A stretch of DNA of 64,000 nt from Mycolicibacterium alvei (GTDB taxonomy: Bacteria; Actinomycetota; Actinomycetes; Mycobacteriales; Mycobacteriaceae): positions 3,162,001 through 3,226,000 of the forward strand of contig NZ_AP022565.1 of the NCBI RefSeq assembly GCF_010727325.1, in the 5' to 3' direction. This document shows, in pieces, positions 1-64,000 of this stretch. Position 1 is the first letter of the stretch, and each line of letters starts with the position of its first letter. The position numbers and the translations under genes are program-made. The notes under the pieces are model-generated. The model worked only from the letters and a program-made list of their open reading frames with translations. It was not told the origin of the DNA and did not search any database.

Positions 1-298
1 TCGTCAGCACCACGCCGATGTAGTTCAATGGCAGAACATCAGCTTCCCAAGCTGAGAACGCGGGTTCGATTCCCGTCACCGGCTCCAGGTTGAACAGGGC
101 ATTCAGCCCTGGGTTGTCGGCCCGGCTGTTGAGCCAGTACCCCGCCCGTACCCCGAGTTGCCTGGCCTCGGCGCGGGTGACGGCTGGTAGCTTCCCAGCG
201 TGGCTCCCGAAATAGGTAATCGATCCGGTGAGGCCCATGCCGACATAGATCATCCCGTTCGGGTACGTCATCTTGTAGACCTGCTTAGGTCGCGGCAT
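1..298 (-). CDS. GIY-YIG-like nuclease protein, 3' end spans attL (partial)
   Basis: This leftward frame starts at ATG 298 and stays open to the window edge. The N-terminus contains VYKMTYPNGMIYVG, a good fit to the GIY-YIG signature, followed by GLTGSITYFGS. The last ~30 residues are just the antisense translation of the tRNA, so the present C-terminus is an integration artefact. If the element is closed into a circle at the 45-base repeat, the frame runs instead into the right end of the element and stops after 98 codons, ending near VSDNAW. The intact protein is thus probably a 98-residue single-domain GIY-YIG protein encoded across attP. Whether it is catalytic is not known. Confidence 0.55.
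   Translation of the reverse strand, partial: MPRPKQVYKMTYPNGMIYVGMGLTGSITYFGSHAGKLPAVTRAEARQLGVRAGYWLNSRADNPGLNALFNLEPVTGIEPAFSAWEADVLPLNYIGVVLT
14..87 (+). tRNA. tRNA-Gly (anticodon CCC), integration target
   Basis: A full cloverleaf can be folded: acceptor 14-20/77-83, D stem 23-26/34-37, anticodon stem 39-43/51-55 with loop 44-50 and anticodon CCC at 46-48, T stem 60-64/72-76, encoded CCA at 85-87. The acceptor has one A-C mismatch (A18 against C79). The partial copies at 12955 and 15506 carry T at the equivalent of 79, which would restore the pair, and two other bases at 56-57 of the variable loop. This implies that the 3' half now attached to the host 5' half came from the integrated element. 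Confidence 0.88.
43..87 (+). repeat. Attachment-site copy 1 (attL, inside tRNA-Gly)
   Basis: First of three 45-base copies of the tRNA-Gly 3' half, from the anticodon stem to CCA. It differs from the other two copies at three positions (56, 57 and 79). The first 13 bases, through CTTCCCAAGCTGA, are the same in all three, so strand exchange most likely took place there, in the anticodon region typical of tRNA-targeting tyrosine integrases. Confidence 0.85.
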
Positions 299-379
299 GC
301 TGCAAAAGCGTAGCGACCGGCACCAACGCCGCCGACAACTTCTTAGATGAAGGTAAGTAGGACGTTTTCCAGCGCAGCG

Positions 380-1147
380 TCAGCGGTATCGTCTGCGGTA
401 CCGCTCAGCCGAATCGTCGCGGACGGCGGTTGCGAAGTCTAGGCGCTCATCTCGCAGGTAGCCTGCCACGCCAAGCGCGGTGGCGAGGGCACCAGCCACC
501 CAGGCCGTCCATGCGAGTTTGTCCCCGGTGAACGCCGCCACCCAGGGCGACAAGAATAGTGCGAATCCCGTGATGGCGAGCGTCAGGAAGTTGTGGGTGG
601 GCTCGGAGGCGAGCAGCGACCAGACGGCGACCACGGCGATCATCCCGCCCAGACCGATGGTGACTGCGGTCCCGGCTGCCGTCGAGTGGAACTCGATACC
701 CAGAAGCACGCTGGCGAGACCGATGATCAACGCGAGCCGCCCGATCCAGTAACTCCAGGGGTGTCGCAGCCGTTGGCTGTCTCCCAACTCGGTGATGCCG
801 TACTCGGTCGGCGTCCTATCGTGCGTCCAGGCGATGCCACCGAGAATTATGGCGAAGCTCCCGGCGACCCAGCACGTCCAGGAGGCCCCCCGGTCGTAGC
901 TGTAGGCGTTGCCAATGAACGGAACGGTGAACATGGCCAGGCCGACGACGACCAAGCCCCAGTGATCGGGGGTCCGGTTGTGGGCGAGGACGGACAGCGC
1001 CCCGAAGAAGGCGATGAATGCGCCGAAGCCGAAGGCGAATCCCTCCCCAACCTGAGTCGAACTGAACGCGAACGCCGACACCACAGCGCAGATGCCGATG
1101 GCTACTGCTACCCAGCCGATCCATGTCTTCGAATTCACAACTAACAC
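380..1147 (-). CDS. SPW-repeat-like integral membrane protein
   Basis: A 255-residue protein with about eight hydrophobic segments and an Arg-rich C-terminal tail (ERYRRRYR). The sequence is internally duplicated: a segment with PFIGNAY then WTCWVAGSFAIILGG in the first half matches one with SPWVAAFTGDKLAWTAWVAGALATALG in the second. The SPW core and the paired helices resemble SPW-repeat membrane proteins, whose function is unknown. The annotated GTG start is weakly supported; a GTG three codons downstream is also possible. It lies between the left attachment site and the integrase, where such elements often keep accessory genes. Confidence 0.65.
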   Translation of the reverse strand: MLVVNSKTWIGWVAVAIGICAVVSAFAFSSTQVGEGFAFGFGAFIAFFGALSVLAHNRTPDHWGLVVVGLAMFTVPFIGNAYSYDRGASWTCWVAGSFAIILGGIAWTHDRTPTEYGITELGDSQRLRHPWSYWIGRLALIIGLASVLLGIEFHSTAAGTAVTIGLGGMIAVVAVWSLLASEPTHNFLTLAITGFALFLSPWVAAFTGDKLAWTAWVAGALATALGVAGYLRDERLDFATAVRDDSAERYRRRYR

Positions 1148-1197
1148 TTAACACCTTTGTCATCAGAACTCTAGGGCATTTACGGGTACCTCTCGCC

Positions 1198-1518
1198 GTG
1201 CTCGCGGCCAGGCACGTCGCCGACGGCAAAGAACTCCGCATCCGCTACGAGGCAGGGGAAAGCATCCGTCAGAATGTCGCCGAGACTGGTTACGGAATCA
1301 CACGCGTGCGCGGACTACTCAAACGGGCGGGCACTACTTTCCGCGAGCGCGGGGCGGCGTCTAACCGTGCAGCGGCACAACATTTCCGCGGTAGGTCGGC
1401 TTCGGCGTGGCCAACGCGCCCAGCGCGGCCATGTCTTCGGTCGCGTCGTCATCGGGGAACAGGTGCACGTACACGTCCAGCGTCGTCCGCACGTTGGCGT
1501 GCCCCATCCGCCCGCTGA
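1198..1518 (+). CDS. Small helix-turn-helix protein (possibly truncated)
   Basis: Residues ~12-50 (ELRIRYEAGESIRQNVAETG through LLKRAGTTFRERGA) look like a compact helix-turn-helix of the kind found in short actinobacterial and phage DNA-binding proteins. After that the frame runs antisense to the integrase 3' end and is low-complexity Arg/Ala/Pro, so the functional protein probably ended near position 1370. No good ribosome site is visible before GTG 1198; an in-frame ATG at 1123 would overlap the start of the membrane protein gene. It may be a relic or a regulator of the element. Function not assigned. Confidence 0.4.
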   Translation: MLAARHVADGKELRIRYEAGESIRQNVAETGYGITRVRGLLKRAGTTFRERGAASNRAAAQHFRGRSASAWPTRPARPCLRSRRHRGTGARTRPASSARWRAPSAR

Positions 1519-2791
1519 GCTTGTCCGGTTTGATCCCCGCCGCGACGCACAGGCTCGCGTAGGTATGGCGGAGCGCGTGGAACTTGAGTTCAGGCGGCAG
1601 CACCGTCGCGCCAGTCGTCCGGTTGGCACGGAGCACAGCGGGCCGGTAGATGGCTTTGTAGAACGTCGCGTGCCGTAGCGGCTGCGTCCAGTCGAGCAGC
1701 AACCGCGCCTCGGCGTCCTCCACCGATAACTTGGCCAAGGCGTCGGCCTGCCGTCGTGCGCGGGCTTTCGCGGTCGCGCTCAGCGGGGCACCTTCCACAC
1801 CCGGCTTGGCCGCTCGCGGGTCGGCGGCGTCGGCGCGGACTCCGCTAGGCCGGGGGCGGCTCAGCACCATAGCTGGCCACAGCGGCGCGGTCGGCTCGTC
1901 GCGGCGCGGGTGCTGCGCGAGGTAGTCCCGCAGCAGCGCCGTCGTCTCGGGCGTCAGTGGCACCCGCCGATAGCTTTGGTCCGTCTTGAGCGGGCCGTAC
2001 TCGACCACCGTGCCGTTGTGCCGGACCGCCTGCGTTACCCGCAGTACTCCTGGCTTCGCCGGGGCGTTCGGGTTCAGCGGTGGGTCCGGCAGTTCGACGT
2101 TCCCCACGGTCAGCCCGCCGAGCTCTGCCGCCCGCAACCCGCCCCACGCCGCAACATGCACCAACACGTTGTACGGCCAAGGCGTGGCGTCAAAGAGTGC
2201 TGAAACTTGCTGCGCCGTGAGGAACTGCGCCGGGTCATCGACCACACCGGGCTTGTTGCCCTTGGTGCTGCGCTCCGTGGGTAGCTTGACGTAATCGGCG
2301 GGGTTCTTCGCCAGCCGGGCATCGACCACCGCCTGCTCCAACACCATTCGCACCGTCCAGAACGCGTGCCGCACGGTCGACGGCTTCTTGCCCGCCTCGG
2401 TGAGCCGGTTGACCCACGCCTGAATGTACTCGCGGGTGATCCTGTTCAGCGGGTAGCCGCCGAACACCGCGTCAATGCCGAGCGTCTTGCCGTCGCCGCG
2501 ACGAGTTGCGGCAGGGGCGAGCGCGTAGCGGTGGTTCTCGGCGTTGTTGCGGGTGTCGGCTTTGCGGGACTCCAACCAGATCGCCGCCGCGTCGCGGAAC
2601 AGCAACTTGCCCTTGGCCGGGTCGAACAGCAGTCCCTGCGCTGCCGCGCTCTCGGCGTTCTTCGCGTAGTCGCTGGCGGCCTTCTTGGTCGTGAACCCGC
2701 CCTTAGAGCGGTCGCGCCCATCCGGTTCCCGCCACTTCGCCACGTAGGTTGTTGCGCCCTTGGTGGTTACGCGCTTCTGTACTCGGGCCAT
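1361..2791 (-). CDS. Tyrosine recombinase (integrase)
   Basis: A 476-residue phage-type integrase expected to insert the element into, and with a partner excise it from, the tRNA-Gly gene. Residues ~1-60 form an arm-binding AP2-like domain (TYVAKWREPDGR), ~60-170 a core-binding SAM-like domain, and ~190-460 the catalytic domain. The active-site set is visible: R220 in GGLRAAEL, K249 in the beta-hairpin, H405 and R408 in HALRHTYASL, H431 in GHANVRTTLDV and the nucleophile Y441. Residues ~290-385 form an Arg/Ala-rich insertion between the K and HxxR motifs that is unusually long. The start codon follows the TAA of the upstream gene directly (TAAATG), so the two are probably co-translated. Confidence 0.95.
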   Translation of the reverse strand: MARVQKRVTTKGATTYVAKWREPDGRDRSKGGFTTKKAASDYAKNAESAAAQGLLFDPAKGKLLFRDAAAIWLESRKADTRNNAENHRYALAPAATRRGDGKTLGIDAVFGGYPLNRITREYIQAWVNRLTEAGKKPSTVRHAFWTVRMVLEQAVVDARLAKNPADYVKLPTERSTKGNKPGVVDDPAQFLTAQQVSALFDATPWPYNVLVHVAAWGGLRAAELGGLTVGNVELPDPPLNPNAPAKPGVLRVTQAVRHNGTVVEYGPLKTDQSYRRVPLTPETTALLRDYLAQHPRRDEPTAPLWPAMVLSRPRPSGVRADAADPRAAKPGVEGAPLSATAKARARRQADALAKLSVEDAEARLLLDWTQPLRHATFYKAIYRPAVLRANRTTGATVLPPELKFHALRHTYASLCVAAGIKPDKLSGRMGHANVRTTLDVYVHLFPDDDATEDMAALGALATPKPTYRGNVVPLHG

Positions 2792-3115
2792 TTATGAATC
2801 CTGTTCTCTCGGTGTGTCGGTGACGTCTCGCCAGGTCTTGCCGCTGATCGCGGCGCTGATGGTGGATTGGGTGACGCCGTAGATGTAGGCGAGGTCGGCC
2901 TGGTCCCACCGGCCCGCCGCGTAATCGGCGCGGATCGCCCGCACGTCGTCGGGGTCCAGCTTCACCCGTCGCTCGCGGCCCTGCGGGGTCGTCTGTTCCG
3001 GCCCGCCGTCGTGGCCGTTCGTGGACTGCTCGGGCGGTTGCGGCACGGGCTGCCGGGGTGTGCTCGGCACGGCGACCTTGCGCCCGTCCGGTGTGCGGCG
3101 GATTAGCGGCCTCAT
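2792..3115 (-). CDS. Helix-turn-helix protein, candidate excision/control factor
   Basis: A 107-residue protein with a Pro-rich N-terminal half and a C-terminal helix-turn-helix (ADYAAGRWDQADLAYIYG then VTQSTISAAISGKTWRDV), a form common in phage DNA-binding proteins and HNH-associated domains. It is sandwiched between the serine recombinase (ATGA overlap at 3112-3115) and the integrase (no spacer). That position suggests it controls integrase direction or expression, but no specific excisionase family can be named from sequence alone. Confidence 0.7.
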   Translation of the reverse strand: MRPLIRRTPDGRKVAVPSTPRQPVPQPPEQSTNGHDGGPEQTTPQGRERRVKLDPDDVRAIRADYAAGRWDQADLAYIYGVTQSTISAAISGKTWRDVTDTPREQDS

Positions 3116-3795
3116 GCGCTGGCCTGCTCGGCTTCTGTTGCGGCGGTGGCGCTCGCGTAGATGCGCCGCACAGTGGAGGCCTGCCAGTTCGGTCGCCCTG
3201 CAGGCGACAGGATGCCCTCGGCTTCCAAGGCGGATGCGATCTTAGTGAAGCTCAGACCGGCGTCGCGGTCCAACACGATTCGTCGAACCACTCCCGGCTT
3301 CGCCAGTCGCGGACGGCCCAACCGCTCACCACGTGCCCGCTTCGCGGCGAGACCGGCCCGCGTGCGCTCTGATATCAACTCGCGCTCGTACTGTGCGAAG
3401 TTGACCAGGTTCATCGCCACCATGCGGCCCGCCGCAGTCGTCAGGTCCACGCCGAGGTCCAACACGACTAGCGACCAACCTTGCGTGGTGGCGGCTTCGA
3501 TTATGTTGGCGGCGTTGACTATCGACCGCGATAGCCTGTCGAGCTTCGCCACCACAAGGCCGTCGCCTTGCCCGGACGCCAACAGTTCCAACACTTCCCG
3601 CAGCTGCGGCCCGATCATCTTGCCGGTGACGGCCGCGTCTGTGTGGTGCTCCACGGTCCAGCCCCGGCGCTCGGCTTCGGCGTCGATAGTCGTGCGCTGT
3701 GCCTCCAACCCGTTGCGCTTCTCGGCTTGTTCTTCGGTGCTGACACGCGCATATCCGAACATCAACGCGCCCCGCGCCTTGGCTGCCGCGTTCAT
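3112..3795 (-). CDS. Serine recombinase of the resolvase/invertase family
   Basis: A 227-residue protein. The N-terminal catalytic domain has GYARVSTEEQ with R17 and the nucleophile S19, VVAKLDRLSRS, and YERELISERTRAGLAAKRARG, followed by a C-terminal Hin/resolvase-like helix-turn-helix (RDAGLSFTKIASALEAEG). Its length matches resolvases and invertases rather than large serine integrases. The start at 3795 is chosen because its ATG overlaps the TGA of the upstream gene (ATGA). It may resolve multimers or replication products, or flip a segment; no pair of obvious inverted res-like sites was found. A second recombinase in an element that already has a tyrosine integrase is notable. Confidence 0.9.
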   Translation of the reverse strand: MNAAAKARGALMFGYARVSTEEQAEKRNGLEAQRTTIDAEAERRGWTVEHHTDAAVTGKMIGPQLREVLELLASGQGDGLVVAKLDRLSRSIVNAANIIEAATTQGWSLVVLDLGVDLTTAAGRMVAMNLVNFAQYERELISERTRAGLAAKRARGERLGRPRLAKPGVVRRIVLDRDAGLSFTKIASALEAEGILSPAGRPNWQASTVRRIYASATAATEAEQASA

Positions 3796-4049
3796 GCGTC
3801 GCCCTGTCGCTCGGCGTGCTCGACGTGCCACGCGTACGTGCCGACGTACTGGACAACATCATCTAGCTCGTCGGTCGTGCCGAGCATCGTATTGTTTTCG
3901 CCTGCAACAAATATCCACACGCCGTGGTCGCGGACGAGCGTCAGCGCCGCGTAATCGGTTAGCGGTCCCGGCAGCTGGCGCAGGCCCATCGACTCGAATG
4001 GCGGCCCACCCTTGGTGAGCCAGTCGGCGGGATAGCGGATGTTCTCCAC
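3792..4049 (-). CDS. Small hypothetical protein of the island
   Basis: An 85-residue acidic protein ending EHAERQGDA. The GTG start at 4049 is chosen because GAGGAA stands a few bases upstream and the longer frame upstream of it has the composition of non-coding shadow. Its C-terminal half (DELDDVVQYVGTYAWHVEHA) may form a helix. No family is recognised. It overlaps the serine recombinase start by four bases and is probably translated with it. Confidence 0.6.
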   Translation of the reverse strand: MENIRYPADWLTKGGPPFESMGLRQLPGPLTDYAALTLVRDHGVWIFVAGENNTMLGTTDELDDVVQYVGTYAWHVEHAERQGDA

Positions 4050-4135
4050 GTCGGTTCCTCTCGTCGGGGCGGAAACGGTCGTAACCGCCTTACGCCCCGA
4101 AACGGTACGCCAGTACCACATGCGCGTCTGCCGCT

Positions 4136-4681
4136 TCACCTGCGCTTTTGCTTCCGTCTGCGAACTCCTGCACGTCGGTTGGCGCGGGCTACGGCGGCTA
4201 GCGCGTCCTCTTCTGTGACTAACTGGCCCGTAGCGGTGCGCGGGGGCGGTTCGGCCCACTCGGGTACGCCCGGCGCGCCCGCATGGCCCTCGTCCACAGG
4301 AGCTGCCCGCCGGGGTGGGTCTACCGGCGCTGCTGGGGCGGGTGACCCGGCGGGGCCAGCGGGCCGTGTGGCTCGGCGGGGCGGGGGCTTCGGCGCGGGC
4401 TTGCACCGGGGCATAGGCGGTGCCTGTGGCTCAGGTATGCCCCTGAAGGCGCGCACGAGCATCATGTCCTTTGCAAACTCCAAGCGTTGCTGTGCCTTTC
4501 GCCGTACTTGAGGTGCCCGCCCGCCGTGGACGGCACACACAGACCCGCCGCGGATCGCAAAAGCGCCGCATGGCTCGCCATCACTTGCCCGGTGTGCCTT
4601 GCAAAGTCGCGGGTGCTGTGTGGCCATGCGCTCCGCGTAGGTGGGTGCATTTGTGGCAGCCCAAGGCTGTTTCTCAGCCAT
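4136..4681 (-). CDS. Cys/His zinc-finger-like protein with HGG-APQV motif
   Basis: A 181-residue protein. Residues 27-57 hold C27, C38, C49 and H52 in the spacing C-x10-C-x10-C-x2-H, with the sequence CAVHGGRAPQVRRKAQQRL, a pattern seen in small proteins of phages and integrative elements and likely to bind one metal ion. The rest is a Pro/Ala/Arg-rich tail ending KQKRR, probably disordered and nucleic-acid binding. AGGAC lies eight bases before the ATG. It lies downstream of the 47-residue ORF and upstream of the recombinase genes. Exact role unknown. Confidence 0.65.
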   Translation of the reverse strand: MAEKQPWAATNAPTYAERMATQHPRLCKAHRASDGEPCGAFAIRGGSVCAVHGGRAPQVRRKAQQRLEFAKDMMLVRAFRGIPEPQAPPMPRCKPAPKPPPRRATRPAGPAGSPAPAAPVDPPRRAAPVDEGHAGAPGVPEWAEPPPRTATGQLVTEEDALAAVARANRRAGVRRRKQKRR

Positions 4682-4710
4682 ATTCTTTGTCCTAGCACTT
4701 ATCGGTCACG

Positions 4711-4854
4711 TCAACGCATTCCCGGACGCCAGGCGGCTTCTGGCGGTCTCGGTTCACCACGCGGGTTTCGTCGCGGTCGCGTGGGATGCCCACGGCGGGT
4801 TCGCTTCTGGGGCCGCCACCAATACGGCGGTTCCAGCGGGGTGAATACATTCAT
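4711..4854 (-). CDS. Small basic protein (47 residues)
   Basis: Too short for most gene finders, but ATG 4854 is preceded by a strong GAGGAGGAA ribosome site. The product starts MNVFTPLEPPYWWRPQKRTR and is very Arg/Pro-rich, so it may bind nucleic acid. The longer open frame upstream of this start covers the GTAC-rich repeat region and looks non-coding. Real expression is inferred from the ribosome site and from the position just before the zinc-finger-like gene. Confidence 0.45.
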   Translation of the reverse strand: MNVFTPLEPPYWWRPQKRTRRGHPTRPRRNPRGEPRPPEAAWRPGMR

Positions 4855-4926
4855 CGGTTCCTCCTCACGCGCGGTGCGCCGTCGCTTCGATTCTCGGCCA
4901 AGGCGTATAGCCAAGGCGGCGTTCAA

Positions 4927-4964
4927 GGGGGTACGGGGGGGTACGGGGGGTACGCCGTACCCCC
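4927..4964. repeat. GGGGGTACG tandem/inverted repeat cluster A
   Basis: Three spaced copies of GGGGGTACG-type sequence in direct order, followed after CGCC by an inverted GTACCCCC. With cluster B it occupies the ~250-base non-coding stretch downstream of the primase gene. G-tracts of five to seven bases interrupted by TACG could bind an initiator protein or form unusual secondary structure. Candidate replication or partition site of the island. Confidence 0.6.
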
Positions 4965-5064
4965 TCTGCGGCGCGAAACCTTCAGCCTCGCGCGTATAAC
5001 GCGAATGGTCGATTGACGACGACCAGGTCTTTTTAGGACGGCCTAAGTCACGAACTTTCGGCGC

Positions 5065-5096
5065 AAGGGGGTACGTTCGTACCCCCGTACCCCCTT
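5065..5096. repeat. GGGGGTACG repeat cluster B
   Basis: One GGGGGTACG is followed by CGTACCCCC twice, so the block contains an inverted pair around a TT centre plus one further copy. It lies within 13 bases of the 3' end of the primase gene and ~100 bases from cluster A. The shared unit in both clusters is a GTAC core flanked by five G or C. Confidence 0.6.
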
Positions 5097-5108
5097 CGAG
5101 CCGCTTAT

Positions 5109-7493
5109 TCATCGGCCCGCCTTCAGCCACACTCGGTGGCCCGGATTCCCTGTGCCTTCAATGGGTTCTAGTTCAACGTCGCCGACTGCAATAAGTCGCG
5201 CGAGAGCCTCGTCCACATACTCCTTGTCGCGGCCAAACTGTCGCCGCAACCTCGCCTTGGCTTGTCCGTTGTTGCCACGCAGCTTCTCTCGTATCCGCTC
5301 GGACACTCGCGCAATGGTCTTGTCGTACTTGTAGTCCTCTTTGGCGTCCTCGCGTTCAGCCTCTGCGTGTCCACGTCGCCTGTTCGTGTCCCTCGCCTCG
5401 GTGGCCAAAGCATTCTGCACGCTCGCACGCGTCGAGTTCGACACCCTCATCACGACCCCGGCTAGGTCCCAGTCCTCCTCGGTGACTTTGTCGGTCCGGC
5501 CGTCTAGCCACATGAGTCCCGCAGCGACCTTCAACCGCGTCAGCGTCGAATGGCCGCCAAAACTGTCGACCTCACCGTGGTGGAACCTGTAACGGGCCTC
5601 ACGGATCAACGCGCCCACAGCCCCCGGTACCCCTAACTCGTGTTCCCGCAACATGTTTTCGTTCGCGTCCCGGTCGACAGCCTTCAGATTCGGCCACTTG
5701 GTCCTCGTGCCAGATGTATCGGTGCTGCGTTCATCTACCGGCATAGGCCACTCCTGCAACACTTTCTGCCCCGGCCAGGCGGGCAGGTCCTCTGGTCGCG
5801 GCATCTGTGAGTAGACGACCGGCGCCCACAGGATGCGTTGCGGCGTACCAGCTGCCGCTTGCGTTCCGTTGAGTAGCCATCCCGCCAGTTCCGGTTGAAT
5901 CCCGAGAACTTGGCAGAACCGATACTTGTGGGCGCGCACGGGTATCCGATGCTTGGGGTCGGCGTAGCCAAAGCCAAGTTGTTCGCCGGTGAAGGTCTTG
6001 CGCCACTGGCTCATCAGCGGGTTGCCGGACCGCTTCGACAGCGCCTCAACAGATTCGATCTCCGTGTCGTTGAACAGCAGCGTGTCTGTCACGGTCACTA
6101 TGGTCTTGGTCTTGGTGTCGCGGTAGGCGTATTGCTTAGCGATCCCCTCCGCGCTGCCGAGCGTCGTCACTTCAGGTTCCGGTGTCACCGCGACCGCTGC
6201 CTTGGCGACACCAACCGAACTGCTCTTGCCGCCGCTACTCGGACCCACCAAAGCTACGTGAAGATTCAGGCTTGCACGCGCCGCAGTGGTTCCCGGCAGC
6301 GTCACATACGGCGGTATCGAGCAGATCGCACGCACAAGGTGCACCGCCAAGACACCACGCGGGTCCATCTGCTGCGCCAACGACGACGCGTATATGTGGC
6401 GCAGGATGTCCCGTGCCGACCAGAACGCCTCCAACTCCGCATCGGTCGGCAAGTCATCATTGCGGTGAGCCCGGTCTGGGTCAGCCTGCGCGACGGCCAT
6501 CGCCCACCGCACGACCCGCACGTACTCGTCGCTCAACTGAGCCACTCGCTCGGGCTCGTCGTCGGCGCTGAACTCTGCTGCGTAGGCCGAGTGCAGCGTG
6601 CCGAACAACTCGCCCGCCGGATAGCAGCCGGCCATCGCCTCCGCGAAAGCCCACGGCGCAACTCTCACGAGGCTGTCGTGGCGGCTTTCGCCGTTCGCAA
6701 TGCGCTCGCGGAACTGCTTCACCGGACCTTCGACTCCGTGTCGGCATCCCTCCCGGCCACACTCGCCCCGCGCGGTGTGTGTGTCGAGAAGCGCTTCCGT
6801 CTCCGCATCGGTCAGCGGGTCGGCGCTCGCCCCCGCCTCGGACAAACACTCCCGCAACACGTCCGGCATCCGCCCCACCGGGCCGGTCCTGACCTGTCGG
6901 TACTCCCCGCCTTTGGTCTCGGCGTCGGGGTGTGGTGTCGGGGCGGCGATGATGACGCCGTTCTTACCCCGGAACTCTCCGACGACGGTGAACGCGCCAG
7001 CGCTGTTGCCGTACTCCTTGCCGTCGTCGGGTAGCAAGAAGATGTAGTGCCCTCGGTCGCCCTCGCCGCGCGTGCCCTGCACCGCCTCGGCACTCAACAG
7101 AGCGTCAGCCAGGTCGCCGCGACCCATGACCCTCAGAGCGTCCAGGTTGTTCATGTCGTAGTCGAACACCCCAGCACCAGAGCGGCCGCAGTGTAGGGCG
7201 ATCCCGTGATTTGAGTTCTCGGACCACCACTCGCGTATCTGCTCGGGGTCGCGGCTAGACAGCTCCTGCCACCGACCGCCCACCACACTGCCAGGGTTCT
7301 TGGTGCCACTCTTCACCGGCAACACGAACCACCCCGCCTCGGCATAGGCCAAGGCCGCTTCCAACAGAGTCATGCCGGTCACGTCCGGAAAGTGCAGACC
7401 TTTTTGCGGCACAGACTCACCGTTCGTGATCGCTAGGTACATCGGGTTGCGCCGCTTGCGCTTTCGGCGTTCTGTCCGTTCAGGTAAGCTCAC
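5109..7493 (-). CDS. Primase-polymerase / DUF3987-like helicase replication protein
   Basis: A 794-residue protein with two parts. Residues ~40-210 match the bifunctional primase-polymerase fold of mobile-element replication proteins: GWFVLPVKSGTKNP, then HCGRSGAGVFDYD with the metal-binding pair D111 and D113, then GDRGHYIFLL with H149. Residues ~355-760 form an ATPase/helicase-like domain with Walker A GPSSGGKS at 417-424. A cysteine-rich patch (CGREGC) lies near 245-250. It is expected to start and drive replication of the excised island. GTG start is supported by AAGGAC upstream. The repeat clusters just downstream are candidate origins. This type replaces the Rep/MCM proteins of other actinobacterial elements. 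Confidence 0.85.
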   Translation of the reverse strand: MSLPERTERRKRKRRNPMYLAITNGESVPQKGLHFPDVTGMTLLEAALAYAEAGWFVLPVKSGTKNPGSVVGGRWQELSSRDPEQIREWWSENSNHGIALHCGRSGAGVFDYDMNNLDALRVMGRGDLADALLSAEAVQGTRGEGDRGHYIFLLPDDGKEYGNSAGAFTVVGEFRGKNGVIIAAPTPHPDAETKGGEYRQVRTGPVGRMPDVLRECLSEAGASADPLTDAETEALLDTHTARGECGREGCRHGVEGPVKQFRERIANGESRHDSLVRVAPWAFAEAMAGCYPAGELFGTLHSAYAAEFSADDEPERVAQLSDEYVRVVRWAMAVAQADPDRAHRNDDLPTDAELEAFWSARDILRHIYASSLAQQMDPRGVLAVHLVRAICSIPPYVTLPGTTAARASLNLHVALVGPSSGGKSSSVGVAKAAVAVTPEPEVTTLGSAEGIAKQYAYRDTKTKTIVTVTDTLLFNDTEIESVEALSKRSGNPLMSQWRKTFTGEQLGFGYADPKHRIPVRAHKYRFCQVLGIQPELAGWLLNGTQAAAGTPQRILWAPVVYSQMPRPEDLPAWPGQKVLQEWPMPVDERSTDTSGTRTKWPNLKAVDRDANENMLREHELGVPGAVGALIREARYRFHHGEVDSFGGHSTLTRLKVAAGLMWLDGRTDKVTEEDWDLAGVVMRVSNSTRASVQNALATEARDTNRRRGHAEAEREDAKEDYKYDKTIARVSERIREKLRGNNGQAKARLRRQFGRDKEYVDEALARLIAVGDVELEPIEGTGNPGHRVWLKAGR

Positions 7494-7531
7494 GATTACG
7501 TCCTTCGGTTGCCAGGCTTGACGGTCGTATC

Positions 7532-7561
7532 GCCCCGGCGGGTTGCCATCCCCACCGGGGC
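7532..7561 (-). terminator. Hairpin between wHTH gene and primase gene
   Basis: Arms of 11 bases (7532-7542 and 7551-7561) pair with one mismatch around an eight-base loop. It sits directly after the 3' end of the wHTH gene and ~40 bases before the primase start. It has no T-run, so it is either a weak terminator or an attenuator that lowers primase expression. Confidence 0.45.
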
Positions 7562-7568
7562 AACACTC

Positions 7569-7805
7569 TTATTGGGCTGCCGCAGTTTTCGGCAGCCGAT
7601 AGACGCCCGGTTGCTTGCGGGACTTGATCCAGTCCCAGCCGTCTTGCTTGCTGTAGAGGTTGTAATTGCCGATACGCGTCGGCAGAATCTCCCGGCGCAG
7701 AACCGCGTGCTTGATTGCACGTCGCGTCACGGGGATGCCCTCGTCGTAGTGCAGCCACTCCCAGAGTTCTTGCTCGGTCATGGTCGGCTTCTGGCTCTCG
7801 TCCAT
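7569..7805 (-). CDS. Winged helix-turn-helix DNA-binding protein (excisionase-like)
   Basis: A 78-residue protein. Residues ~10-65 (ELWEWLHYDEGIPVTRRAIK, then EILPTRIGNYNLYSKQDGWDW) have the helix-turn-helix plus wing typical of Xis/MerR-like small proteins, in which the wing ends in a tryptophan-rich helix. ATG 7805 is preferred over an upstream in-frame start because GAGGA stands seven bases before it. It is the gene just before the primase, so it may control replication or excision. A long imperfect inverted repeat lies immediately upstream. Confidence 0.65.
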   Translation of the reverse strand: MDESQKPTMTEQELWEWLHYDEGIPVTRRAIKHAVLRREILPTRIGNYNLYSKQDGWDWIKSRKQPGVYRLPKTAAAQ

Positions 7806-7837
7806 CACTGTCCTCGGAAAAATCGGCGCGCAAACAA

Positions 7838-7902
7838 AACTGGCGCGCATCGAAAGCGCACCCTCTAGGTATGTGAGGGATTGCCTTCGACGCACGCCAG
7901 TT
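7838..7902. repeat. Long imperfect inverted repeat upstream of the wHTH gene
   Basis: Seventeen-base arms (7838-7854 and 7886-7902, beginning AACTGGCGCGCATCGAA) pair with two mismatches across a 31-base spacer. It starts 33 bases upstream of the wHTH start codon. It could be an operator for a dimeric regulator or a leader hairpin in the transcript. The remaining bases up to 8067 show no gene. Confidence 0.55.
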
Positions 7903-8067
7903 CAGATCGGTTTAGCGCGTCGCGTCGGTCCGTAGAATGTTGCTGACGAAACAGCTCGTCTATGTGGCCTTTCGCGGGCGATATTCAGTTGTCGATACCT
8001 ATACCTTACCCGGCCCGCAGCCGCGCCGCCGATTCAACACCGACGAACGCGGCAGCGGCGCAGCGGG

Positions 8068-8358
8068 TTACGTGTCGGCGGGTTGCACCCTGTGCTTCTT
8101 GAGGTACCGTCGCCAGGCCTTCGCCATGCGTACCTCTCCCATCCCGTAGGTGGTGTAGTCGCCTCGGTAGCCGCCACCCCACAGTTGCGCGAAGATGCGG
8201 CCGAATGTGGGCCCATCGATGTTCTCGATGCCCGCGCGAATCGCTGCGTCGATGATGGGCGCCCACTCGGGGTCAGCCCGCCACGCCGCATCCCGGTCGA
8301 TGATCATGCCGCGCAGACTGCACAGCTGGCTCGCACCGATCTTCCACTCCGCGCTCAT
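8068..8358 (-). CDS. Hypothetical protein of the island
   Basis: A 96-residue protein with three Trp-rich helices (WRADPEWAPIIDAAIRAG; RIFAQLWGGGYRGDYTTYG; MAKAWRRYLKKHRVQ). The basic C-terminus suggests nucleic-acid contact. It overlaps the upstream gene by four bases (ATGA), so translation is coupled. No family recognised. Confidence 0.6.
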   Translation of the reverse strand: MSAEWKIGASQLCSLRGMIIDRDAAWRADPEWAPIIDAAIRAGIENIDGPTFGRIFAQLWGGGYRGDYTTYGMGEVRMAKAWRRYLKKHRVQPADT

Positions 8359-8858
8359 GATCCGGCCTTTGTGACGTTGATGCCCAGCGGGCGCAAATCC
8401 TCGCGCAGGATCGCCACGAGCTTGTCACAGCGATCATCGGAGCCCCCGGCCCACAGCGCAAGGCGGCGAACCGTCACCCTGGTTTGATCCTCCGGCGACG
8501 GCTCGACCTTCTCCGTCAATCGTTCAGCCTTCTCCTTGCGTGGAGTTTTCGGCAGTACGTCGCGGGTGATGCGTCGCCACGAGCCGTACTTGTCCCACGC
8601 GTGGGACACTTCGCTCTTGCTCTTGAACTTCTCGGCGAGTTGCATACGCCGATGGATCTCGCTACGGCTGACGCCGTACTCCTTCACGACCCTCGCCACC
8701 AACCCGCGCCGCAGCTGCTTCTTGTCGTCGCGCTGCTTCAACAGGACGTTGCCAAAGTCCCAACGGGCCTCGATGCTCCTGCCTTCATCCTCACGGATGG
8801 CCTTGTCGTGCGGGTCCAGCTGGCCCAAGACCACGGCGTGCTCGTCCGTCTCTTTCAT
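8355..8858 (-). CDS. Helix-turn-helix hypothetical protein (DUF3102-like, uncertain)
   Basis: A 167-residue charged protein. Residues ~20-75 (EARWDFGNVLLKQRDDKKQL, then RVVKEYGVSRSEIHRRMQLAEKF) contain a clear helix-turn-helix and resemble plasmid and element proteins with a ParB-like or DUF3102-like DNA-binding segment. The start at ATG 8858 is chosen because GGAGGA lies just upstream; the longer frame runs through a long inverted repeat and is unlikely to be translated. First gene of a two-gene unit. A role in control of replication or copy number is possible but unproven. Confidence 0.6.
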   Translation of the reverse strand: MKETDEHAVVLGQLDPHDKAIREDEGRSIEARWDFGNVLLKQRDDKKQLRRGLVARVVKEYGVSRSEIHRRMQLAEKFKSKSEVSHAWDKYGSWRRITRDVLPKTPRKEKAERLTEKVEPSPEDQTRVTVRRLALWAGGSDDRCDKLVAILREDLRPLGINVTKAGS

Positions 8859-9239
8859 GTGTTCCTCCGTTCTATGCCTCTCCCGGAGAAACCAAAGGTG
8901 CCCTCGGAGAAGCAAACTTTCACCTGCACTTCTGTACAGACTTGGTTTGTCTCTCCGAGGGCACCCTGCGTCAGCTTGCTGCGCCTCAGTCTGTTCTGGT
9001 CCCCCGCCCCGTGGGGCGGATGCCGTCACCGAAAGACTGTTCATCCCGCCGAGCCGATCACGGCGGTCCCCATCAGTCTAGCCAGCCATCACCGAGCGTG
9101 CCAGGACCGTCCTTAACCCGGCGAACTTGTGCACGCCGTCCACAACTATCAGGGGTGCCGCCCGCCCCGGCCTACCCGGTCGCCGTCCCGGTGCTCGGCA
9201 CGCCGCTACGCACCACGACGGGTGCCAGGGCGATGTGTT
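8859..9239. other. 381-base non-coding stretch with a long inverted repeat
   Basis: No convincing gene is seen on either strand. It holds a long imperfect inverted repeat (8897-8965) and a short perfect hairpin with 7-base stems (9004-9010 and 9013-9019, CCGCCCC and its complement). The hairpin follows the 3' end of the leftward gene at 9240-9875 by ~220 bases, too far to be its simple terminator. Confidence 0.6.
8897..8965. repeat. 21-base imperfect inverted repeat
   Basis: Arms 8897-8917 and 8945-8965 pair with two adjacent mismatches across a 27-base spacer; the shared core is CTCCGAGGGCACC. It lies 39 bases upstream of the start at 8858, the same layout as the repeat at 7838-7902 although the arm sequences differ. 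Possible operator, leader hairpin, small RNA or packaging-type site. Confidence 0.65.
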
Positions 9240-9875
9240 CTACGCCCAGGCGTCGGGGTTCACGTCGGGCTCGGGGTTTGGCATGATCCGCGCGCCGGGT
9301 AGCAGGTCCGCTTGTTCATCCATCTCACTGATGATGAAACCGTCGTCGGCCATCACACCCGCCTGCTCGCGGCACGGTACACAGCACGCGAAGATCAGTA
9401 AGAACCGCCCCCGCAGCAGCGGAACCCGAACCGTCGCCCCGCCGCAGTCGTCCGCAATATTGATCTGGCATCCGTTCGCGATGTCGTGTAGCCAATGCAG
9501 GTGGGGCAATGTCGCCGCGAACTCATCAGGCTTGCCCTTGCAGACGAAAGCCCGTTCGTCGCCAACGAAATGTACATACGTTTCACGGTCGCGTCTTGGC
9601 CCTCGAAGGGTATTGCCGGCGGTGTTGACATACCGCATGTCGCCTCCGCGGCCGAGGCCATGGTGGACGTTGCTTAATGTCCGCTCGGCGAGGTCGTACA
9701 TCCTCGGTGACCAAGCCGGGTCGAAAAGCGAGCTTGCGTCATCGCCAGACCTTGTCGACCGCACCACGATCCGCTTGGCGTCAAGCATCGCCTGCACAAT
9801 GGGGTGATCGGGGTCGGGCGACTCACCCATCCGATATTTGTCAAAGAGTTGTCGGCTTTGCGGATCCATGGTCAT
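9240..9875 (-). CDS. Hypothetical protein of the island (211 residues)
   Basis: No family recognised. The protein is soluble by composition, with a Cys-rich segment (FACCVPC) near residue 165 and an acidic region after it. AAGGAG stands eight bases before ATG 9875, inside the end of the upstream wHTH gene, with which it overlaps by four bases. Together with that gene it forms the first leftward unit, divergent from the capsid-like gene. A metal-binding or redox role for the cysteines is only a guess. Confidence 0.6.
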   Translation of the reverse strand: MTMDPQSRQLFDKYRMGESPDPDHPIVQAMLDAKRIVVRSTRSGDDASSLFDPAWSPRMYDLAERTLSNVHHGLGRGGDMRYVNTAGNTLRGPRRDRETYVHFVGDERAFVCKGKPDEFAATLPHLHWLHDIANGCQINIADDCGGATVRVPLLRGRFLLIFACCVPCREQAGVMADDGFIISEMDEQADLLPGARIMPNPEPDVNPDAWA

Positions 9876-10204
9876 GTAGTCGCTCCTTTGTTGGTGTCGT
9901 CGTATCGGGACATGATCCAGTCGAATAGTCCTTGTGTTGAGAAAAACAGCGCGCCAGACATTCTCACGCCACTTAATTCACCCTTGGCCGTCGCGGCGCG
10001 AACATAGTTCAGGCGCACTGGCACACCGAGAACATCGTTCAGCCAGCGGTGTGCACCGGCTCGACCTCGGATAGTTGGCACTTCCGACACGACCACGCCG
10101 GGCGGTGGTTCATGCCTCTTTGGCACTGGCTCGACCTGCCAATCTCTTGCAAAGGTTTCCGCTCGTCGCGCCGTATTCATCGGCGGTGCAGCGCTATTCG
10201 TCAT
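9872..10204 (-). CDS. wHTH excisionase/repressor-like DNA-binding protein
   Basis: A 110-residue protein with a disordered N-terminal 45 residues and a DNA-binding C-terminus: HRWLNDVLGVPVRLNYVRAA, then KGELSGVRMSGALFFSTQGL. The ATAKGEL segment then GALFFST resembles helix two and the wing of excisionase-type proteins. It is transcribed divergently from the capsid-like gene over a 144-base gap, the usual place for a lysogeny or satellite switch regulator. No ribosome site precedes the ATG; a TAGAAT box seven bases upstream fits a leaderless mRNA. Confidence 0.6.
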   Translation of the reverse strand: MTNSAAPPMNTARRAETFARDWQVEPVPKRHEPPPGVVVSEVPTIRGRAGAHRWLNDVLGVPVRLNYVRAATAKGELSGVRMSGALFFSTQGLFDWIMSRYDDTNKGATT

Positions 10205-10217
10205 ATATTCGATTCTA
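10205..10217 (-). promoter_or_regulatory. Leaderless promoter -10 element (leftward)
   Basis: On the minus strand, TAGAAT (10217-10212) lies seven bases before ATG 10204. This spacing puts the transcription start at or next to the A of the start codon, as in the leaderless mRNAs common in mycobacteria. The missing Shine-Dalgarno site supports this. Confidence 0.5.
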
Positions 10218-10348
10218 GCCGCTAACCGCCCCGGTCCGCCGACATTAAGCTGCCGACCGCCGCGAAACTAACAGTCGGCGTCTTTGGCTCAGCGCGGCAG
10301 TGTGTTTCAGGCGTAGGTTCTCCCTAACCGCTACACAAGGAGACGACT

Positions 10349-11464
10349 ATGGTGAACCGCAGCGGAACGCAAACCCGCGGTGATGTACTTGTCAATCAGC
10401 TCGCGGACGGCACAGACCTCTCGGTCATCTGGGATGAGCTGACCACCGCCTTGGCGGAGTACAACCAGCACCGAAGCGCCATTGCCAACTTGCTGTCGTA
10501 CAAGACAATCAACGCCGCCGACGCTGTAGCGCAGGACGTGCAAGCGGAACTTTTTGAGGAGGCCACAGAATTCGGCGCTCCCCGTGGCATTTCCGATCCG
10601 TCGTACTTAAAGCTCGGCTACAGCTTCAAAGACCACGACCTCGCGCTACGGATGACCTGGCGCTACCTCCGCGATGCGACGCGGGAGCAGGTCGACAACC
10701 GCATCATCCGCGCATTCGAAGCCGATAACCGGCTCACCACTGGCACGATCCTTCAGCGGTTGTTCTCCAACGTGGTGCGTACCAACGACTTCGGTCATTC
10801 GGTTTACGGACTGTGGAACGGTGACGGGATGGTCCCGCCCGCGCACCTGGGCCGCACGTTCGACGGTGCACACACCCATTACCTCACGACCCAAAGTGTC
10901 ACACTCGACCCCGTTCATGTCGAGGCCGGCATCAACCATGTGAAGGAACACGGCTACGGCTCAACACAATCCGCGCGGTTCCTGCTCTTGGTACATCCGA
11001 ACGATTTGGAGTCGTCGAAGATCACGAGCTGGCGGGCGGGAGTGACGTTCGATACCAGTAAAACTCCCAAGTACGACTTCATCCCGTCCTCCAACGCCCC
11101 GGCGCGGCTCACCACCGAACGCGTGGAAGGGGCTGCCCCGCCGCCCGATTACAACGGCCTAGAGGTCACCGGCAGTTACGGCAAGGCGTTGGTGATCGAA
11201 AGCTACTTTATCCCCGCAGGTTGGGCGGCCATTGTTGCGACTGGTGGGCCCAACAGTGAGTCGAATCCCATTGGTTTTAGGGAACATACCAACCCGGCCT
11301 ATCGCGGTCTGCGCGCGATTCCCGGTGTGGGGCCGTACCCGCTGCAAGAGTCGTTCTTGGCGCGTTCGTTCGGCGTCGGCATTCGGCACCGTAGCGCGGC
11401 CCTAGCAATTCAGATCACGGGCAGCACGACCTACACGCCGCCCGTCATCGTCGCCCACAGGTAA
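10349..11464 (+). CDS. Major capsid-like protein (HK97-fold candidate)
   Basis: A 371-residue protein with AAGGAG eight bases before the ATG. Features that suggest a phage major capsid protein are: an N-terminal charged helical region, LRMTWRYLRDATREQVDN followed by a long helix, the motifs GLWNGDGMVPPAHLG and HTHYL, HGYGS followed by FLLLVHPND, and a C-terminal strand-rich stretch (GKALVIESYFIPAGWAAIVA; RSFGVGIRHRSAALAIQI) typical of the P-domain. Its length also fits. No protease, portal, terminase or scaffold gene lies beside it; only a 78-residue ORF follows. Alternatively it may be another shell-forming protein such as an encapsulin relative, or a capsid-interference factor. The assignment is by pattern, not by a search. 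Confidence 0.55.
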   Translation: MVNRSGTQTRGDVLVNQLADGTDLSVIWDELTTALAEYNQHRSAIANLLSYKTINAADAVAQDVQAELFEEATEFGAPRGISDPSYLKLGYSFKDHDLALRMTWRYLRDATREQVDNRIIRAFEADNRLTTGTILQRLFSNVVRTNDFGHSVYGLWNGDGMVPPAHLGRTFDGAHTHYLTTQSVTLDPVHVEAGINHVKEHGYGSTQSARFLLLVHPNDLESSKITSWRAGVTFDTSKTPKYDFIPSSNAPARLTTERVEGAAPPPDYNGLEVTGSYGKALVIESYFIPAGWAAIVATGGPNSESNPIGFREHTNPAYRGLRAIPGVGPYPLQESFLARSFGVGIRHRSAALAIQITGSTTYTPPVIVAHR

Positions 11465-11469
11465 CCACG

Positions 11470-11706
11470 ATGAGCTTCGACCGTAAGTGGTACGGCGACG
11501 GCGAACACGCCCGTGGCTGTGAGCACACCGGCGCCACCGAGTTCTCCTGGGGACCGGGGCCGGCCCCGCCAGGGCGGGAGTACGCCCCGCCGAGCGAGGG
11601 TGGCGCATATGTGGGCCGGTCGCCGGACATGACCGATCCGCCGAAGGGCAGGTACAGGCGCAGCGGTGCACCACGCGGTTACTCGGGCGACCCCGTGACC
11701 CACTAA
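11470..11706 (+). CDS. Small hypothetical protein downstream of capsid-like gene
   Basis: A 78-residue Gly/Pro-rich, charged protein (MSFDRKWYGDGEHARG at the N-terminus) with no predicted membrane segment. It starts five bases after the capsid-like stop codon and is almost certainly co-transcribed with it. It could be a small head or decoration factor; no family recognised. Confidence 0.5.
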   Translation: MSFDRKWYGDGEHARGCEHTGATEFSWGPGPAPPGREYAPPSEGGAYVGRSPDMTDPPKGRYRRSGAPRGYSGDPVTH

Positions 11707-11753
11707 TAGTGGAGCGTAAGCCGCTAGTAGCACGGCCAAGCAGAAGAAGCGCG

Positions 11754-12674
11754 CTAGCTCGCGTCTGCCATTGCGGCCTCAGCCAACACCGCGAAGCCGA
11801 AATACAGGTGGCTGAGACTGGTGATCGCAAGCAACACGGCGTGCCTGTAATAGGCTGCGTTCGCTTCGACCTCAAGCAATTCGGATAGCGACTCCTGCTC
11901 GCCAGAGAAGTGAATGGTGTCGCCGTAGTTGAACGTCAGAATCAACTTCTGCGGATCGATGTTGCAGTAGCTGAACGGGAAGTCATCCGGCGCTGGGTGA
12001 GGACCGGACTTGCCAACCTTGGTCGCGACGATGTTCTCCAACAGCCGATTCATTAGCTTGCCGCGGGCCTTTGCCCACTGTGTTACAACATTTTTCGGTG
12101 CTTCCTGTTCGGCAGCGGGTAGCAGCTTGATCGCCTTCATCAGCAGGCCCTTTGTCCGGCTAAATGACGCTGTCTCGTCGTCGCTGTGCAGCTGGCGGAA
12201 GGCAAGCGAGGTGCCCCCAAAGGCTTCCTCAGTCGGGAACGACAATTTGACGTCGGGTTGGCCGCCCTTCTTCACGGACCAACTAAGGCCGGTCTCGTCG
12301 TTGAGCGCAGAGTATCCGGCGAGCCGCCGACATACCTTTGCGTAGCGACGCAACACGGTCTTGTCGTCATCGGTGAGGCCTGCGAGGGCTGGGAAGTCAG
12401 CCGGGTCCGGCAGAGCGAACGCGTAGCTCAGCATCTCCCAGCGGTGCGCGAAGCCGTTGTTCTTGCCCACGGCATGCTCGATCAGCGGCGGGTCGAACAG
12501 CAACGGATACGGGTGGATCAAACCCTCAAAAGGCATGAGGGTGAGAGTCACGTCACCGGTCAGCGGGTTGACCTTGCTCGCGGTGATCTTGCTAGCCATC
12601 TTGATCGCGTGGTGTTCGAAGGTGATCACAGCAGCATCCCTGTACTTCGCCGGGAGGTCGCCTGTGGTTGTCAT
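11754..12674 (-). CDS. Orphan cargo protein next to the right attachment site
   Basis: A 306-residue protein facing the capsid unit and adjacent to the right end of the island, where satellites and prophages commonly carry anti-phage or fitness genes. The N-terminal ~65 residues are strand-rich (ITFEHHAIKMASKITASKVN), the middle is helical with Lys/Arg-rich patches, and the last ~40 residues are hydrophobic (YRHAVLLAITSLSHLYFGFA), so it may touch membrane. GAGG precedes the ATG. No catalytic motif or known family was recognised; a defence role is inferred only from position. Confidence 0.65.
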   Translation of the reverse strand: MTTTGDLPAKYRDAAVITFEHHAIKMASKITASKVNPLTGDVTLTLMPFEGLIHPYPLLFDPPLIEHAVGKNNGFAHRWEMLSYAFALPDPADFPALAGLTDDDKTVLRRYAKVCRRLAGYSALNDETGLSWSVKKGGQPDVKLSFPTEEAFGGTSLAFRQLHSDDETASFSRTKGLLMKAIKLLPAAEQEAPKNVVTQWAKARGKLMNRLLENIVATKVGKSGPHPAPDDFPFSYCNIDPQKLILTFNYGDTIHFSGEQESLSELLEVEANAAYYRHAVLLAITSLSHLYFGFAVLAEAAMADAS

Positions 12675-12787
12675 TGCCTCGCCTTCTGTGGTGCATGCGC
12701 AAGTTCTCGCTCATGCGTTCGAGCGACTGGAGCCAGTCTATGACCGTGCTCTGACACGACTCGGCGTGTCGACGGGGGCGTCGTGTC

Positions 12788-12869
12788 CCGGTACCCCGTC
12801 CATACCCCCGACTGAACCCGTACTGCGCCCGTACCGTAGCCGTACCCGACTAGTGCGCTAGCCGTACCT
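12788..12869. repeat. GTACC-rich motif cluster beside the right attachment site
   Basis: Several copies of GTACC or close variants (starting near 12791, 12801, 12820, 12831, 12842 and 12864) fall within ~80 bases, 90-165 bases left of the attachment core. Two GTACCCCG copies also lie near 136-157, on the inner side of the left core. This is the layout expected for integrase or excisionase arm-binding sites. The 280-base gap 12675-12954 holds no gene. Confidence 0.45.
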
Positions 12870-12954
12870 AAGTTGCAGGCCGCGTTGCAATTTGGCTTTG
12901 CTATGCGGCCGATCTACCAGGCGTTATCGCTCACCTGTTCGCGTCTGGAAAATA

Positions 12955-12999
12955 CTTCCCAAGCTGAATACGCGGGTTCGATTCCCGTCATCGGCTCCA
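12955..12999 (+). repeat. Attachment-site copy 2 (attR of the large island)
   Basis: Identical over 45 bases to copy 3 (15506-15550), and 42 of 45 to copy 1. Only the tRNA 3' half is present; the 5' half is missing, so this is not a tRNA gene. It marks the junction between the large island and the 2.55 kb segment. Confidence 0.85.
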
Positions 13000-13302
13000 C
13001 ATCCAACTGCGACACTCCGGCACCGAACTAGCCGGTGCCCGGCCAATCGCCGGGGTCACCGCTGGGCAGGCGGAAGTCGCGCGGCGGGCGAGCCGGCGGA
13101 CCCAATGCCGCCTTCAAACCCCCGACACACTCATTTTCACGCGGCGCCAGCGCCCTTCACCTACAGCCGATTCCCAGGCTTACGGGCGGGCCCCCGACAT
13201 GGCGTCCGCGGAACTTTTGTGTCCGGTGACCGTCGCGAGGCTAGATAAACTATGGAACACGCCCTCCGTTCCGGGGTTGATTCCACGACGAGGAGGATGC
13301 CG
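13000..13302. other. Non-coding stretch after attR
   Basis: No gene is seen. A perfect 7-base-stem hairpin (13019-13025 and 13033-13039, GGCACCG and its complement) lies 20 bases past the attachment core and could be a terminator. TAGATAAACT around 13240 may be part of a promoter for the genes that follow. Confidence 0.45.
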
Positions 13303-13494
13303 ATGGGGTCGATGACTCTCGCCGATATCGGCATGCCGTCCCTGACACCCCACGAGCGTGAGCCGGTTCCGGCCGCCTCGCCGACGCTCGCCGCTCCGCT
13401 GGCCACAGCCCCCCCAGGGTCCAGTGTGCGCCCCGTGTCCGTACCGATCGTTGGGCCGTTGTTGATACTTCCGACAATGGCGCCCGCGCGATGA
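13303..13494 (+). CDS. Small Pro/Ala/Ser-rich protein
   Basis: A 63-residue protein. The second ATG of ATGCCGATG is chosen because it stands six bases from AGGAGG. The product is rich in Pro, Ala, Ser and Thr in its middle and ends with a hydrophobic segment (PIVGPLLILPTMAPAR). No signal-peptide layout is clear. It overlaps the next gene by four bases (ATGA), so translation is coupled. Function unknown. Confidence 0.5.
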   Translation: MGSMTLADIGMPSLTPHEREPVPAASPTLAAPLATAPPGSSVRPVSVPIVGPLLILPTMAPAR

Positions 13495-13781
13495 TCGCCG
13501 GTTCGTCCACGACCATGAAGAGCTGGGGTCCGAGCGTGTTCGGCGCCGCGGTTTTCGCCGGACTGCTGTGGCCGGTGTTGCTGGCCTGCATCGGCATCTT
13601 CGATCCGGTCCCGCATACACGCAATGTCGTTACGGTGGGTGCGGTTGCGCTGTTGATCGCCGCCGCTGGCATCGGGCTGTATCGGTACAAAGCTCCTCGA
13701 ATCGGCGCGGCGATCACCTTGGGCGCCCTGCTGGGCTTGCCGATGCTGTTGTCACTCATGATCTTCGGAATCGCCAAGTGA
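13491..13781 (+). CDS. Small three-helix membrane protein A
   Basis: A 96-residue protein with three likely membrane helices (around residues 14-36, 44-60 and 70-93) and short loops (FDPVPHTRN; YRYKAPR). It starts inside the stop codon of the preceding gene and ends overlapping the next start (GTGA). No family recognised; likely acts with membrane protein B and the TPR protein. Confidence 0.65.
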   Translation: MIAGSSTTMKSWGPSVFGAAVFAGLLWPVLLACIGIFDPVPHTRNVVTVGAVALLIAAAGIGLYRYKAPRIGAAITLGALLGLPMLLSLMIFGIAK

Positions 13782-14065
13782 CCGATCGGTTCGAGCCTGC
13801 ACCTGCGTCACAGCCGCTTCTTCTATCGTCGCGGCCGGCCCTGCAGGTGCTCGGGTTGTTCCTCGGAGCGCTGACGACAGCGCATCCGATATTCATCGAC
13901 CTACTCCCGGTCGCCTGGATCGTTCCGGCCGCGATCGCGGCGCTGGTGTCGCTCATCAGACCGGCGCGGCCGGTGGCTCTCGGGTTCGCCGCCGCGAGCC
14001 TGGCTTGGGCGACGGCATACCTGGTTTTTGTGGTCATCGTGGTCACCGTCAGCGTGATCCGCTGA
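13778..14065 (+). CDS. Small three-helix membrane protein B
   Basis: A 95-residue protein with three hydrophobic helices after a ~22-residue cytoplasmic N-terminus. GTG 13778 overlaps the TGA of membrane protein A. The longer open frame upstream runs through A in another frame and is rejected. The size and layout resemble A, so the two may form a heteromeric membrane unit. Confidence 0.65.
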   Translation: MTDRFEPAPASQPLLLSSRPALQVLGLFLGALTTAHPIFIDLLPVAWIVPAAIAALVSLIRPARPVALGFAAASLAWATAYLVFVVIVVTVSVIR

Positions 14066-14098
14066 CCACGCCGACGACACATCGAGAGGGGACATACC

Positions 14099-15469
14099 GT
14101 GGCCGACGAGGACCGACCCGTTGATCCAGTGGCCGCTGCCGAGCAGCAGTGGCTGGCGTTGCGCGCCGCACATGGTGATCGGGATTCCCAGACCCTGGAT
14201 GCGCTGCTGACGCTGTCGTCGGCCCGGATGGCCGCCGGCGACACCGACGCCGCGATCGACGAGGTCACCTCCGTGCTGGAGGGCCGCCGGGAGATCCTCG
14301 GCGAAAACCACCCCGACACCCTGACCGTGGCCGGTATGCGGGCCGACTGGTGTTACCACCGAGGCGATACCGACGCCGGCGAGACACTGCGAAACCTGGT
14401 CCCCACAATGTCCGGCGTGCTGGGCGCCGAGCACGCGGCCACGCTGCAGGCTCGTCACACCCTGGCATACCTGGCGGATGCCAGCGACACTCCGGCACAG
14501 CGCCTGCTCACCTGGACCGAACTGTGCGGCGCCGAAACCCGGCGTTTCGGCGTCAAGCACGAACTGACCCTCGCGTCGCTCTACGGGTCCGCGCAGGCCC
14601 GCCACGCCCTCCGCGATCCGTTCGGCGCCAGCGTCGACGCGTCGACCGTGCAGATCTATAGCACAACGCTTCTGGGCGAACATCATCCGCGGACCCTGGT
14701 GGCGGCGCTGGCCAAGTGGACGTGGAGAGGGGAAGCCGTGGGCGTCACGCCACGGATTCTCGAGGAACTCGATCAGTTGATCCCGACCCTGCAGAACGTG
14801 TTCGGATACGACAGCCCGAATACCCTGCTGGCCCGCAGCACGCGGGCGACGTGGACACCGAACGACGCGAAAGCGATCGACCGGATCTCAGAGTGGGAAG
14901 TGCTGGCGGACGATCTGGCGCGCGGCCGTGGAGCGCAGGATCCGCTGACCGTCGATGCATACGAGAAGCGCGAGGCCGCCCGGGCCGAATGGCAGCGGTA
15001 CCTACAGGAGTACCGGGACATGGCCTACGACCTGGGTATCGAGTTCGAGGCCGAACGCGAGGAGGTGGAATTAGACCCGGACCGGCCGTGGCTGGGATCC
15101 GGCGACCTTGACGAGGACGCGATCGCGGAGGCCGACGGTTTCGCCAGCGACGAGGAATCCGAGATGCGGGATCTGATGCTCCGGGTGATCGCCGGCAAAC
15201 GAGGCTTCGGTGACGCGGTTCGCAGCTTCGGCAACGACAGCGAGCAGGCCTTGCTGTGGCGGTACTGGCTGGCGTGGCTGTTTTGGGAGGGCGGAATGTT
15301 CGAACTCGCCCGCAAGCGCACGCATACGTTGATCGAGGAGGCGGGTCGTGTTCTGGGCGAGGGACATCCGCTCACCGAGGCGACCCGCGCCGTCGACCGG
15401 GTCATCGAGCAACGGGTTAGCGGCGGACTGCCGGCCTATTGGCAGCCCGACGTCACCATCGACGACTGA
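14099..15469 (+). CDS. Tetratricopeptide-repeat protein
   Basis: A 456-residue soluble protein started by GTG with GAGAGG upstream. The first ~280 residues hold at least four kinesin-light-chain-type TPR units, recognisable by GENHPDTL, GAEHAATL, GVKHELTL and GEHHPRTL. A highly acidic middle (EFEAEREEVELDPD; ASDEESEMRD) follows, and one more repeat near the C-terminus (GEGHPLTEATRAV). Such repeats bind peptides or partner proteins. It is the last gene of the unit with two small membrane proteins, and may be their cytoplasmic partner. No enzymatic domain is visible. Confidence 0.8.
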   Translation: MADEDRPVDPVAAAEQQWLALRAAHGDRDSQTLDALLTLSSARMAAGDTDAAIDEVTSVLEGRREILGENHPDTLTVAGMRADWCYHRGDTDAGETLRNLVPTMSGVLGAEHAATLQARHTLAYLADASDTPAQRLLTWTELCGAETRRFGVKHELTLASLYGSAQARHALRDPFGASVDASTVQIYSTTLLGEHHPRTLVAALAKWTWRGEAVGVTPRILEELDQLIPTLQNVFGYDSPNTLLARSTRATWTPNDAKAIDRISEWEVLADDLARGRGAQDPLTVDAYEKREAARAEWQRYLQEYRDMAYDLGIEFEAEREEVELDPDRPWLGSGDLDEDAIAEADGFASDEESEMRDLMLRVIAGKRGFGDAVRSFGNDSEQALLWRYWLAWLFWEGGMFELARKRTHTLIEEAGRVLGEGHPLTEATRAVDRVIEQRVSGGLPAYWQPDVTIDD

Positions 15470-15470
15470 C

Positions 15471-15496
15471 GCCGGCGCTGGAACCACAGCGCCGGC
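15471..15496 (+). terminator. Terminator of the TPR unit
   Basis: Perfect 10-base stem (GCCGGCGCTG at 15471-15480 against 15487-15496) with a six-base loop, immediately after the TGA of the TPR gene and just before attachment copy 3. No long T-run follows, which is common for mycobacterial terminators. Confidence 0.6.
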
Positions 15497-15505
15497 ACTC
15501 CATCG

Positions 15506-15550
15506 CTTCCCAAGCTGAATACGCGGGTTCGATTCCCGTCATCGGCTCCA
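15506..15550 (+). repeat. Attachment-site copy 3 (probable original tRNA 3' end)
   Basis: Identical to copy 2 and with T at the position that restores the acceptor pair with the host 5' half of the tRNA. Host sequence resumes right after it. It therefore looks like the original 3' end of tRNA-Gly, now 15.5 kb from its 5' half. Confidence 0.8.
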
Positions 15551-15560
15551 TACCTGCAGC

Positions 15561-16787
15561 TCACGTCTGCACCCGAGCGCCGATCACATCCCGAAAGAGC
15601 GCCTGCCGAAGGGCCAGTTCTCTCGGATCGCTGACCACGTGGAAGCCCATCTTGTTCGGCACGTACGCGAAGCCGGTGCCGGTATCCGGGTCGGCGAATC
15701 CGAATGAACCGCCGGCCCCGCAGGTGCCGAACGCGTGGTCGGACGAGCCGAAGACGCTCGGAACTGGTGGCTTCAAGAAGCCGAGCGACCATGAGGCATC
15801 CAGGTGTAAAAGCGTGTCGTGCAATCCGTTTGCCGGGGGTACCGCCGACGCTTTCAACGCCTCGAGGGTCGTCGACGACAAGCCGATCCCGGCGCCGTCG
15901 GTGGCGGCGTCGCCGTACAGCCGCGCAATGGACCGCGCGGTTCCGGTGCCGTTTCCCGCCGGCATCTCGACAACGCGCAACTCATCGCGGTTGAACTCGT
16001 CCAAAGCCTTGACGCCGGGCGGTATGGCGGCGCGGGCGGTAAGGCTGCGTGGATTCATCATCGCAAGGACGAAGCCCGGCGGAAGCGTGTGGAGATGCAA
16101 CAGCATTTGGGCCGCCGAGAACGCGTGCAGGTGCGCCACGCGGTCGCGATCGACCGACTCCGGTAGCCCGATGTAGAAATCCAATCCGAGCGGTGCGGCG
16201 ATCTCCTCGGCGAAGAACCGACCGAGCGTCCGCCCCGCGGGGTCGGTACGCCGGATCAGTTCACTCACGTACGGGCCCAGGCCCCAGGGGTGATAGCCGT
16301 GCCGAGTTCCCGGGGTCCAGGCGGGTCGCTGGACCGCGAGCTTCGCCGACGCTTGCGCCGGGTCGGCATAGTCGCCCAGCGTCAACGGCGGGGAGGAAAC
16401 AGCCAATCCTGCCTGATACGAAAGCAATTGCCGGACCGTGACGGAATCCTTGCCGTTCTGGGCGAACTCGGGCCAGTAGTCAGCCACTGGTGTGTCATAC
16501 GCGACGTATCCGCGCGAGACGGCCAGCGCCACGGTCAGCGCGGCGATCCCTTTCGTCGTCGAGAAGACGATCACCATCGTGTCGTGCTCCCACGGTGAGT
16601 GCGTCGTCCCGTTGCGGTAGCCACCCCACAGATCGACGACCTTGCGGCCGTCGCGATAGGCGGCGACGGCGGCACCGATCTCACTTCCGCCGTCGAGGTT
16701 GCGACGAAACGCGTCGACGACCTTCCCGTAACCCTCGTTGACGCCGCCGCCAACCAGATCGGGTGAAACCCTGACCCTGTGAGCCAT
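15561..16787 (-). CDS. Serine hydrolase of the beta-lactamase / class C family
   Basis: A 408-residue esterase- or beta-lactamase-fold protein. The SxxK motif is seen as FSTTKG with S76 and K79 as nucleophile and base; a tyrosine motif is plausible in RHGYHPWGLG. The sequence VVDLWGGYRNGTTHSPWEHDT before it and the position of the C-terminal GGSFGFADPDTGTGFAYVPN strand are typical of the mycobacterial lipase/esterase-like group. No signal peptide is seen, so it is likely cytoplasmic. The substrate is unknown. It is the first host gene after the inserted DNA. Confidence 0.85.
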   Translation of the reverse strand: MAHRVRVSPDLVGGGVNEGYGKVVDAFRRNLDGGSEIGAAVAAYRDGRKVVDLWGGYRNGTTHSPWEHDTMVIVFSTTKGIAALTVALAVSRGYVAYDTPVADYWPEFAQNGKDSVTVRQLLSYQAGLAVSSPPLTLGDYADPAQASAKLAVQRPAWTPGTRHGYHPWGLGPYVSELIRRTDPAGRTLGRFFAEEIAAPLGLDFYIGLPESVDRDRVAHLHAFSAAQMLLHLHTLPPGFVLAMMNPRSLTARAAIPPGVKALDEFNRDELRVVEMPAGNGTGTARSIARLYGDAATDGAGIGLSSTTLEALKASAVPPANGLHDTLLHLDASWSLGFLKPPVPSVFGSSDHAFGTCGAGGSFGFADPDTGTGFAYVPNKMGFHVVSDPRELALRQALFRDVIGARVQT

Positions 16788-16940
16788 GTCGTTGCTCCCA
16801 CCGCCGAGCGGACACCGGTCGCTATCGGCCCCTCGAAGATGATGCTAGTACTCACTTTCCCATTCATTGAGAACCCTCATTGACAATTACGGCCACCGCG
16901 ACCGACAGTGCAAGACGTCCACGGAACGAAAGGCACGTCA

Positions 16941-18038
16941 TTGAGCACGAACCAGCTCGACCAGCTCAACGAACTCGGCTACTACGCCGTGACCCGCCAC
17001 CCCGCGGATGTCCGGGTGGTTCTGCCCGAAGCCCGGACCGCAGACGAGCTCGGCCTGGGCTCGTGCCACATCGGTGAACGTTTCACGGTGAAGGATCCCG
17101 CGGTTCTCTCCGGCGCGGTCGCAGGCGCCAGCACGACGCTGGGGATCGCGCCGTCGACGAATTACCACACCCGGCACCCCACGGTAACCGCGACGATCGG
17201 GTCGACGATGCACGCCCTCACCGAGGGCCGCTTCGCGATGGCGTTCGGGCGCGGTATGGCGGCGTACTGGCAGGCGATCGGCCTGCCTGTGGTGACCGAG
17301 GCGCGTCTGCGTGACTTCTTCGGGATCCTGCGCCGACTCTGGGCCGGCGAGATGATCCTCGATCACGACGGGCCGGCAGGGAAATACCCGTTCCTGCGCC
17401 ACGCGAGCGGCCTGCCCGACGGCCCTCCGATCGGCCTGGTAGCGGTCGGCCCCAAGACCATGGAACTTGCCGGCGAGATCGCGGATTTCGTTGTGCTCCA
17501 TACCTTTTTCTCCGACGAGGCGACGACGTCGTCGGTCGCCGCAGTGCGCCGCGGGGCGGAACGCGCCGGCCGAGATCCCGACAGCGTCCGCATCTGGGCG
17601 TGCCTGGCGACGGTCCCCGACGCGTTGTCGCCGGAGGATCAGATGCGTCGCGGTGTCGGCCGGTTGGCCACCTACCTGCAGGCGTACGCCGACGTGCTCG
17701 TCACGTCCAACGGTTGGGATCCGGCGGTATGGGAGCGGATCAAGCAGACCGAACTGTTCGCCGATGCGGCCACGGCCGGGCCGATCGACGCCAGTGCCTC
17801 ATTCGAGACGCTGCAACGCATCGCCGAGTTGATTCCCGCCGAATGGTTGGACTCGGTGGCCAAAGGTTCGCCGCAGGACTGCGCGAAAACCATTGCCCGG
17901 CAATATGGCCTGGGCACCCACTCGGTCATCATGCACGGCGCCAGCCCGCATGAACTCGCGCCCGTCGTGCAGGCGTACCGAGACAACCGGCCGACCTTGC
18001 GCCGGGCTGTCGCGGCGAACCCCGGACGGTTCGCCTGA
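16941..18038 (+). CDS. LLM-class F420-dependent oxidoreductase
   Basis: A 365-residue luciferase-like TIM-barrel protein: AVTRHPADVRVVLPEARTAD, GAVAGASTTLGIAPSTNYHT, GRFAMAFGRGMAAYWQ and RLWAGEMILDHDGPAGKY are all typical of mycobacterial F420-dependent members. The TTG start at 16941 is chosen for GAAAGG nine bases upstream; an ATG 33 bases further up is possible. The stop codon overlaps the frame of the TetR gene that follows, so the two are probably co-expressed. The substrate is unknown. Confidence 0.8.
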   Translation: MSTNQLDQLNELGYYAVTRHPADVRVVLPEARTADELGLGSCHIGERFTVKDPAVLSGAVAGASTTLGIAPSTNYHTRHPTVTATIGSTMHALTEGRFAMAFGRGMAAYWQAIGLPVVTEARLRDFFGILRRLWAGEMILDHDGPAGKYPFLRHASGLPDGPPIGLVAVGPKTMELAGEIADFVVLHTFFSDEATTSSVAAVRRGAERAGRDPDSVRIWACLATVPDALSPEDQMRRGVGRLATYLQAYADVLVTSNGWDPAVWERIKQTELFADAATAGPIDASASFETLQRIAELIPAEWLDSVAKGSPQDCAKTIARQYGLGTHSVIMHGASPHELAPVVQAYRDNRPTLRRAVAANPGRFA

Positions 18039-18715
18039 ACACCCGCGAATCCCCGCAGGCCACCCGCGCCCGAGAACAATGGAACGACGCGGTCGCCCAG
18101 TCGGCCGCGGGCACGCGGCTGAACAAGCGCGGCCTGGAAACCCGGGCGCGCCTCCTCGACGTCGCCATCTGCTGTCTTGCCGACAGCGGTGGCGAGCCGG
18201 TCTCGGCCAATCGGATCGCCAAAGACGCGGGCGTCACCTGGGGCACGGTGCAGCACCAGTTCGGCGACCTGGACGGGCTGTGGGTGGCGGTGATCACCGA
18301 GATCCATTCCCGCAGTTGGTCACCCGATGACGAAATAACGCGCAGCGACACCCTGCGGGAGCGCGTGACCGCAGCCATCGATTCCGTCTGGGCCTATCTG
18401 GACACCACCGAAGGCCGGGCCCTCACCGCTCTGCGCACCTCGCTGCCTGCACGTCGTTCCGATATCGCTGCCGAGTATCCGCTCACGGCAGCGGCTTTCG
18501 CCGCACGCGAACTCGACTGGATTCAGGGCTTCGACTATCTGATGGACGGGCTGGACCTGGACGCGGACCAGCTGTATCGAGTGCGGTGTCTGCTGCCCGC
18601 CGCGATCCGCGGCCTGAGTAACGAACGTCAGGTGGGTTTCACCTCGGACCTGGAGATCGCCCGCGCGACGTTGACCGACGCCGTGGTCGCGTTGCTGGAT
18701 CAGCCGCGGTCTTGA
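18035..18715 (+). CDS. TetR-family regulator with apparent CTG start
   Basis: A 226-residue regulator. The N-terminal helix-turn-helix is RLLDVAICCLADSGGEPVSA, then NRIAKDAGVTWGTVQHQFGD; the remainder is an all-helical ligand/dimer domain. Between the last in-frame stop (17951-17953) and the helix-turn-helix there is no ATG, GTG or TTG in this frame. A CTG at 18035-18037 overlaps the TGA of the oxidoreductase (CTGA), like the usual ATGA coupling, and is the best start. The first ordinary start, GTG 18248, falls inside the recognition helix and would destroy the domain. It likely controls its neighbour. Its 3' end overlaps the convergent rhomboid-like gene by 77 bases. Confidence 0.75.
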   Translation: MNTRESPQATRAREQWNDAVAQSAAGTRLNKRGLETRARLLDVAICCLADSGGEPVSANRIAKDAGVTWGTVQHQFGDLDGLWVAVITEIHSRSWSPDDEITRSDTLRERVTAAIDSVWAYLDTTEGRALTALRTSLPARRSDIAAEYPLTAAAFAARELDWIQGFDYLMDGLDLDADQLYRVRCLLPAAIRGLSNERQVGFTSDLEIARATLTDAVVALLDQPRS

Positions 18716-19367
18716 GCCCGCCCCCACCCCTCCGCCGCGTCAGCGGGTAACAGCACAACCCGACCAACAGCGCCGCCAGGTGACCGATCGCAGTGAAGTT
18801 GATGTGGACCACCAAAGCGGCACCGAAGCACACGAATGCCGCACCGAGATACCCCCAGCGCCACGGCCGCGGAATGCGATAGGCCAGCACGGCGCCGACC
18901 CCGAGCAGGAAGTAACTGACCCCGACGTCGCGGACATGGACGAGCCGTTCGGGTGCGAGGTGGTTGTGGATCGCCAGATACAGCAGCCCCTCGCTGAGGT
19001 AGGTGGCCAGCACATGGGCGATCAAACCGACAGTCAGCCAACGTATTTGACCGAGCCAACGCTCAGCCGGCGCGAGGATCAGGCTGAACAGGACCAGGTA
19101 CGGCGTCCAGAAACGGCCGTCGATCCAGAACAGGCTGGTGACCAGTACGTAGAGCGGATCGGTCTCCAGGTGGTGGATGTTGGTCGAGCTCTCGACCAAC
19201 AGGTCGTGCAACTCCCGCCCATGCGTCTGACGCTGGATGATCGTGGTGACCAGCAGTGCCGCCAACCAGGCGTAGGTCAGCGGGGCGCTGCGAACATATC
19301 TCCACACCGCCGCCGGCCATGACTGCGGGCGCACGGTATCCAGTATGTGCGCGTGCGATTCCGGCAA
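18639..19367 (-). CDS. Rhomboid-like membrane protein
   Basis: A 242-residue protein with about six membrane helices. The region VGVSYFLLGVGAVLAY takes the place of the rhomboid serine helix and AIGHLAALLVGL of the histidine helix, but the usual GxSG is replaced by GVSY, so proteolytic activity is uncertain. NIHHLETDPLYVLVTSLF is typical of the mycobacterial rhomboid-like group. The tail after residue ~210 is Arg/Ser-rich and cytosolic. The start codon used is TTG; an internal start cannot be excluded. Confidence 0.7.
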   Translation of the reverse strand: MPESHAHILDTVRPQSWPAAVWRYVRSAPLTYAWLAALLVTTIIQRQTHGRELHDLLVESSTNIHHLETDPLYVLVTSLFWIDGRFWTPYLVLFSLILAPAERWLGQIRWLTVGLIAHVLATYLSEGLLYLAIHNHLAPERLVHVRDVGVSYFLLGVGAVLAYRIPRPWRWGYLGAAFVCFGAALVVHINFTAIGHLAALLVGLCCYPLTRRRGGGGLKTAADPATRPRRRSTSRGRSPGPR

Positions 19368-19645
19368 CTAGCCGGCATTTTGAATCTTGAAGCAGCCGAC
19401 GACCAATTTCCGAGCCACCGAGACAGCAAACTACCTGCTCAAAATGGGTGCGGCCGGATCGCAGCCGTCCATCAGGTGGACAGAGTTTCCCGGCGTCAGG
19501 CTTCCAGAGCCCCTCAGTCCATTACTTTCTGGTCGTCTCATCCTTCAACTACCCCGTCAGATCAACCATCATCGGCGACCCCGAGATTCTTCGCAGCGTC
19601 ATCGGTCGCTGATCAGCGTCGCCATCCAGTCAGCAAAGGAAAGCC

Positions 19646-20908
19646 TTGCAACGCACACTTCGGCCCTATGTGACAGCCGGCGTCGCCCTGGTGGGCGCCG
19701 GCGCCATCGCCGTCACGCCCATCTCCGCACCACCCGCCCTGCCCGACGTTCGCGCCAGCGCGGTGCAGCTGTCCGCGGCCGCAAGCGATCTCGCCGTCCT
19801 CAACCCGGTCACCGCCTGGGCGGACGTCCTGCAACAGTCGTCGGCCAATCTCACCGAGATATTCACCCGCGTCTCCACCAACCCTGCACTGCAAAGGGTC
19901 CTGCAAGCCAAGCTGGAGTTCTACGGAGACCAGCTGTTCGGCGGGTACCCCGCTTTTCTTCAGGCCCTTGGCAATTGGGCGACGCAGAGTCTCCCTGCCG
20001 GGTTACAGACGGCGGTCGAGCAGGTGCTCGCCGGTGAGCCAGCCCTTGCGACCCAGACCGTCACGGCCGCGATCGGCGGCGTGATCTGGGCCGGCATGGG
20101 GATGTCGGGATGGCTCTACGTGCCTCAAGCTGTGATGGAAGACCTCACCGCAACGGTGAAGTTCACGCTTACGCTCAACACCGTCACCGACATCCTGAAC
20201 GGCGTCCAGCTGCCGTTCTACAACCCGTTCAACGCGTTGGGAGTCAGCGCGCAACATGTGGTCGACGCCATGGAGGCCGGCGACCCGGTGGCCGCCTTGG
20301 GTGCCATCATCAACACTCCCGCGACCCTTGCCAATGCGCTGTTGAACAGCGACGGCGGTCTGCTTGATTACCGGTCGGTGGCCGGCGGCCGGGTGATCTT
20401 GGGTGGCGCGCTCACCTCGTTGTTGGTCAAGATGCCGGAACGCCTCGCCAAGGCGCTGCCGCCCGTTCCCGCTCCCGCCGCCACCAGTATGTCGGTCACC
20501 GACACCAACGTGGGTGGTTCCACGATGGTGGCGTTGAACGTCGGTGCACCCGATGCCGAGCTCTCAGAGTCGGGGCCTGCTGCGCTCCCGGCGGCTCCGG
20601 TGGCCGACGAAGATGAATCCGGCAGTGCTGAATCCGAAGGTTCTGAATCCGCCAGTACCACTGCAGCTTCCGACGGCAACAAGGCCACGCCGGGCACGGT
20701 CGCTCCGACAAGCAAGTTGCGCAAGACAGTACGGCCGAGCAGCGCACTGAAGAACATCCGCACGGGGGTCGACAAGACCGTCTCCAAGGTGGCCGACGGC
20801 ATCAAGAAGACCCTCGGCGGCAAGAAGAGCGCCGCCACCAAGAAGTCAGCCGACAGCAAGAGCAAGAGCAAGGGCGGGGCTTCGGACAACGGTGGATCCG
20901 CAGACTAG
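19646..20908 (+). CDS. Exported GjpA-like outer membrane / surface protein
   Basis: A 420-residue protein with an N-terminal signal-like segment (RPYVTAGVALVGAGAIAVTP) ending near an Ala-rich site. The central ~230 residues are the hydrophobic/amphipathic domain seen in mycobacterial GjpA-type proteins (NPVTAWADVLQQSSANLTEI; VIWAGMGMSGWLYVPQAVME). The C-terminal ~100 residues are Ser/Asp-rich then Lys-rich (KKTLGGKKSAATKKSADSK), probably facing outside. AAAGGAAAG precedes the TTG start. A porin role is the family label, not shown by sequence. A perfect hairpin follows the gene. Confidence 0.75.
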   Translation: MQRTLRPYVTAGVALVGAGAIAVTPISAPPALPDVRASAVQLSAAASDLAVLNPVTAWADVLQQSSANLTEIFTRVSTNPALQRVLQAKLEFYGDQLFGGYPAFLQALGNWATQSLPAGLQTAVEQVLAGEPALATQTVTAAIGGVIWAGMGMSGWLYVPQAVMEDLTATVKFTLTLNTVTDILNGVQLPFYNPFNALGVSAQHVVDAMEAGDPVAALGAIINTPATLANALLNSDGGLLDYRSVAGGRVILGGALTSLLVKMPERLAKALPPVPAPAATSMSVTDTNVGGSTMVALNVGAPDAELSESGPAALPAAPVADEDESGSAESEGSESASTTAASDGNKATPGTVAPTSKLRKTVRPSSALKNIRTGVDKTVSKVADGIKKTLGGKKSAATKKSADSKSKSKGGASDNGGSAD

Positions 20909-20919
20909 GTTCACGCCCG

Positions 20920-20953
20920 GTCGCCGCACCTCTCGATGGAAAGGTGCGGCGAC
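20920..20953 (+). terminator. Strong terminator after the GjpA-like gene
   Basis: Perfect 12-base stem (20920-20931, GTCGCCGCACCT, against 20942-20953) with a ten-base loop, followed by a T-rich stretch, twelve bases after the stop codon. Confidence 0.8.
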
Positions 20954-21030
20954 TGTGTTCTTCCTGTGAACTCGGTCGACCCGCCACATTGCGCACCGGA
21001 CGTGGCCCCAGATCGTGGGATACTCAATTG

Positions 21031-21519
21031 ATGGGCAGCGCGCCGCAGCAGCACGAGATGACCCGCACTCCGGCCGACGAGTTGTCGGTGTTCGAGGTCG
21101 CAACCCGCGACCTGGTGGGCGTGGCGCTGCGCAGTGTGGAACAACTGGAGATCTCACTACCGCAGTTCCGGCTGTTGCTTGTGCTGCAGGAGCGCGGGAA
21201 GTCGACATCGACGGAGTGCGCTCAGGCGCTCGGGGTGGTCGGGTCGACGGTGACGCGGTTGGCTGACCGGTTGGACGCATCCGGACACCTGGTCCGCGGC
21301 TCCGATCCGAGTAACCGCAGTGTCGTCACGTTGTCACTGACCGAGCGTGGCCGGAAACTGGTCCGGCAGGTGAACTCTCGGCGCCGGCGGGAACTGAGCA
21401 AGGTGCTGGACCGGCTCGACCCGGCCGAGCGGGCCGCGTGTGCGTCGGCATTGCGCAGCTTCCACGAGCTACTCACCGAGGACGATGCCGACGATCTGAA
21501 CCGCCCGATTCCGCTGTAG
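21031..21519 (+). CDS. MarR-family transcription regulator
   Basis: A 162-residue winged helix-turn-helix regulator. The core reads LPQFRLLLVLQERGKSTSTE, then CAQALGVVGSTVTRLADRLD, with the wing LVRGSDPSNRSVVTLSLTERG, all canonical for MarR. ATG 21031 is used; an in-frame ATG nine codons later is also possible. It lies 72 bases upstream of the sulfatase gene in the same direction and may respond to a compound linked to that enzyme. Confidence 0.85.
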   Translation: MGSAPQQHEMTRTPADELSVFEVATRDLVGVALRSVEQLEISLPQFRLLLVLQERGKSTSTECAQALGVVGSTVTRLADRLDASGHLVRGSDPSNRSVVTLSLTERGRKLVRQVNSRRRRELSKVLDRLDPAERAACASALRSFHELLTEDDADDLNRPIPL

Positions 21520-21591
21520 CACCGCCGCTACCCAACCAATTCTGCGGTTGATATCCGGACAACGCATGCAAACCCTGCTTAGTCTTGCCGT

Positions 21592-24114
21592 ATGGAATCG
21601 ACCAGCGATGACATCACCGAGACCGACAAGCACGGGAAGCTGTCGCGGCGTTCGATGCTGGGAGGCATCGCAGCCGCCGGTGTAGGCGCGGCCACCGTAG
21701 GCGCACTGGCGTCCGGCTGTAACGACACCGACAAGGCCGGCGGTAAATCCGACGCCGGCGGAAACGCCGGCCCACCCGACTACGGCACGGGCATCAACGA
21801 AGGTTTCGACGGGAAGATCGAACTCGACGTTCGTGATTCGAAGCCGGACTGGAAACCCTTCGAACTCAAGCACGCACCGGAGGGCGCACCGAACGTCCTG
21901 GTGGTCCTGTTCGATGACACCGGTATGGCGTCGTGGTCGCCGTACGGCGGTCGGATCAACATGCCGACGCTGCAAAAGTTGGCCGACAACGGACTCACCT
22001 ATTCGCAGTGGCACACCACCGCCCTGTGCTCGCCCACCCGGTCCTGCCTGCTGACCGGCCGCAATCACCATGTGAACCGGTTCGCCAGCATCACCGAGGG
22101 TTCCGACGGTTTCCCGGGTGCGGCGGCGCGATTGCCCGCACAGTGCGCGACGGTGGGACAGGTGTTGCAGGACAACGGCTACAGCACGTTCTGGGTGGGC
22201 AAGGACCACAACGTGCCGGAGGAGGATGTCTCCAGCGGCGGGAGCAAGTCGGAGTGGCCGCTGCAGAAGGGCTTCGACCGGTTCTACGGCTTCCTCGGCG
22301 GTGAAACCAACCAGTGGTATCCCGACTTATCCGAGGACAACCGGTTCATCGATCAGCCGTATCCGCCGGAGCAGGGTTATCACCTGTCGAAAGACCTTGC
22401 TGATCAAGCGATTCGGATGTTGCGCGATCAGCGGTCCAGCAACCCGTCCAAGCCCTGGTACCTGTGGTTCTGCCCTGGCGCCAACCACGCGCCGCACCAC
22501 AGCCCCGAGGAGTACTCGGCGAAGTACAAGGGCAAGTTCGACGACGGCTACGAGGCCTACCGCGAGTGGGTGCTGGGCCGGATGATCGACAAGGGCATCA
22601 TGCCGAAAGGCACTGAGCTGACGCCGATCAACCCGTTGCCGGCCGACGTCGCGGTCGAGGCAGATGCGGTTCGCCCCTGGGATTCACTGAACCCCGACGA
22701 GAAGAAGTTGTTCTCCCGGATGGCCGAGGTTTTCGCCGGTTTCTCCGAATACACCGATGCCCAGGTGGGGCGGGTCGTCGACTACCTGGAACAGACCGGG
22801 CAGTTGGACAACACCGTCATTTTCTATTGCGCCGACAACGGCGCGTCCGGAGAGGGTTCGCCGAACGGGTCGGTCAACGAGAACAAGTTCTTCAACGGCT
22901 ATCCCGACGATCTGGCCGAGAACATGAAGATGCTCGACAAGCTCGGCACGCCCGATACCTACAACCACTATCCGACGGGGTGGGCGGTTGCGTTCTCCAC
23001 ACCGTTCCAGATGTTCAAGCGGTACTCGCAGTTCTCGGGCGGGACGTGCGATCCGATGGTGATCCACTGGCCCAAGGGCATCAAGGCCAGGGGCGAAGTG
23101 CGTCATCAGTACCACCACGCCACGGACGTCGTCCCGACCATTCTGGATGTGGCGGGTATCGAGATGCCCGAGGACTACCGCGGCATCAAGCAGTACCCGG
23201 TCAACGGAGTGTCGATGCGGTACAGCTTCGACGGTGCCGATGCCGCCACCACGAAGAAGCGTCAGTACTACGCGATGCTGGGCACCCGCGGTATCTGGCA
23301 GGACGGCTGGAAAGCGTCCGCACTGCACGCGCCCCTCAGCGGAAAGAGCCACTTCGATCAGGACAAGTGGGAGCTCTTCCACGTTGACGAGGATCGCTCC
23401 GAGTCGAAGAACGTCGCCGATCAGAATCCGGAGAAACTCAAGGAGCTGATCGACGCGTGGAACGAGGAGGCCAAGAACAACTACGTCCTGCCCCTCGACG
23501 ATCGCACCGCCGTCGAGATGATCACCATCGAGCGACCCCAGTTCGAACCGCCCCGCACCCGCTACCTCTATTACCCGGACACCTCTCCGGTGCCCGAGGG
23601 TGTAGCGGTCAACATCCGCGGGCGGTCGTACAAGATCATCGCCGACGTGGATATGACCAAAGGCGCCCAGGGCGTGTTGTTCGCCCATGGATCGCGCTTC
23701 GGCGGGCACTCACTGTTCATCAAGGACAACAAGCTGCACTACGTCTACAACTTCCTCGGTATCAAACCCGAGCAGGTGTTCGTTTCCGGTCCGCTGCCCG
23801 AGGGCAAGCATGCGTTGGGCATGGAGTTCGTCTGGGAGAAGAAGGGTGACCACGGTGAATCCCTGGGAACCACAATCCTTTACGTTGACGGTAAGGAAGC
23901 GGCCAAGGGTCCGATGCGGGCCCAGATCGGCAAGTTCACCCTCGCCGGCGACGGGCTGTGCGTCGGGTTCGACAGTGGCGACAACGTGTCTGATCTGTAC
24001 CAGAACCCGGGACGGTTCACCGGCGGCACCATCAAGGGCGTCGCGGTCGACGTGAGCGAGCTGAAGTACGTCGATCTGAACCGGGAGGCGCAGGCCGCGT
24101 TCGCAACGGACTGA
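21592..24114 (+). CDS. Tat-exported sulfatase (arylsulfatase type), putative lipoprotein
   Basis: An 840-residue enzyme of the type I sulfatase family. The N-terminus has a twin-arginine signal (SRRSMLGGIAAAG) ending in a lipobox-like LASGC. DDTG in FDDTGMASW starts the metal-binding site, and CSPTR with C146 is the site converted to formylglycine by the FGE enzyme. The extra ~200-residue C-terminal domain (after residue ~640) is strand-rich and common in mycobacterial AtsA/AtsD-type enzymes. It should hydrolyse sulfate esters outside the cytoplasmic membrane. Preceded by a MarR gene. The FGE enzyme is not in this window. Confidence 0.9.
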   Translation: MESTSDDITETDKHGKLSRRSMLGGIAAAGVGAATVGALASGCNDTDKAGGKSDAGGNAGPPDYGTGINEGFDGKIELDVRDSKPDWKPFELKHAPEGAPNVLVVLFDDTGMASWSPYGGRINMPTLQKLADNGLTYSQWHTTALCSPTRSCLLTGRNHHVNRFASITEGSDGFPGAAARLPAQCATVGQVLQDNGYSTFWVGKDHNVPEEDVSSGGSKSEWPLQKGFDRFYGFLGGETNQWYPDLSEDNRFIDQPYPPEQGYHLSKDLADQAIRMLRDQRSSNPSKPWYLWFCPGANHAPHHSPEEYSAKYKGKFDDGYEAYREWVLGRMIDKGIMPKGTELTPINPLPADVAVEADAVRPWDSLNPDEKKLFSRMAEVFAGFSEYTDAQVGRVVDYLEQTGQLDNTVIFYCADNGASGEGSPNGSVNENKFFNGYPDDLAENMKMLDKLGTPDTYNHYPTGWAVAFSTPFQMFKRYSQFSGGTCDPMVIHWPKGIKARGEVRHQYHHATDVVPTILDVAGIEMPEDYRGIKQYPVNGVSMRYSFDGADAATTKKRQYYAMLGTRGIWQDGWKASALHAPLSGKSHFDQDKWELFHVDEDRSESKNVADQNPEKLKELIDAWNEEAKNNYVLPLDDRTAVEMITIERPQFEPPRTRYLYYPDTSPVPEGVAVNIRGRSYKIIADVDMTKGAQGVLFAHGSRFGGHSLFIKDNKLHYVYNFLGIKPEQVFVSGPLPEGKHALGMEFVWEKKGDHGESLGTTILYVDGKEAAKGPMRAQIGKFTLAGDGLCVGFDSGDNVSDLYQNPGRFTGGTIKGVAVDVSELKYVDLNREAQAAFATD

Positions 24115-24167
24115 TCGGCGTCCGGCACGACTAAGTTGATCAGGCAACCCTGACGTTAGGAACAGCC

Positions 24168-24773
24168 GTGGACTCCGACACGATCTGGCGCAACATCGAC
24201 GAGCAGCGCGGACAGCTCGCCGATCTTCTCGACACCCTCGAGCCCCAACAGTGGGCCACACCGTCACTGTGTGCGGGCTGGACGGTACGTGAGGTCGCCA
24301 TCCACATCACGCAGTCTCATGCGAGCCTCCGCGAGATGTTGCCCGCGGCGCTCAAGTCGGGCTTCCGGTTCGACGCCATGGTGCGCCGGGCCGCGCTGGA
24401 CGATCCTTCCGACCCGGCTGCCATCACCGCGCGGCTGCGCGCCATGGCGGGTTCGCGCAAGCGTCCGCCCATGACCAAGGAGGTCGATCCGCTCATGGAC
24501 GTCCTCGTACACACCCAGGACATCTGCATCCCGCTCGGGATCGACCGGCCGATGCCCATCGATGCGGCCGTTGTCACTGCACAAAGGTTGTGGCACATGA
24601 AGTTTCCGTTTGCGCCGCAACGAGATCTCCCGGGTTACCGGTTCGTGGCCACCGATGCCGACTATGCCGTCGGCCCGGAGTGGGGCGGCCGGCGCGAGGC
24701 GCCGATCCGTGACATCGTGCTGATGTTCGCGCATCGACGCGAAGTGCCCGACGCCGAACCCGAGACCGACTAG
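24168..24773 (+). CDS. Maleylpyruvate isomerase-family, mycothiol-dependent-type protein
   Basis: A 201-residue DinB-fold protein with the MDMPI N-terminal signature: LADLLDTLEPQQWATPSLCA, GWTVREVAIHITQSHASLRE, and MDVLVHTQDICIPLG. The His residues in IHITQSH and DVLVHTQD fit the three-histidine metal site of this family, which uses mycothiol in actinobacteria. GTG start with AGGAA upstream. Substrate unknown; it follows the sulfatase gene by 53 bases and may be co-transcribed. Confidence 0.75.
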   Translation: MDSDTIWRNIDEQRGQLADLLDTLEPQQWATPSLCAGWTVREVAIHITQSHASLREMLPAALKSGFRFDAMVRRAALDDPSDPAAITARLRAMAGSRKRPPMTKEVDPLMDVLVHTQDICIPLGIDRPMPIDAAVVTAQRLWHMKFPFAPQRDLPGYRFVATDADYAVGPEWGGRREAPIRDIVLMFAHRREVPDAEPETD

Positions 24774-24963
24774 GTCGCGTCTGACAATTCGGGCAGACCC
24801 AAGTCGCCGGCCATGGTGTCGCAGCGGACGCTGGCCCAGGCGCAGCTAATTCAACCCTGGAAGCACTTACGTCTAGGATTACTGCCAGCATGTGGCTGCA
24901 ATCCTAGATGTAGAGCATATCTAGTCAATATGAATGGTGTTGCGGCACACAGGGAGAACTGAT

Positions 24964-25275
24964 TTAGCTTGTCCGCGGCATCTCGGCCAGAAGCTCTGTC
25001 CGCCGGTCATCGAATCCGATCTGAACACATCTGTCCGGCCAGTCGTACGCAGCGCCAACAAGCTCATCGACTGCGTAGGGTTGGGTGCACAGCAGGTCGT
25101 ACGCGGGCGTTGGTTGCCACACCCCGTCGGGGTCATAGATCGACAAGTTCTTTCCGTGCAGATCGCCGTTTCCGATGCGCCAGGAAAACACGACGGTCTT
25201 GAGTAGCTCGGCGGTCGCGGCCACCTTGGAACCGCCGCCCACCCCTATGTCTGAAAAATGATGCATAACTGCCAT
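24964..25275 (-). pseudogene. HipA-like kinase remnant (C-terminal part only)
   Basis: A 103-codon frame holding the catalytic half of a HipA-type Ser/Thr kinase: RIGNGDLHGKNLSIYDPDG is the GNGDxHxKN loop and PTPAYDLLCTQPY the PAYDLL metal motif. A full HipA is ~400 residues, and its N-terminal two thirds and the HipB antitoxin are missing. The flanking DNA is AT-richer than its surroundings (24880-24960). It is most likely a decayed toxin-antitoxin gene, non-functional as a kinase. Confidence 0.75.
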
Positions 25276-25317
25276 GGCATCTCCTGCACCGGGCGGTCAA
25301 GCGGTTATGCCTGGAAT

Positions 25318-27162
25318 TCAATGCTTATTGACTGCACTCCCGGTCTGCACCTCGTGCAAACGCTTGTACAGGCCACCCTGGCTCATCAAGGTCTGATGAT
25401 CTCCGCTCTGTGAGATACGCCCGTCCTCGAGCACCAGGATCCGGTCGGCCACCGCGGCAATGAAATCCAGGTCATGGCTGACCACCAGGCAGGTGCGGTC
25501 CTTGGCGTAGCCGCGGATCACCCCGATCATCCGGGCCCGCTCGTCGGCGTCGAGGTTCTCGGTCGGCTCGTCGAGCAGCAGCACCTCGGGCCGGCGCAGC
25601 AGGCAGCGCGCCAGCGCGATCAGGCGTTTCTGCCCACCGGAGGGGATCTGGACGTCCACCACGGTGTCGTAGCCGTCGTGCATCTGCGTCGTGATGACGG
25701 AATCGATATGCGCCGCGACGCAGGCGGCTTCGACGTCGGCGTCGGTGGCGTCGGGCCGCGCCAATCGGATGTTCTCCCGGATGGTGTCCTTGGTGAAGAA
25801 CGGGAACTGGGCGAGTTTGGACACCTGCTCGCGCAACGACGCGATGGTCACGGTCGAGATGTCATGACCGTCCAACAGAATTCGGCCGTGTTGAGGGTCG
25901 CGGAACCGCAGCATCAGGTTGAACACCGTCGACTTGCCCGACCCGATACCACCGACCAGCCCTACCGTCTCCCCCTCGGCGATCGAGAACGACAGCCCTT
26001 CGAGGATGTTCCGACCGGGCGTGTAGCCGAACGTCACATCCTCGAAGACCACGTTGCCGTGAACCTCGCCCAGCGCCACGGCATCCTCGGCTTCGCGAAC
26101 CGAGGGCGTCGTATCCAGCAGTTCGTAAGTGGACGTCACGTTCGGCGCCAGCGACTTGTATGTGGTGTACGCCCCGAGAACCCGTTGTGCGGCACTGAAC
26201 ATCACCGGAACCACACCAGCGAAGACCAACAGGCCGGCGAAGGTCAGTCCGAAGTGTCCACTGAGTCCTACGCCGACGAGGAGCACGACCACCGTACTGA
26301 GCGCGACGAAGATCTGAGAGCCGTTGACGGTAGCCTGCATCCACACCACCGACGCTGCCGATCCCCTGGCGGCCTCCTCCGAGACGGCATGAAAGCGCTT
26401 GCTCCGCAGCGGTTGCGCGTTGAACGTCTGGATTTCGGCGATCCCGCTGATCGTCTGCTCGACCTCGGCGGCCATCGCCCGCTCCGCTTTCATCACCCGA
26501 TGCATCACCGCCTGCACGTGGCGACCGGCGAATCTGAGGGTGAGCAGCGCCAGCGGCGTGAGCACCAATGCGGCCACCGTCATCTGCCACGAGATGGCGA
26601 GCAGGTAGCTGATCACCACCACCAGCACGACCGCATCGATCAACGGCGGCAGCAGGCAGTCGGTCAGAAGCCGTTGCACACCAGTCGATTCCGTCATCAC
26701 CCGGTGCATCAGCTCGCCGCTGCGTGAAGCCAGGAAGAAGTCCAGGGACAGCGACTGCAGGTGGTCGTGCACGCGCTGCCGGATGTCGACCACCAGCACC
26801 CGCTCGACGTATGCGCCGATCCAGGCGTTGACGAAGTACATGAGCTGGGTCAGCACGAGCGAGGACGCCCAGACCGTCAACAGCACGGCAAAGGGGACCG
26901 ACGCCGCCAGGGAATGCAGCACACCGTCCTGACGAGCTACCAGCGGACCACTGAGATCCCATACGCCACTGAGGTTTCCGCTGTTCCCGGCGTCGGCGAT
27001 CACCTGGACCATCGGCCCGAAGGCGGCCACGGTGACATAGGGCAGCGCTGAGGCGATCCCGCCGATCACCAGCAGCAGGGCCAGCACGCCGCGGACCGCG
27101 CGCAGCATGCTCAGACTGCGCCACACCATGTGCAGCGACGACGCCACTGTGGCCACCGGCAC
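25318..27162 (-). CDS. ABC exporter, fused membrane and ATPase domains
   Basis: A 614-residue half-transporter. Residues ~15-320 form six membrane helices (LLLVIGGIASALPYVTVAAF; LVVVISYLLAISWQMTVAAL). The nucleotide-binding domain starts near ~355 with GYTPGRNILEGLSF, Walker A GGIGSGKST, Q-loop KLAQFPFF, signature IPSGGQKRLIALARCLL and Walker B EVLLLDEPTENLDADE. It should work as a homo- or heterodimer in lipid or drug export. The upstream membrane gene starts 16 bases away and is probably in the same transcript. Confidence 0.9.
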   Translation of the reverse strand: MPVATVASSLHMVWRSLSMLRAVRGVLALLLVIGGIASALPYVTVAAFGPMVQVIADAGNSGNLSGVWDLSGPLVARQDGVLHSLAASVPFAVLLTVWASSLVLTQLMYFVNAWIGAYVERVLVVDIRQRVHDHLQSLSLDFFLASRSGELMHRVMTESTGVQRLLTDCLLPPLIDAVVLVVVISYLLAISWQMTVAALVLTPLALLTLRFAGRHVQAVMHRVMKAERAMAAEVEQTISGIAEIQTFNAQPLRSKRFHAVSEEAARGSAASVVWMQATVNGSQIFVALSTVVVLLVGVGLSGHFGLTFAGLLVFAGVVPVMFSAAQRVLGAYTTYKSLAPNVTSTYELLDTTPSVREAEDAVALGEVHGNVVFEDVTFGYTPGRNILEGLSFSIAEGETVGLVGGIGSGKSTVFNLMLRFRDPQHGRILLDGHDISTVTIASLREQVSKLAQFPFFTKDTIRENIRLARPDATDADVEAACVAAHIDSVITTQMHDGYDTVVDVQIPSGGQKRLIALARCLLRRPEVLLLDEPTENLDADERARMIGVIRGYAKDRTCLVVSHDLDFIAAVADRILVLEDGRISQSGDHQTLMSQGGLYKRLHEVQTGSAVNKH

Positions 27163-27178
27163 CCCCTTCCAGCGAAGG

Positions 27179-28117
27179 CTATCCCGCGGGGTCTTCGCTG
27201 TCGCGGGGAGCGTCCGGGCCGGCGACGGGACCGGCGATAGGGCTGGGGCCTTCGAAGAACTGCCGGATCGCGAGGAACCCGCCGTGGCGGTGTGCCTGGT
27301 AGGCCCAGATCGTGGCGATGATCGGCAGCGGCCCGAATGCGACCCACCACCGTGCGGCGGGCGTGGCGACTTCGGCGATCACCTGGGCGCTCGGTCGACC
27401 GTCGACGACGGCGGGCAACCATTCGTGCAACAGGATGGTCAGCATCCGGGTTGCTTCGAATGGTCCGAAGGCCGTGCCCAGTACCCAGGCCAGTGACGCG
27501 ATCAGCAGCGCCCACGGCCACGCCAGCAGCAGTGACTGATCGTCGACGATGTGGGCGGCCGAGCGAATCGACTCCACGATGAAGGCACAGCCCAATGCCA
27601 CCAGCAGCACACCGATCTGGGCGGCCAGCAGGTCATCGATCACCGAGTTGGCCAGCTCGTCATCCATCCTGGTGGGCAACCCGGCCGCCAACGACAGCAG
27701 ACCGGTCAACAACGCCAACAGCATCAGCGCGGACGTGGCCTCGTTGATGCGGATGAACGACGCGGTCAGGACATTCATCACCAGCTTCGACGAGGCAGCC
27801 GGGCGGGTTCGGTACAGGACCATCACCACCAACCCGGAGAGGACGATCGAGATCAACCAGGTCACCACGGCCGCGCAGATGAGCACCAGGGCGAACGAGG
27901 CGATCGCCGGTACCAGTTGTGAGTTCTCGGATTGACTGTTGCGCACCACCAGCAGCGGCACCGCTCCGACGACGCACACGCCCAGCACCCGGACCAGGAT
28001 GGGAAACGTGAAACCCGCGATATCGCCGGGATCCAGATCGGGATCACTCCGCCGGATCGCGGCGATCTCGGCGCTCATCACCGATCGTGCCCGGCGGAAC
28101 GACATTCTGCGCACCAC
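27179..28117 (-). CDS. Polytopic membrane protein, partner of the ABC exporter
   Basis: A 312-residue protein with six to seven membrane helices and no recognised family. The short cytoplasmic N-terminus is basic, the C-terminal tail acidic and Pro-rich. It is the upstream gene of a two-gene unit with the ABC exporter. The upstream GTG start is used; ATG at about 28105 (MSFRRARSVMSAE) is an equal alternative. Confidence 0.65.
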   Translation of the reverse strand: MVRRMSFRRARSVMSAEIAAIRRSDPDLDPGDIAGFTFPILVRVLGVCVVGAVPLLVVRNSQSENSQLVPAIASFALVLICAAVVTWLISIVLSGLVVMVLYRTRPAASSKLVMNVLTASFIRINEATSALMLLALLTGLLSLAAGLPTRMDDELANSVIDDLLAAQIGVLLVALGCAFIVESIRSAAHIVDDQSLLLAWPWALLIASLAWVLGTAFGPFEATRMLTILLHEWLPAVVDGRPSAQVIAEVATPAARWWVAFGPLPIIATIWAYQAHRHGGFLAIRQFFEGPSPIAGPVAGPDAPRDSEDPAG

Positions 28118-28179
28118 GAGGCGAATCTAAATGGCCCAGCGCTCCCCGGTCCGGGGACACGCTGGGGTGAGCAGCACGC

Positions 28180-28851
28180 TCAACGCAGGTACTGCTCGCC
28201 GCCGGTCGGGTAGCCGCCGCCCTTGGTGGTCAGGTGGACGTGGTCGTAGTGACCGTAACCGCCGGACTGTGGCCCGCTGGGCGTGTAATACGTGCCCCTC
28301 CAGATGGCGTCCTGCAGGGCGAACCGGTCGGCGTTCTTCAACGCATAGGCGACGATCCGATTACCGAGCGCGATGCCGGCCGCACTGGTGGGGTTGGGGA
28401 TCATCACGTCGAGGGCCAGACCGTTGGGGTGCCAGCGCAGGGAGTCGGGCCGGACACCGCCGATGCTGCGTACCTCGGGGAAGTCGGCGTGGACGCTGCG
28501 GGCGGCCAGGATGGTCTTGACCTGCAAACCCCGCTCGGGGGCGATACCGACGGGCAGCAGTTGCGGGATGTTGATGACGCGCCAACGCGAGGCTGTGGCG
28601 GGCTGCGCCTGCGCGGCGCTCAACGCGACGGTCTGTACGGACGGAGCCGACGCGGACGCGGCGGTTGCGGACACGATCTCCATGCAACAGGGCGCAGCTT
28701 CGGTGGCGGCGACGGGTTTGGCGGCGCGCTCGGCGGGGTACGGGTGGGTATCACCACCACTGACGAAGAACGCAGCGACGGGCGCAAGGATCACAGCCGC
28801 TACCGCCTGAAGTTTGCGCTGGCGGGGGCTGGCTAATACGTGTCGGCCCAC
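28180..28851 (-). CDS. Exported M15/hedgehog-fold peptidase-like protein
   Basis: A 223-residue protein with an N-terminal membrane/signal segment (LQAVAAVILAPVAAFFVSGG), a low-complexity Ala/Ser linker, and a C-terminal domain from ~95. The domain motifs RWHPNGLALDVMIPN and YGHYDHVHLTTKGGG place His, Asp and His as in zinc peptidases of the M15 DD-peptidase fold found in mycobacterial cell-wall-associated proteins. A role in peptidoglycan is likely but not proven. It starts at GTG. Confidence 0.7.
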   Translation of the reverse strand: MGRHVLASPRQRKLQAVAAVILAPVAAFFVSGGDTHPYPAERAAKPVAATEAAPCCMEIVSATAASASAPSVQTVALSAAQAQPATASRWRVINIPQLLPVGIAPERGLQVKTILAARSVHADFPEVRSIGGVRPDSLRWHPNGLALDVMIPNPTSAAGIALGNRIVAYALKNADRFALQDAIWRGTYYTPSGPQSGGYGHYDHVHLTTKGGGYPTGGEQYLR

Positions 28852-29058
28852 ACGAGCACCATACGGACAGTTCCGGGGTGGGGCAGCAACCTCTCCCCCG
28901 ATCTGGGAGTTTCCTCAGGAACGTCTTGCATGTTTCACCGATGTGTTTTTGCAGGTCATTAGTCACAAATCGGTAACGTGAATAAGAAAACACTAAGAAA
29001 ACTGCGACCTGGCGAAATATCCGGCCTGAACCGCATAACGAGGCCCGCCCTGACGCCG

Positions 29059-29775
29059 CTACGGCGCGGTCATCACCGCGGTGAAAGTCATCCGGTCACC
29101 CCGATACAGGGAGCGCCGCTGTTCGATCGGGATTCCGTTCTGGTCGTAGGACACCCGGTTGAGCAGAAACATGGGGGTGCGGGTGTCGACCGTGAGCAGC
29201 GCCGATTCGCGGGAGTCCGGCAGTGCGGTCTCGATGGTGTCGACGGTCCGGGCGAAATGAACACCACGGCTGCGGATCTCGGCGTAGAGAGAGTCCCGGT
29301 AGTCGAAGGTGTCCCGTAGCCCCGGGTATCGAGCTGCGGACAGCTTGGTGGTTTCCAGGCCGACCCGGATGCCGTCGGTGGTCAGTACGCGCTCCAATTG
29401 CAGTACGGGAGATCCGATTTGGATGGCCAACTGCCCGGCCAGAATGTCGTCGGCAACCAAGGCGCTCCAACCGACCAGGATGCGCCCACCGCTGCGGCCC
29501 TGCTCCTTGACTGCCTCGGTGTAGGACCCCATGGACAGGGGTTGCAGGATCTTGGGCCGGGCAACCACGGTGGTGCGGCCACGGCGTTCGATCCGACCGG
29601 CCAACAACAACTCTCGCAACGCCTGTCGGACCGTCTCACGGGCGACGTCGAATCGTTCCGCGATCTCCCGCTCCGCCGGGAAAGGGTCGTCGACCTCCAG
29701 GTCATCGAGCAGGCGCTCGAGTTGCGCACGAACCAGCTGATGCTTGAGAACCCGAGGTTCAGCGCTCGCGGACAC
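29059..29775 (-). CDS. GntR-family regulator with UTRA domain
   Basis: A 238-residue HutC-subfamily regulator. Residues ~10-75 are the winged helix-turn-helix (DPFPAEREIAERFDVARETV then RQALRELLLAGRIERRGRTT), and ~85-235 the UTRA effector domain (VLQLERVLTTDGIRVGLETT; PMFLLNRVSYDQNGIPIEQR). GTG 29775 with GGTGAG upstream is chosen; the far longer open frame through the opposite-strand transporter genes is rejected. It is divergent from phnD and faces two matching operators, so it probably represses both the transporter and itself in response to a phosphonate- or phosphite-related ligand. Confidence 0.85.
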   Translation of the reverse strand: MSASAEPRVLKHQLVRAQLERLLDDLEVDDPFPAEREIAERFDVARETVRQALRELLLAGRIERRGRTTVVARPKILQPLSMGSYTEAVKEQGRSGGRILVGWSALVADDILAGQLAIQIGSPVLQLERVLTTDGIRVGLETTKLSAARYPGLRDTFDYRDSLYAEIRSRGVHFARTVDTIETALPDSRESALLTVDTRTPMFLLNRVSYDQNGIPIEQRRSLYRGDRMTFTAVMTAP

Positions 29776-29789
29776 CCGCTCACCGTAGC

Positions 29790-29813
29790 AAGTCTTGGTA
29801 TAGACCAAGACTT
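29790..29813. promoter_or_regulatory. GntR operator 1 (perfect 10-base dyad)
   Basis: Arms AAGTCTTGGT (29790-29799) and its exact complement (29804-29813) flank ATAG. The core TGGTATAGACCA resembles HutC/DasR-type sites (TGGTCTAGACCA). It lies 15 bases before the regulator start codon, consistent with autoregulation. Confidence 0.75.
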
Positions 29814-29853
29814 GCCGCGTTGTTAACCTCCGCGCCAACTCGGGGGCACCCGT

Positions 29854-29865
29854 TGGTATAGACCA
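29854..29865. promoter_or_regulatory. GntR operator 2
   Basis: The same 12-base core TGGTATAGACCA as operator 1, 52 bases away (about five helical turns), ~88 bases before the phnD start. The repeat of this core in both halves of the divergent promoter supports a single regulator controlling both directions. Confidence 0.7.
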
Positions 29866-29952
29866 CCACACAGGGTGTGGGTCATGGCAATCGTCCGCCT
29901 CCGCGGACGCACTGCCCGTCAATCGGCCCCGCCACGAAAGGTCCTGCGCGCC

Positions 29953-30930
29953 ATGTTGTTCCGTACCTCCTTTAAGCCGGCCCGGATCGCAGCCGTGGCA
30001 GCGGCCGGCACCGCCCTCGTATTGTCCGGCTGTTCGAGCTCCGACAACTCCGACGCCAAGACCGCCCAGGGTTTCCCCGAAACCCTCACCCTGGCCGCGA
30101 TCCCCGCCGAGAACTCCACCGACCTCAAGGCCAGTTACCAGCCGCTGATCAAGCTGCTGGAGAAGGAGACCGGCGCCGAGGTCGAGTTCGTGCAGGCCTC
30201 CGACTACGCCGGGGTAGTCGAGGGCATCATCGCCAACAACGTCGACCTCGCCTTCTTCGGTCCGTTCGCCTACGTGGTGGCCGGAGTCAACGGCGCCGAG
30301 GTCACCCCGGTCGGCGCGGTGACCCAGGAGCAGGGCGCGAATCCCGGCTATCAGTCCTACGGCCTCGCCCGTGCCGATGAGGCGAACATCAACGGTCTCA
30401 AGGACTTTGCCGGCAAGAAGGTCTGCTTCGTGGACCCGAGCTCGACCTCGGGGTTCCTGTACCCGACGGCCGGGCTGATCGAGGCCGGGGTGATCAAATC
30501 CGGATCCGAAGGTGATCTCTCCGCGGCGATGTCCCCGATCTACGCCGGTGGTCACGATTCCTCGGCCCTGGCGATCGCCAACGGCGACTGCGACGCCGGC
30601 TTCGCGTTCGACACCATGGTCGACAAGACCATGATCGCCAAGGGCGACCTCGAACCCGGTCAGCTCAAGACGGTCTGGAAGTCCGAGACGATCGCCGGAT
30701 CGGTGTTCGCCGCCAACGACTCGCTGGGCAGCGAGGCCATCGGCAAGCTCAAGACACTCTTCGCCGAGAAGGTCAACGTGCCCAACCTCGAGGCCGAGGG
30801 CCTCTGCGAGGGCGATGCCTGCCGGATCACCGACGAACGCGCCTGGGGATTCGTGCCGGTCGAGGACTCGGACTACAGCGGCGTGCGCCGCGTCTGCGAC
30901 GTCACCGGTTCCGAGAAGTGCAAGGGCTGA
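29953..30930 (+). CDS. phnD: Phosphonate/phosphite ABC transporter substrate-binding lipoprotein
   Basis: A 325-residue PhnD-family binding protein. The signal ends in VLSGCSSS, a lipobox, so the protein is membrane-anchored. The mature part has LTLAAIPAENSTDLKASYQP, the ligand strand DLAFFGPFAYVVAGVNGAE and VDPSSTSGFLYPTAGL, all typical of PhnD. ATG 29953 is chosen so that the signal peptide begins there; a longer in-frame start at 29875 would add a non-signal N-terminus. First gene of phnD-phnC-phnE-dehydrogenase. Whether the ligand is a phosphonate, phosphite or another phosphorus ester cannot be told. Confidence 0.85.
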   Translation: MLFRTSFKPARIAAVAAAGTALVLSGCSSSDNSDAKTAQGFPETLTLAAIPAENSTDLKASYQPLIKLLEKETGAEVEFVQASDYAGVVEGIIANNVDLAFFGPFAYVVAGVNGAEVTPVGAVTQEQGANPGYQSYGLARADEANINGLKDFAGKKVCFVDPSSTSGFLYPTAGLIEAGVIKSGSEGDLSAAMSPIYAGGHDSSALAIANGDCDAGFAFDTMVDKTMIAKGDLEPGQLKTVWKSETIAGSVFAANDSLGSEAIGKLKTLFAEKVNVPNLEAEGLCEGDACRITDERAWGFVPVEDSDYSGVRRVCDVTGSEKCKG

Positions 30931-30936
30931 CCACCC

Positions 30937-31749
30937 ATGAGCACCAACGGCCCCCACCCTGCCGTCGCCGGTGACGACCTCGTCGTCATCGCCCGTGACG
31001 TCACCAAACGATTCGGGGACACCCTGGCCCTGGACCGGGTCAGCCTCGACGTCCGGCGCAGCGAGATGCTGGTGCTGCTCGGCCTTTCCGGCTCGGGCAA
31101 GTCCACGCTGCTGCGCTGTCTCAACGGCCTGCATCCGGTCACCTCGGGCAGTGTCGAGGTCGGCGGCACCCACGTCGATACGGCCTCGGCCACGCAGTTG
31201 CGCGCACTGCGCCGCAACGTGGGGTTCGTGTTCCAGCATTTCAATCTGGTCGGGCGGCTGAGCTGCCTGGAGAACGTCCTGATCGGCGGGCTCGGTCAAC
31301 TGCGGTTGCCGCGGTACGGCGCACTGACATACCCCAAGGCGATGCGCGCCGAAGCCCTGACCTACCTCGATCGGGTCGGCCTGGCCGACTACGCCGACCG
31401 CCGCGCCGACACCCTCTCCGGTGGCCAACAGCAACGCGTTGCGATCGCCCGCACCCTGATGCAGAAACCCGGTCTGTTGCTGGCCGATGAACCCGTCGCC
31501 TCGCTCGATCCCGAAAATGCCGGTGTCGTCATGGATCTGCTGTTCCGGGTCTGCATCGAGGAGAAGCTGACGGTCGTGTGCACCCTGCACCAGGTGGACC
31601 TCGCACTCGGCTGGGCGCATCGACTGGTCGGACTGCGGCACGGCCAGAAGATCCTCGACCGGTCCGCAGTCGGCATGACCCGCGACGACGTCATGGAGAT
31701 CTATCAGCGCGTCGACCCCGCTGCCCGCTCGGCGGTCCGCCCGTCGTGA
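30937..31749 (+). CDS. phnC: Phosphonate-type ABC transporter ATPase
   Basis: A 270-residue ATPase: Walker A LSGSGKSTLLRCL, Q-loop VFQHFNLVGRLSCLENVL, signature LSGGQQQRVAIARTL, Walker B LLLADEPVASLDPE, and H-loop TLHQVDLAL. The GRLSCLENVLIGGLG segment is typical of PhnC. It starts six bases after phnD and its stop overlaps the permease start (GTGA). Confidence 0.9.
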   Translation: MSTNGPHPAVAGDDLVVIARDVTKRFGDTLALDRVSLDVRRSEMLVLLGLSGSGKSTLLRCLNGLHPVTSGSVEVGGTHVDTASATQLRALRRNVGFVFQHFNLVGRLSCLENVLIGGLGQLRLPRYGALTYPKAMRAEALTYLDRVGLADYADRRADTLSGGQQQRVAIARTLMQKPGLLLADEPVASLDPENAGVVMDLLFRVCIEEKLTVVCTLHQVDLALGWAHRLVGLRHGQKILDRSAVGMTRDDVMEIYQRVDPAARSAVRPS

Positions 31750-33341
31750 GCACTGACCTGACCGAACGCCCGGCACCGACCGCGCGACCGGCGCCCCCGC
31801 GCCGACCGCTGCCCGGTCTGCTGCACCTGCTCACGGTGGCCGCACTGCTGGCCACCCTCGTGGCGGCCTGGTCGATCGACTTCGCCCCCGCCACGCTGCT
31901 GAACGGGTTCGACGACGTTATGGCGTTGCTGCAGCGCATGATTCCGCCGCGGCTGGACGATCCGGGTCGGATCGGCGGACTGGCCGTCGAGACCCTGTTG
32001 ATGGCCGTGCTCGGAACCGTGCTCGCCGCGATCGCCTCGGTGCCGCTGGCCTTCCTGGCGGCGCGCAACACCACCCCGCACCCGGCCGTGCAGGCGGTGG
32101 CCCGGGCGATCATCACCTTCTGCCGCGCCATGCCCGACCTGCTGTTCGCCGTGCTGTTCGTCCGGGCCCTCGGAATCGGCGTTCTCCCGGGCATTCTCGC
32201 GCTGGCCCTGCACTCCATCGGCATGCTCGGCAAGGTCTTCGCCGATGCCATCGAGCAGACCGATCCGGGACCGCGGGAGGCGGTTCGCAGCACCGGCGTC
32301 GGCTACTTCCGCGAGATGCTCAACGCCGTCGTCCCCCAGGTCGTCCCGTCCTGGGTCTCCACCTTCATCTACCGCATCGACATCAACCTGCGCATGTCGG
32401 TGGTACTTGGCTTCGTCGGCGCGGGCGGAATCGGCTTCGCGTTGCAGGATGCGTTGCGGGGGTTGATCTATCCGCGGGCGCTCGGCATTGCCTGCGTCAT
32501 CCTGGTGATCATCGCCGCGATGGAACTGCTGTCCATCGTGATCCGCCGGATGCTCCTCGATGCTGCCGTGTCCAACCCGGCCCGCGAGCGCGCCGCCCGG
32601 TTCGGGTTCGGCGGTGCACTGGTCGCGGTCTGCGTGGCGGCCCTGGTGGTGTTGAAGATCAGCCCGCTCTCCCTGGTCACCTGGGTGGGCCCGGCCGTCG
32701 AGGTGTTCGCCCGGATGATCCCGCCCAACTTCTCCGCACTGGGCGGTGAGTTGTTCGCGGCCGCAGGACAAACCGTCGCTATCGGTGTGGTGTCCACCGC
32801 CATCGGTGTGGTGCTGTCGATCCCGGTCGGAATCCTGGCCGCCCGCAACGTCACACCCCACGCGGCGGTCTACTGGGCCGCGCGGGCATGGATTCTGCTG
32901 GTGCGGGCGGTACCCGAGTTGATCCTGGCCGTGGTGTTCGTCGCGGCGTTGGGGCTCGGACCCGTCGCCGGTACCTGCGCGCTGGCGATCGGTTCCATCG
33001 GATTCCTGGCCAAACTCGTCGCCGATGCGGTCGAGGAAATCGATCCGGGACCGCTGGAGGCGGTGCGATCGGTCGGCGGCGGGTGGTGGAAAACGCTTTT
33101 CTCCGCGGTGATTCCGCAAGCCATGCCGGCGATGGTCGGATCCAGCCTGTACCAGTTCGACGTGAACGTGCGTACCTCGACCATTCTGGGCATCGTCGGT
33201 GCGGGCGGTATCGGCTACCTGCTGTTCGAGTCGATTCGCACGCTCAACTTCGATGTCGCCGGTGCCATCGTCCTCGTCATCTTCGTCATCGTCTACGCCA
33301 TCGAAAGGTTGTCCGGATGGATCCGATCCCGCCTCGTGTGA
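31746..33341 (+). CDS. phnE: Fused double PhnE permease
   Basis: A 531-residue protein made of two complete PhnE permeases in tandem. Each half has the periplasmic leader, membrane helices and the EAA loop: IEQTDPGPREAVRSTGVGYF in the first and VEEIDPGPLEAVRSVGGGWW in the second, followed by VGAGGIGFALQDALR or VGAGGIGYLLFESIR. Most transporters use a dimer of one PhnE or two separate genes; here one chain supplies both halves. GTG 31746 overlaps the phnC stop. Its 3' end overlaps the dehydrogenase start. Confidence 0.9.
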   Translation: MSTDLTERPAPTARPAPPRRPLPGLLHLLTVAALLATLVAAWSIDFAPATLLNGFDDVMALLQRMIPPRLDDPGRIGGLAVETLLMAVLGTVLAAIASVPLAFLAARNTTPHPAVQAVARAIITFCRAMPDLLFAVLFVRALGIGVLPGILALALHSIGMLGKVFADAIEQTDPGPREAVRSTGVGYFREMLNAVVPQVVPSWVSTFIYRIDINLRMSVVLGFVGAGGIGFALQDALRGLIYPRALGIACVILVIIAAMELLSIVIRRMLLDAAVSNPARERAARFGFGGALVAVCVAALVVLKISPLSLVTWVGPAVEVFARMIPPNFSALGGELFAAAGQTVAIGVVSTAIGVVLSIPVGILAARNVTPHAAVYWAARAWILLVRAVPELILAVVFVAALGLGPVAGTCALAIGSIGFLAKLVADAVEEIDPGPLEAVRSVGGGWWKTLFSAVIPQAMPAMVGSSLYQFDVNVRTSTILGIVGAGGIGYLLFESIRTLNFDVAGAIVLVIFVIVYAIERLSGWIRSRLV

Positions 33342-34330
33342 CGGTGGCCGCGGTGTGGACCGGTTCGGATGTCGACCTGCGGATGGTGCCGATCCCCGAA
33401 CTGGGCCCCGGCGAGATCCTGGTCCGGGTGCGGCTGGCGACGGTGTGCGGCAGCGACCTGCACACCGTGATGGGCCGGCGTCCAGCCGCCTGCCCGTCGA
33501 TCCTCGGCCATGAGGCAGTCGGCGAGGTCGTCGCCACCGGCCCGGACGCGAATGCCCAAGTCGGACAACGTGTCATCTGGTCGGTGACCGTGGCGTGCGG
33601 TACATGCGGCCGGTGCCGGTCCGGTCTGACCGCCAAGTGCCTGTCGGTGCGCAAGGTGGGCCACGAGTCGTTCGACAGCGACTGGCCGCTGTCGGGTTCC
33701 TATGCCGCACATCTGGTTCTGCCGCGCGGCACCACCATCGCCGTGGTTCCCGACGCGCTACCCGACGCGGTCGCCGCACCCGCCGCGTGTGCGACGGCGA
33801 CGGTGATGGCGACGTTGGAAGCCGCCGACGATCTGACGGGCCGGCGCGTACTCATCGGCGGGGCAGGCATGTTGGGGCTGACCGCGGTCGCGGCCTGCGC
33901 CGAGGCCGGGGCCGATGTCCAGGTCGTCGACCGCAACGCCGACCGCCTGGCGCTGGCGGCAGACTTCGGGGGCCGCGCCTCCGACGGTGGGCCGGTCGAC
34001 GTGGCGATCGACTACACCGGTTCGTCCGCCGCCGTCGCGGATGCGTTGGGACGCCTCGACATCGGTGGCACCCTGGTGCTCGCCGGATCGGTGACCCCGG
34101 GCCCACCACTGTCAGTGGATCCGGAAACCGTGGTCCGGCGGTGGCTGACCATCACCGGTGTGCACAATTACGAACCCCGACATCTGCACCGGGCCGTCGA
34201 ATTCCTCGACCGCACCCGAGAGCGCTATCCGTGGGAATGTCTGGTCACGCCGCCGGTCGCGCTGGACGAGATCACGTCGGCACTGAATCCACCGCCGCCC
34301 GGCAAGCTCCGGACCGCGGTCTGCCCCTGA
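33317..34330 (+). CDS. Zinc alcohol dehydrogenase, phosphonate-associated type
   Basis: A 337-residue medium-chain dehydrogenase. The catalytic zinc site is C-GSDLHTVMG then GHEAVGEVVATGP, and the structural zinc set CGTCGRCRSGLTAKC is intact. The nucleotide fold is RRVLIGGAGMLGLTAVAACA, less canonical than GxGxxG. The type matches dehydrogenases that are found next to phosphonate transporters. ATG 33317 has GAAAGG eight bases upstream and overlaps the phnE end; GTG 33338, which overlaps the TGA of phnE (GTGA), is an alternative. It probably oxidises an alcohol made from the imported compound. Confidence 0.85.
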   Translation: MDPIPPRVTVAAVWTGSDVDLRMVPIPELGPGEILVRVRLATVCGSDLHTVMGRRPAACPSILGHEAVGEVVATGPDANAQVGQRVIWSVTVACGTCGRCRSGLTAKCLSVRKVGHESFDSDWPLSGSYAAHLVLPRGTTIAVVPDALPDAVAAPAACATATVMATLEAADDLTGRRVLIGGAGMLGLTAVAACAEAGADVQVVDRNADRLALAADFGGRASDGGPVDVAIDYTGSSAAVADALGRLDIGGTLVLAGSVTPGPPLSVDPETVVRRWLTITGVHNYEPRHLHRAVEFLDRTRERYPWECLVTPPVALDEITSALNPPPPGKLRTAVCP

Positions 34331-34341
34331 AGCAGAGAAAC

Positions 34342-35220
34342 TCAGCCCTGGAAGATGCGGATCCAATCGACCAGCATCTCGGCCGGGTAGTTGCCACCGC
34401 TCGGATCGCGGCCACCGGAGCCGCCGACTGCGATGTTGAACACCGGCACCATCGTGTAGCCCGGATCGTTGAAGGGCCAGTCCTGCAACGAGTTTGCCGG
34501 GACCTCGAAGAAGGGCTCCATGCCGGGGGCATAGTCCTTCCAGAAGTACATGCCCTGCGGTGTCCACGACATCCGCCAGGTGTGCCACCCGCTGTCGATG
34601 GGATGGGGGTTGGTGGCAAAGGACTCACCATCGAGCCGGGCGTGCACCGTGGTGCCCGACGGCCAGTCGCGGTTGCCGTACCACTCGACGAGGTCGACCT
34701 CGCCACCGCGGACGGGATCGTCGTTGAGGAGCCAGAACGCGGGCCAGGCGCCGTCGGTCAGGCAGTTGAGCTTGACCCGGGCCTCCCACGTGGTGCCGAT
34801 GCCACCGCGCCAGTTTCCGACCACCTTGGCGCTGGCGTACTTCTCCTGGACGGTGGTGCCCGGGCCGCGGGTCGCGCGGATCACCAGGTTGCCCTTGCCG
34901 TCCTGGAAGGCGTGGTTGGTGTCGGCGACGTAGCGGCCCATGTTGAACGGCTTGTCCCACTCGACCGGGTTCTTGATCGTCTCCCGCTCGGGCACCAGGT
35001 GCCACCACGTGGGGTCCGGCGGGGACCCGGCCGGACCGTTGAACTCATCCTGGAACAGGAACGTGGGTGCCGCCGCGGTAGCGGCCGGCGGAGTCGGACC
35101 CCCGGGTGCGACGGGACCAGGTGCGACCGGGTCGGCGTTCGCTGTCCCGGCGGGCAGCGCTGCCGCTGCCACCCCCAGACCCATCATGAACATCACGCTG
35201 CGTCGATCCATCTCAGGCAC
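34342..35220 (-). CDS. Tat-exported glycoside hydrolase family 16 (beta-glucanase-like)
   Basis: A 292-residue secreted enzyme. The N-terminus has a twin-arginine signal (DRRSVMFMMGLGVAAAALPA). A Pro/Ala linker leads to a jelly-roll domain with GTTWEARVKLN, the catalytic loop GGEVDLVEWYG (ExDxxE with both glutamates) and the usual C-terminal strand AEMLVDWIRIFQG. It should cut a beta-1,3 or related glucan outside the cell. The operon context gives no clue; the dehydrogenase gene is convergent. Confidence 0.9.
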   Translation of the reverse strand: MPEMDRRSVMFMMGLGVAAAALPAGTANADPVAPGPVAPGGPTPPAATAAAPTFLFQDEFNGPAGSPPDPTWWHLVPERETIKNPVEWDKPFNMGRYVADTNHAFQDGKGNLVIRATRGPGTTVQEKYASAKVVGNWRGGIGTTWEARVKLNCLTDGAWPAFWLLNDDPVRGGEVDLVEWYGNRDWPSGTTVHARLDGESFATNPHPIDSGWHTWRMSWTPQGMYFWKDYAPGMEPFFEVPANSLQDWPFNDPGYTMVPVFNIAVGGSGGRDPSGGNYPAEMLVDWIRIFQG

Positions 35221-35298
35221 AGCAGAACCTTAACCGAACTCTTACCGAGATATCCGAGCCCTGCCCAAAGTTTCGTGGCGGCAAGCCTGTTTCACCAG

Positions 35299-35748
35299 CT
35301 AGGGGCACTCGGCAGGCGCGTCGCCACGCACCGGAGCGTCGGCGGGCAACGTGTAGGTCACGACCACATCGGCGTCGTCGGCCCCCTCATTGGTGACCTG
35401 GTGGGCCACCCCGCCCGGGATGACGACCATCTGGCCGGCGGTGTACACCGCCGGCGCACAATTCCCCGCGCTCCGCACGACGACCGCACCATCGTTGATC
35501 ACCGACTGCTCCGGACCGGGGTGGGTGTGCCAACCGCTGCCGGCCCCGGGTTTGAGCACCAGACCCTGCACGTGCAACGTGGTCGGTTGTCCCGCCGTCA
35601 CGACCCAGATCGGCGCGGAGGTGGTGCCTTTACCGAGATCGGTGCGCACGACGTCGCCCTCGCCCGGGGTAGCTGCGGCCGGGGCGATCGATACACCTGC
35701 GGCGACTGCGGTCACCGCGCCCATGGCAGCGATATGCGTGAGTTTCAT
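35299..35748 (-). CDS. Secreted cupin-domain protein
   Basis: A 149-residue protein with a signal peptide (IAAMGAVTAVAAGVSIAPAA) and one cupin barrel: GSGWHTHPGPEQSVINDGAV with the metal-binding HxH and E, then PGGVAHQVTNEG with the third His. ATG 35748 is preferred since GGAGGA lies just before it. The metal and function are unknown. Confidence 0.8.
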   Translation of the reverse strand: MKLTHIAAMGAVTAVAAGVSIAPAAATPGEGDVVRTDLGKGTTSAPIWVVTAGQPTTLHVQGLVLKPGAGSGWHTHPGPEQSVINDGAVVVRSAGNCAPAVYTAGQMVVIPGGVAHQVTNEGADDADVVVTYTLPADAPVRGDAPAECP

Positions 35749-35796
35749 CGGTCCTCCCGGCGTTGACCGAAAGCTACCTTCTCCGGCCACTTTTCG

Positions 35797-37641
35797 TCAG
35801 GGATACGGCTGGTACGGATACTGCGGCTGCTGCTGATACGGATATTGCGGCTGCTGCGGGTAGGGGTTCTGCGGCTCACCGCGGTTCGGCACCTGGATCG
35901 GGATGGGCACCGGGACGAACGGCACGGTGACGTAGGTCGTCGTCATCGGATTCGTCGTGGTGGTCGGCGGCGTCGTCGTGGTGGTGGGCGGAGTCGTGGT
36001 TGTCGTCGTCGTTGTTGTCGTGGTTGTGGTGGTCGTCGTGGTCGTCGTGGTCGTGGGAGGAGGCGGCGTCGTCGTCTGCGTGACGACGTGCGTCTCGGTC
36101 ACCGGGGGCGGCGGAGCCTGGGTCACCGTGACCGGCGGGGGTGCCTGTTTCACCGGTTCCGGCGGCGGCGGTTCGACCGGAGGCGGGGGTGCGACCGGGC
36201 TCGGCGCCACCTCCTGCGGAGGCAACGGCTTCGGCTCGGGCGGCTTGACCTCTGCAGTCGGCGCGGTGCCCGTCGCGCTGGTCAACGCGTACGTCACACC
36301 GCCGATGGCGACGAGGACCAGGGCCGCGGCCACCGCGAAGACGGTCAGCGGCAACCGCTCCCACCCGCCGCGTTGCTGCTCGATCGGACCCGTCGGCGGC
36401 ACGTACTGCACGGCGGGACGCGCCGCCGTCTCACTGCCGTAGGTATCCACCAGATCCGGTCCGGTGTAGGGCACCACGTCGTCGCCGGCCTCATCCTCCG
36501 ACCAGGCCAACGCGCGGAAGGTCGAGGAATCCGCGGACCCCTCTGCGCCGGAAGGGATTCCGGCCGTCACGGGCACCGCCGCCACGCCCAGGGTGGGGGC
36601 CACGCCGGTCTGCGCATCGGCATCGACGGCGTAGGCGGCGGACAACGCGGCACCGATCGCGGCATCCAGCGCCGGCTGCGGAGTCGTCACCACCTGCGCC
36701 TGCGAGTGCTCCGAAAGTTTCTGGGTGACCAGCGGAATACTGGCGCCGCCACCGATGGTCACCACCGCCGAGACCGCGGGCCAGCCGATCCCGTTGCGCT
36801 CCAACATCTTTTCCAGCGCATCCATCACGCCGGCCAGCGGCGCCTGCATCAGCCCTTCGAGTTCGGTACGGGTGACCCGCACCGTGGCCGAATATCCGGG
36901 CAGCTCTACCACGACATCGGTGGCGGTCTCCGCCGACAGACGTTCCTTGGCCTGACGGCTTTCCTCACGCAACCGGCCCAGTGACCCGACCGCCTCGGTG
37001 CCGGCCGGATCGATACCGCCGGCCTGGGCGACACCGTCGAGCAGATGGGTCAGCAGCGCCTGATCGATCTGATCACCGGAGAAATCGGGATAGCGGGTGG
37101 TCTCGTCGATCGGCTCGAAGGCCGCCGCGGCGTCGGCCAGCGTGATGCTGGTACCACCGCCGCCGAAGTCCAGCAGGGCCACCAGACCGTTGGACGGCAG
37201 GCCCGGGTTGGCGCGCAGCGCGGCCAGCGAGGCGACGGCATCGGGGATGAGCCGGGGCGGCCGCCCGTCGCGCGCCAGGCTGGGATTGTGCCGCAGCGCG
37301 TTGCGCAGCGCCCGCAATGTGGGCGCACCCCAGTGGGCGGGTACCGCGATGGCCAACTGTTCGGAGGGGCCGCCGACGAGTTCGACCATCGCATCGAGGG
37401 ACTCGACCAACAGGGTGTCGGCGGGATAGGACGCACCGTCGGGCGCCACCAGCGGCACCGGATCACCGACCCGCTCGACGAACCCGCTCAAGGTGACACC
37501 CGAACCGGATTCGGGCACGCCGATCTGCGGCGTCCGGTCGGTCGACAACGTCAACACCGAACGCCGGCTGACAGGTTGATTGCCGACACGCGCCGCAACC
37601 AAGTTGGTGGTCCCGATCGACAACCCCAACGGGCCGCTCAT
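35797..37641 (-). CDS. Membrane-anchored Hsp70/actin-like ATPase with poly-Thr exterior tail
   Basis: A 614-residue protein. Residues ~1-340 are an Hsp70/actin-like ATPase domain: GLSIGTTNLVAARVG (phosphate 1), LLDFGGGGTSITLADA (phosphate 2) and VVTIGGGASIPLVTQKL (adenosine motif). One membrane helix (LPLTVFAVAAALVLVAIGGV) follows near 445. The exterior ~150 residues are Pro-rich and hold a run of about 21 threonines, then P/T repeats and PYPQQPQYPYQQQPQYPYQP. The substrate-binding domain of DnaK is absent. A sensor or cell-wall scaffold role is possible. ATG 37641 is used; GTG 37653 is an alternative. Confidence 0.8.
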   Translation of the reverse strand: MSGPLGLSIGTTNLVAARVGNQPVSRRSVLTLSTDRTPQIGVPESGSGVTLSGFVERVGDPVPLVAPDGASYPADTLLVESLDAMVELVGGPSEQLAIAVPAHWGAPTLRALRNALRHNPSLARDGRPPRLIPDAVASLAALRANPGLPSNGLVALLDFGGGGTSITLADAAAAFEPIDETTRYPDFSGDQIDQALLTHLLDGVAQAGGIDPAGTEAVGSLGRLREESRQAKERLSAETATDVVVELPGYSATVRVTRTELEGLMQAPLAGVMDALEKMLERNGIGWPAVSAVVTIGGGASIPLVTQKLSEHSQAQVVTTPQPALDAAIGAALSAAYAVDADAQTGVAPTLGVAAVPVTAGIPSGAEGSADSSTFRALAWSEDEAGDDVVPYTGPDLVDTYGSETAARPAVQYVPPTGPIEQQRGGWERLPLTVFAVAAALVLVAIGGVTYALTSATGTAPTAEVKPPEPKPLPPQEVAPSPVAPPPPVEPPPPEPVKQAPPPVTVTQAPPPPVTETHVVTQTTTPPPPTTTTTTTTTTTTTTTTTTTTTPPTTTTTPPTTTTNPMTTTYVTVPFVPVPIPIQVPNRGEPQNPYPQQPQYPYQQQPQYPYQPYP

Positions 37642-37869
37642 AACGTTCGCCACGATAGCCGTCGCGCGGCGCCGGGGCCGCTCGACACTCCGCAGCACCC
37701 CTGGCGAAGCCCGTTCCGGCGGTGCATCTTTGACCAGGTCAGCAACGCCCACCTCGCGTGCGGGAACGATCATGGTCACCGTCGACGAAGATCGACCCGT
37801 CGGGTCGGCAAACCACTGGTGCCCGGGTGGCGGGATTGCGGGTATTGCGTCCGCCGGAGTTGTGCTCCA

Positions 37870-38337
37870 ATGTCGGGCATGGGTGACATCGACGACATCA
37901 AGCAGGTCAAGTACCGGTACCTCCGGGCGCTGGACACCAAGCACTGGGACGACTTCGCCGGCACCCTCACCGAGGACATCGCAGGCGACTACGGACAGTC
38001 CATGGGCAAGACACTGCACTTCACCGACCGCGACTCCCTGGTCGAGTACATGAAGGCGTCATTGGGGCCGGAGGTCATCTCCGAGCATCGCGTCGCCCAC
38101 CCGGAGATCGTGGTGGACGGCGACGAGGCCACCGGCACCTGGTACCTGCAGGACCGCGTGATCATCCCGAGCATGAACTTCATGCTGTTCGGGTCGGCGT
38201 TCTACCACGACCGCTACCGGCGGACCGCCGACGGTTGGAAGATCAGCGCCACCGGCTACGACCGCACCTACGACGCCACCCTGTCGCTGGAGGGCCTCAA
38301 CTTCAAGCTCGAACCCGGTGCCGCCCTGAATATTTGA
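37870..38337 (+). CDS. NTF2/SnoaL-like protein
   Basis: A 155-residue cone-fold protein. IDDIKQVKYRYLRALDTKHW and EDIAGDYGQSMGKTLHFTDR are typical of the SnoaL-like family, which covers dehydratases, isomerases and binding proteins. The catalytic residues cannot be assigned from sequence. ATG 37870 is used; a second in-frame ATG nine bases later is equal. Divergent from the Hsp70-like gene over a 228-base gap. Confidence 0.75.
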   Translation: MSGMGDIDDIKQVKYRYLRALDTKHWDDFAGTLTEDIAGDYGQSMGKTLHFTDRDSLVEYMKASLGPEVISEHRVAHPEIVVDGDEATGTWYLQDRVIIPSMNFMLFGSAFYHDRYRRTADGWKISATGYDRTYDATLSLEGLNFKLEPGAALNI

Positions 38338-38340
38338 CGG

Positions 38341-38994
38341 CTACTTCGCGACGGCGATCAACGCTCCCGGCCGCAGCCACTGGATGATCTGCACCAGCGT
38401 GGCATCGTCGATCGCCACGCAACCGGCAGTCGGGCCGCCATCGGTGCTGTGCAGGAAGAACGCGCTCCCGTCGCCGGGCACCCGGGCTTTGTTGACACCC
38501 ATCACCACAGCGTGTTTGTACTGCGGGATCTGCAGGTTCTCGGTGGCACTTCCCGAATCGGTGCTGAACGGACACTGCGCCTTCTGACACACCTGCATGG
38601 TGTTGTAGGTAGGGCTCTTCGTATCGCCGTCCCACCAGTGGTCTGGACCGACCTGGACATATTGCAGACCACCGCCGGGGTTGGGGGCGGTCCCGAAGGC
38701 GAAGTCCAGGGTGAATACGCCCATCGGGGTGGCCATATCGCCTTCACGGGTTTTCGGGGCCATCCCGTTGGAGCCGATATTGGCCGGAATGCCCGCGCCG
38801 ATCGGTTGCCAGCCCGCAGGCCCGCGCTGCCAGACATCCATCTTCGCCTTCGAACCACCCACGCCGACAACGGAAATCACCTGTGTGGCGTTGCCCACCG
38901 AGGACGCGAACCAGGGCGGGTCGACGGCACCGGCCGTGGGCGCGCATGCCAGAGCCAACACCCCGGCACACAGCATGGCGAGCAGTCGGCGCAT
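38341..38994 (-). CDS. Secreted L,D-transpeptidase-like (YkuD-fold) protein
   Basis: A 217-residue protein with a signal peptide (LLAMLCAGVLALACAPTAGA). The catalytic core is seen near residue 190 as HSTDGGPTAGCVAI, with His, Gly and the nucleophilic Cys of the L,D-transpeptidase family, preceded by TREGDMATPMGVFTL, which matches the TPxG region. ATG 38994 gives the best signal peptide. It may form 3-3 cross-links or anchor protein to peptidoglycan, but this subgroup is less well studied than LdtMt enzymes. Confidence 0.75.
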   Translation of the reverse strand: MRRLLAMLCAGVLALACAPTAGAVDPPWFASSVGNATQVISVVGVGGSKAKMDVWQRGPAGWQPIGAGIPANIGSNGMAPKTREGDMATPMGVFTLDFAFGTAPNPGGGLQYVQVGPDHWWDGDTKSPTYNTMQVCQKAQCPFSTDSGSATENLQIPQYKHAVVMGVNKARVPGDGSAFFLHSTDGGPTAGCVAIDDATLVQIIQWLRPGALIAVAK

Positions 38995-39072
38995 CCGTCC
39001 ATCGTCGTCGGCAACCCTCACGGCCGGATAAAGCTACGAGCACGATCCGGTCGCGGCCGCTACGTTGGCGCC

Positions 39073-40536
39073 ATGGACGTGCGCGCGATCGGCCAAGGCC
39101 TGGGCACCCTGGACCGCGAGGTGTTCGAGGCGGTCGCCGAGTCGCCGAGCCCACTGTTGGACGCCGTGATGCCCAGGCTGACCAGGGCCGCAGACCATTC
39201 CAAACTGTGGTTCGCGATCGCGGCCATCATGGGTGCGCTGGGCGGCACATCGTTGCGGCGTGGCGCCGCCCGCGGCGTCGTCAGCCTGGCCGTGACCAGT
39301 CTCGTGACCAACCAGGTGGCCAAACGGATCTGGCGGCGGCCGCGACCGGACCGCAGCAGGATCCCGCTGGCCCGGCGGACCCGGCGGGTCCCCACCTCGC
39401 ATTCCCTGCCGTCGGGACACTCCGCGAGCGCCGCGGCTTTCGCGGTGGGCGTCGGCCTGGAGTCCGCACCGGTCGGTCTGCCGCTGGCGCTGCTCGCCGG
39501 CCTGGTCGGGCTGTCGCGGGTGGCCACCGGGGCGCACTATCCCGGCGATGTCTTCGCGGGATTCGGCATCGGCGCGGCGATCGCGGTCCTCGGCGCACGC
39601 ATCGTCCCGACCATCCCGGCCGCCACCCTGCCGACGTCGGATCCGCTGCGGTTCCACACCGAGCCCCGACCGGACGGTGCCGGTGTAGCCCTGGTGATCA
39701 ACCCGGCCTCCGGTGACGGGACCGGTGCCCGGATCGTCGACGACGTCCGAAAAGCCCTGCCGAGCACCGAGATCGTCGAACTCGGCGACGACGATGACAT
39801 CGAGACGGTGCTGCGTGAGACCGCCGCCCGCGTCGACGTGCTCGCGGTGGGCGGCGGCGACGGCACGGTGGCCTGCGCGGCGGGCATCGCCGTCGAGGCC
39901 GGTGTTCCGCTCGCGGTGTTCCCCGGCGGGACGTTCAACCACTTCGCCAAGGACATCGGCTGCGATTCGGTGGCCCGCACCGTCGCGGCCATCACCGGCG
40001 GCACCGCCGCCTATGTCGACCTGGTGTGCCTCAACGAGCAACGCATGGTGATCAACACCGCCAGCATCGGCGCCTACCCGAACTACGTGCGGTTGCGCGA
40101 GAAGCTCGAGCACCGGATGGGCAAGCGGATGGCCGGGATGTACGCGCTGTACCTGACGCTGCGCCGGGAGGCTCCGGTACGAATCAGCTACGACGACAAG
40201 ACACTTGAGACGGAACTGTTCTTCCTGGGCAACTCGACGTACTTCCCGTCCGGTTTCGCCCCGTCTCAGCGCCCACGCCTGGACGACGGTCTGATCGATG
40301 TGCGGATCCTGGAGACCGGGCGGCGGTTCAGCCGGCTTCGCATCGCGACGGCCGTGGCGCTCGGCCGGCTCGAACGCAGCCCGCTCTATCACGAGTTGCA
40401 GGTGCCACAGTTCCGGTTCGTCGCCGTCGACGGGCCGACCGTCGTCGCGCACGACGGTGAGGTCGGCGAGACGCTCAGTGAGGCCAGTTTCACCGTGCGG
40501 TATCGAGTGCTACCGGTGTTCTGTCCGCTGCCGTGA
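39073..40536 (+). CDS. PAP2 phosphatase fused to diacylglycerol kinase-like domain
   Basis: A 487-residue two-domain protein. Residues ~25-180 form a PAP2 membrane phosphatase with KRIWRRPRPDR, SLPSGHSA and SRVATGAHYPGDVFAG, the three acid-phosphatase motifs. Residues ~200-487 form a DAGK-like domain with LVINPASGDGTG, VGGGDGTVACAAG and GGTFNHFAKDIG. One chain could thus take phosphate off a lipid phosphate and put it on another lipid. This fusion is known in mycobacteria. It overlaps the convergent PAP2 gene by 47 bases. Confidence 0.9.
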   Translation: MDVRAIGQGLGTLDREVFEAVAESPSPLLDAVMPRLTRAADHSKLWFAIAAIMGALGGTSLRRGAARGVVSLAVTSLVTNQVAKRIWRRPRPDRSRIPLARRTRRVPTSHSLPSGHSASAAAFAVGVGLESAPVGLPLALLAGLVGLSRVATGAHYPGDVFAGFGIGAAIAVLGARIVPTIPAATLPTSDPLRFHTEPRPDGAGVALVINPASGDGTGARIVDDVRKALPSTEIVELGDDDDIETVLRETAARVDVLAVGGGDGTVACAAGIAVEAGVPLAVFPGGTFNHFAKDIGCDSVARTVAAITGGTAAYVDLVCLNEQRMVINTASIGAYPNYVRLREKLEHRMGKRMAGMYALYLTLRREAPVRISYDDKTLETELFFLGNSTYFPSGFAPSQRPRLDDGLIDVRILETGRRFSRLRIATAVALGRLERSPLYHELQVPQFRFVAVDGPTVVAHDGEVGETLSEASFTVRYRVLPVFCPLP

Positions 40537-41161
40537 CCGCCGGATAGGGCGGACACAGCAGGTAGACCACCACGAACCACGCGTAGCCCAAGGCCCACCC
40601 GGCCACCACATCGGAGGGGTGGTGGACGTTGAGCACCACCCGCCCGACCCCGATCGCGACGACGACCAGCGCGCCGGCGGCCACCCACCATCCCCGCCGG
40701 TGTGGTCGCAGCGTCGGCCAAGCGAGCACCAGCAGGGCCAGCACCGCGACCATCACGCCCAGCGCATGCCCGGACGGGAACGACGTGGACAGGGCATGGA
40801 CCAGCGCAGTGTCGGGGCGCGGACGGTCGGCCAGGTACTTGGCCACCTCGGTCGTCGCCGCGCTGAGCTCGATGGTCAAGAACAGGAACAACGCGATGCG
40901 CCGGTGGCGACGCACGAGCGCGACGACGATCATCACCAACGCCAGCAACCGGAAGGCGAACGGCCCGAGCACGGTGCAGAACACGTCCCATGCCGTCACC
41001 CAGCCCGGGTGGGCCGAGCCGTACCGGTACGGACCCGCCAAAGCCGCGGCGTCGACGTCGGCCAACCAGGCCCACGGCCTCTCGTAGCCGATCCACAACG
41101 CCGCATACACCGCGACGGCCAGCACCGCGGTCACGATCAGCCGGCCCGCCCGAGTTCTCAC
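40490..41161 (-). CDS. PAP2-family membrane phosphatase
   Basis: A 223-residue protein with six membrane helices and the three PAP2 motifs: KYLADRPRPDTA, SFPSGHALG and GRVVLNVHHPSDVVAGW. GTG 41161 is used; an upstream ATG overlaps the start of the divergent gene and is less likely. The 3' end overlaps the PAP2-DAG-kinase gene, which has the same domain type on the opposite strand, so the two may act on related lipids. Confidence 0.85.
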   Translation of the reverse strand: MRTRAGRLIVTAVLAVAVYAALWIGYERPWAWLADVDAAALAGPYRYGSAHPGWVTAWDVFCTVLGPFAFRLLALVMIVVALVRRHRRIALFLFLTIELSAATTEVAKYLADRPRPDTALVHALSTSFPSGHALGVMVAVLALLVLAWPTLRPHRRGWWVAAGALVVVAIGVGRVVLNVHHPSDVVAGWALGYAWFVVVYLLCPPYPAVTAADRTPVALDTAR

Positions 41162-41219
41162 CAGACAATCTCTACCAGCTCCAACCGATTTGCCATCTTT
41201 GCGCGCTACCGTCGAAGGC

Positions 41220-41702
41220 ATGGCTGTGATCCTGCGAAAGCTGATGCACATCGGCGGGCTGCCGGACAGTCTGCGGTCGGAGGCCGACGCCGAGGGCATC
41301 CTGTTCCTGGCCGAGTACATACCGGTCACCAGGCGTTTCACCGGATCGATCCCCGGAATGCGATCGGCAGGAAGTGTCGCCAGCTATGCCGGCTCCCTGG
41401 TTCTGACGAACTACCGGGCGCTGGCCACCATGTCCACCCTGCCCAAGCTCGCCGGCCGCAGCATCGACCAACTCTGGTCGGCCCCGCAGGTCGGCGCGGT
41501 GCACGCCGAGATCGGCGAGACCGGGCTCACCCTGCAGGCCGACGTGGCCCAGATCGACCGGCGCTGTCACGGGAAGCTCTCACTGCACTACAAGACCGAG
41601 ATCCCGGCCGACGTGCTCGCGCAGCTGCCCCGCCGGTCGCTGGCCTTCGACGTCGGCCCGGAGTACGTGTTCCGCGCGGTCGGCGTGCCCTATCACCCGT
41701 AG
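41220..41702 (+). CDS. Hypothetical PH-like protein
   Basis: A 160-residue protein without signal or membrane helix. Alternating strands (GILFLAEYIPVTRRFTG; SLVLTNYRALATMSTLPKL; HGKLSLHYKTEI) suggest a small PH-like barrel, but no family is recognised with confidence. Its end is adjacent to the convergent tam-like gene (no gap). Confidence 0.6.
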   Translation: MAVILRKLMHIGGLPDSLRSEADAEGILFLAEYIPVTRRFTGSIPGMRSAGSVASYAGSLVLTNYRALATMSTLPKLAGRSIDQLWSAPQVGAVHAEIGETGLTLQADVAQIDRRCHGKLSLHYKTEIPADVLAQLPRRSLAFDVGPEYVFRAVGVPYHP

Positions 41703-42470
41703 CTACCCCGCGATTTGCGCCACCACGAACACGCGCCGGAACGGGAAGAACGTGATGCCGTCGTCGCGCTTCGGATAGTCCTCGGCCAGCATCGGGATGA
41801 TCGCCTGCCGGTACTGCTCCCACATCTGTTCGCTCAGCCGCCCCTTCACCTGCGTCAGAGCGGTCCCGGCGATCCAGTCCAGAACCGGTGTCTCACCGGA
41901 TAATTGGTGCGTATAGGTGGTCTCCCAGGCGTCCACCGCGCAGCCCGCATCGGTCAGCAGCCCGGCGTATTGCGTGGGTGTGTCCACCTGACCGGCATCG
42001 CGCCACGGCATGTCGCGCAGCGGTTCGACGAACGGTTCACGACGGGCCAGCTCACGCACCGCGCGATGGGACGGGGCGTCGAAATTGCCCGGCACCTGAA
42101 AGGCGACCCAGGCGCCCGGAGCCAACTGCCCGGCCCAGCGCACCAGGAGTTCGCGATGCGTGGGCACCCACTGCAGCGCGGCGTTGGTGATCACCACGTC
42201 GGTGTCGGGTTGTGGTTCCCAGTCCTCGATCGCCCCGACCTGTGCCTCGATCCCGCGGTCCTTCGCCGCGGCCACCATCTCAGGTGAGCTGTCCCAGGCT
42301 TCCAGAGCCGCGGCGGGCCAGCGCTGCGCGAGGGTCTCGGTGAGGTTGCCCGGTCCACAACCCAGGTCGACGACCCGTCGGGGCGCCTCCGCCGCAACCC
42401 GCGTGATCAGGTCGTAGAACGGCCGGCCCCGATGGTCGGCGAAGGCGAGGTACGCGTCCGGATTCCACAT
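41703..42470 (-). CDS. tam: Trans-aconitate 2-methyltransferase
   Basis: A 255-residue SAM-dependent methyltransferase. [13 protein letters not shown] is motif [13 protein letters not shown] the acidic loop and [14 protein letters not shown] the post-II region; [20 protein letters not shown] at the N-terminus is diagnostic of Tam. It methylates trans-aconitate, a by-product that inhibits aconitase. In M. tuberculosis tam lies close to the eccE3 end of ESX-3, as here. ATG 42470 is used. Confidence 0.85.
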
Positions 42471-42527
42471 ACCCCGATCATGCCCGCCACCCGCGGGTCG
42501 AGGGTGGATGGTTATCGTCTGGGAACG

Positions 42528-43400
42528 ATGGACGAAGCAAACAAGGTGCGGACGATCTGGACGGAGCTGGGGCTGCCCGGCATCGTCGACGTGCACACGC
42601 ACTTCATGCCCAAGAACGTCATGGACAAGGTGTGGCAGTACTTCGACAGCCAGGGTCCGATGATCGGTCGGGAATGGCCGATCACCTACCGCGCCGACGA
42701 GGCCGAGCGGGTCGCCACGCTGCGGGGATTCGGTGTCCGCAGGTTCTCCTCACTGATCTACGCGCACAAACCGGAGATGGCCGCCTGGCTCAACCAGTGG
42801 GCGGTCGGCTTTGCCGAGGAGACCCCGGACTGCCTGCACACCGCCACGTTCTTCCCCGAACCCGAGGCCCCGAAGTACGTCGCGGAGGCCATCGCCGCAG
42901 GCACCCAGGTGTTCAAGGCGCATATCCAGGTGGGCAATTACGACCCGAACGATCCCCTGCTCGACGCGGTCTGGGGGCTGATCGAGGAGGCCGGGATCCC
43001 GGTGGTCATCCACTGCGGCTCCGGTCCGGTTCCGGGGCAGTTCACCGGGCCCGACCCGATCGCCCGGCTGCTGGGCCGTTATCCGCGGCTGGTGCTGATC
43101 GTCGCGCACATGGGGATGCCCGAGTACTCGGCGTTCCTGGATCTCACCGAACAGTTCGAGCAGGTGAGGCTGGACACCACGATGGCGTTCACGCCGTTCG
43201 TCGAGGAGACGATGCCGTTTCCCGCCACCGAGGCGAACCGGCTGAAAGCCCTGGGTGAGCACATCCTGTTCGGCAGCGATTTCCCGAACATTCCCTACGG
43301 CTATGCCGAGGCCGTGCACCATCTGATCGACCTGCCGGGCGTCGACGACACCTGGCGCCGCAACGTCCTGCACGACAACGCCGCGAAGTTGTTCGGCTGA
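42528..43400 (+). CDS. Amidohydrolase (ACMSD-like metal-dependent hydrolase)
   Basis: A 290-residue TIM-barrel hydrolase. [12 protein letters not shown] gives the HxH pair at the first strand, VIHCGSGP the third His, [11 protein letters not shown] the fourth and [13 protein letters not shown] the catalytic Asp. It resembles the decarboxylase/hydrolase group of ACMSD-type enzymes. Substrate unknown. ATG 42528 is used. Confidence 0.8.
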
Positions 43401-43428
43401 GCTGAGCAGTTGGCTAGCATCGGGAATC

Positions 43429-44628
43429 GTGGAGCCGTCCAGCGCAGATCCGGTCGAACCCCCGATTCCTGTTCCCGACGTTCCCGGCGGTGACGCCGGC
43501 GCGCGGGGCCTGCCGCGGCGGGCCGATCTGACGCTCAAGCAGCGCGCGATCGTCGACGCCTCGGCGGTCGCCGACATCGCGTTACGTACCGGGGTGGCCT
43601 CGATCGTGGCGTCGTCGATGGTGCCGACCACGCTGGCGTCGATGCTGCATCCGTCCGCGTCGCGCGCCGAGAACGACCACATGCGGTTCTACGCGGATCT
43701 GGCTGCGGCCCAGGATCCCACGGTGTCGTTCCCGGCACCGACCCGGCTGCCACGGGTGTCCACCCGCCCGGCCAATCCGGTAGCCGAGATGATCGCGCAC
43801 GGCCGGGTGGAGAACATCCGGTTCGAGAGCAGCTTCACCGCGGTCAACCCGGCGCTGCGTGAGATGTGGGGCGGGTTCACCCGGAACAATGTTGTGCGGG
43901 CCCAGCATTGGCGCCATGACGACGGGCCGCACCCGACGTTGTGTGTGATCCACGGGTTCATGGGATCGCCGTATCTGGCCAACGGCCTGTTCCTGTCGCT
44001 GCCGTGGTTCTACCGGTCCGGCTACGACGTGCTGCTCTACACCCTGCCGTTTCACGGCCAACGCGCCGAACGGTTCTCACCGTTCAGCGGCTACGGATAC
44101 TTCGCCCACGGATATGCCGGGTTCTCCGAGGCCATGGCCCAGGCCGTGCACGACTTCCGTTCGGTGATCGACTATCTGGAGTTCACCGGTGTCGACCGGA
44201 TCGCCCTGACCGGAATCTCTCTGGGTGGATTCTCCTCGGCCCTGCTGGCCAGTGTGGACGACCGGATCCAGGCTGTGGTGCCGAATGTTCCCGTGGTGAC
44301 GCCGGATCGCACGGTCGACGAGTGGTTCCCGGCCAACAAGCTGGTGGCGCTGCAGCGTCGCGTCGCCGGGACGGACCCGGCATTGATCGAAGCCGCGGCG
44401 CGGTACACCTCGCCGCTCAACTACGCGCCGCTGGTCCCCAAGGAACGACGGTTGATCATCACCGGCCTCGGTGACCGGCTGGCCCCACCGCAACAGGCCG
44501 AAATGCTGTGGGAACACTGGGATCGCTGCGCATTCCACTGGTTCCCGGGCAATCATCTGCTGCATGTGAGCCAGCCGGACTATCTACGCCGGATGACCCG
44601 CTTCCTGCGGGACTTCATGTTCGACTGA
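43429..44628 (+). CDS. Alpha/beta hydrolase, neighbour of ESX-3
   Basis: A 399-residue protein. The catalytic elbow is TGISLGGFSSALLAS with the nucleophile Ser in GISLG. CVIHGFMGSPYLANGLFLSL is the oxyanion strand and WFPGNHLLHVSQPDYL carries the catalytic His. The position beside eccE3 matches Rv0293c of M. tuberculosis. GTG start. The 3' end overlaps eccE3 by 45 bases in convergent orientation. Confidence 0.8.
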   Translation: MEPSSADPVEPPIPVPDVPGGDAGARGLPRRADLTLKQRAIVDASAVADIALRTGVASIVASSMVPTTLASMLHPSASRAENDHMRFYADLAAAQDPTVSFPAPTRLPRVSTRPANPVAEMIAHGRVENIRFESSFTAVNPALREMWGGFTRNNVVRAQHWRHDDGPHPTLCVIHGFMGSPYLANGLFLSLPWFYRSGYDVLLYTLPFHGQRAERFSPFSGYGYFAHGYAGFSEAMAQAVHDFRSVIDYLEFTGVDRIALTGISLGGFSSALLASVDDRIQAVVPNVPVVTPDRTVDEWFPANKLVALQRRVAGTDPALIEAAARYTSPLNYAPLVPKERRLIITGLGDRLAPPQQAEMLWEHWDRCAFHWFPGNHLLHVSQPDYLRRMTRFLRDFMFD

Positions 44629-45501
44629 TACCAGCAGCACCTGCGGCAGTACGGCCGGAGTGCCGTCCAGGCGCTCCGAGGACAGCGGGTTCAACGCTGC
44701 TAACGCCGGACGGTGCCGGCCACCCGCCGGTTTCAGGCCGGCCAGTGGAGCCTTGCGTGCGGGCCGGTCCTGGGTACGGATCGCTGCGCCCACCGTCAGC
44801 TGCGGCCGGGTCGGAGATCCGGTGAATTCCAGTGCGGTCCAGGTTTCCTGGGCCGGTAGCGCACCAATCCCGGCCAGCACGGCGTCCAGCTCGTTGCTCA
44901 CGCTCACGCGATAGGCCGCCACGTAGCCGGAGTCGTCCGCCACGCCGCGCCAGGTTTCCTTACCTGGGTCGGGCAGCGGGGAATCCACCCCGTCGACGAG
45001 CGTGACCGTCCAGCCCTGCTCATGCAGATGGTCACGGAGCCGACGACCGACGATTTCGGTGGTATCCCGCAACGGGATTCGCGAGGAGCGGGCGCGGAGC
45101 GCATCGAGATTGTCCACTGCTGCCACGGTCAGGCTGATCCAGCTGCGCCGCGTGCCGCCGGCGTCACGGTGGGTGATCCGGACCTTGTCGCAGCGAATGC
45201 CGTAGCGATCCAGGTAGCTGACCACCACCGGCAACTGCGCCGGGTCCGCGGGATCGACGCGCAGCGTGACGGTCTCGGAGTCCGACTGCTCGGCCGGCCC
45301 GGTCTTGGCACGGTTGCGCCGCCACATCGCCAGGTGCCGGGCGATCCGCGTGGTCAGGAACACCCCGCCCCACCAGGTCAGCAACAGCACCACGGCCGCG
45401 ACGGAAACTCCGAGCACCCACCGTTCAGAGTTGGTCTGCCATGGCCGGGCCAGGACGGCTGCGACGATGAACAGCGACGCCAGCGCGAGTCGGGCGGTCA
45501 T
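44584..45501 (-). CDS. eccE3: ESX-3 membrane component EccE3
   Basis: A 305-residue protein with two membrane helices at the N-terminus (LALASLFIVAAVLARPW; VLGVSVAAVVLLLTWWGGVF) and a cytoplasmic domain. EccE sits at the rim of the type VII membrane complex with EccB, EccC and EccD. The start overlaps the mycP3 stop by four bases (ATGA). Last gene of the operon. Confidence 0.9.
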   Translation of the reverse strand: MTARLALASLFIVAAVLARPWQTNSERWVLGVSVAAVVLLLTWWGGVFLTTRIARHLAMWRRNRAKTGPAEQSDSETVTLRVDPADPAQLPVVVSYLDRYGIRCDKVRITHRDAGGTRRSWISLTVAAVDNLDALRARSSRIPLRDTTEIVGRRLRDHLHEQGWTVTLVDGVDSPLPDPGKETWRGVADDSGYVAAYRVSVSNELDAVLAGIGALPAQETWTALEFTGSPTRPQLTVGAAIRTQDRPARKAPLAGLKPAGGRHRPALAALNPLSSERLDGTPAVLPQVLLVSVEHEVPQEAGHPA

Positions 45502-46874
45502 GTGGTGGGGTCCTTCCGTCGATATGCGGCGAAGGCGACGGCGAGCGCCGCGAGCGCAAGTGCTCCGGTGCCGGCGAAAGCGACGATTCGGCCGGTGTTG
45601 TCACGCGGGGCTGGTTCTGGTGGTGCGGCAATGGGTTTGCCTGCGGGAGCCGCGGGTCCGTCCAGCGGGATGTCGGCGACGTCCCAGGTGAGTGCGGCGA
45701 CCGGGTCGACACCGCCGGCGCCGATGATGTTCGACGGCGACCGGGCCGCGCCTTGGGCCGTCGTGGTCAATCGGTGCACCACCTGGCGGGCGTTCAGATC
45801 GGGAAACTTGCTGCGCACCAAGGCCGCAACCCCGGACACATAGGCCGCGGCGTAACTGGTGCCGTCGAGCGGAACCAGCTTGCCCTGGTCGGTGGGCAGC
45901 GCGTTGGCCAGCCCTCCTCCGGGCGCGTTGCTCACCGAGGAGACGTTCTCCCCCGGCGCCGAGATTCCCACCCAGGGACCGGACATGGTGAATCCGGACG
46001 GCTGGCCGGTGGCGTTGAGTGCGCCGACCGACAACACGTAGGGCTGCCACCACGACGGGATGGACACCGAGGAGACACCGCCCCAGTTGCGCGGATCACC
46101 CGGCGTTCCGGACAGCGGATTGGACGCACACGCCGACCCCGTGGTGACCCCGCCCTGGGTGTTGCCCGCGGCCGCGATGATGACCGAGTCCTTCTCGACC
46201 GCTGCATAACGCAGCGCCGCACCGAGTTCGGTCTGGTCGATCTGTTTGTCGGCGGGCAGGCACGTCACCACCGAGATGTTGATGACACGCGCACCCATGT
46301 CGGCGGCGCGCACCACGGCCCGGGCCAGGCTGGCCACATCGGCTGCGGCACGGGCCTCGGCGGCATCGGCGCTGGGGGTTCGCGGGGCGAAACGCGGTGA
46401 GTTCTGCCGAATCGAGATCAACCGAGCCTCCGGCGCCACCCCGGAGAAACCGTCGGTCCCGGGTTGGCCGGCGATGAGACCGGCGACCGCGGTGCCATGC
46501 CCGTCGCAGTCGCTCAGGCCGTCAGTGGATTCGATGAAGTCTCCACCGCCCTCGACGTGGGGCAACCGCGGTCCCGGCTGTACCCCGGTGTCGATGACCG
46601 CAACGGTCTGACCCTGCCCGCGACTCTGTTTCCAGGCACCGGACAGGTTGAGCGCCAACTGGTTCGGGTTGACCGCGCCAGGATCGGTACCCGGCCTCGC
46701 TTCGGTGGTGACGCACGCCGAACGCTGCGTCATCGCCTCCACCGGGCCGGCACTACCGGCCGGTGGGGAGATCTGCGGGTCGATCTCGGGCGGGCTGACC
46801 GCACCCGCCGACGGGGACCCGACCAACAGCACCAGACCGGCTGTGGCCAGAACACCCAGACTCTTGTGGATCAC
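45498..46874 (-). CDS. mycP3: Mycosin-3 subtilisin-like protease
   Basis: A 458-residue membrane-anchored protease. A signal peptide (LGVLATAGLVLLVGSPSAGA) leads to the catalytic domain with D95 (AVIDTGVQ), H126 (CDGHGTAV) and S340 (LDGTSYAAAY); a C-terminal helix (IVAFAGTGALALAALAVAFA) anchors it. MycP caps the periplasmic side of the ESX channel and is needed for its stability. Confidence 0.95.
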   Translation of the reverse strand: MIHKSLGVLATAGLVLLVGSPSAGAVSPPEIDPQISPPAGSAGPVEAMTQRSACVTTEARPGTDPGAVNPNQLALNLSGAWKQSRGQGQTVAVIDTGVQPGPRLPHVEGGGDFIESTDGLSDCDGHGTAVAGLIAGQPGTDGFSGVAPEARLISIRQNSPRFAPRTPSADAAEARAAADVASLARAVVRAADMGARVINISVVTCLPADKQIDQTELGAALRYAAVEKDSVIIAAAGNTQGGVTTGSACASNPLSGTPGDPRNWGGVSSVSIPSWWQPYVLSVGALNATGQPSGFTMSGPWVGISAPGENVSSVSNAPGGGLANALPTDQGKLVPLDGTSYAAAYVSGVAALVRSKFPDLNARQVVHRLTTTAQGAARSPSNIIGAGGVDPVAALTWDVADIPLDGPAAPAGKPIAAPPEPAPRDNTGRIVAFAGTGALALAALAVAFAAYRRKDPTT

Positions 46875-46881
46875 CGGTTCA

Positions 46882-48300
46882 TCACCTGTCGAGAACGAGA
46901 CTGAACAGGCCGATAAGGAAGGCCATCACCGGAATCAGCGAAGCATCGAGCCCGGTCGCCAGGAAGCCCACCAGGCGCCGCATCGGCAGCGAGTAGGTGT
47001 CCGGCGACGCCGCCCGCGGATTCAGCGCGGCGAAAATCCACCCCGCGACGAGCACGGCGAGCGTCGCCAGCGTCAACCAGGCGCCCTGGTACCGGCCGTC
47101 GATCGCGAAGGCCACCAACAGGACAACGGACAGCAGGTAGGGATGGGCCAGCAGCCAGGCCTTGCAGGAGGCAGAATCCCACACCCGAGCCCGCAGGACG
47201 GAGCCGAGTGCCGCAGCGACCACGACGTACCACGCCCACGGCGACGCGGTCGACGAACCGACCAGGGCCACCGACCCGGCGACGCCGAGCAGCACACCCG
47301 CGGCGATCACGCCGGTCTGATGCGACTGGCTCACCCGGACCCGGTGCGGCAGATCTGCCAGCACCGAAAGTGGTTGTGCGGACGGGGAAGGATCGCCCGG
47401 CGCCGGGATGACCGGCAGCGGGAAGCGGGCCCACATCGCTGACAGTTGGGCAGCCTGAACGGTGACCACCAGGGCGATCAGGATCAGGGCACACCCGATC
47501 ACCGTCGCGCTGAGCTCCCACAGTGTGGCCGCTGCGGCGACCGACAACACACCGGCTCCGGCCACCGTGGTCGCGGTGAACACCGCGATGCCCCGGTCAC
47601 CGGGCGAGCCGGCCATGCTGATCAACGACCATGCCGCCACTCCCGCGGCGGCCAGCAGAATGCCGGGTGCACCGAAATCGCCTGGAACACCGAGCGCGAA
47701 CGCTGCGCCGACCGGGACCAACGCGGTGACGGCCAACGCGGTGGCCAGGGCTCCGGACCGGGCCCGCGTCGACAGGGCGGCCAACACGGTGGCAATGGCG
47801 ATGCCCCCGGCCACGAACAGCCCGAGCAGCTCACCGGTGACGACGCGATGCGCGACGGCCAGGCCGGTGCCCACCAGGATCAGCCCGATCAGGGCCAGCG
47901 CCGCGCCCCGGGCAATGTGCGTGGGACCCCACGGATGTCGCCGGGCCGCCGAGAAGATCACCGCCGCGTCGGCGATGTCCTCGACGATGCGCGGGGCAGC
48001 CGGGCCGGACGGGACAGCTTGCAGCGCAAGCAGGTCCCCGTCCACCACACCGACGGTGTCGAGTGTGGCGTCAAGGCTGTACGGCGCACCGCCCACCGGG
48101 GCCAGGCTGAGCCGCACCGGGTCCGGGGCGCTCGCGCCGTCATCGCCGCCGCTGGGGGGCAGCACGATGCGCTGGACCGCGGGCAGAATCTCGCGCAGCG
48201 GCAACTCGGACGGCAGGGCCATCTCGGTCAGCCGGCCACCATCGTCTCCGGCAGCCAGTACGGCTACCCGGACGATCGGCATCACAGTGTTGTCGGACAT
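46882..48300 (-). CDS. eccD3: ESX-3 channel component EccD3
   Basis: A 472-residue protein. The N-terminal ~100 residues are the ubiquitin-like cytoplasmic domain (IVRVAVLAAGDDGGRLTEMA), followed by about eleven membrane helices. EccD forms the membrane vestibule of the type VII secretion pore. ATG 48300 is used; the longer frame upstream overlaps espG3 and is rejected. Confidence 0.95.
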   Translation of the reverse strand: MSDNTVMPIVRVAVLAAGDDGGRLTEMALPSELPLREILPAVQRIVLPPSGGDDGASAPDPVRLSLAPVGGAPYSLDATLDTVGVVDGDLLALQAVPSGPAAPRIVEDIADAAVIFSAARRHPWGPTHIARGAALALIGLILVGTGLAVAHRVVTGELLGLFVAGGIAIATVLAALSTRARSGALATALAVTALVPVGAAFALGVPGDFGAPGILLAAAGVAAWSLISMAGSPGDRGIAVFTATTVAGAGVLSVAAAATLWELSATVIGCALILIALVVTVQAAQLSAMWARFPLPVIPAPGDPSPSAQPLSVLADLPHRVRVSQSHQTGVIAAGVLLGVAGSVALVGSSTASPWAWYVVVAAALGSVLRARVWDSASCKAWLLAHPYLLSVVLLVAFAIDGRYQGAWLTLATLAVLVAGWIFAALNPRAASPDTYSLPMRRLVGFLATGLDASLIPVMAFLIGLFSLVLDR

Positions 48301-48302
48301 TC

Positions 48303-49217
48303 CTATGCTTTCTGGGTTCTTCTCATGAAGCGTGGATCTTGGTGGGATACAGCATCGTCGGATAGTGCGTTGGTGACGGCTTCGCGGTCGAAGTCGCGGA
48401 TGAGGGGTTGGTCGGGAAACCAGGAGCCACTCGGCAGGGAGTCGGTGAGTCGTTCGATCGCCATGGCGATCGCATCGCCGCTGCCTGCCGTGAAGGTCGA
48501 AATCCACTCCCCGTCGAAGGCTTTCGACGGGGACACCAGAATCCGGCCCCCGGGGGTGTCGATGATGCTGACCCCCACCTGGGTGGTCACCCGGTGGCCG
48601 TCGCGATGCTCTCCGGCCACGATCTCGACGTACGTTCGCCGCCCGTCGAACACCGCCTCCACGATCGGGCGGGCCGAGGCCGGGACTCCCAGGAATCCCA
48701 GCACCTCGGTCAGCGGCGTGCCGTTGCGGATCTGCTCGTCGGCCCGGGCACCGGCCGCGGCCGGCAGCGCGAACTCCTCGAACCGCGCCGGCCTGCGCTG
48801 CGACAGCCCGGCCGTGAGCACCGGAACCAGGCCGTGCGGGTGGGCGATGTCCATCTCGGTGAACGCCACCAACTGCGCGTTACGCAGGACGACAACCGTG
48901 CGCCCCTCCGAGCGGGCCACGATGCCCCGCAGCAGATCCCCCGGCCCGGAGACAAACCGCAGGTCCAGCCACTGGGTCGCCCGGCAGGCCAGCCGAACCC
49001 ATTGCGCCACCCGCGGATTGACTCCGCCACCGGCGTCGAGCACGCCCATCCTGGTCAGTTCAGCGGCCTGTTCGGCGACAAAGCCGGCCCGCTGCGCCGG
49101 TTCGCTGTAGGGCGGCGTGATGGCCAGCACCCACGGGTACGCCCCGGCACCCAGTACCTCGGCGAGGTACCAGGCCTGATCGGTGGTCAGCTCGACCGCG
49201 TTGGCTCCGGTGCTCAA
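48303..49217 (-). CDS. espG3: EspG3 chaperone for PE/PPE proteins
   Basis: A 304-residue cytoplasmic chaperone that binds the tip of PPE proteins and keeps PE/PPE pairs soluble for ESX-3. [20 protein letters not shown] at the N-terminus is typical. TTG 49217 is chosen since the family starts just before the conserved [11 protein letters not shown]; the longer frame would overlap the end of esxH. Confidence 0.85.
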
Positions 49218-49245
49218 TGCAGACGGCTCCAACGGGCCTCCGGCA

Positions 49246-49533
49246 TCAGCCCCACTTGGCGCCTTCGGCGGCATCGCGGGCACTCATCGACATGGTGTTC
49301 ATCTCGTGCGTGGACGCCATGGCGCGGTAGGCGCGGGTCAACTCTTCCATCGCCTGGTTCCACTGGGCCTGCCAGGCCTGGTAGGTCATACCGGTGTCAC
49401 CCTGCCAGGCGCTGCTCAGCGCGGCCTGCTCACTGGCGATGTCGGCACCGACGGCGTGCAGGGCAGCCGAGTAGGTGTTCATCTCTCCGGCGTGCGCCAG
49501 CATGGCCGGGTAGTTGTACATGATCTGAGACAT
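49246..49533 (-). CDS. esxH: EsxH secreted WXG100 protein
   Basis: A 95-residue helical hairpin with the WXG turn ([15 protein letters not shown]). In ESX-3 it forms a 1:1 dimer with EsxG; the pair is the best-known substrate and is linked to iron and zinc acquisition. It lies 29 bases after esx[21 protein letters not shown] is close to M. tuberculosis TB10.4. Confidence 0.95.
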
Positions 49534-49562
49534 GAGAACTCCTGTATCCGGGGGTGTTTCGG

Positions 49563-49856
49563 TTAGACCGAGGTGTAGGTGCCGGCGGCGGCGGCATCCT
49601 GGGCGACGTAGGTACCGGCGGCGTCGCCGAGATTGAGCTGGGCGATGTCCAGCAACGCGTTCACCTTGGCCGACACCTCGACGAAGCGGGCGTGTGCGGC
49701 CTGGAACGCCGCGGACGCCTCACCCATGTGGAAGGCCTGAGACGACATGGCGGCCTGCTCGGCCTGCGCGATGGTGCTGCGCATCAGGGCGGCCTTGGCG
49801 CCGAAGGCCGCCTCGGAGGCGATCAGCTGGGGAATGTGAGCATCCAACAGGCTCAT
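49563..49856 (-). CDS. esxG: EsxG secreted WXG100-like protein
   Basis: A 97-residue partner of EsxH with the hairpin [20 protein letters not shown]; instead of WXG it has FHMG at the turn, as in other EsxG proteins. The dimer with EsxH is exported by ESX-3. Confidence 0.95.
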
Positions 49857-49917
49857 GGATTTTCCTTTCGGGTCGTAGATATTTGGCGGTGCATCGAACG
49901 TGGTGGAGCTGATCTGA

Positions 49918-51492
49918 TCAGCTGCGGGTACCCCCTCCCGAATCGCCGGGCTCCCAGGAGCCGGGCAGCATCGGCGAGACGGGACTCTCGTCGTAGGTCT
50001 CGCCGGCCAGGGTGGTCAGCCCGACCGCTGTGGTATCGGATTTCGTTTCGGTACCGGTGAATCCCATGACGCCGGTGCCCCTTTCGGACACCCGCACCCT
50101 CGGCTCCGGCCGGGGTGCGGGATCCGGGTCAGGTTGCTCGTAATCCATATATGCGTCTGCATAGGCGTGGTCTTGCAGTGCGGCACCTCGCTTGCGACGG
50201 CGCTTGCGCCGTGCCGCAAGCGATGCGGCCACACCGGATGCCGCGGCGGGAATGCCGGAAGCCGGTGCATGTGCACTGGACTTGCCCCCCACCGTCGGGC
50301 TGAAACCCTCTTCGGGGTCGCTGCCGAGCACCGCATACGGTGCGAAGGCCGCCGCAGCGACCGGAGCCGGTGCCGCAACCCCTGCGGAGGCAGGGGCAGC
50401 GGCGGGCGCAGCGGCGGCTCCCGCCCCGGCGCCGACTCCCGCCGGGGCCAGGCCTGCCACCGGCAGGCCCTGATCGCCCCGCACCGGTGCCACCGGAGCG
50501 TCCCCGTCGGCCGGGGCGTCGGGTGCCACGTCGTCGGTGGGAAGCAGGTCGAGGAAACCCAGTGCGGCAAGGCCGATGCCGAGGAGCGGCACCAGGAACG
50601 GGGACAACGCGACACTGATCCACGTGCCCCAACCGACCGGCTGGAAGAACGCCTGGTAGCCGACGGCGAGCAGGAACGGCCCCCACGTGGTCAAGAATCC
50701 CGCCGGGTTGGTCATCAGCGACTGCAGCATCTGCTGGATCGTCCCCAACGGATCGTTGAGGAACTGCAGCATCTCCTTGCCGCCGATCATCGAATCGTTA
50801 CCGAGGTAATCGACCAGCCATTGCGGCAGGTTCGGGTACTGGTTGTCGGCGGTTGCGTCGGCAGTGGTGAGCGCCGATCCGGATTCGGACGCAGTGCCCT
50901 GCGAGGCCATCTGCCGCGCGTTGGCCGAGGCCGTACCGGCCTCCCCGACACCCGGCTTGAGCAGCATCGGCGACGGTGTGCCGGCCGGTGCCGCCATCAC
51001 TGCGGCCCCCGAGACGGCCTGGTAGGTCGCCATGGTGGTGGCCGCCTGGATCCACATCCGGACATAGTCGGCCTCGTTGACCGCGATCGGAATCATGTTG
51101 ATACCGAAGAAGTTCGTGGCGATCAACACGCCGTGCACCACATGGTTGAGTGCCAGCTCGGGCAGGGTCGGCATCGCGGCCAGTGCCGTGGTGTACGACG
51201 CGGCCGCGGTCTCGTGCTGCACGGCCACCGCAGCGCTGTTCGCGCCCTGCTGCGCCAACCAGGTCAGGTAGGGCCCGTGCGCGGCGAGGTACTGCTCCGA
51301 GCTCGGCCCTTCCCAGGACCCGGCCTGCACCGCACCCAGCACACTGGTGAGTTCTGCTGCTGCCGAGGCATATTCGGTACTCAGTGACTGCCAGGCCCCC
51401 GCGGCGGCCAGCAACGACCCGGCGCCTGGACCGCTGGAGAGCAGCGTCGAGTGCACCTCGGGTGGTAGGGCCATCCACATGGGGGCAGTCAT
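49918..51492 (-). CDS. PPE protein of ESX-3 (PPE4-type)
   Basis: A 524-residue PPE-family protein. The ~180-residue PPE domain starts [12 protein letters not shown] and contains the turn [11 protein letters not shown], followed by the EspG-binding tip and a ~340-residue C-terminal region with membrane-like hydrophobic stretches ([38 protein letters not shown]) and Ala/Pro-rich linker. It pairs with the PE protein encoded just upstream (1-base gap) and is exported by ESX-3. Confidence 0.9.
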
Positions 51493-51493
51493 C

Positions 51494-51805
51494 TCAGATG
51501 CCGCGCGCAGTCAGGTAGGAGGAAGCCGCCATCGCGTCGCCGGTCAGGTAGCTGGCACCGGACTCGCCGACGCCGACGCCCGAGCGTCCGAGTTCCTCGA
51601 CACCCTGGGCGGCCATCGCCGAATGCTGGGCGCCGTGGGCACTGAAACCGGTCGCGGTCTGCAACGAGACCGCGTCGGCCGCAGGTGGGATCACCGCCGA
51701 GACCAAGGGGGCGGCCGCGGCATGTGCGGCAGCCAGGCGCGCGGTGAGCGCCTCGACGGCCGCACTGGCGGCGGTCAATCCTTCTGGAACTACCCGCAAT
51801 GTCAT
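51494..51805 (-). CDS. PE protein of ESX-3 (PE5-type)
   Basis: A 103-residue PE-family protein with the PE motif (VVPEGL) near the start and the C-terminal secretion motif YxxxD (SYLTGD). It forms a heterodimer with the PPE protein encoded downstream. Its ATG shares one base with the TGA of eccC3. Confidence 0.95.
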
Positions 51806-54800
51806 CAGAATTCCTTTCGCCCGTTGTTCACGGAAAGTGCCGTGTCCTCAATGAGTGGGTTGACGAGTTGGACGAACTCGGGCACGTCGCCGTTACCGAG
51901 CAACATGCCTCGTCCCGCGGGGAACCGGGCGAACCGGTGCCCGCGGAGCTTGCCGCTGTCGGCCGGATTGCCCGACAGCATCAACGTGGTCGCCTGCAGA
52001 TCGTTGAGGCGACGCAGCAGCGGTGCGGTCATCACGGCGTGCGCCGACCCGGTGGCCCGGGCCGTCACGATGACGCGCAGGCCCAGATCGGTCGCCTCGG
52101 CCAACAGTCCCGCGATATTCGTCCACGGGCGCTGCCCGGCGAACGGCCCGCCGGCTGCGGGTCCATCGGGGATCTGGTCCACGTCGTCGATGATCAGATA
52201 GTGGATGTGGCCGTCGGGTCCCGGCCGCTGATTCCAGGCGCTGAGCTCCTGTGGACTCAAACCGGCGGGCGGACGGCGCTTTTCGATGAGTGCCGAGAGG
52301 CCCAGCATGGCCGGCAGCACCCGGTCGACGTTGGCCGTGTACTCGTTGTCCGGGAACAACGGCTCCTCCACCAGGTGCAGCCGCCGGTCGATGACCGTGA
52401 AGGCGACCTCGTCCGGCCGGGAGTTCTCCCGGATGGTCCGGATGATGTGGCGTAGCAGAGTTGTCTTGCCCGACTTCGTATCGCCGAACACCGCCAGCAG
52501 CGGGTTGTCCTTGAAGTCGAGCACCACCGGCGCCAGATCCTCTTCACGCTGCCCGATGACCACCCGCTCGGGGGCCGGGTACAACGGTCCCAGCGCGGTG
52601 GGGGCCAGCGCAGTGGGCAGCAACCGCACCGGCGGTGCGCTCTGCCCCGGGTAGCGGGAGTTGATGACGGCGATGTCGCTGAGTGCCGGTTGCGCGAACA
52701 GGAAGTGCTCGGCCGCCATCGTCAGGCCGCGGCCCGGCTGATCGGCGGGCACCGACTCCGCCGGCCGCCGCAGCGCACCCACCACCCGCACGATGCTGTC
52801 GTGACTGTCGTGCAGCTTGAGCTCCAGGCGCAGGCCCAGGCCGTCACGCATCGCCAGCGGCACCTCCAGCCAGTTCGGCGTGGTGATCACGACATGGATG
52901 CCGTAGGCGAGCCCGGTGTTGGCCAGCTCGGTCACCTTGGCCAGCAACGGATTACGTGTGTTGAACGTGTCCGTGTTGTCCCGGCTGAACGCGTACAGGT
53001 TGTCGATGACGAAGAATACGTCGCCATAGCCGTCGTCGAACTTGCCTGCGGAGCCCGCATTCCGGTTCACCGCGCCCTGCTGCTGGCGGGCCCGCAGCAG
53101 TTGCTCGAGCTCGCCGAACGTGCGGCGGATGCGCTCGGGCTCCATCGGGGTCGCCACGCTGCCGACGTGAGCCAGATCGGCCAGACCGGCAAGCTGTCCG
53201 CCGCCGTAGTCCAGGCAGTAGAAGCTCACCTCACTCGGCGAATGCAGCGCGGCAGCCGACAGGACGAAGGTCTGCAGCGCGGTCGACTTGCCGGATCGCG
53301 GACCACCGTGGATCAGCACGTTGGCTGCCGACGAGTTGGCGTCGAACACCAATGCGTCCCGGCGCATCTCGAACGGTTTGTCGATCTCGCCCAGCGGCCA
53401 ACGGAGTTGACCCGGTTCGATGTCGGTGCGGGCCAGCACATCGTCCAGGGCGATCGCGCCGTCCAGCGGCGGCAGCCAGAGCTTCGGTGCCTGCGGGCCG
53501 TAGGTGGCCAGCTGATCGCCGATGGTGGCGATCAGCTTGCGCGGCGGCACCACTTCGAGTTCCGGCTCGTTGGTGACGATGACGGTGTCGGGTTCGGGCT
53601 CGACCCGCGAGGCCGTGAACAGCTGCGGCTGCGGCAGGGCCCGCACCACGATCGACTTCTCGGCCCGCGGTGGGTCGTAGATACCGTCGACATAGGTGCT
53701 GCGGAACTTGATCGGCACCGCACCCGGGGCGGGCACCAGGAAGCCCTCGCCCTTGTGCTCGCGACCCGACTCGATGTGATAGGCGTCCTCGACCCCGATG
53801 ATCTGACGGGAGATGCTGGGGCTGGCCACCTTCAGGCCGATCCGGTACGACGTGTTCTTGTCGATGTCCTTGATCCGGCCCACGTCCAGGGTCTGCGACG
53901 CGAACAGGATGTGAATCCGGAACGAACGGCCCTTGCGTGCAACGTAATCGAACAGGTCGGCGTACTCGGGATGCTCGGCGAGCATCAGCGTGAACTCGTC
54001 GGCGACCACGAACAGCGTCGGCATCGGCGGCAGGTCATGCCCGGCGGCGATCGCGGCCTCGTACTCGGTGACCGAGTTGAACGCGCTGCCCTGAACCCGG
54101 CGACCGGCCTCCTTGAGCAACTGCTCGCGACGGGACACCTCACCGCGCAAGGTGTCGGCGAACCGGTCGGCCAACGACCGCTTCTCGGCCATGTTCGAGA
54201 TGACCGCGACGACCTGTGGGAAGTTGCGGAAGATGTCGGCTCCCGCCTCACCCTTGAAGTCGGCGTAGATCACGATGAGCCGCTCGGCGGAGTGAGTCGT
54301 CAACAGCGACAACAGGATCGACATCAGGGTCTGGGACTTGCCCGAACCGGTCATACCGATCATCAGACCGTGCGGGCCCATGCCACCCTCGGCCTCGTCC
54401 TTGAGGTCGAAGTACAGCGGCTCGCCGGTGGCGGTGACGCCGATCGGCACCCGTAGTTCGTCGTCGCGATTGCGCGGGGCCCACAGGCTGGCCACATCCA
54501 GGGCCGAGGCGTCCGGAATGTCCAGGAGCGTGCCGAAGGTGGCGCCGCCGGTGGCGGTGGACCGCACGTAGCCGGGGTTGGAATCCCACCGCGACAACCG
54601 GCGCGCGATGTGCGCAGCCTCGGCGGTCGATATCGTGTCAGCCTGCGCGACGTAGGGTTGCCAGCCGCTACTCTGCCAGCGCTCGATCCGGCCTTCGAGG
54701 ACCCGCAGGATGGGCCGCTCGGGGTCCGGGTACTGCTCGCGGTTGGGGAGCGTCTCGCTTCGGTGGATCACGGTCACGCCGGTCAGGCCGGGCCGCCGCG

Positions 54801-55785
54801 CAATGTCGTCGGGATCGGCTTCGGGGTCGTCGAGGACGACCAGCAGATGCTTCAGGGCCTGATCGGCTTCTGCGGGGAAAGCGGGCCGACCGGCCAGGGC
54901 CGAATCGAGTTGTCCCCGCAGGTCGCTGACACCGGTGGTCAGATACCGGGCCGGGCCGACACCGTCGGCCTGCGACGGAATATCCACGTGTGGAAGCCAT
55001 TTCAGCCACGACCAGGTGTCGGAATCGACGTCGGGTGAGGCCAGTGCCACCCCGAGCATCGTCGGGTCGTGCCAGGTGACGGCCTGGGCGATCCAGGCCC
55101 GCAGTGCGTCACGGACTTCCTCGGCCTCGCCGATCACCGTGATCCGGGCCAGCTTGGTGACGTCGATACCGGTCGGAGCATCGCGCACGGTGCGCTGCAC
55201 ATCGAGCAGACCGCGCAGGGTGCTGTGCGACACCGGTTCCAGGTCGATCTCGTCGGCGGTGTCCTTGACCTTGAGCGCAGCATCCAGCGGCACATCGTGC
55301 AGACCGGCACGAAGCACCAGGAAGTCGCGGTCACGCGGATCGCGTTCCCACTGCCTGCGGGTCCCGGGGATGGTCGCCAGCATCTCGGGCTCCGGGTGTG
55401 ACCACTCCAGCGCCGCCCGCTGCTCACCGGCGTGGGCACGGACGTTATCCCGGACGACGGACAGGTAGCGCAGGTAGTCGGCGCGCTCGGCGTCGACCTC
55501 CTCGGTGCGCATCTTGTTGCCGCTACCGCGGTAGAGCGCCGTGGCTGCCAGCAGCAGCACAAACGGGAAGAACAGCATGGTCGGCGAGATCATCCGCATG
55601 CCGGTGGCGAACAGCGCCACGATCATCCCCACGATGAGGATGACGATCAGGTATGGCAGCACCCGGCGCAGCAGTGACGGTGGGACCATCCGCTCCAACT
55701 GAGGTGGCGGCTCGATCGTGATGGTGCCCTTGCGGGTGGTCGGCGGCGCCAGCCTGCGCTGGTGCTCGAAGATCAGCCTACTCAT
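51805..55785 (-). CDS. eccC3: ESX-3 motor ATPase EccC3
   Basis: A 1326-residue FtsK/SpoIIIE-type motor that recognises and drives export of the substrates. Two N-terminal membrane helices ([37 protein letters not shown]) are followed by three ATPase domains with Walker [12 protein letters not shown] (~485), [11 protein letters not shown] (~830) and [11 protein letters not shown] (~1110). The first domain has the full set of motifs; the second and third are substrate-binding. The fused arrangement (no Ca/Cb split) is the ESX-3 form. The start overlaps eccB3 by four bases. Confidence 0.95.
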
Positions 55786-57335
55786 CGCGTGGCCTCCAGA
55801 CGCGCAGCATTTACGTTGGGCGACAGCGCATCATGTGCGGTCAGAGCGTCGCCGCGGGACAGCGTCGGACCAGCCGCGAACTGCGTCAGGATCGACCACG
55901 GAATGGGCCGGGCCGGCGAGGTGAGGCCAAGTGCCTCAACAACTTTGCCGTCACCTGCAGTGTCGATGCCGTAGCGGACGCCGGTGTCACTCACCCAGAA
56001 CGACGAGCCTGCGGTCGGCGATCCCGGTTCGGCGCCGACTGTCTGCACGAAGTAGCCGCTGCCGGGGGTCATCGCGACCCGGTTGGCGGCACCGTTGCTG
56101 CCCGCCCCGACCAGCTCGACGGTGTGCAGACCGTCGCGTACCGGCAGGGCCGCTCCGGAGAGCACCGACAGCTTGCTCTCGGTGGCACCCGCTGGCTTGA
56201 TCCACTGTGCACAGGTCACCGGGGCGGTCGACGGTGCGACCAAGGTGACCGGCGCCGCCGGGTAGCCCGCGGTGTCGATGGCACGCGAGACAGGCATTCG
56301 CGACACCTCATCGGGCCCGATGCGCGGCGCCTGGTCCAGCCCAAAGGAATTGCTGTTGCGCAGGATCGAGGCCAGCACCGGCGAAACCGGCTGCAGGCCA
56401 TCGGAGAGCACCGCGTAATAGCGGGCGGTGTTGTCGGCATCGTAGGCGGCCAGCACGCCGCCGACGGGCACCGGCGTCGACAAGGCGTAGCTCGTCGGCG
56501 CGCCGGCGTCGGCGATGCCGGGCACGGTCAGTGCCGGCGCCTCGGGAATGGCGTTGAACAGGCCGGCGGCGATCGGTCGCGGCGCCGGAATGTCTACGCC
56601 GAAACCGAGTGCATCGGTCACGGCGCGGTCGGCCAGATCGATCGGACTGCGCTTGCCGTCCCACAGCATCCAGTCACCCGGGGTAGGCCCGGCCGGGTTG
56701 TGCACCAGCACAGCCTGACCCGGCGCCAGCGGCAACGCACGCTCGTCGCCGGTCGCGAGCTCGCCGGCGATGACCGTCACACCCGCGTTGACGCCCGAAA
56801 CTGCATCGCACACAGTCCAATCAGCGGCGCTCGCGGTGTTCTGGGCCATCCTTTCGGGCGCGCCGGGGATACCCAGCAGGTTGCCCCGCGGGAACTTGTC
56901 GATCTCGCTGGTCTTCACGGTGGTCGGGTTGTCCGCCTTGCCGGTGATCAACCGTGCCGAGGTCAGATTGAGCACCGGATGCAGCTGCTCACCCACCCGC
57001 ACGTACAGCGCCGCCGTCGACCGGTCGGCGAGGACCGCGTCGCCGCCCGCCGATCCACCCGGCCGGAACAGTGAGAACAGGAAGCAACCGATCAGACCAG
57101 TGACCAGGATCAGGGCGCCGGTCAGCACCGCCCGGCTCTGCGTGCGCAGCGGGTCGACCAACATGCGGGTGTCGTGCAGGGCCACCCCAGAAGCGATGCG
57201 GCGCATGACGAAACGCCAGCCGGTGACCTGGTTCTTGGTGACGAATCCACGCCGGTAGGACACCTGGTCGGGGTTTTCGTTGGACGGCGTGCGGGACGTG
57301 AAGGAGCGACGCTCGTCGGGGCCGGGCGCGGTCAT
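55782..57335 (-). CDS. eccB3: ESX-3 core component EccB3
   Basis: A 517-residue protein with a short cytoplasmic N-terminus, one membrane helix ([20 protein letters not shown]) near 75-95 and a large periplasmic domain with several strand repeats. EccB forms the periplasmic part of the ESX membrane complex. Overlaps eccC3 and eccA3 by four bases at each end. Confidence 0.95.
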
Positions 57336-59158
57336 GCGGGCACCGTCAGACCCAGGCCGCGCAGCAGAGGGCCGGCCGAACTGTTCACGTCACCGGCGGT
57401 GATCGTCATCATCTCCTCGTCGGTGAAGTCGTCGTGGTCGGAATGATCAAGGCGGTACTCGCGCTCCTCTTCGGAACGCTCGACCAGGTTGCGGACGAAG
57501 CGGCCGTTACCGGCGATGTCCAGGCTGCGCCGCGGCACACCGTTGGAGTCCGGCGTGGTGGCCTCCGCCAGATAGCCGAACAGCTTCTCCATGTCGTCGT
57601 GCGCGGCCTCCTCGAATGTGCTGTCGCGCTTCTCGGCCATCCGCTCGGCGATCTCGACGAGTTCGGAGGACGAGTAGGACGGGAAGTCGATGCTGCGGGT
57701 GAAACGCGAACGCAGACCTTCGTTGGTGTCCAGGAACATGTCCAGGTCCTTGCGGTACCCCGCGACGATCACCACGAGCCGGTCGCGGTCGTTCTCCATG
57801 CGGGCCAGCAGCGTGTCGATGGCGACCAGACCGAAGTCGTTCTTGGCCCCGGTGGACACCAGCGCGTAGGCCTCGTCGAGGAACAGCACGCCGTCCAGCG
57901 CGCTGTCGATGATGGCGTTGGTCTTGGCTTCGGTCTCACCGATGTGCTGACCGATCAGGTCGGCACGGTGCACCTCGCGAACCGTCTCCTTCTTGAGAAG
58001 TCCCAGGCCGCAATAGATCTTGGCGACGACGCGGGCGATGGTGGTCTTGCCTGTTCCTGGCGGGCCGGCGAACACCAGGTGGTTGGTGCGCTGCGCGACG
58101 GCGAGTCCGCGCTCCTGGCGCCGGATGGACATGGCCACCGAGCTCTTGAGCCGCGCCACCTGGAACTTCACTTCTTCCAGGCCGATGAATTCGGCCAGCT
58201 CGGCTTCGGCCTCGACCAGCAGGTGGGCCTTGCGCTCCTTGGCACCCGGGTCGACGAATTCGGACTCCGACGGTTCGGAGTCGGGATCCCACGGATCGGT
58301 GCGGGCGTCGATCCGGGAGGCCGTGGTGACGAGCAGCCCGAAGGTGGGATCCGACAGGGCTTCTTCGACCTGCTTGTTCTCCGGGTGCGCGGCGAAGAGA
58401 TCCTGCAGCACCTCGTTGGCGTCTTCATCCTCGCCCTGCCCACGCAGGGTCAGCGCCTTCGCCAGCGCGCCGTCGAGCGCGGCCACGGCGATCGGGCCGG
58501 ACGGATCTTCCAAATACGACAGGGCGGGTGCCGGCATGCCGAGCCGGGCCAGGGCGATCCCCAGGGTGACCCGTGCGGCGTGACCGGTGATCTCATCGAG
58601 CGACGGGTCGGTGACGATCGGGGTGAGCAGCCGCACCACGTCGTTCCAGCGCTGCGCCTGATGGTTGATCGCCACCCGCAGCCAGGTGGCGTTCAACCAT
58701 CCGGGCCGACGTGCCAGCAGCTCACCCACGAGTTCGTCGGCCTCGGCGAGCTGCCCCTGATCTACCCGGCGCGCCGCGTAGGCCAGCTGGAAGTCATCCA
58801 CCTCGGTGGCCCGGAACTGGAGGTACAGCCCGCTGTCATAGGTGAAACCGAGGTCTCCGGCGGCCAGGTCGATCTCGCGCTGCAGCAGACCGGCGCTGCC
58901 TCGGGTGCGCCACACGGCGTCGACGACCGCACCGGACACGTCGCCCGCGGCGGCCAGACCGGTCCAGGCGTCACAGTGGTCGTGCGCGATGTGTGCGATT
59001 CCAGCAAAGCCGGACCGGGCTGCGGTGAGGTCGGCCGGGCGCTGCCGGTCGTTCACCGTCAGGCCCAGCGCTCGACAACATGTGGCAAAACGGCTGATTA
59101 CATCGCGATCGAGCCGGGGCGCTCCCAGAGGCGGAGCCGCAAGCGTGTCACTACCCAT
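57332..59158 (-). CDS. eccA3: ESX-3 AAA+ ATPase EccA3
   Basis: A 608-residue cytosolic protein. The N-terminal ~280 residues are TPR-like, and the C-terminal AAA+ domain has Walker A FAGPPGTGKTTIARVVAK and Walker B GVLFLDEAYAL. EccA helps release PE/PPE and Esx substrates from their chaperones. First gene of the ESX-3 operon; ATG 59158 is used although no clear ribosome site is seen upstream. An IdeR-like box lies ~40 bases upstream. Confidence 0.95.
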   Translation of the reverse strand: MGSDTLAAPPLGAPRLDRDVISRFATCCRALGLTVNDRQRPADLTAARSGFAGIAHIAHDHCDAWTGLAAAGDVSGAVVDAVWRTRGSAGLLQREIDLAAGDLGFTYDSGLYLQFRATEVDDFQLAYAARRVDQGQLAEADELVGELLARRPGWLNATWLRVAINHQAQRWNDVVRLLTPIVTDPSLDEITGHAARVTLGIALARLGMPAPALSYLEDPSGPIAVAALDGALAKALTLRGQGEDEDANEVLQDLFAAHPENKQVEEALSDPTFGLLVTTASRIDARTDPWDPDSEPSESEFVDPGAKERKAHLLVEAEAELAEFIGLEEVKFQVARLKSSVAMSIRRQERGLAVAQRTNHLVFAGPPGTGKTTIARVVAKIYCGLGLLKKETVREVHRADLIGQHIGETEAKTNAIIDSALDGVLFLDEAYALVSTGAKNDFGLVAIDTLLARMENDRDRLVVIVAGYRKDLDMFLDTNEGLRSRFTRSIDFPSYSSSELVEIAERMAEKRDSTFEEAAHDDMEKLFGYLAEATTPDSNGVPRRSLDIAGNGRFVRNLVERSEEEREYRLDHSDHDDFTDEEMMTITAGDVNSSAGPLLRGLGLTVPA

Positions 59159-59197
59159 ATGCGTGCACGGGAGCGACTAAGCCCCCGAATCTCTCCC

Positions 59198-59216
59198 TTA
59201 TGTATGGCTAAGCTAA
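59198..59216 (-). promoter_or_regulatory. IdeR-box candidate of the ESX-3 operon
   Basis: The minus-strand 19-mer TTAGCTTAGCCATACATAA matches 14 of 19 positions of the IdeR consensus TTAGGTTAGGCTAACCTAA. It lies 40 bases before the eccA3 start, the expected place for iron-dependent repression, which is known for ESX-3 in mycobacteria. Confidence 0.6.
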
Positions 59217-59225
59217 CTTTTGCTG

Positions 59226-59245
59226 AAGTTAGCATTGCATAACTT
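59226..59245. promoter_or_regulatory. Second dyad in the ESX-3 promoter
   Basis: AAGTTA (59226-59231) and its exact complement TAACTT (59240-59245) flank eight bases. It is next to the IdeR box and could be a second operator, perhaps for Zur or a further IdeR copy, or the core promoter. Confidence 0.4.
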
Positions 59246-59287
59246 AACTGTCGAGAGGCACGTAGGTGGACTAGCTCGTGAACTGCC

Positions 59288-60181
59288 TCACCTTTTAGTC
59301 GCAGCCACCAGGGTGATAGTTCCCGTCATCACGCCGGCGTCGGAGTCCGGACCGGGCACCGACCGGCCCGCCCGATCCAGGAGGTCATTCAACGGTGCCG
59401 GAACCGCATCCCAGCCATGTTCGCCAAACCACTGCTCCGCGGGTGCGTGCTGCTGGTTGTACACCAGGGTGAAGAACGCGTTCTCCTCGCCGGAGGACAC
59501 CGCCTCGGCACGCTTGGCCTGGAACGCCTCCTCCGGCATCGGAGCGCCCTCCTCCACGGCGACGAAGCTGCCCGGCGCGGCCAGCGCATCAATACCAGCA
59601 AACAGTTGTTCCTGTGCTGTGGCAGGCAGGTAGATGAGCAGTCCCTCAGCGATCCAGGCCGAGGGCCGCGACGGATCGAAGCCGCTCTCCCGCAGTGCGC
59701 GCGGCCAGTCGTCGCGCAGATCGACAGCCACCTCGCGGCGCTCGGCCGTCGGCGCCGCACCGAGCAGGTCGATGGTTTCGCGCTTGAACTCGAGCACCCG
59801 GGGTTGGTCCAGTTCGTAGACCACGGTGCCGTCGGCCCACGGCAGCCGGTAGGCCCGCGAATCCAGACCGGCCGCCAGCAACACGATCTGGGTGACGCCG
59901 GCGTCGATGGCCCGGGTGAAGTACTCGTCGAAGTACTTCGTGCGGACCGCCTGGAAATTGACGAAGTTCTCGCCGAACTCGCTGTGCAACGGGTGCTCAG
60001 GGTCGGCGCCCTCGACCGCGCTCGCCCATTCGCCGCCGGCCGCGCGACAGAATGCCTCGGCATACTTGTCGACGGCGAGCGGATCAGCCTTGCGGGCCTC
60101 CAATGCTCTTGAGGCCGCGACGAATAACGCTGTCGAACCTACGCTCGTGGTGATATCCCAGTTGTCATTTTCGGTGCGCAC
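59288..60181 (-). CDS. SAM-dependent methyltransferase, TIGR00027 type
   Basis: A 297-residue mycobacterial methyltransferase of the leucine-carboxyl-methyltransferase-like group: [36 protein letters not shown] and [15 protein letters not shown]. The place next to ESX-3 matches Rv0281 of M. tuberculosis. Substrate unknown. A paralogue lies at 61875-62708. Confidence 0.85.
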
Positions 60182-60211
60182 CAGCGCGAGGGTACGCCGC
60201 TTCTCTGACAG

Positions 60212-61111
60212 CTACACCAACGGCCGGCCCGTGCGGATTCGCCAGTCGAGGTCCTTGAGCAGCACGTTGAACGGGAACTGCCGAACAACCGACGGCAGCA
60301 GGTTGTTGACGGTGCGCAGCACCGTGATCAGCCGGTCGAACCGCTTCTGACTCTTGGCATCCCACGGCAGCCGCATCTCTTCCCGGAAGCGCTGCGGGAG
60401 GAACCCCGTGGTGATCAACAGGGCCACCGCATCGAGCCGGCGCTGCACGAAGCGTGGCAGTTTCGGATTCTTGGGCCGGCCCGCGGCGATCGGATACAGA
60501 TAGTCACGCACGGTGTCGTCGATGTGCAGCTTCTCCAGCGACTCTTGCCAGTACCTGTCGAACGCCGCCCGGTCGGCCGGCCACATATCCTCGGGCACCT
60601 GCAGTGTGGTGCCCATCGTGACGCTATCGCGGTAGTGCTGGTCGGCGGTCTCGTCGTCCAGCTCGCCGATGAACATCCGGAACACGTCGACGCCGCCCTT
60701 GTAGAGGCAGGCGGCCACCCACAGCTGAAGGTTCTTGTCGAACGCGTTGTACTTCACCGGGCTGTCCTCGGTGGAGTACACCTGCGCGTGCACCTTGTTG
60801 ACCGCACGCCGGTAGGCCGCCTTCTGCGCATCGCTGCCCCGGGTGGCCACGGCGAGGTAGGTGAAGGTCGTCCTGGCCCGCTTGACCGGGTGTAGGTCGG
60901 TGCGGCCGCTCTCGACGCGGCTCTCGACGACGCCGTAGCCGACGCCGGGGTTGGCCAGCTGCATGATCACGTTGGCCGGGCCTGCCAGCAGCGCCACCCC
61001 CATCAGCCCGTCGTCGAAGCCGGCACCCCGCCGGCGCTTGAGCGCGGCTCCGGGCCGCGCCGACTCGTTCATCGGCCGCTCGATATGCGGGACCGGTTCG
61101 CTGACCGTCAT
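60212..61111 (-). CDS. DUF2236 (latex-clearing/MpaB-like) oxygenase family protein
   Basis: A 299-residue protein with LLAGPANVIMQLANPGVGYG, VHAQVYSTEDSPVKYNAFDK (a conserved His region) and LWVAACLYKGGVDVF, typical of DUF2236 members that bind heme in the characterised relatives. ATG 61111 is chosen since AGGAAGG lies seven bases before it. Syntenic with Rv0276 of M. tuberculosis. Confidence 0.8.
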   Translation of the reverse strand: MTVSEPVPHIERPMNESARPGAALKRRRGAGFDDGLMGVALLAGPANVIMQLANPGVGYGVVESRVESGRTDLHPVKRARTTFTYLAVATRGSDAQKAAYRRAVNKVHAQVYSTEDSPVKYNAFDKNLQLWVAACLYKGGVDVFRMFIGELDDETADQHYRDSVTMGTTLQVPEDMWPADRAAFDRYWQESLEKLHIDDTVRDYLYPIAAGRPKNPKLPRFVQRRLDAVALLITTGFLPQRFREEMRLPWDAKSQKRFDRLITVLRTVNNLLPSVVRQFPFNVLLKDLDWRIRTGRPLV

Positions 61112-61188
61112 GGCCACCCTTCCTGGAAACTGAGAACGCGTGTTTCCTGATACTGGCCTGCCGGACTGACGGGTGTCAAGATGTGTAG

Positions 61189-61800
61189 GTGAAGCAGGTC
61201 CGCCCGTACCGCGGCGTCGAAGCGGCCGACCGCCTGGCGCAGCGCCGCAGCCAGCTACTCGAGGCCGGGCTGGATCTGCTCGGAGCCGAAGACGGCGAAG
61301 TCACCGTCCGCGCGGTGTGCCGTAGCGCCGGGTTGGCCGCCCGGTATTTCTACGAGAGCTTCACCGACAAGGACGACTTCATCGCCGCGGTCTACGACTG
61401 GGTAATCGCCGATATCGCGACGTCGACGCAAGCCGCCGTCGCGGCTGTTCCGCTGGCCGACCAGACCACCGCCGGGATGACCAACATCGTGCATCTGATC
61501 GCCAAAGATCCGCGGATCGGCCGGTTACTGTTCAGCGTCAAACTGTCCAACGAGGTGCTACTTCGCAAGCGCACCGAATCCGTCACATTGTTCGCCACAC
61601 TACTCGGTCAGCACGCCGGCGATGCCCTGCGCCTCAAGGAGAACGACTACCTGAGGGCCACTTCATATTTTGCGGTCGGCGGGGTAACCCAGACCATCAG
61701 CGCGTGGCTGTCAGGCGAGGTCGTACTGTCCCCCGAACAGCTCATCGGCCAGTTGCGCTCGATGCTCGACGCCGTGGCCGGCATGGACCCCCAGCGGTGA
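61189..61800 (+). CDS. TetR-family regulator
   Basis: A 203-residue regulator: RSQLLEAGLDLLGAEDGEVT, VRAVCRSAGLAARYFYESFT is the helix-turn-helix. GTG start. Divergent from the DUF2236 gene over 77 bases, so it probably controls it. Corresponds in place to Rv0275c. Confidence 0.85.
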   Translation: MKQVRPYRGVEAADRLAQRRSQLLEAGLDLLGAEDGEVTVRAVCRSAGLAARYFYESFTDKDDFIAAVYDWVIADIATSTQAAVAAVPLADQTTAGMTNIVHLIAKDPRIGRLLFSVKLSNEVLLRKRTESVTLFATLLGQHAGDALRLKENDYLRATSYFAVGGVTQTISAWLSGEVVLSPEQLIGQLRSMLDAVAGMDPQR

Positions 61801-61874
61801 CAACGCCCCGGATTCCTGCTTGATATTGACTGCGATCCGAGGCGTAGGCACCGGCACTCGCGCATGATGGCGGT

Positions 61875-62708
61875 ATGACTTCCGGACAGACACCAGGCCA
61901 GGCCGTGGCCGACACCGGCGTTCTGGTGGCGGCCATCCGCGCCGAAGAAACCCGCCGTCCCGACCGGCTTTTCGACGATCCGTTCGCGCAGAAGTTGGCC
62001 GGCGAATCCGGGCAACGGATGCTCGCCGAGGTGGTCGCTGCCACCGGCGACAAGTCGACGCTGCAGATCGTGGTGCGCACCCGGTTCTGGGACGAGGCGC
62101 TGTCGAATGCCGTACCGCCGGTGAAACAGGTGGTGATTCTCGCGGCCGGACTGGACGCCCGGGCCTACCGGCTGCCGTGGCCCGACGACACCACGGTGTT
62201 CGAACTAGATCAGCCCGCGGTGATCGCGGCCAAGGCTGAGGCGCTGGCCGGCGACGAACCGCGCTGCCGGCGGGTGGCCATCGGCGGCGATCTCACCACC
62301 GACTGGACCGATACCTTGCGATCCAACGGCTTCGACCCGGAATTGCCTGCCGTCTGGTTGATGGAAGGGCTGCTGCAGTACCTCAACGAGGGTGCCGTGC
62401 ACACGCTGTTCGAGCAGGTCGACGCGCTGTCGGCGCCCAGTTCGGTGCTGCTCTACGACATCGTCGGCAAGACACTGCTGGACAGCGTGATGCTGGCCCC
62501 GGTCCTCGAAGAGATGTCCCGGAACGGGGCGCCGTGGCTGTTCGGCACCGACGCCCCGGAGCAGCTGTGCGAAACGCTGGGCTGGTCAGCGGTGGTCACC
62601 GACGTGGCCGGGCCGGGTAACAAGTGGGGCCGATGGTTCACCCCCACGGTGCCGCTGGACGTTCCGGGCGTACCCCGCGGCTACTTCGTCGTCGCCACCA
62701 AGTCCTGA
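61875..62708 (+). CDS. SAM-dependent methyltransferase, TIGR00027 type (second copy)
   Basis: A 277-residue paralogue of the gene at 59288: VADTGVLVAAIRAEETRRPD, VVILAAGLDARAYRLPWPDD and ELDQPAVIAAKAEAL. The two differ in the N-terminus and are on opposite strands. Substrate unknown. Confidence 0.85.
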   Translation: MTSGQTPGQAVADTGVLVAAIRAEETRRPDRLFDDPFAQKLAGESGQRMLAEVVAATGDKSTLQIVVRTRFWDEALSNAVPPVKQVVILAAGLDARAYRLPWPDDTTVFELDQPAVIAAKAEALAGDEPRCRRVAIGGDLTTDWTDTLRSNGFDPELPAVWLMEGLLQYLNEGAVHTLFEQVDALSAPSSVLLYDIVGKTLLDSVMLAPVLEEMSRNGAPWLFGTDAPEQLCETLGWSAVVTDVAGPGNKWGRWFTPTVPLDVPGVPRGYFVVATKS

Positions 62709-62735
62709 CGCCGGCACTCCCTGCTCCCTGCGTCG

Positions 62736-62809
62736 CACTGTGACGAACGTGCAGGCTGCTGTGACCACAGGCGGAGAATGACACAACAAGCTACACGTTC
62801 GCCACAGTG
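62736..62809. repeat. 16-base near-perfect inverted repeat between convergent genes
   Basis: Arms 62736-62751 (CACTGTGACGAACGTG) and 62794-62809 pair with a single mismatch across 42 bases. It lies between two convergent genes and may be a bidirectional terminator or a regulator site. Confidence 0.5.
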
Positions 62810-62820
62810 TCGGGAATCGA

Positions 62821-63399
62821 CTACCCCGCCGCCACCGGCGGACGCCGGTCAGCAGCGGTCTTGGGCGCCGCCTGCACGTCGTTGTCAGCGAATTCCTTGG
62901 TCCAGCAAGCGAATTCCAGGGTGATCCCGTCCGGGTCGAGGAAGTAGAACGACCGAACGTAGACCCCGGGATGCACCGTCGCCGACGCCTGCATCGGGCT
63001 GTCGTCGTGGTTGAGCACCGGGCCGACGCGAACACCCTTGGCCTTGAGCTTCTGCCGATACTCGTCGAACTTCTCGGCGGGCACGTGCAGGGCGATGTGG
63101 TTGAGCGATCCGGTGGCGCTGACGAATTCGCCGATGCCGGGAATCGCGGCCGGCGCGGAAATCCCGGGCACGCCGTCGGGTGCCTCACGGAACCAGAAGA
63201 AGGCGATGCAGTCCCCGTTGCCCGCGTCGAAGAAGAAGTGCTGCCCCATGCCGCCGGGCAGATCGAGCGATTTGATCAGGGGCATGCCGAGCACGTTGGT
63301 GTAGAAGTCGACCGTGCGCGCCATGTCCGCGCACACCAGCGCCACATGGTTGATTCCGCCGAACTCGAACTCAGAGTTGGGATTGTTGGGCTTGATCAC
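62821..63399 (-). CDS. VOC-family (glyoxalase/dioxygenase fold) protein
   Basis: A 192-residue vicinal-oxygen-chelate protein with two beta-alpha-beta units: INHVALVCADMARTVDFYTN, GSLNHIALHVPAEKFDEYRQ and FYFLDPDGITLEFACW, giving the His/His/Glu metal set. GTG 63399 with GGAGG upstream is chosen; the longer frame is rejected. Same place as Rv0274. Divergent from a TetR gene. Confidence 0.85.
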   Translation of the reverse strand: MIKPNNPNSEFEFGGINHVALVCADMARTVDFYTNVLGMPLIKSLDLPGGMGQHFFFDAGNGDCIAFFWFREAPDGVPGISAPAAIPGIGEFVSATGSLNHIALHVPAEKFDEYRQKLKAKGVRVGPVLNHDDSPMQASATVHPGVYVRSFYFLDPDGITLEFACWTKEFADNDVQAAPKTAADRRPPVAAG

Positions 63400-63447
63400 G
63401 TCGATGAACCTCCGGGGCGAACGCGCCAAGGACTGGCGCAGATGCGA

Positions 63448-63473
63448 ATCTGAATCTAACATCAGATTCAGAT
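63448..63473. promoter_or_regulatory. Perfect 10-base dyad, TetR operator
   Basis: ATCTGAATCT (63448-63457) and its exact complement (63464-63473) flank AACATC. It is between the divergent VOC and TetR genes, the classic place for a TetR operator that controls both. Confidence 0.75.
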
Positions 63474-63524
63474 GTGATCAATGGCCGTGCAAGATTTCCC
63501 GGCCCGCCGGGAGTGAGGAAGTCT

Positions 63525-64000
63525 GTGACCGTCAGCCCCCGCACCCCGTTGCCGACCGCGCGTGGCCGCCAGACCCAGGCGGCGATCGACACCGCAGCCC
63601 GTGCGGTGATCGCCCGCAAGGGCATCCTGGCCACCACGATCTCCGACATCGCCTCCGAGGCAGGCCGGTCGGCCGCGTCGTTCTACAACTACTACGCCTC
63701 GAAAGAAGCGATGGTCCGCGAATGGGCCCTGCGATTCCGTAACGAGGCCCGCGAACGCGCCCTTCCCGCGACCGGACCGAACCTGACCAATTGGGAACGC
63801 AGCTACCAGGCCGCCTCCGCCCACTGGACCACCTACCGGCACCGGCTGGCCGAGATCATCGCCGTGTCCCAGATGGCGATGATCGACGACGACTTCGCCG
63901 AATACTGGGACGAAATCTGCCAGCTACCGATCGCCATGATCACCGAGATGGTCAAACATGCTCAGCAGCAAGGATTCTGCCCCGACGACGATGCCCACCT
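63525..64000 (+). CDS. TetR-family regulator (cut by window end)
   Basis: At least 158 codons are present. The helix-turn-helix is RKGILATTISDIASEAGRSA, then ASFYNYYASKEAMVREWA, a canonical TetR N-terminus. GTG 63525 with GAGGAAG upstream is used. It faces the VOC gene across the perfect dyad, which it probably binds. The end lies outside the window. Confidence 0.85.
   Translation, partial: MTVSPRTPLPTARGRQTQAAIDTAARAVIARKGILATTISDIASEAGRSAASFYNYYASKEAMVREWALRFRNEARERALPATGPNLTNWERSYQAASAHWTTYRHRLAEIIAVSQMAMIDDDFAEYWDEICQLPIAMITEMVKHAQQQGFCPDDDAH

Follow-up and report, generated by a model that had tools for sequence, protein, structure and literature searches.

Background

P4-like satellites encode a primase-type replication protein with nearby iterons and an AlpA-like regulator, as does the Mycolicibacterium alvei element described here, but P4 itself has no major capsid protein (MCP) and uses Sid, unlike this element. 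The capsid of phiRv1 and phiRv2 is of the PF05065 type and is accompanied by a prohead protease; the M. alvei element differs from both in that its MCP has no PF05065 match and no protease family was found in it. Abad et al. 2023 (PMC10654092) defined candidate PICIs in Mycobacterium by an integrase together with a major capsid gene, and identify the ones in slow growers with phiRv1 and phiRv2. The cf-PICIs (Alqurainy et al. 2023, via PMC10690885) resemble the element in having their own capsid and a satellite lifestyle, but are described with portal, protease, connectors, TerS and TerL, whereas of such genes the element has, apart from its MCP, one for a TerS-like protein at most. MulchRoom and MiniFlayer, satellites of Streptomyces phages, are likewise actinobacterial and carry a capsid gene, but unlike the element they are described with TerS, TerL, portal, scaffold and adaptor and with no evident replicase (PMC10690885). 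The use of a capsid-protein homologue by a satellite has a proven precedent in SaPIbov5 Ccm (PMC8569155), and a single staphylococcal island is so far the case in which this strategy has been worked out in detail. The locus analyzed here is, in our judgement, probably a helper-dependent, integrative phage satellite with replication of its own, forming small heads from its MCP together with helper parts.

Element boundaries and integration site

The window, a 64,000-nucleotide stretch of M. alvei contig NZ_AP022565.1, contains a mobile element of about 12.9 kb in a tRNA gene. The integration target, tRNA-Gly (CCC), was located with ARAGORN at 14..87 (+), and its 3' part constitutes attL (43..87, +), which recurs as attR (12955..12999, +; direct repeat D1). 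The repeats that bound the island placed at 43..12999 by a preliminary description of this DNA are real. A direct repeat search also detected a third att copy at 15506..15550 (+), identical to attR over 45 nt, the copy at 43-87 being 93% identical, and because of this third copy the island could instead end at 15505. In a search of 31 genomes, the source genome among them, segment 13000-15505 was not matched in full at any other place. Relatives with tRNA-derived ends (13 of the 53 loci searched) are 11.7-13.6 kb long, and a flanking tRNA-derived repeat was not found within the range used in 39 of the 53. Megablast of positions 1-13100 against phages matched in the tRNA/att stretch only, so that no helper cos or pac match is present at that sensitivity.

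Gene content

Integration and replication genes, as named in the preliminary description, were confirmed by Pfam and PHROGs. The tyrosine integrase (476 aa; 1361..2791, -; PF00589 at 7.2e-13, PHROG 1 at 4.8e-54) adjoins a small HTH protein of 107 aa (2792..3115, -; PHROG 517 at 5.9e-9) that may act as an excisionase or regulator, and a small serine recombinase of the resolvase/invertase type (239 aa; 3112..3831, -; PF00239 at 1.6e-34). The primase-polymerase (794 aa; 5109..7493, -; PF09250 at 1.5e-23, PHROGs 28894 and 10729) lies beside seven GGGGGTACG iterons at 4927..5094 (no strand assigned), which account for all seven copies in the 64 kb and are a candidate origin or TerS/pac site. Clusters of at least four iterons were found in 27 of the 48 related loci with a defined primase-polymerase end, in all 27 at 75-282 bp past that end, although their sequences differ between loci.

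An AlpA-like protein of 108 aa (7569..7895, -) adjoins the primase-polymerase gene and is conserved there; it has no Pfam or PHROG match, and the label is a candidate one from our own reading of its sequence. It is followed by two ORFs, one of 96 aa (8068..8358, -) with a relative in locus L040 and no PHROG match, and one of 229 aa (8355..9044, -) with no family and relatives in a few loci, and by a Cys-rich protein of 211 aa (9240..9875, -) with invariant C144, C165 and C168, the window copy of which has no PHROG match. The 110-aa protein encoded at 9872..10204 (-), divergent from the capsid gene, belongs to the same family (F4) as the AlpA-like protein and is probably a winged-HTH regulator; it has no match in Pfam or PHROGs. 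As a conserved operator before the MCP gene, only a loose TTTCAGGCGTAGGGT-like stretch was found, in some relatives. The capsid unit consists of the MCP gene (371 aa; 10349..11464, +) and, directly downstream, o78 (11470..11706, +), a small Gly/Pro-rich partner with an EFSWGxG...EGGxY motif. End cargo comprises an SPW-repeat membrane protein of 255 aa (380..1147, -; Pfam PF03779 at 2.1e-16) and a 306-aa ORF (11754..12674, -) with strong relatives in L041, L051 and L061 (393-397 bits) and no family in Pfam, PHROGs, NCBIfam or PADLOC searches.

Virion structural genes and terminase

The preliminary description had reported a capsid-like gene with no terminase, portal, tail or lysis gene. PHROGs scans of 15 element proteins, in sets of ten and five that left out the overlapping ORF 3792-4406, gave no TerL, portal, tail or lysis family, in agreement with that report, and no scaffold, decoration or protease gene was found in the element by the queries used. 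A set of 38 head, tail and lysis queries detected no structural gene in the Mycobacterium loci fetched, apart from 'hydrolase' matches of 44-45 bits in L083 and L175. As a control, the same queries were run on 24 IMG/VR phage contigs; every one gave a match, and in 21 the matches included TerL, portal or major tail protein. Queries of Patience, Butterscotch and HK97 type gave no TerL, portal, minor capsid or MTP in the Mycobacterium loci. Five Patience tape-measure matches of 36-41 bits, to ORFs of L040, L053, L055, L069 and L092, look like domains common to cell-wall enzymes, and those of L040 and L069 fall outside the element as delimited. A larger form of the element with other phage structural genes, looked for because the preliminary description would have been contradicted by one, was not encountered at any of the 86 related places inspected.

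The statement that even terminase is missing was too strong. It stands for TerL, but the HGG zinc-motif protein at 4136..4681 (-; PHROG 3678 at 5.3e-11) is possibly TerS-like, judging from its sequence relatives: TerS families are matched by 19 of 25 and 15 of 25 family members at E<=0.1, the best value being 6.6e-11, and the copy in the window reaches only E=0.034. Its predicted model is weak (pTM 0.39) and gave no significant Foldseek match, with Sf6 TerS at E 5-7. Since relatives of this protein resemble TerS, absence of terminase is firm for TerL only.

Capsid protein family and fold

The ORF at 10349-11464 is an HK97-fold MCP of the Patience/Adjutor type. Residues 3-366 match PHROG 3990 'major head protein' at E=5.6e-95, the solved capsids 8saj and 8giu are matched at 1.8e-71 and 5.9e-68, and 152 of 153 matches in phage records cover at least 80%, with identity to phage MCPs of up to 41%; no match was found in Pfam (PF05065 included) or NCBIfam. 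The AF2 model (pLDDT 79) gave 8saj (TM 0.72) and 8giu (TM 0.70) as top Foldseek matches. The HK97 fold is common to encapsulins and the element has its own replication module, and on these grounds it might be an integrative plasmid-like element that has co-opted its MCP for an encapsulin-like compartment and has no viral helper. This reading was rejected as very improbable: Adjutor and Patience capsids lead the structural matches (E 1.8e-31) and far outscore the top encapsulin (6.2e-9), which bears out the single capsid-like gene of the preliminary description as a phage capsid, o78 is the sole recurrent gene downstream of the MCP (26 of 60 loci), and a candidate TerS-like gene is present. No MCP relatives were found in a plasmid collection. 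Compared by eye with one gp4, o78 showed no resemblance and was discarded as a gp4 analogue.

The metal-site residues H198, H200, E223 and H224 of the Patience type occur as H175, H177, E200 and H201 in the window MCP. Among 82 Mycobacterium satellites they are found in 55, 82, 51 and 56, respectively, and thus the site is incomplete in some relatives.

Related elements and MCP phylogeny

Relatives of the MCP were detected in 96 of 396 Mycobacterium genomes, and gene context was fetched for 80 of the matches (60 first, then 20 that were mostly weaker-scoring); from the remainder, which included many fragments, L006 was examined as well. Most of the 80 loci share a kit consisting of integrase, small serine recombinase, HGG protein, primase-polymerase with adjacent iterons, and then MCP, so that the layout proposed in the preliminary description recurs in the same gene order across dozens of loci. 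The MCP occurs together with all four other genes in 39 of the 60 first-fetched loci, in which integrase (52), serine recombinase (43), HGG protein (52) and primase-polymerase (54) were also counted singly; in the 20 further loci the HGG protein is present in 19 and the primase-polymerase in 18. Locus L059 is a 5.3-kb remnant and several others are cut by contig ends.

In a first tree, 58 satellite and 37 phage MCPs separate at 99% UFBoot; this tree left out satellite-side MCPs at or below 300 bits (L074, L096, L097 and L098), the duplicates L003, L004, L005 and L007, and also L006. An enlarged FastTree to which L006, the four low scorers and 20 further loci were added placed all 82 Mycobacterium satellite MCPs in one clade apart from the 37 phage MCPs (SH-like 0.997). 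Of all satellite-side MCPs, 86 of 87 group together (71 of 72 in another tree); L165, from another family of the class, has an HGG protein and serine recombinase nearby, but its MCP falls among the phages. The dN/dS of the MCP is 0.06-0.15 in seven pairs, pairs with dS >3 or identity >97% being skipped, and six core families tested, the MCP included, are under purifying selection. A decayed prophage that kept its capsid gene by chance would have few phage genes, as here, and some relatives have broken MCPs (G044, G277, G338 and others). In L093 and L006 the kit is missing around the MCP, which is itself partial in L006, where a 56-bit integrase piece is all that accompanies it. The recurrence of one kit in one order across dozens of loci, the separate MCP clade, the purifying selection and the matching att sites with intact size all speak against such decay, which was rejected as the least probable of the readings considered.

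The metagenome cluster listing had 240 rows, 239 with a length, and 62 of these 239 contigs of MCP clusters are 11.5-14.1 kb long, while bins of equal width on either side contain 10 and 4; part of this peak at unit length might be artificial, produced by the att repeats during assembly of short-k Logan contigs. In the JGI/ENA subset, 13 of 21 contigs fall within 8.9-16.7 kb. An IMG/VR search with the MCP returned 24 phage-type loci, and a search with the satellite alignment returned L166, which has the satellite kit, and L168-L170, which are phages; L167, also from IMG/VR, has an MCP, a weak o78 match and a lysin-B-like match 7-8 kb away.

Proposed life cycle

In the satellite life cycle that we favour, the integrase would insert the element at tRNA-Gly, and induction would lead to excision and to replication from the iteron cluster beside the primase-polymerase gene. 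The TerS-like HGG protein may mark element DNA for the large terminase of the helper. The divergent unit would express the satellite MCP for assembly with helper portal, scaffold and tails, and the resulting small head would fit about 12-13.6 kb and exclude the helper genome.

The MCP is the only head-module gene found, the queries used having detected neither a scaffold nor a protease nor a decoration gene, the end cargo is variable, and satellites such as SaPIs inhibit their helpers (PMC12409344). These points suit a capsid decoy or defence island, in which the lone MCP would co-assemble with the capsid of an invading phage and poison it to give immunity, packaging being incidental. We regard this as rather improbable, as the conserved iteron replication module, narrow length, unit-length contigs and candidate TerS-like gene point to packaging, and PADLOC gave no defence match in ten element proteins beyond ZorA at 0.023 on the MCP.

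Within the satellite reading, the MCP might supply pentons only, with hexons built from helper MCP in strict Ccm mode. Ccm occurs in pentamers only and is 24% identical to the helper capsid protein (PMC8569155), and the E-loop hinge residues of split hexamers are changed in the satellites: V73 and E78 are T53 and D58 in the window MCP, and among the 82 Mycobacterium satellites position 73 is T in 69, H in nine, L in one and a gap in three, with V never present, and position 78 is D in 53 and E in 18, whereas the 37 phage MCPs have V73 in 36 and E78 in 34. Every MCP domain shows about the same degree of conservation in satellites and in phages, which would be unexpected if hexamer contacts were unused, and we hold a penton-only role to be a minority possibility.

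It is somewhat more doubtful still that the satellite MCP, as a long-separated lineage adapted to another lattice, forms by itself a T=3-like or otherwise very small HK97 head for about 13 kb, to which the helper would contribute only portal and tail. Patience-type phages use split hexamers, a geometry said to be open to a whole shell only when T is not divisible by three (PMC10635136); V73 is kept in none of the 79 ungapped Mycobacterium satellites, D replaces E78 in 53 of 82, and the minor capsid gene was not found by the queries given above. The T=3 genome prediction of 11.8 kb (95% range 8.1-17.1; PMC7762592) fits the element length of 11.7-13.6 kb. Such a head, if it exists, would be a natural example of a class of small tailed-phage capsids hitherto described as missing.

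As to sizes that run against a T=3-like head, the range for T=4 is 13.2-24.5 kb, and a T=4 shell is used by P4, whose size is 11.6 kb. Scaling from a T=7 phage of 64.5-70.5 kb, by our own arithmetic, gives about 18-20 kb for T=3.

Comparison with known systems

A lone phage capsid gene, maintained by selection in a single satellite lineage and with relatives in about one quarter of the sampled Mycobacterium species, suggests that takeover of a capsid protein homologue is a widespread satellite strategy. The analysis also delineates a large family of mobile elements, for the most part unannotated, which is present in mycobacteria and in other actinobacteria and offers a testable system for size setting in HK97 capsids, the structures of its phage relatives being solved. 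Those relatives, the Patience-like phages of structural group 11, share the MCP family and metal-site histidines with the element, but have 64.5-70.5 kb, T=7 split-hexamer capsids, gp4 and a minor capsid protein (PMC10635136).

The suggestion that such satellites were not yet described in mycobacteria does not hold, because the candidate PICIs of Abad et al. 2023 (PMC10654092) were already reported. Like the element, these have an integrase and MCP in a non-prophage region and tRNA att sites with tyrosine integrases, some have replication genes, and they are proposed to be phage-inducible; unlike it, they are a mixed set, some with terminase and scaffold genes. The portion of that paper available here makes no mention of a Patience-type MCP clade, iterons, a TerS-like protein or a size limit. 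SaPIbov5 and other cos-type SaPIs (PMC8569155) also have a capsid-protein homologue, and the element carries one without the rest of a head module, which is the Ccm-type arrangement. The SaPIs differ in host and MCP type, and Ccm, demonstrated to form pentamers, is 24% identical to the helper capsid protein, against up to 41% identity of the element's MCP to phage MCPs; helper head parts are used by those islands, and their use is proposed for the element.

Organization of the element

The 6.0-Mb host genome carries the element between attL (43-87) and attR (12955-12999). A tRNA-Gly(CCC) gene occupies positions 14-87 at the start of the window, and its 3' part (43-87) is repeated at 12955-12999 and 15506-15550. 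Between the first two repeats, the leftward genes encode a tyrosine integrase, a small HTH protein, a resolvase-type serine recombinase, a zinc-motif protein (the HGG protein), a primase-polymerase, an AlpA-like protein and more small ORFs, ending with a 110-aa probable regulator (9872-10204). Divergent from this regulator, the capsid ORF (10349-11464) is read rightward together with a 78-aa partner of the major capsid protein (MCP), and the end cargo comprises an SPW membrane protein and a 306-aa protein of no assigned family. A 2.5-kb segment (13000-15550) between attR and the identical third att copy encodes a TPR protein (14099-15469); no full match to it was found in the other genomes of a 31-genome set, and it may be a passenger mobilized by the element's integrase.

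Identity, distribution and ancestry of the capsid gene

Over its length, ORF 10349-11464 matched the major head protein family PHROG 3990. Matches were also obtained to 153 phage records, with identities reaching 41 %, and to the solved capsid structures of phages Adjutor (8saj) and Patience (8giu). The capsid fold assumed in the preliminary description was borne out by an AF2 model (pLDDT 79, pTM 0.77), for which the best PDB matches were 8saj (TM 0.72) and 8giu (TM 0.70), with other HK97 shells and encapsulins ranked far below. The metal-site residues described for Patience-like capsids in the accessible text of PMC10635136 were all found in the window MCP by alignment.

MCP relatives were detected in 96 of 396 Mycobacterium genomes. 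Up to 20 kb was fetched around 60 MCP hits, mostly the better-scoring ones, and six named loci were added, four of which duplicate loci already in the set. The MCP occurred together with the integrase, serine recombinase, HGG protein and primase-polymerase in 39 of the 60 loci; the other 21 lacked one or more of these genes, some at contig ends, and in one (L093) all four were missing. Twenty further MCP hits, mostly weaker, were fetched as a check on bias, and the HGG protein was present in 19 and the primase-polymerase in 18 of these loci. The layout suggested earlier as a possible family did recur in other genomes, gene order and strands being constant in most fetched loci with the MCP divergent, and the window element is one of a family rather than a single island. 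Across the class, MCP matches were obtained in 9 of 394 sampled genomes (five Mycobacterium and four from other families), and the four non-Mycobacterium loci hold parts of the same gene set.

The MCPs of L093 and L006 (partial in the latter) lie without the satellite genes nearby and may be remnants or belong to another context. Most members of the family have the small serine recombinase (3112-3831; family F5, in 43 of the 60 loci) next to the tyrosine integrase, where it possibly serves in multimer resolution or as a switch. A Cys-rich protein of ~220 aa without a significant PHROG match, at 9240-9875 in the window, was found upstream of the capsid regulator in 42 of the 60 loci, a figure that pools three sequence groups (F7, F9, F11).

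A maximum-likelihood tree of 58 satellite MCPs, the window's included, and 37 phage MCPs separated the two groups with 99 % UFBoot. Low-scoring MCPs were omitted from this tree, and an enlarged tree added them together with L006 and the 20 extra loci. There, the 82 Mycobacterium satellite MCPs all fell in a single clade (SH-like 0.997). When five MCPs from other families are counted too, 86 of 87 satellite-side sequences grouped (SH-like 0.999), L165 being the exception. Across the seven pairs calculated, the dN/dS of the MCP was 0.06-0.15, and none of the six families tested was lower. From these sequence comparisons, the capsid gene is judged to be old in the satellite lineage and in use. 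The MCP of L165, a locus from outside Mycobacterium, lies beside HGG and serine recombinase genes but clusters with the phage MCPs, and may represent an independent second acquisition of such a gene.

Search for phage structural genes

The head, tail and lysis query set comprised 38 genes of Onyinye, Suzy and P3.1, several of them unnamed head-module genes and with MCP and primase-polymerase set aside. In the first 66 loci it gave no match at E ≤ 1e-5 except for one 'hydrolase' match (L083). As a positive control, the same queries matched 24 of 24 IMG/VR contigs bearing a phage-type MCP, and TerL, portal or major tail protein was seen in 21 of them. Phage head and tail genes were likewise absent from the 20 further loci, save one 45-bit 'hydrolase' match. 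Patience and Butterscotch genes, with HK97-type TerL, portal and MCP as further queries, revealed neither TerL or portal genes nor a minor capsid or major tail gene in the loci and gave five weak tape-measure matches; structural-gene queries could miss a very divergent protein.

Replication and packaging

Seven GGGGGTACG iterons lie at 4927-5094, directly past the primase-polymerase end, with no other copy in the 64 kb. The densest 8-mer repeat cluster was located 75-282 bp past this end in 32 of the 48 loci in which it is defined, and these 32 include every locus (27 of the 48) whose cluster has at least four copies. The repeat sequence varies between elements, and this pattern is the one expected of an origin that evolves in step with its replication protein. 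The HGG gene flanks the iterons on the opposite side from the primase-polymerase, which leaves a packaging site as a second possibility.

All 25 aligned HGG proteins matched PHROG 3678 (function not assigned), and at E ≤ 0.1 the 'terminase small subunit' PHROGs 10899 and 2538 were matched by 19 and 15 of them, respectively. Small terminases are frequently found as the first gene or at genome ends, and among the 30 matches listed many of the phage relatives of one HGG member were gene 1 or close to an end of the genome. The predicted fold does not confirm TerS, and the putative TerS role of the HGG protein is a lead.

Element size and unit-length contigs

The whole element was flanked by tRNA-derived repeats in 13 of the 53 loci with an integrase call, measuring 11.7-13.6 kb (12.9 kb in the window); in the rest of the 53, apart from a 5.3-kb remnant (L059), such repeats were not found in the range searched. 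L059, bounded by tRNA-Gly att repeats, has its integrase adjoining an MCP with a full-length frame; neither a primase-polymerase nor an HGG gene was found, and it is a deleted form.

The 239 protein clusters with a contig size come from the listed matches of two MCP searches, 120 for each, out of 483 and 850 hits. Among the matches listed, 62 of the 239 had their longest contig at 11.5-14.1 kb, and the neighbouring equal bins held 10 and 4. In short-k assemblies the att repeats alone can break contigs at element size, so that the cases reasonably free of this doubt are the 13 from JGI/ENA, out of 21 such contigs at 8.9-16.7 kb. A free or packaged unit-length form of the element is likely. A 13,627-bp contig of about unit size (P0243), from an NCBI record named Mycolicibacterium elephantis, also carries a satellite MCP and is a candidate free form in culture.

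Proposed role of the capsid protein

The element is probably a packaged satellite with MCP-dependent heads, in which it would supply one capsid protein, and the portal, scaffold, TerL and tails would come from a helper. All MCP domains were about equally conserved in satellites and phages in the alignment, which makes a shell formed entirely of satellite MCP as plausible as its use in pentons alone. At the Patience V73 position, T is found in 69 of the 82 Mycobacterium satellites, H in 9, L in 1 and a gap in 3, and phage MCPs have V (36 of 37); at E78 the satellites have D (53) or E (18), and phage MCPs E (34 of 37). These E-loop hinge residues give hints of a changed hexamer; a T=3-like shell of the satellite's own, built by its MCP, seems rather improbable.

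Comparison with known systems

Two other capsid-bearing elements are present in the same genome. One (L159, C1:4604001-4624000, at 10587-17938) encodes an MCP, a portal, TerL, a scaffold-like protein and primase/helicase, and looks like a capsid-forming satellite of the fuller kind or part of a prophage. The other (L160, C1:1152001-1172000, at 3852-11077) encodes a large serine integrase, an excisionase, HNH endonucleases and an HK97-type MCP, and resembles phiRv1-like elements.

The literature search, which covered few subscription papers, returned no paper on a Patience-type, MCP-only satellite family. The suggestion that such satellites had not yet been described in mycobacteria is not supported in its general form, since the available text of Abad et al. 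2023 (PMC10654092) reports Mycobacterium candidate PICIs defined by the presence of integrase and MCP, links phiRv1 and phiRv2 to them and leaves their transfer undetermined. The capsid-forming PICIs and the Streptomyces satellites, as presented in the accessible part of PMC10690885, both differ in having much fuller head and packaging modules than the window element. The closest proven case is SaPIbov5, whose Ccm, according to the available text of PMC8569155, is homologous to the capsid protein of the helper, fills pentamer positions and changes the head from prolate to T=4; in both systems one capsid protein is brought by the satellite.
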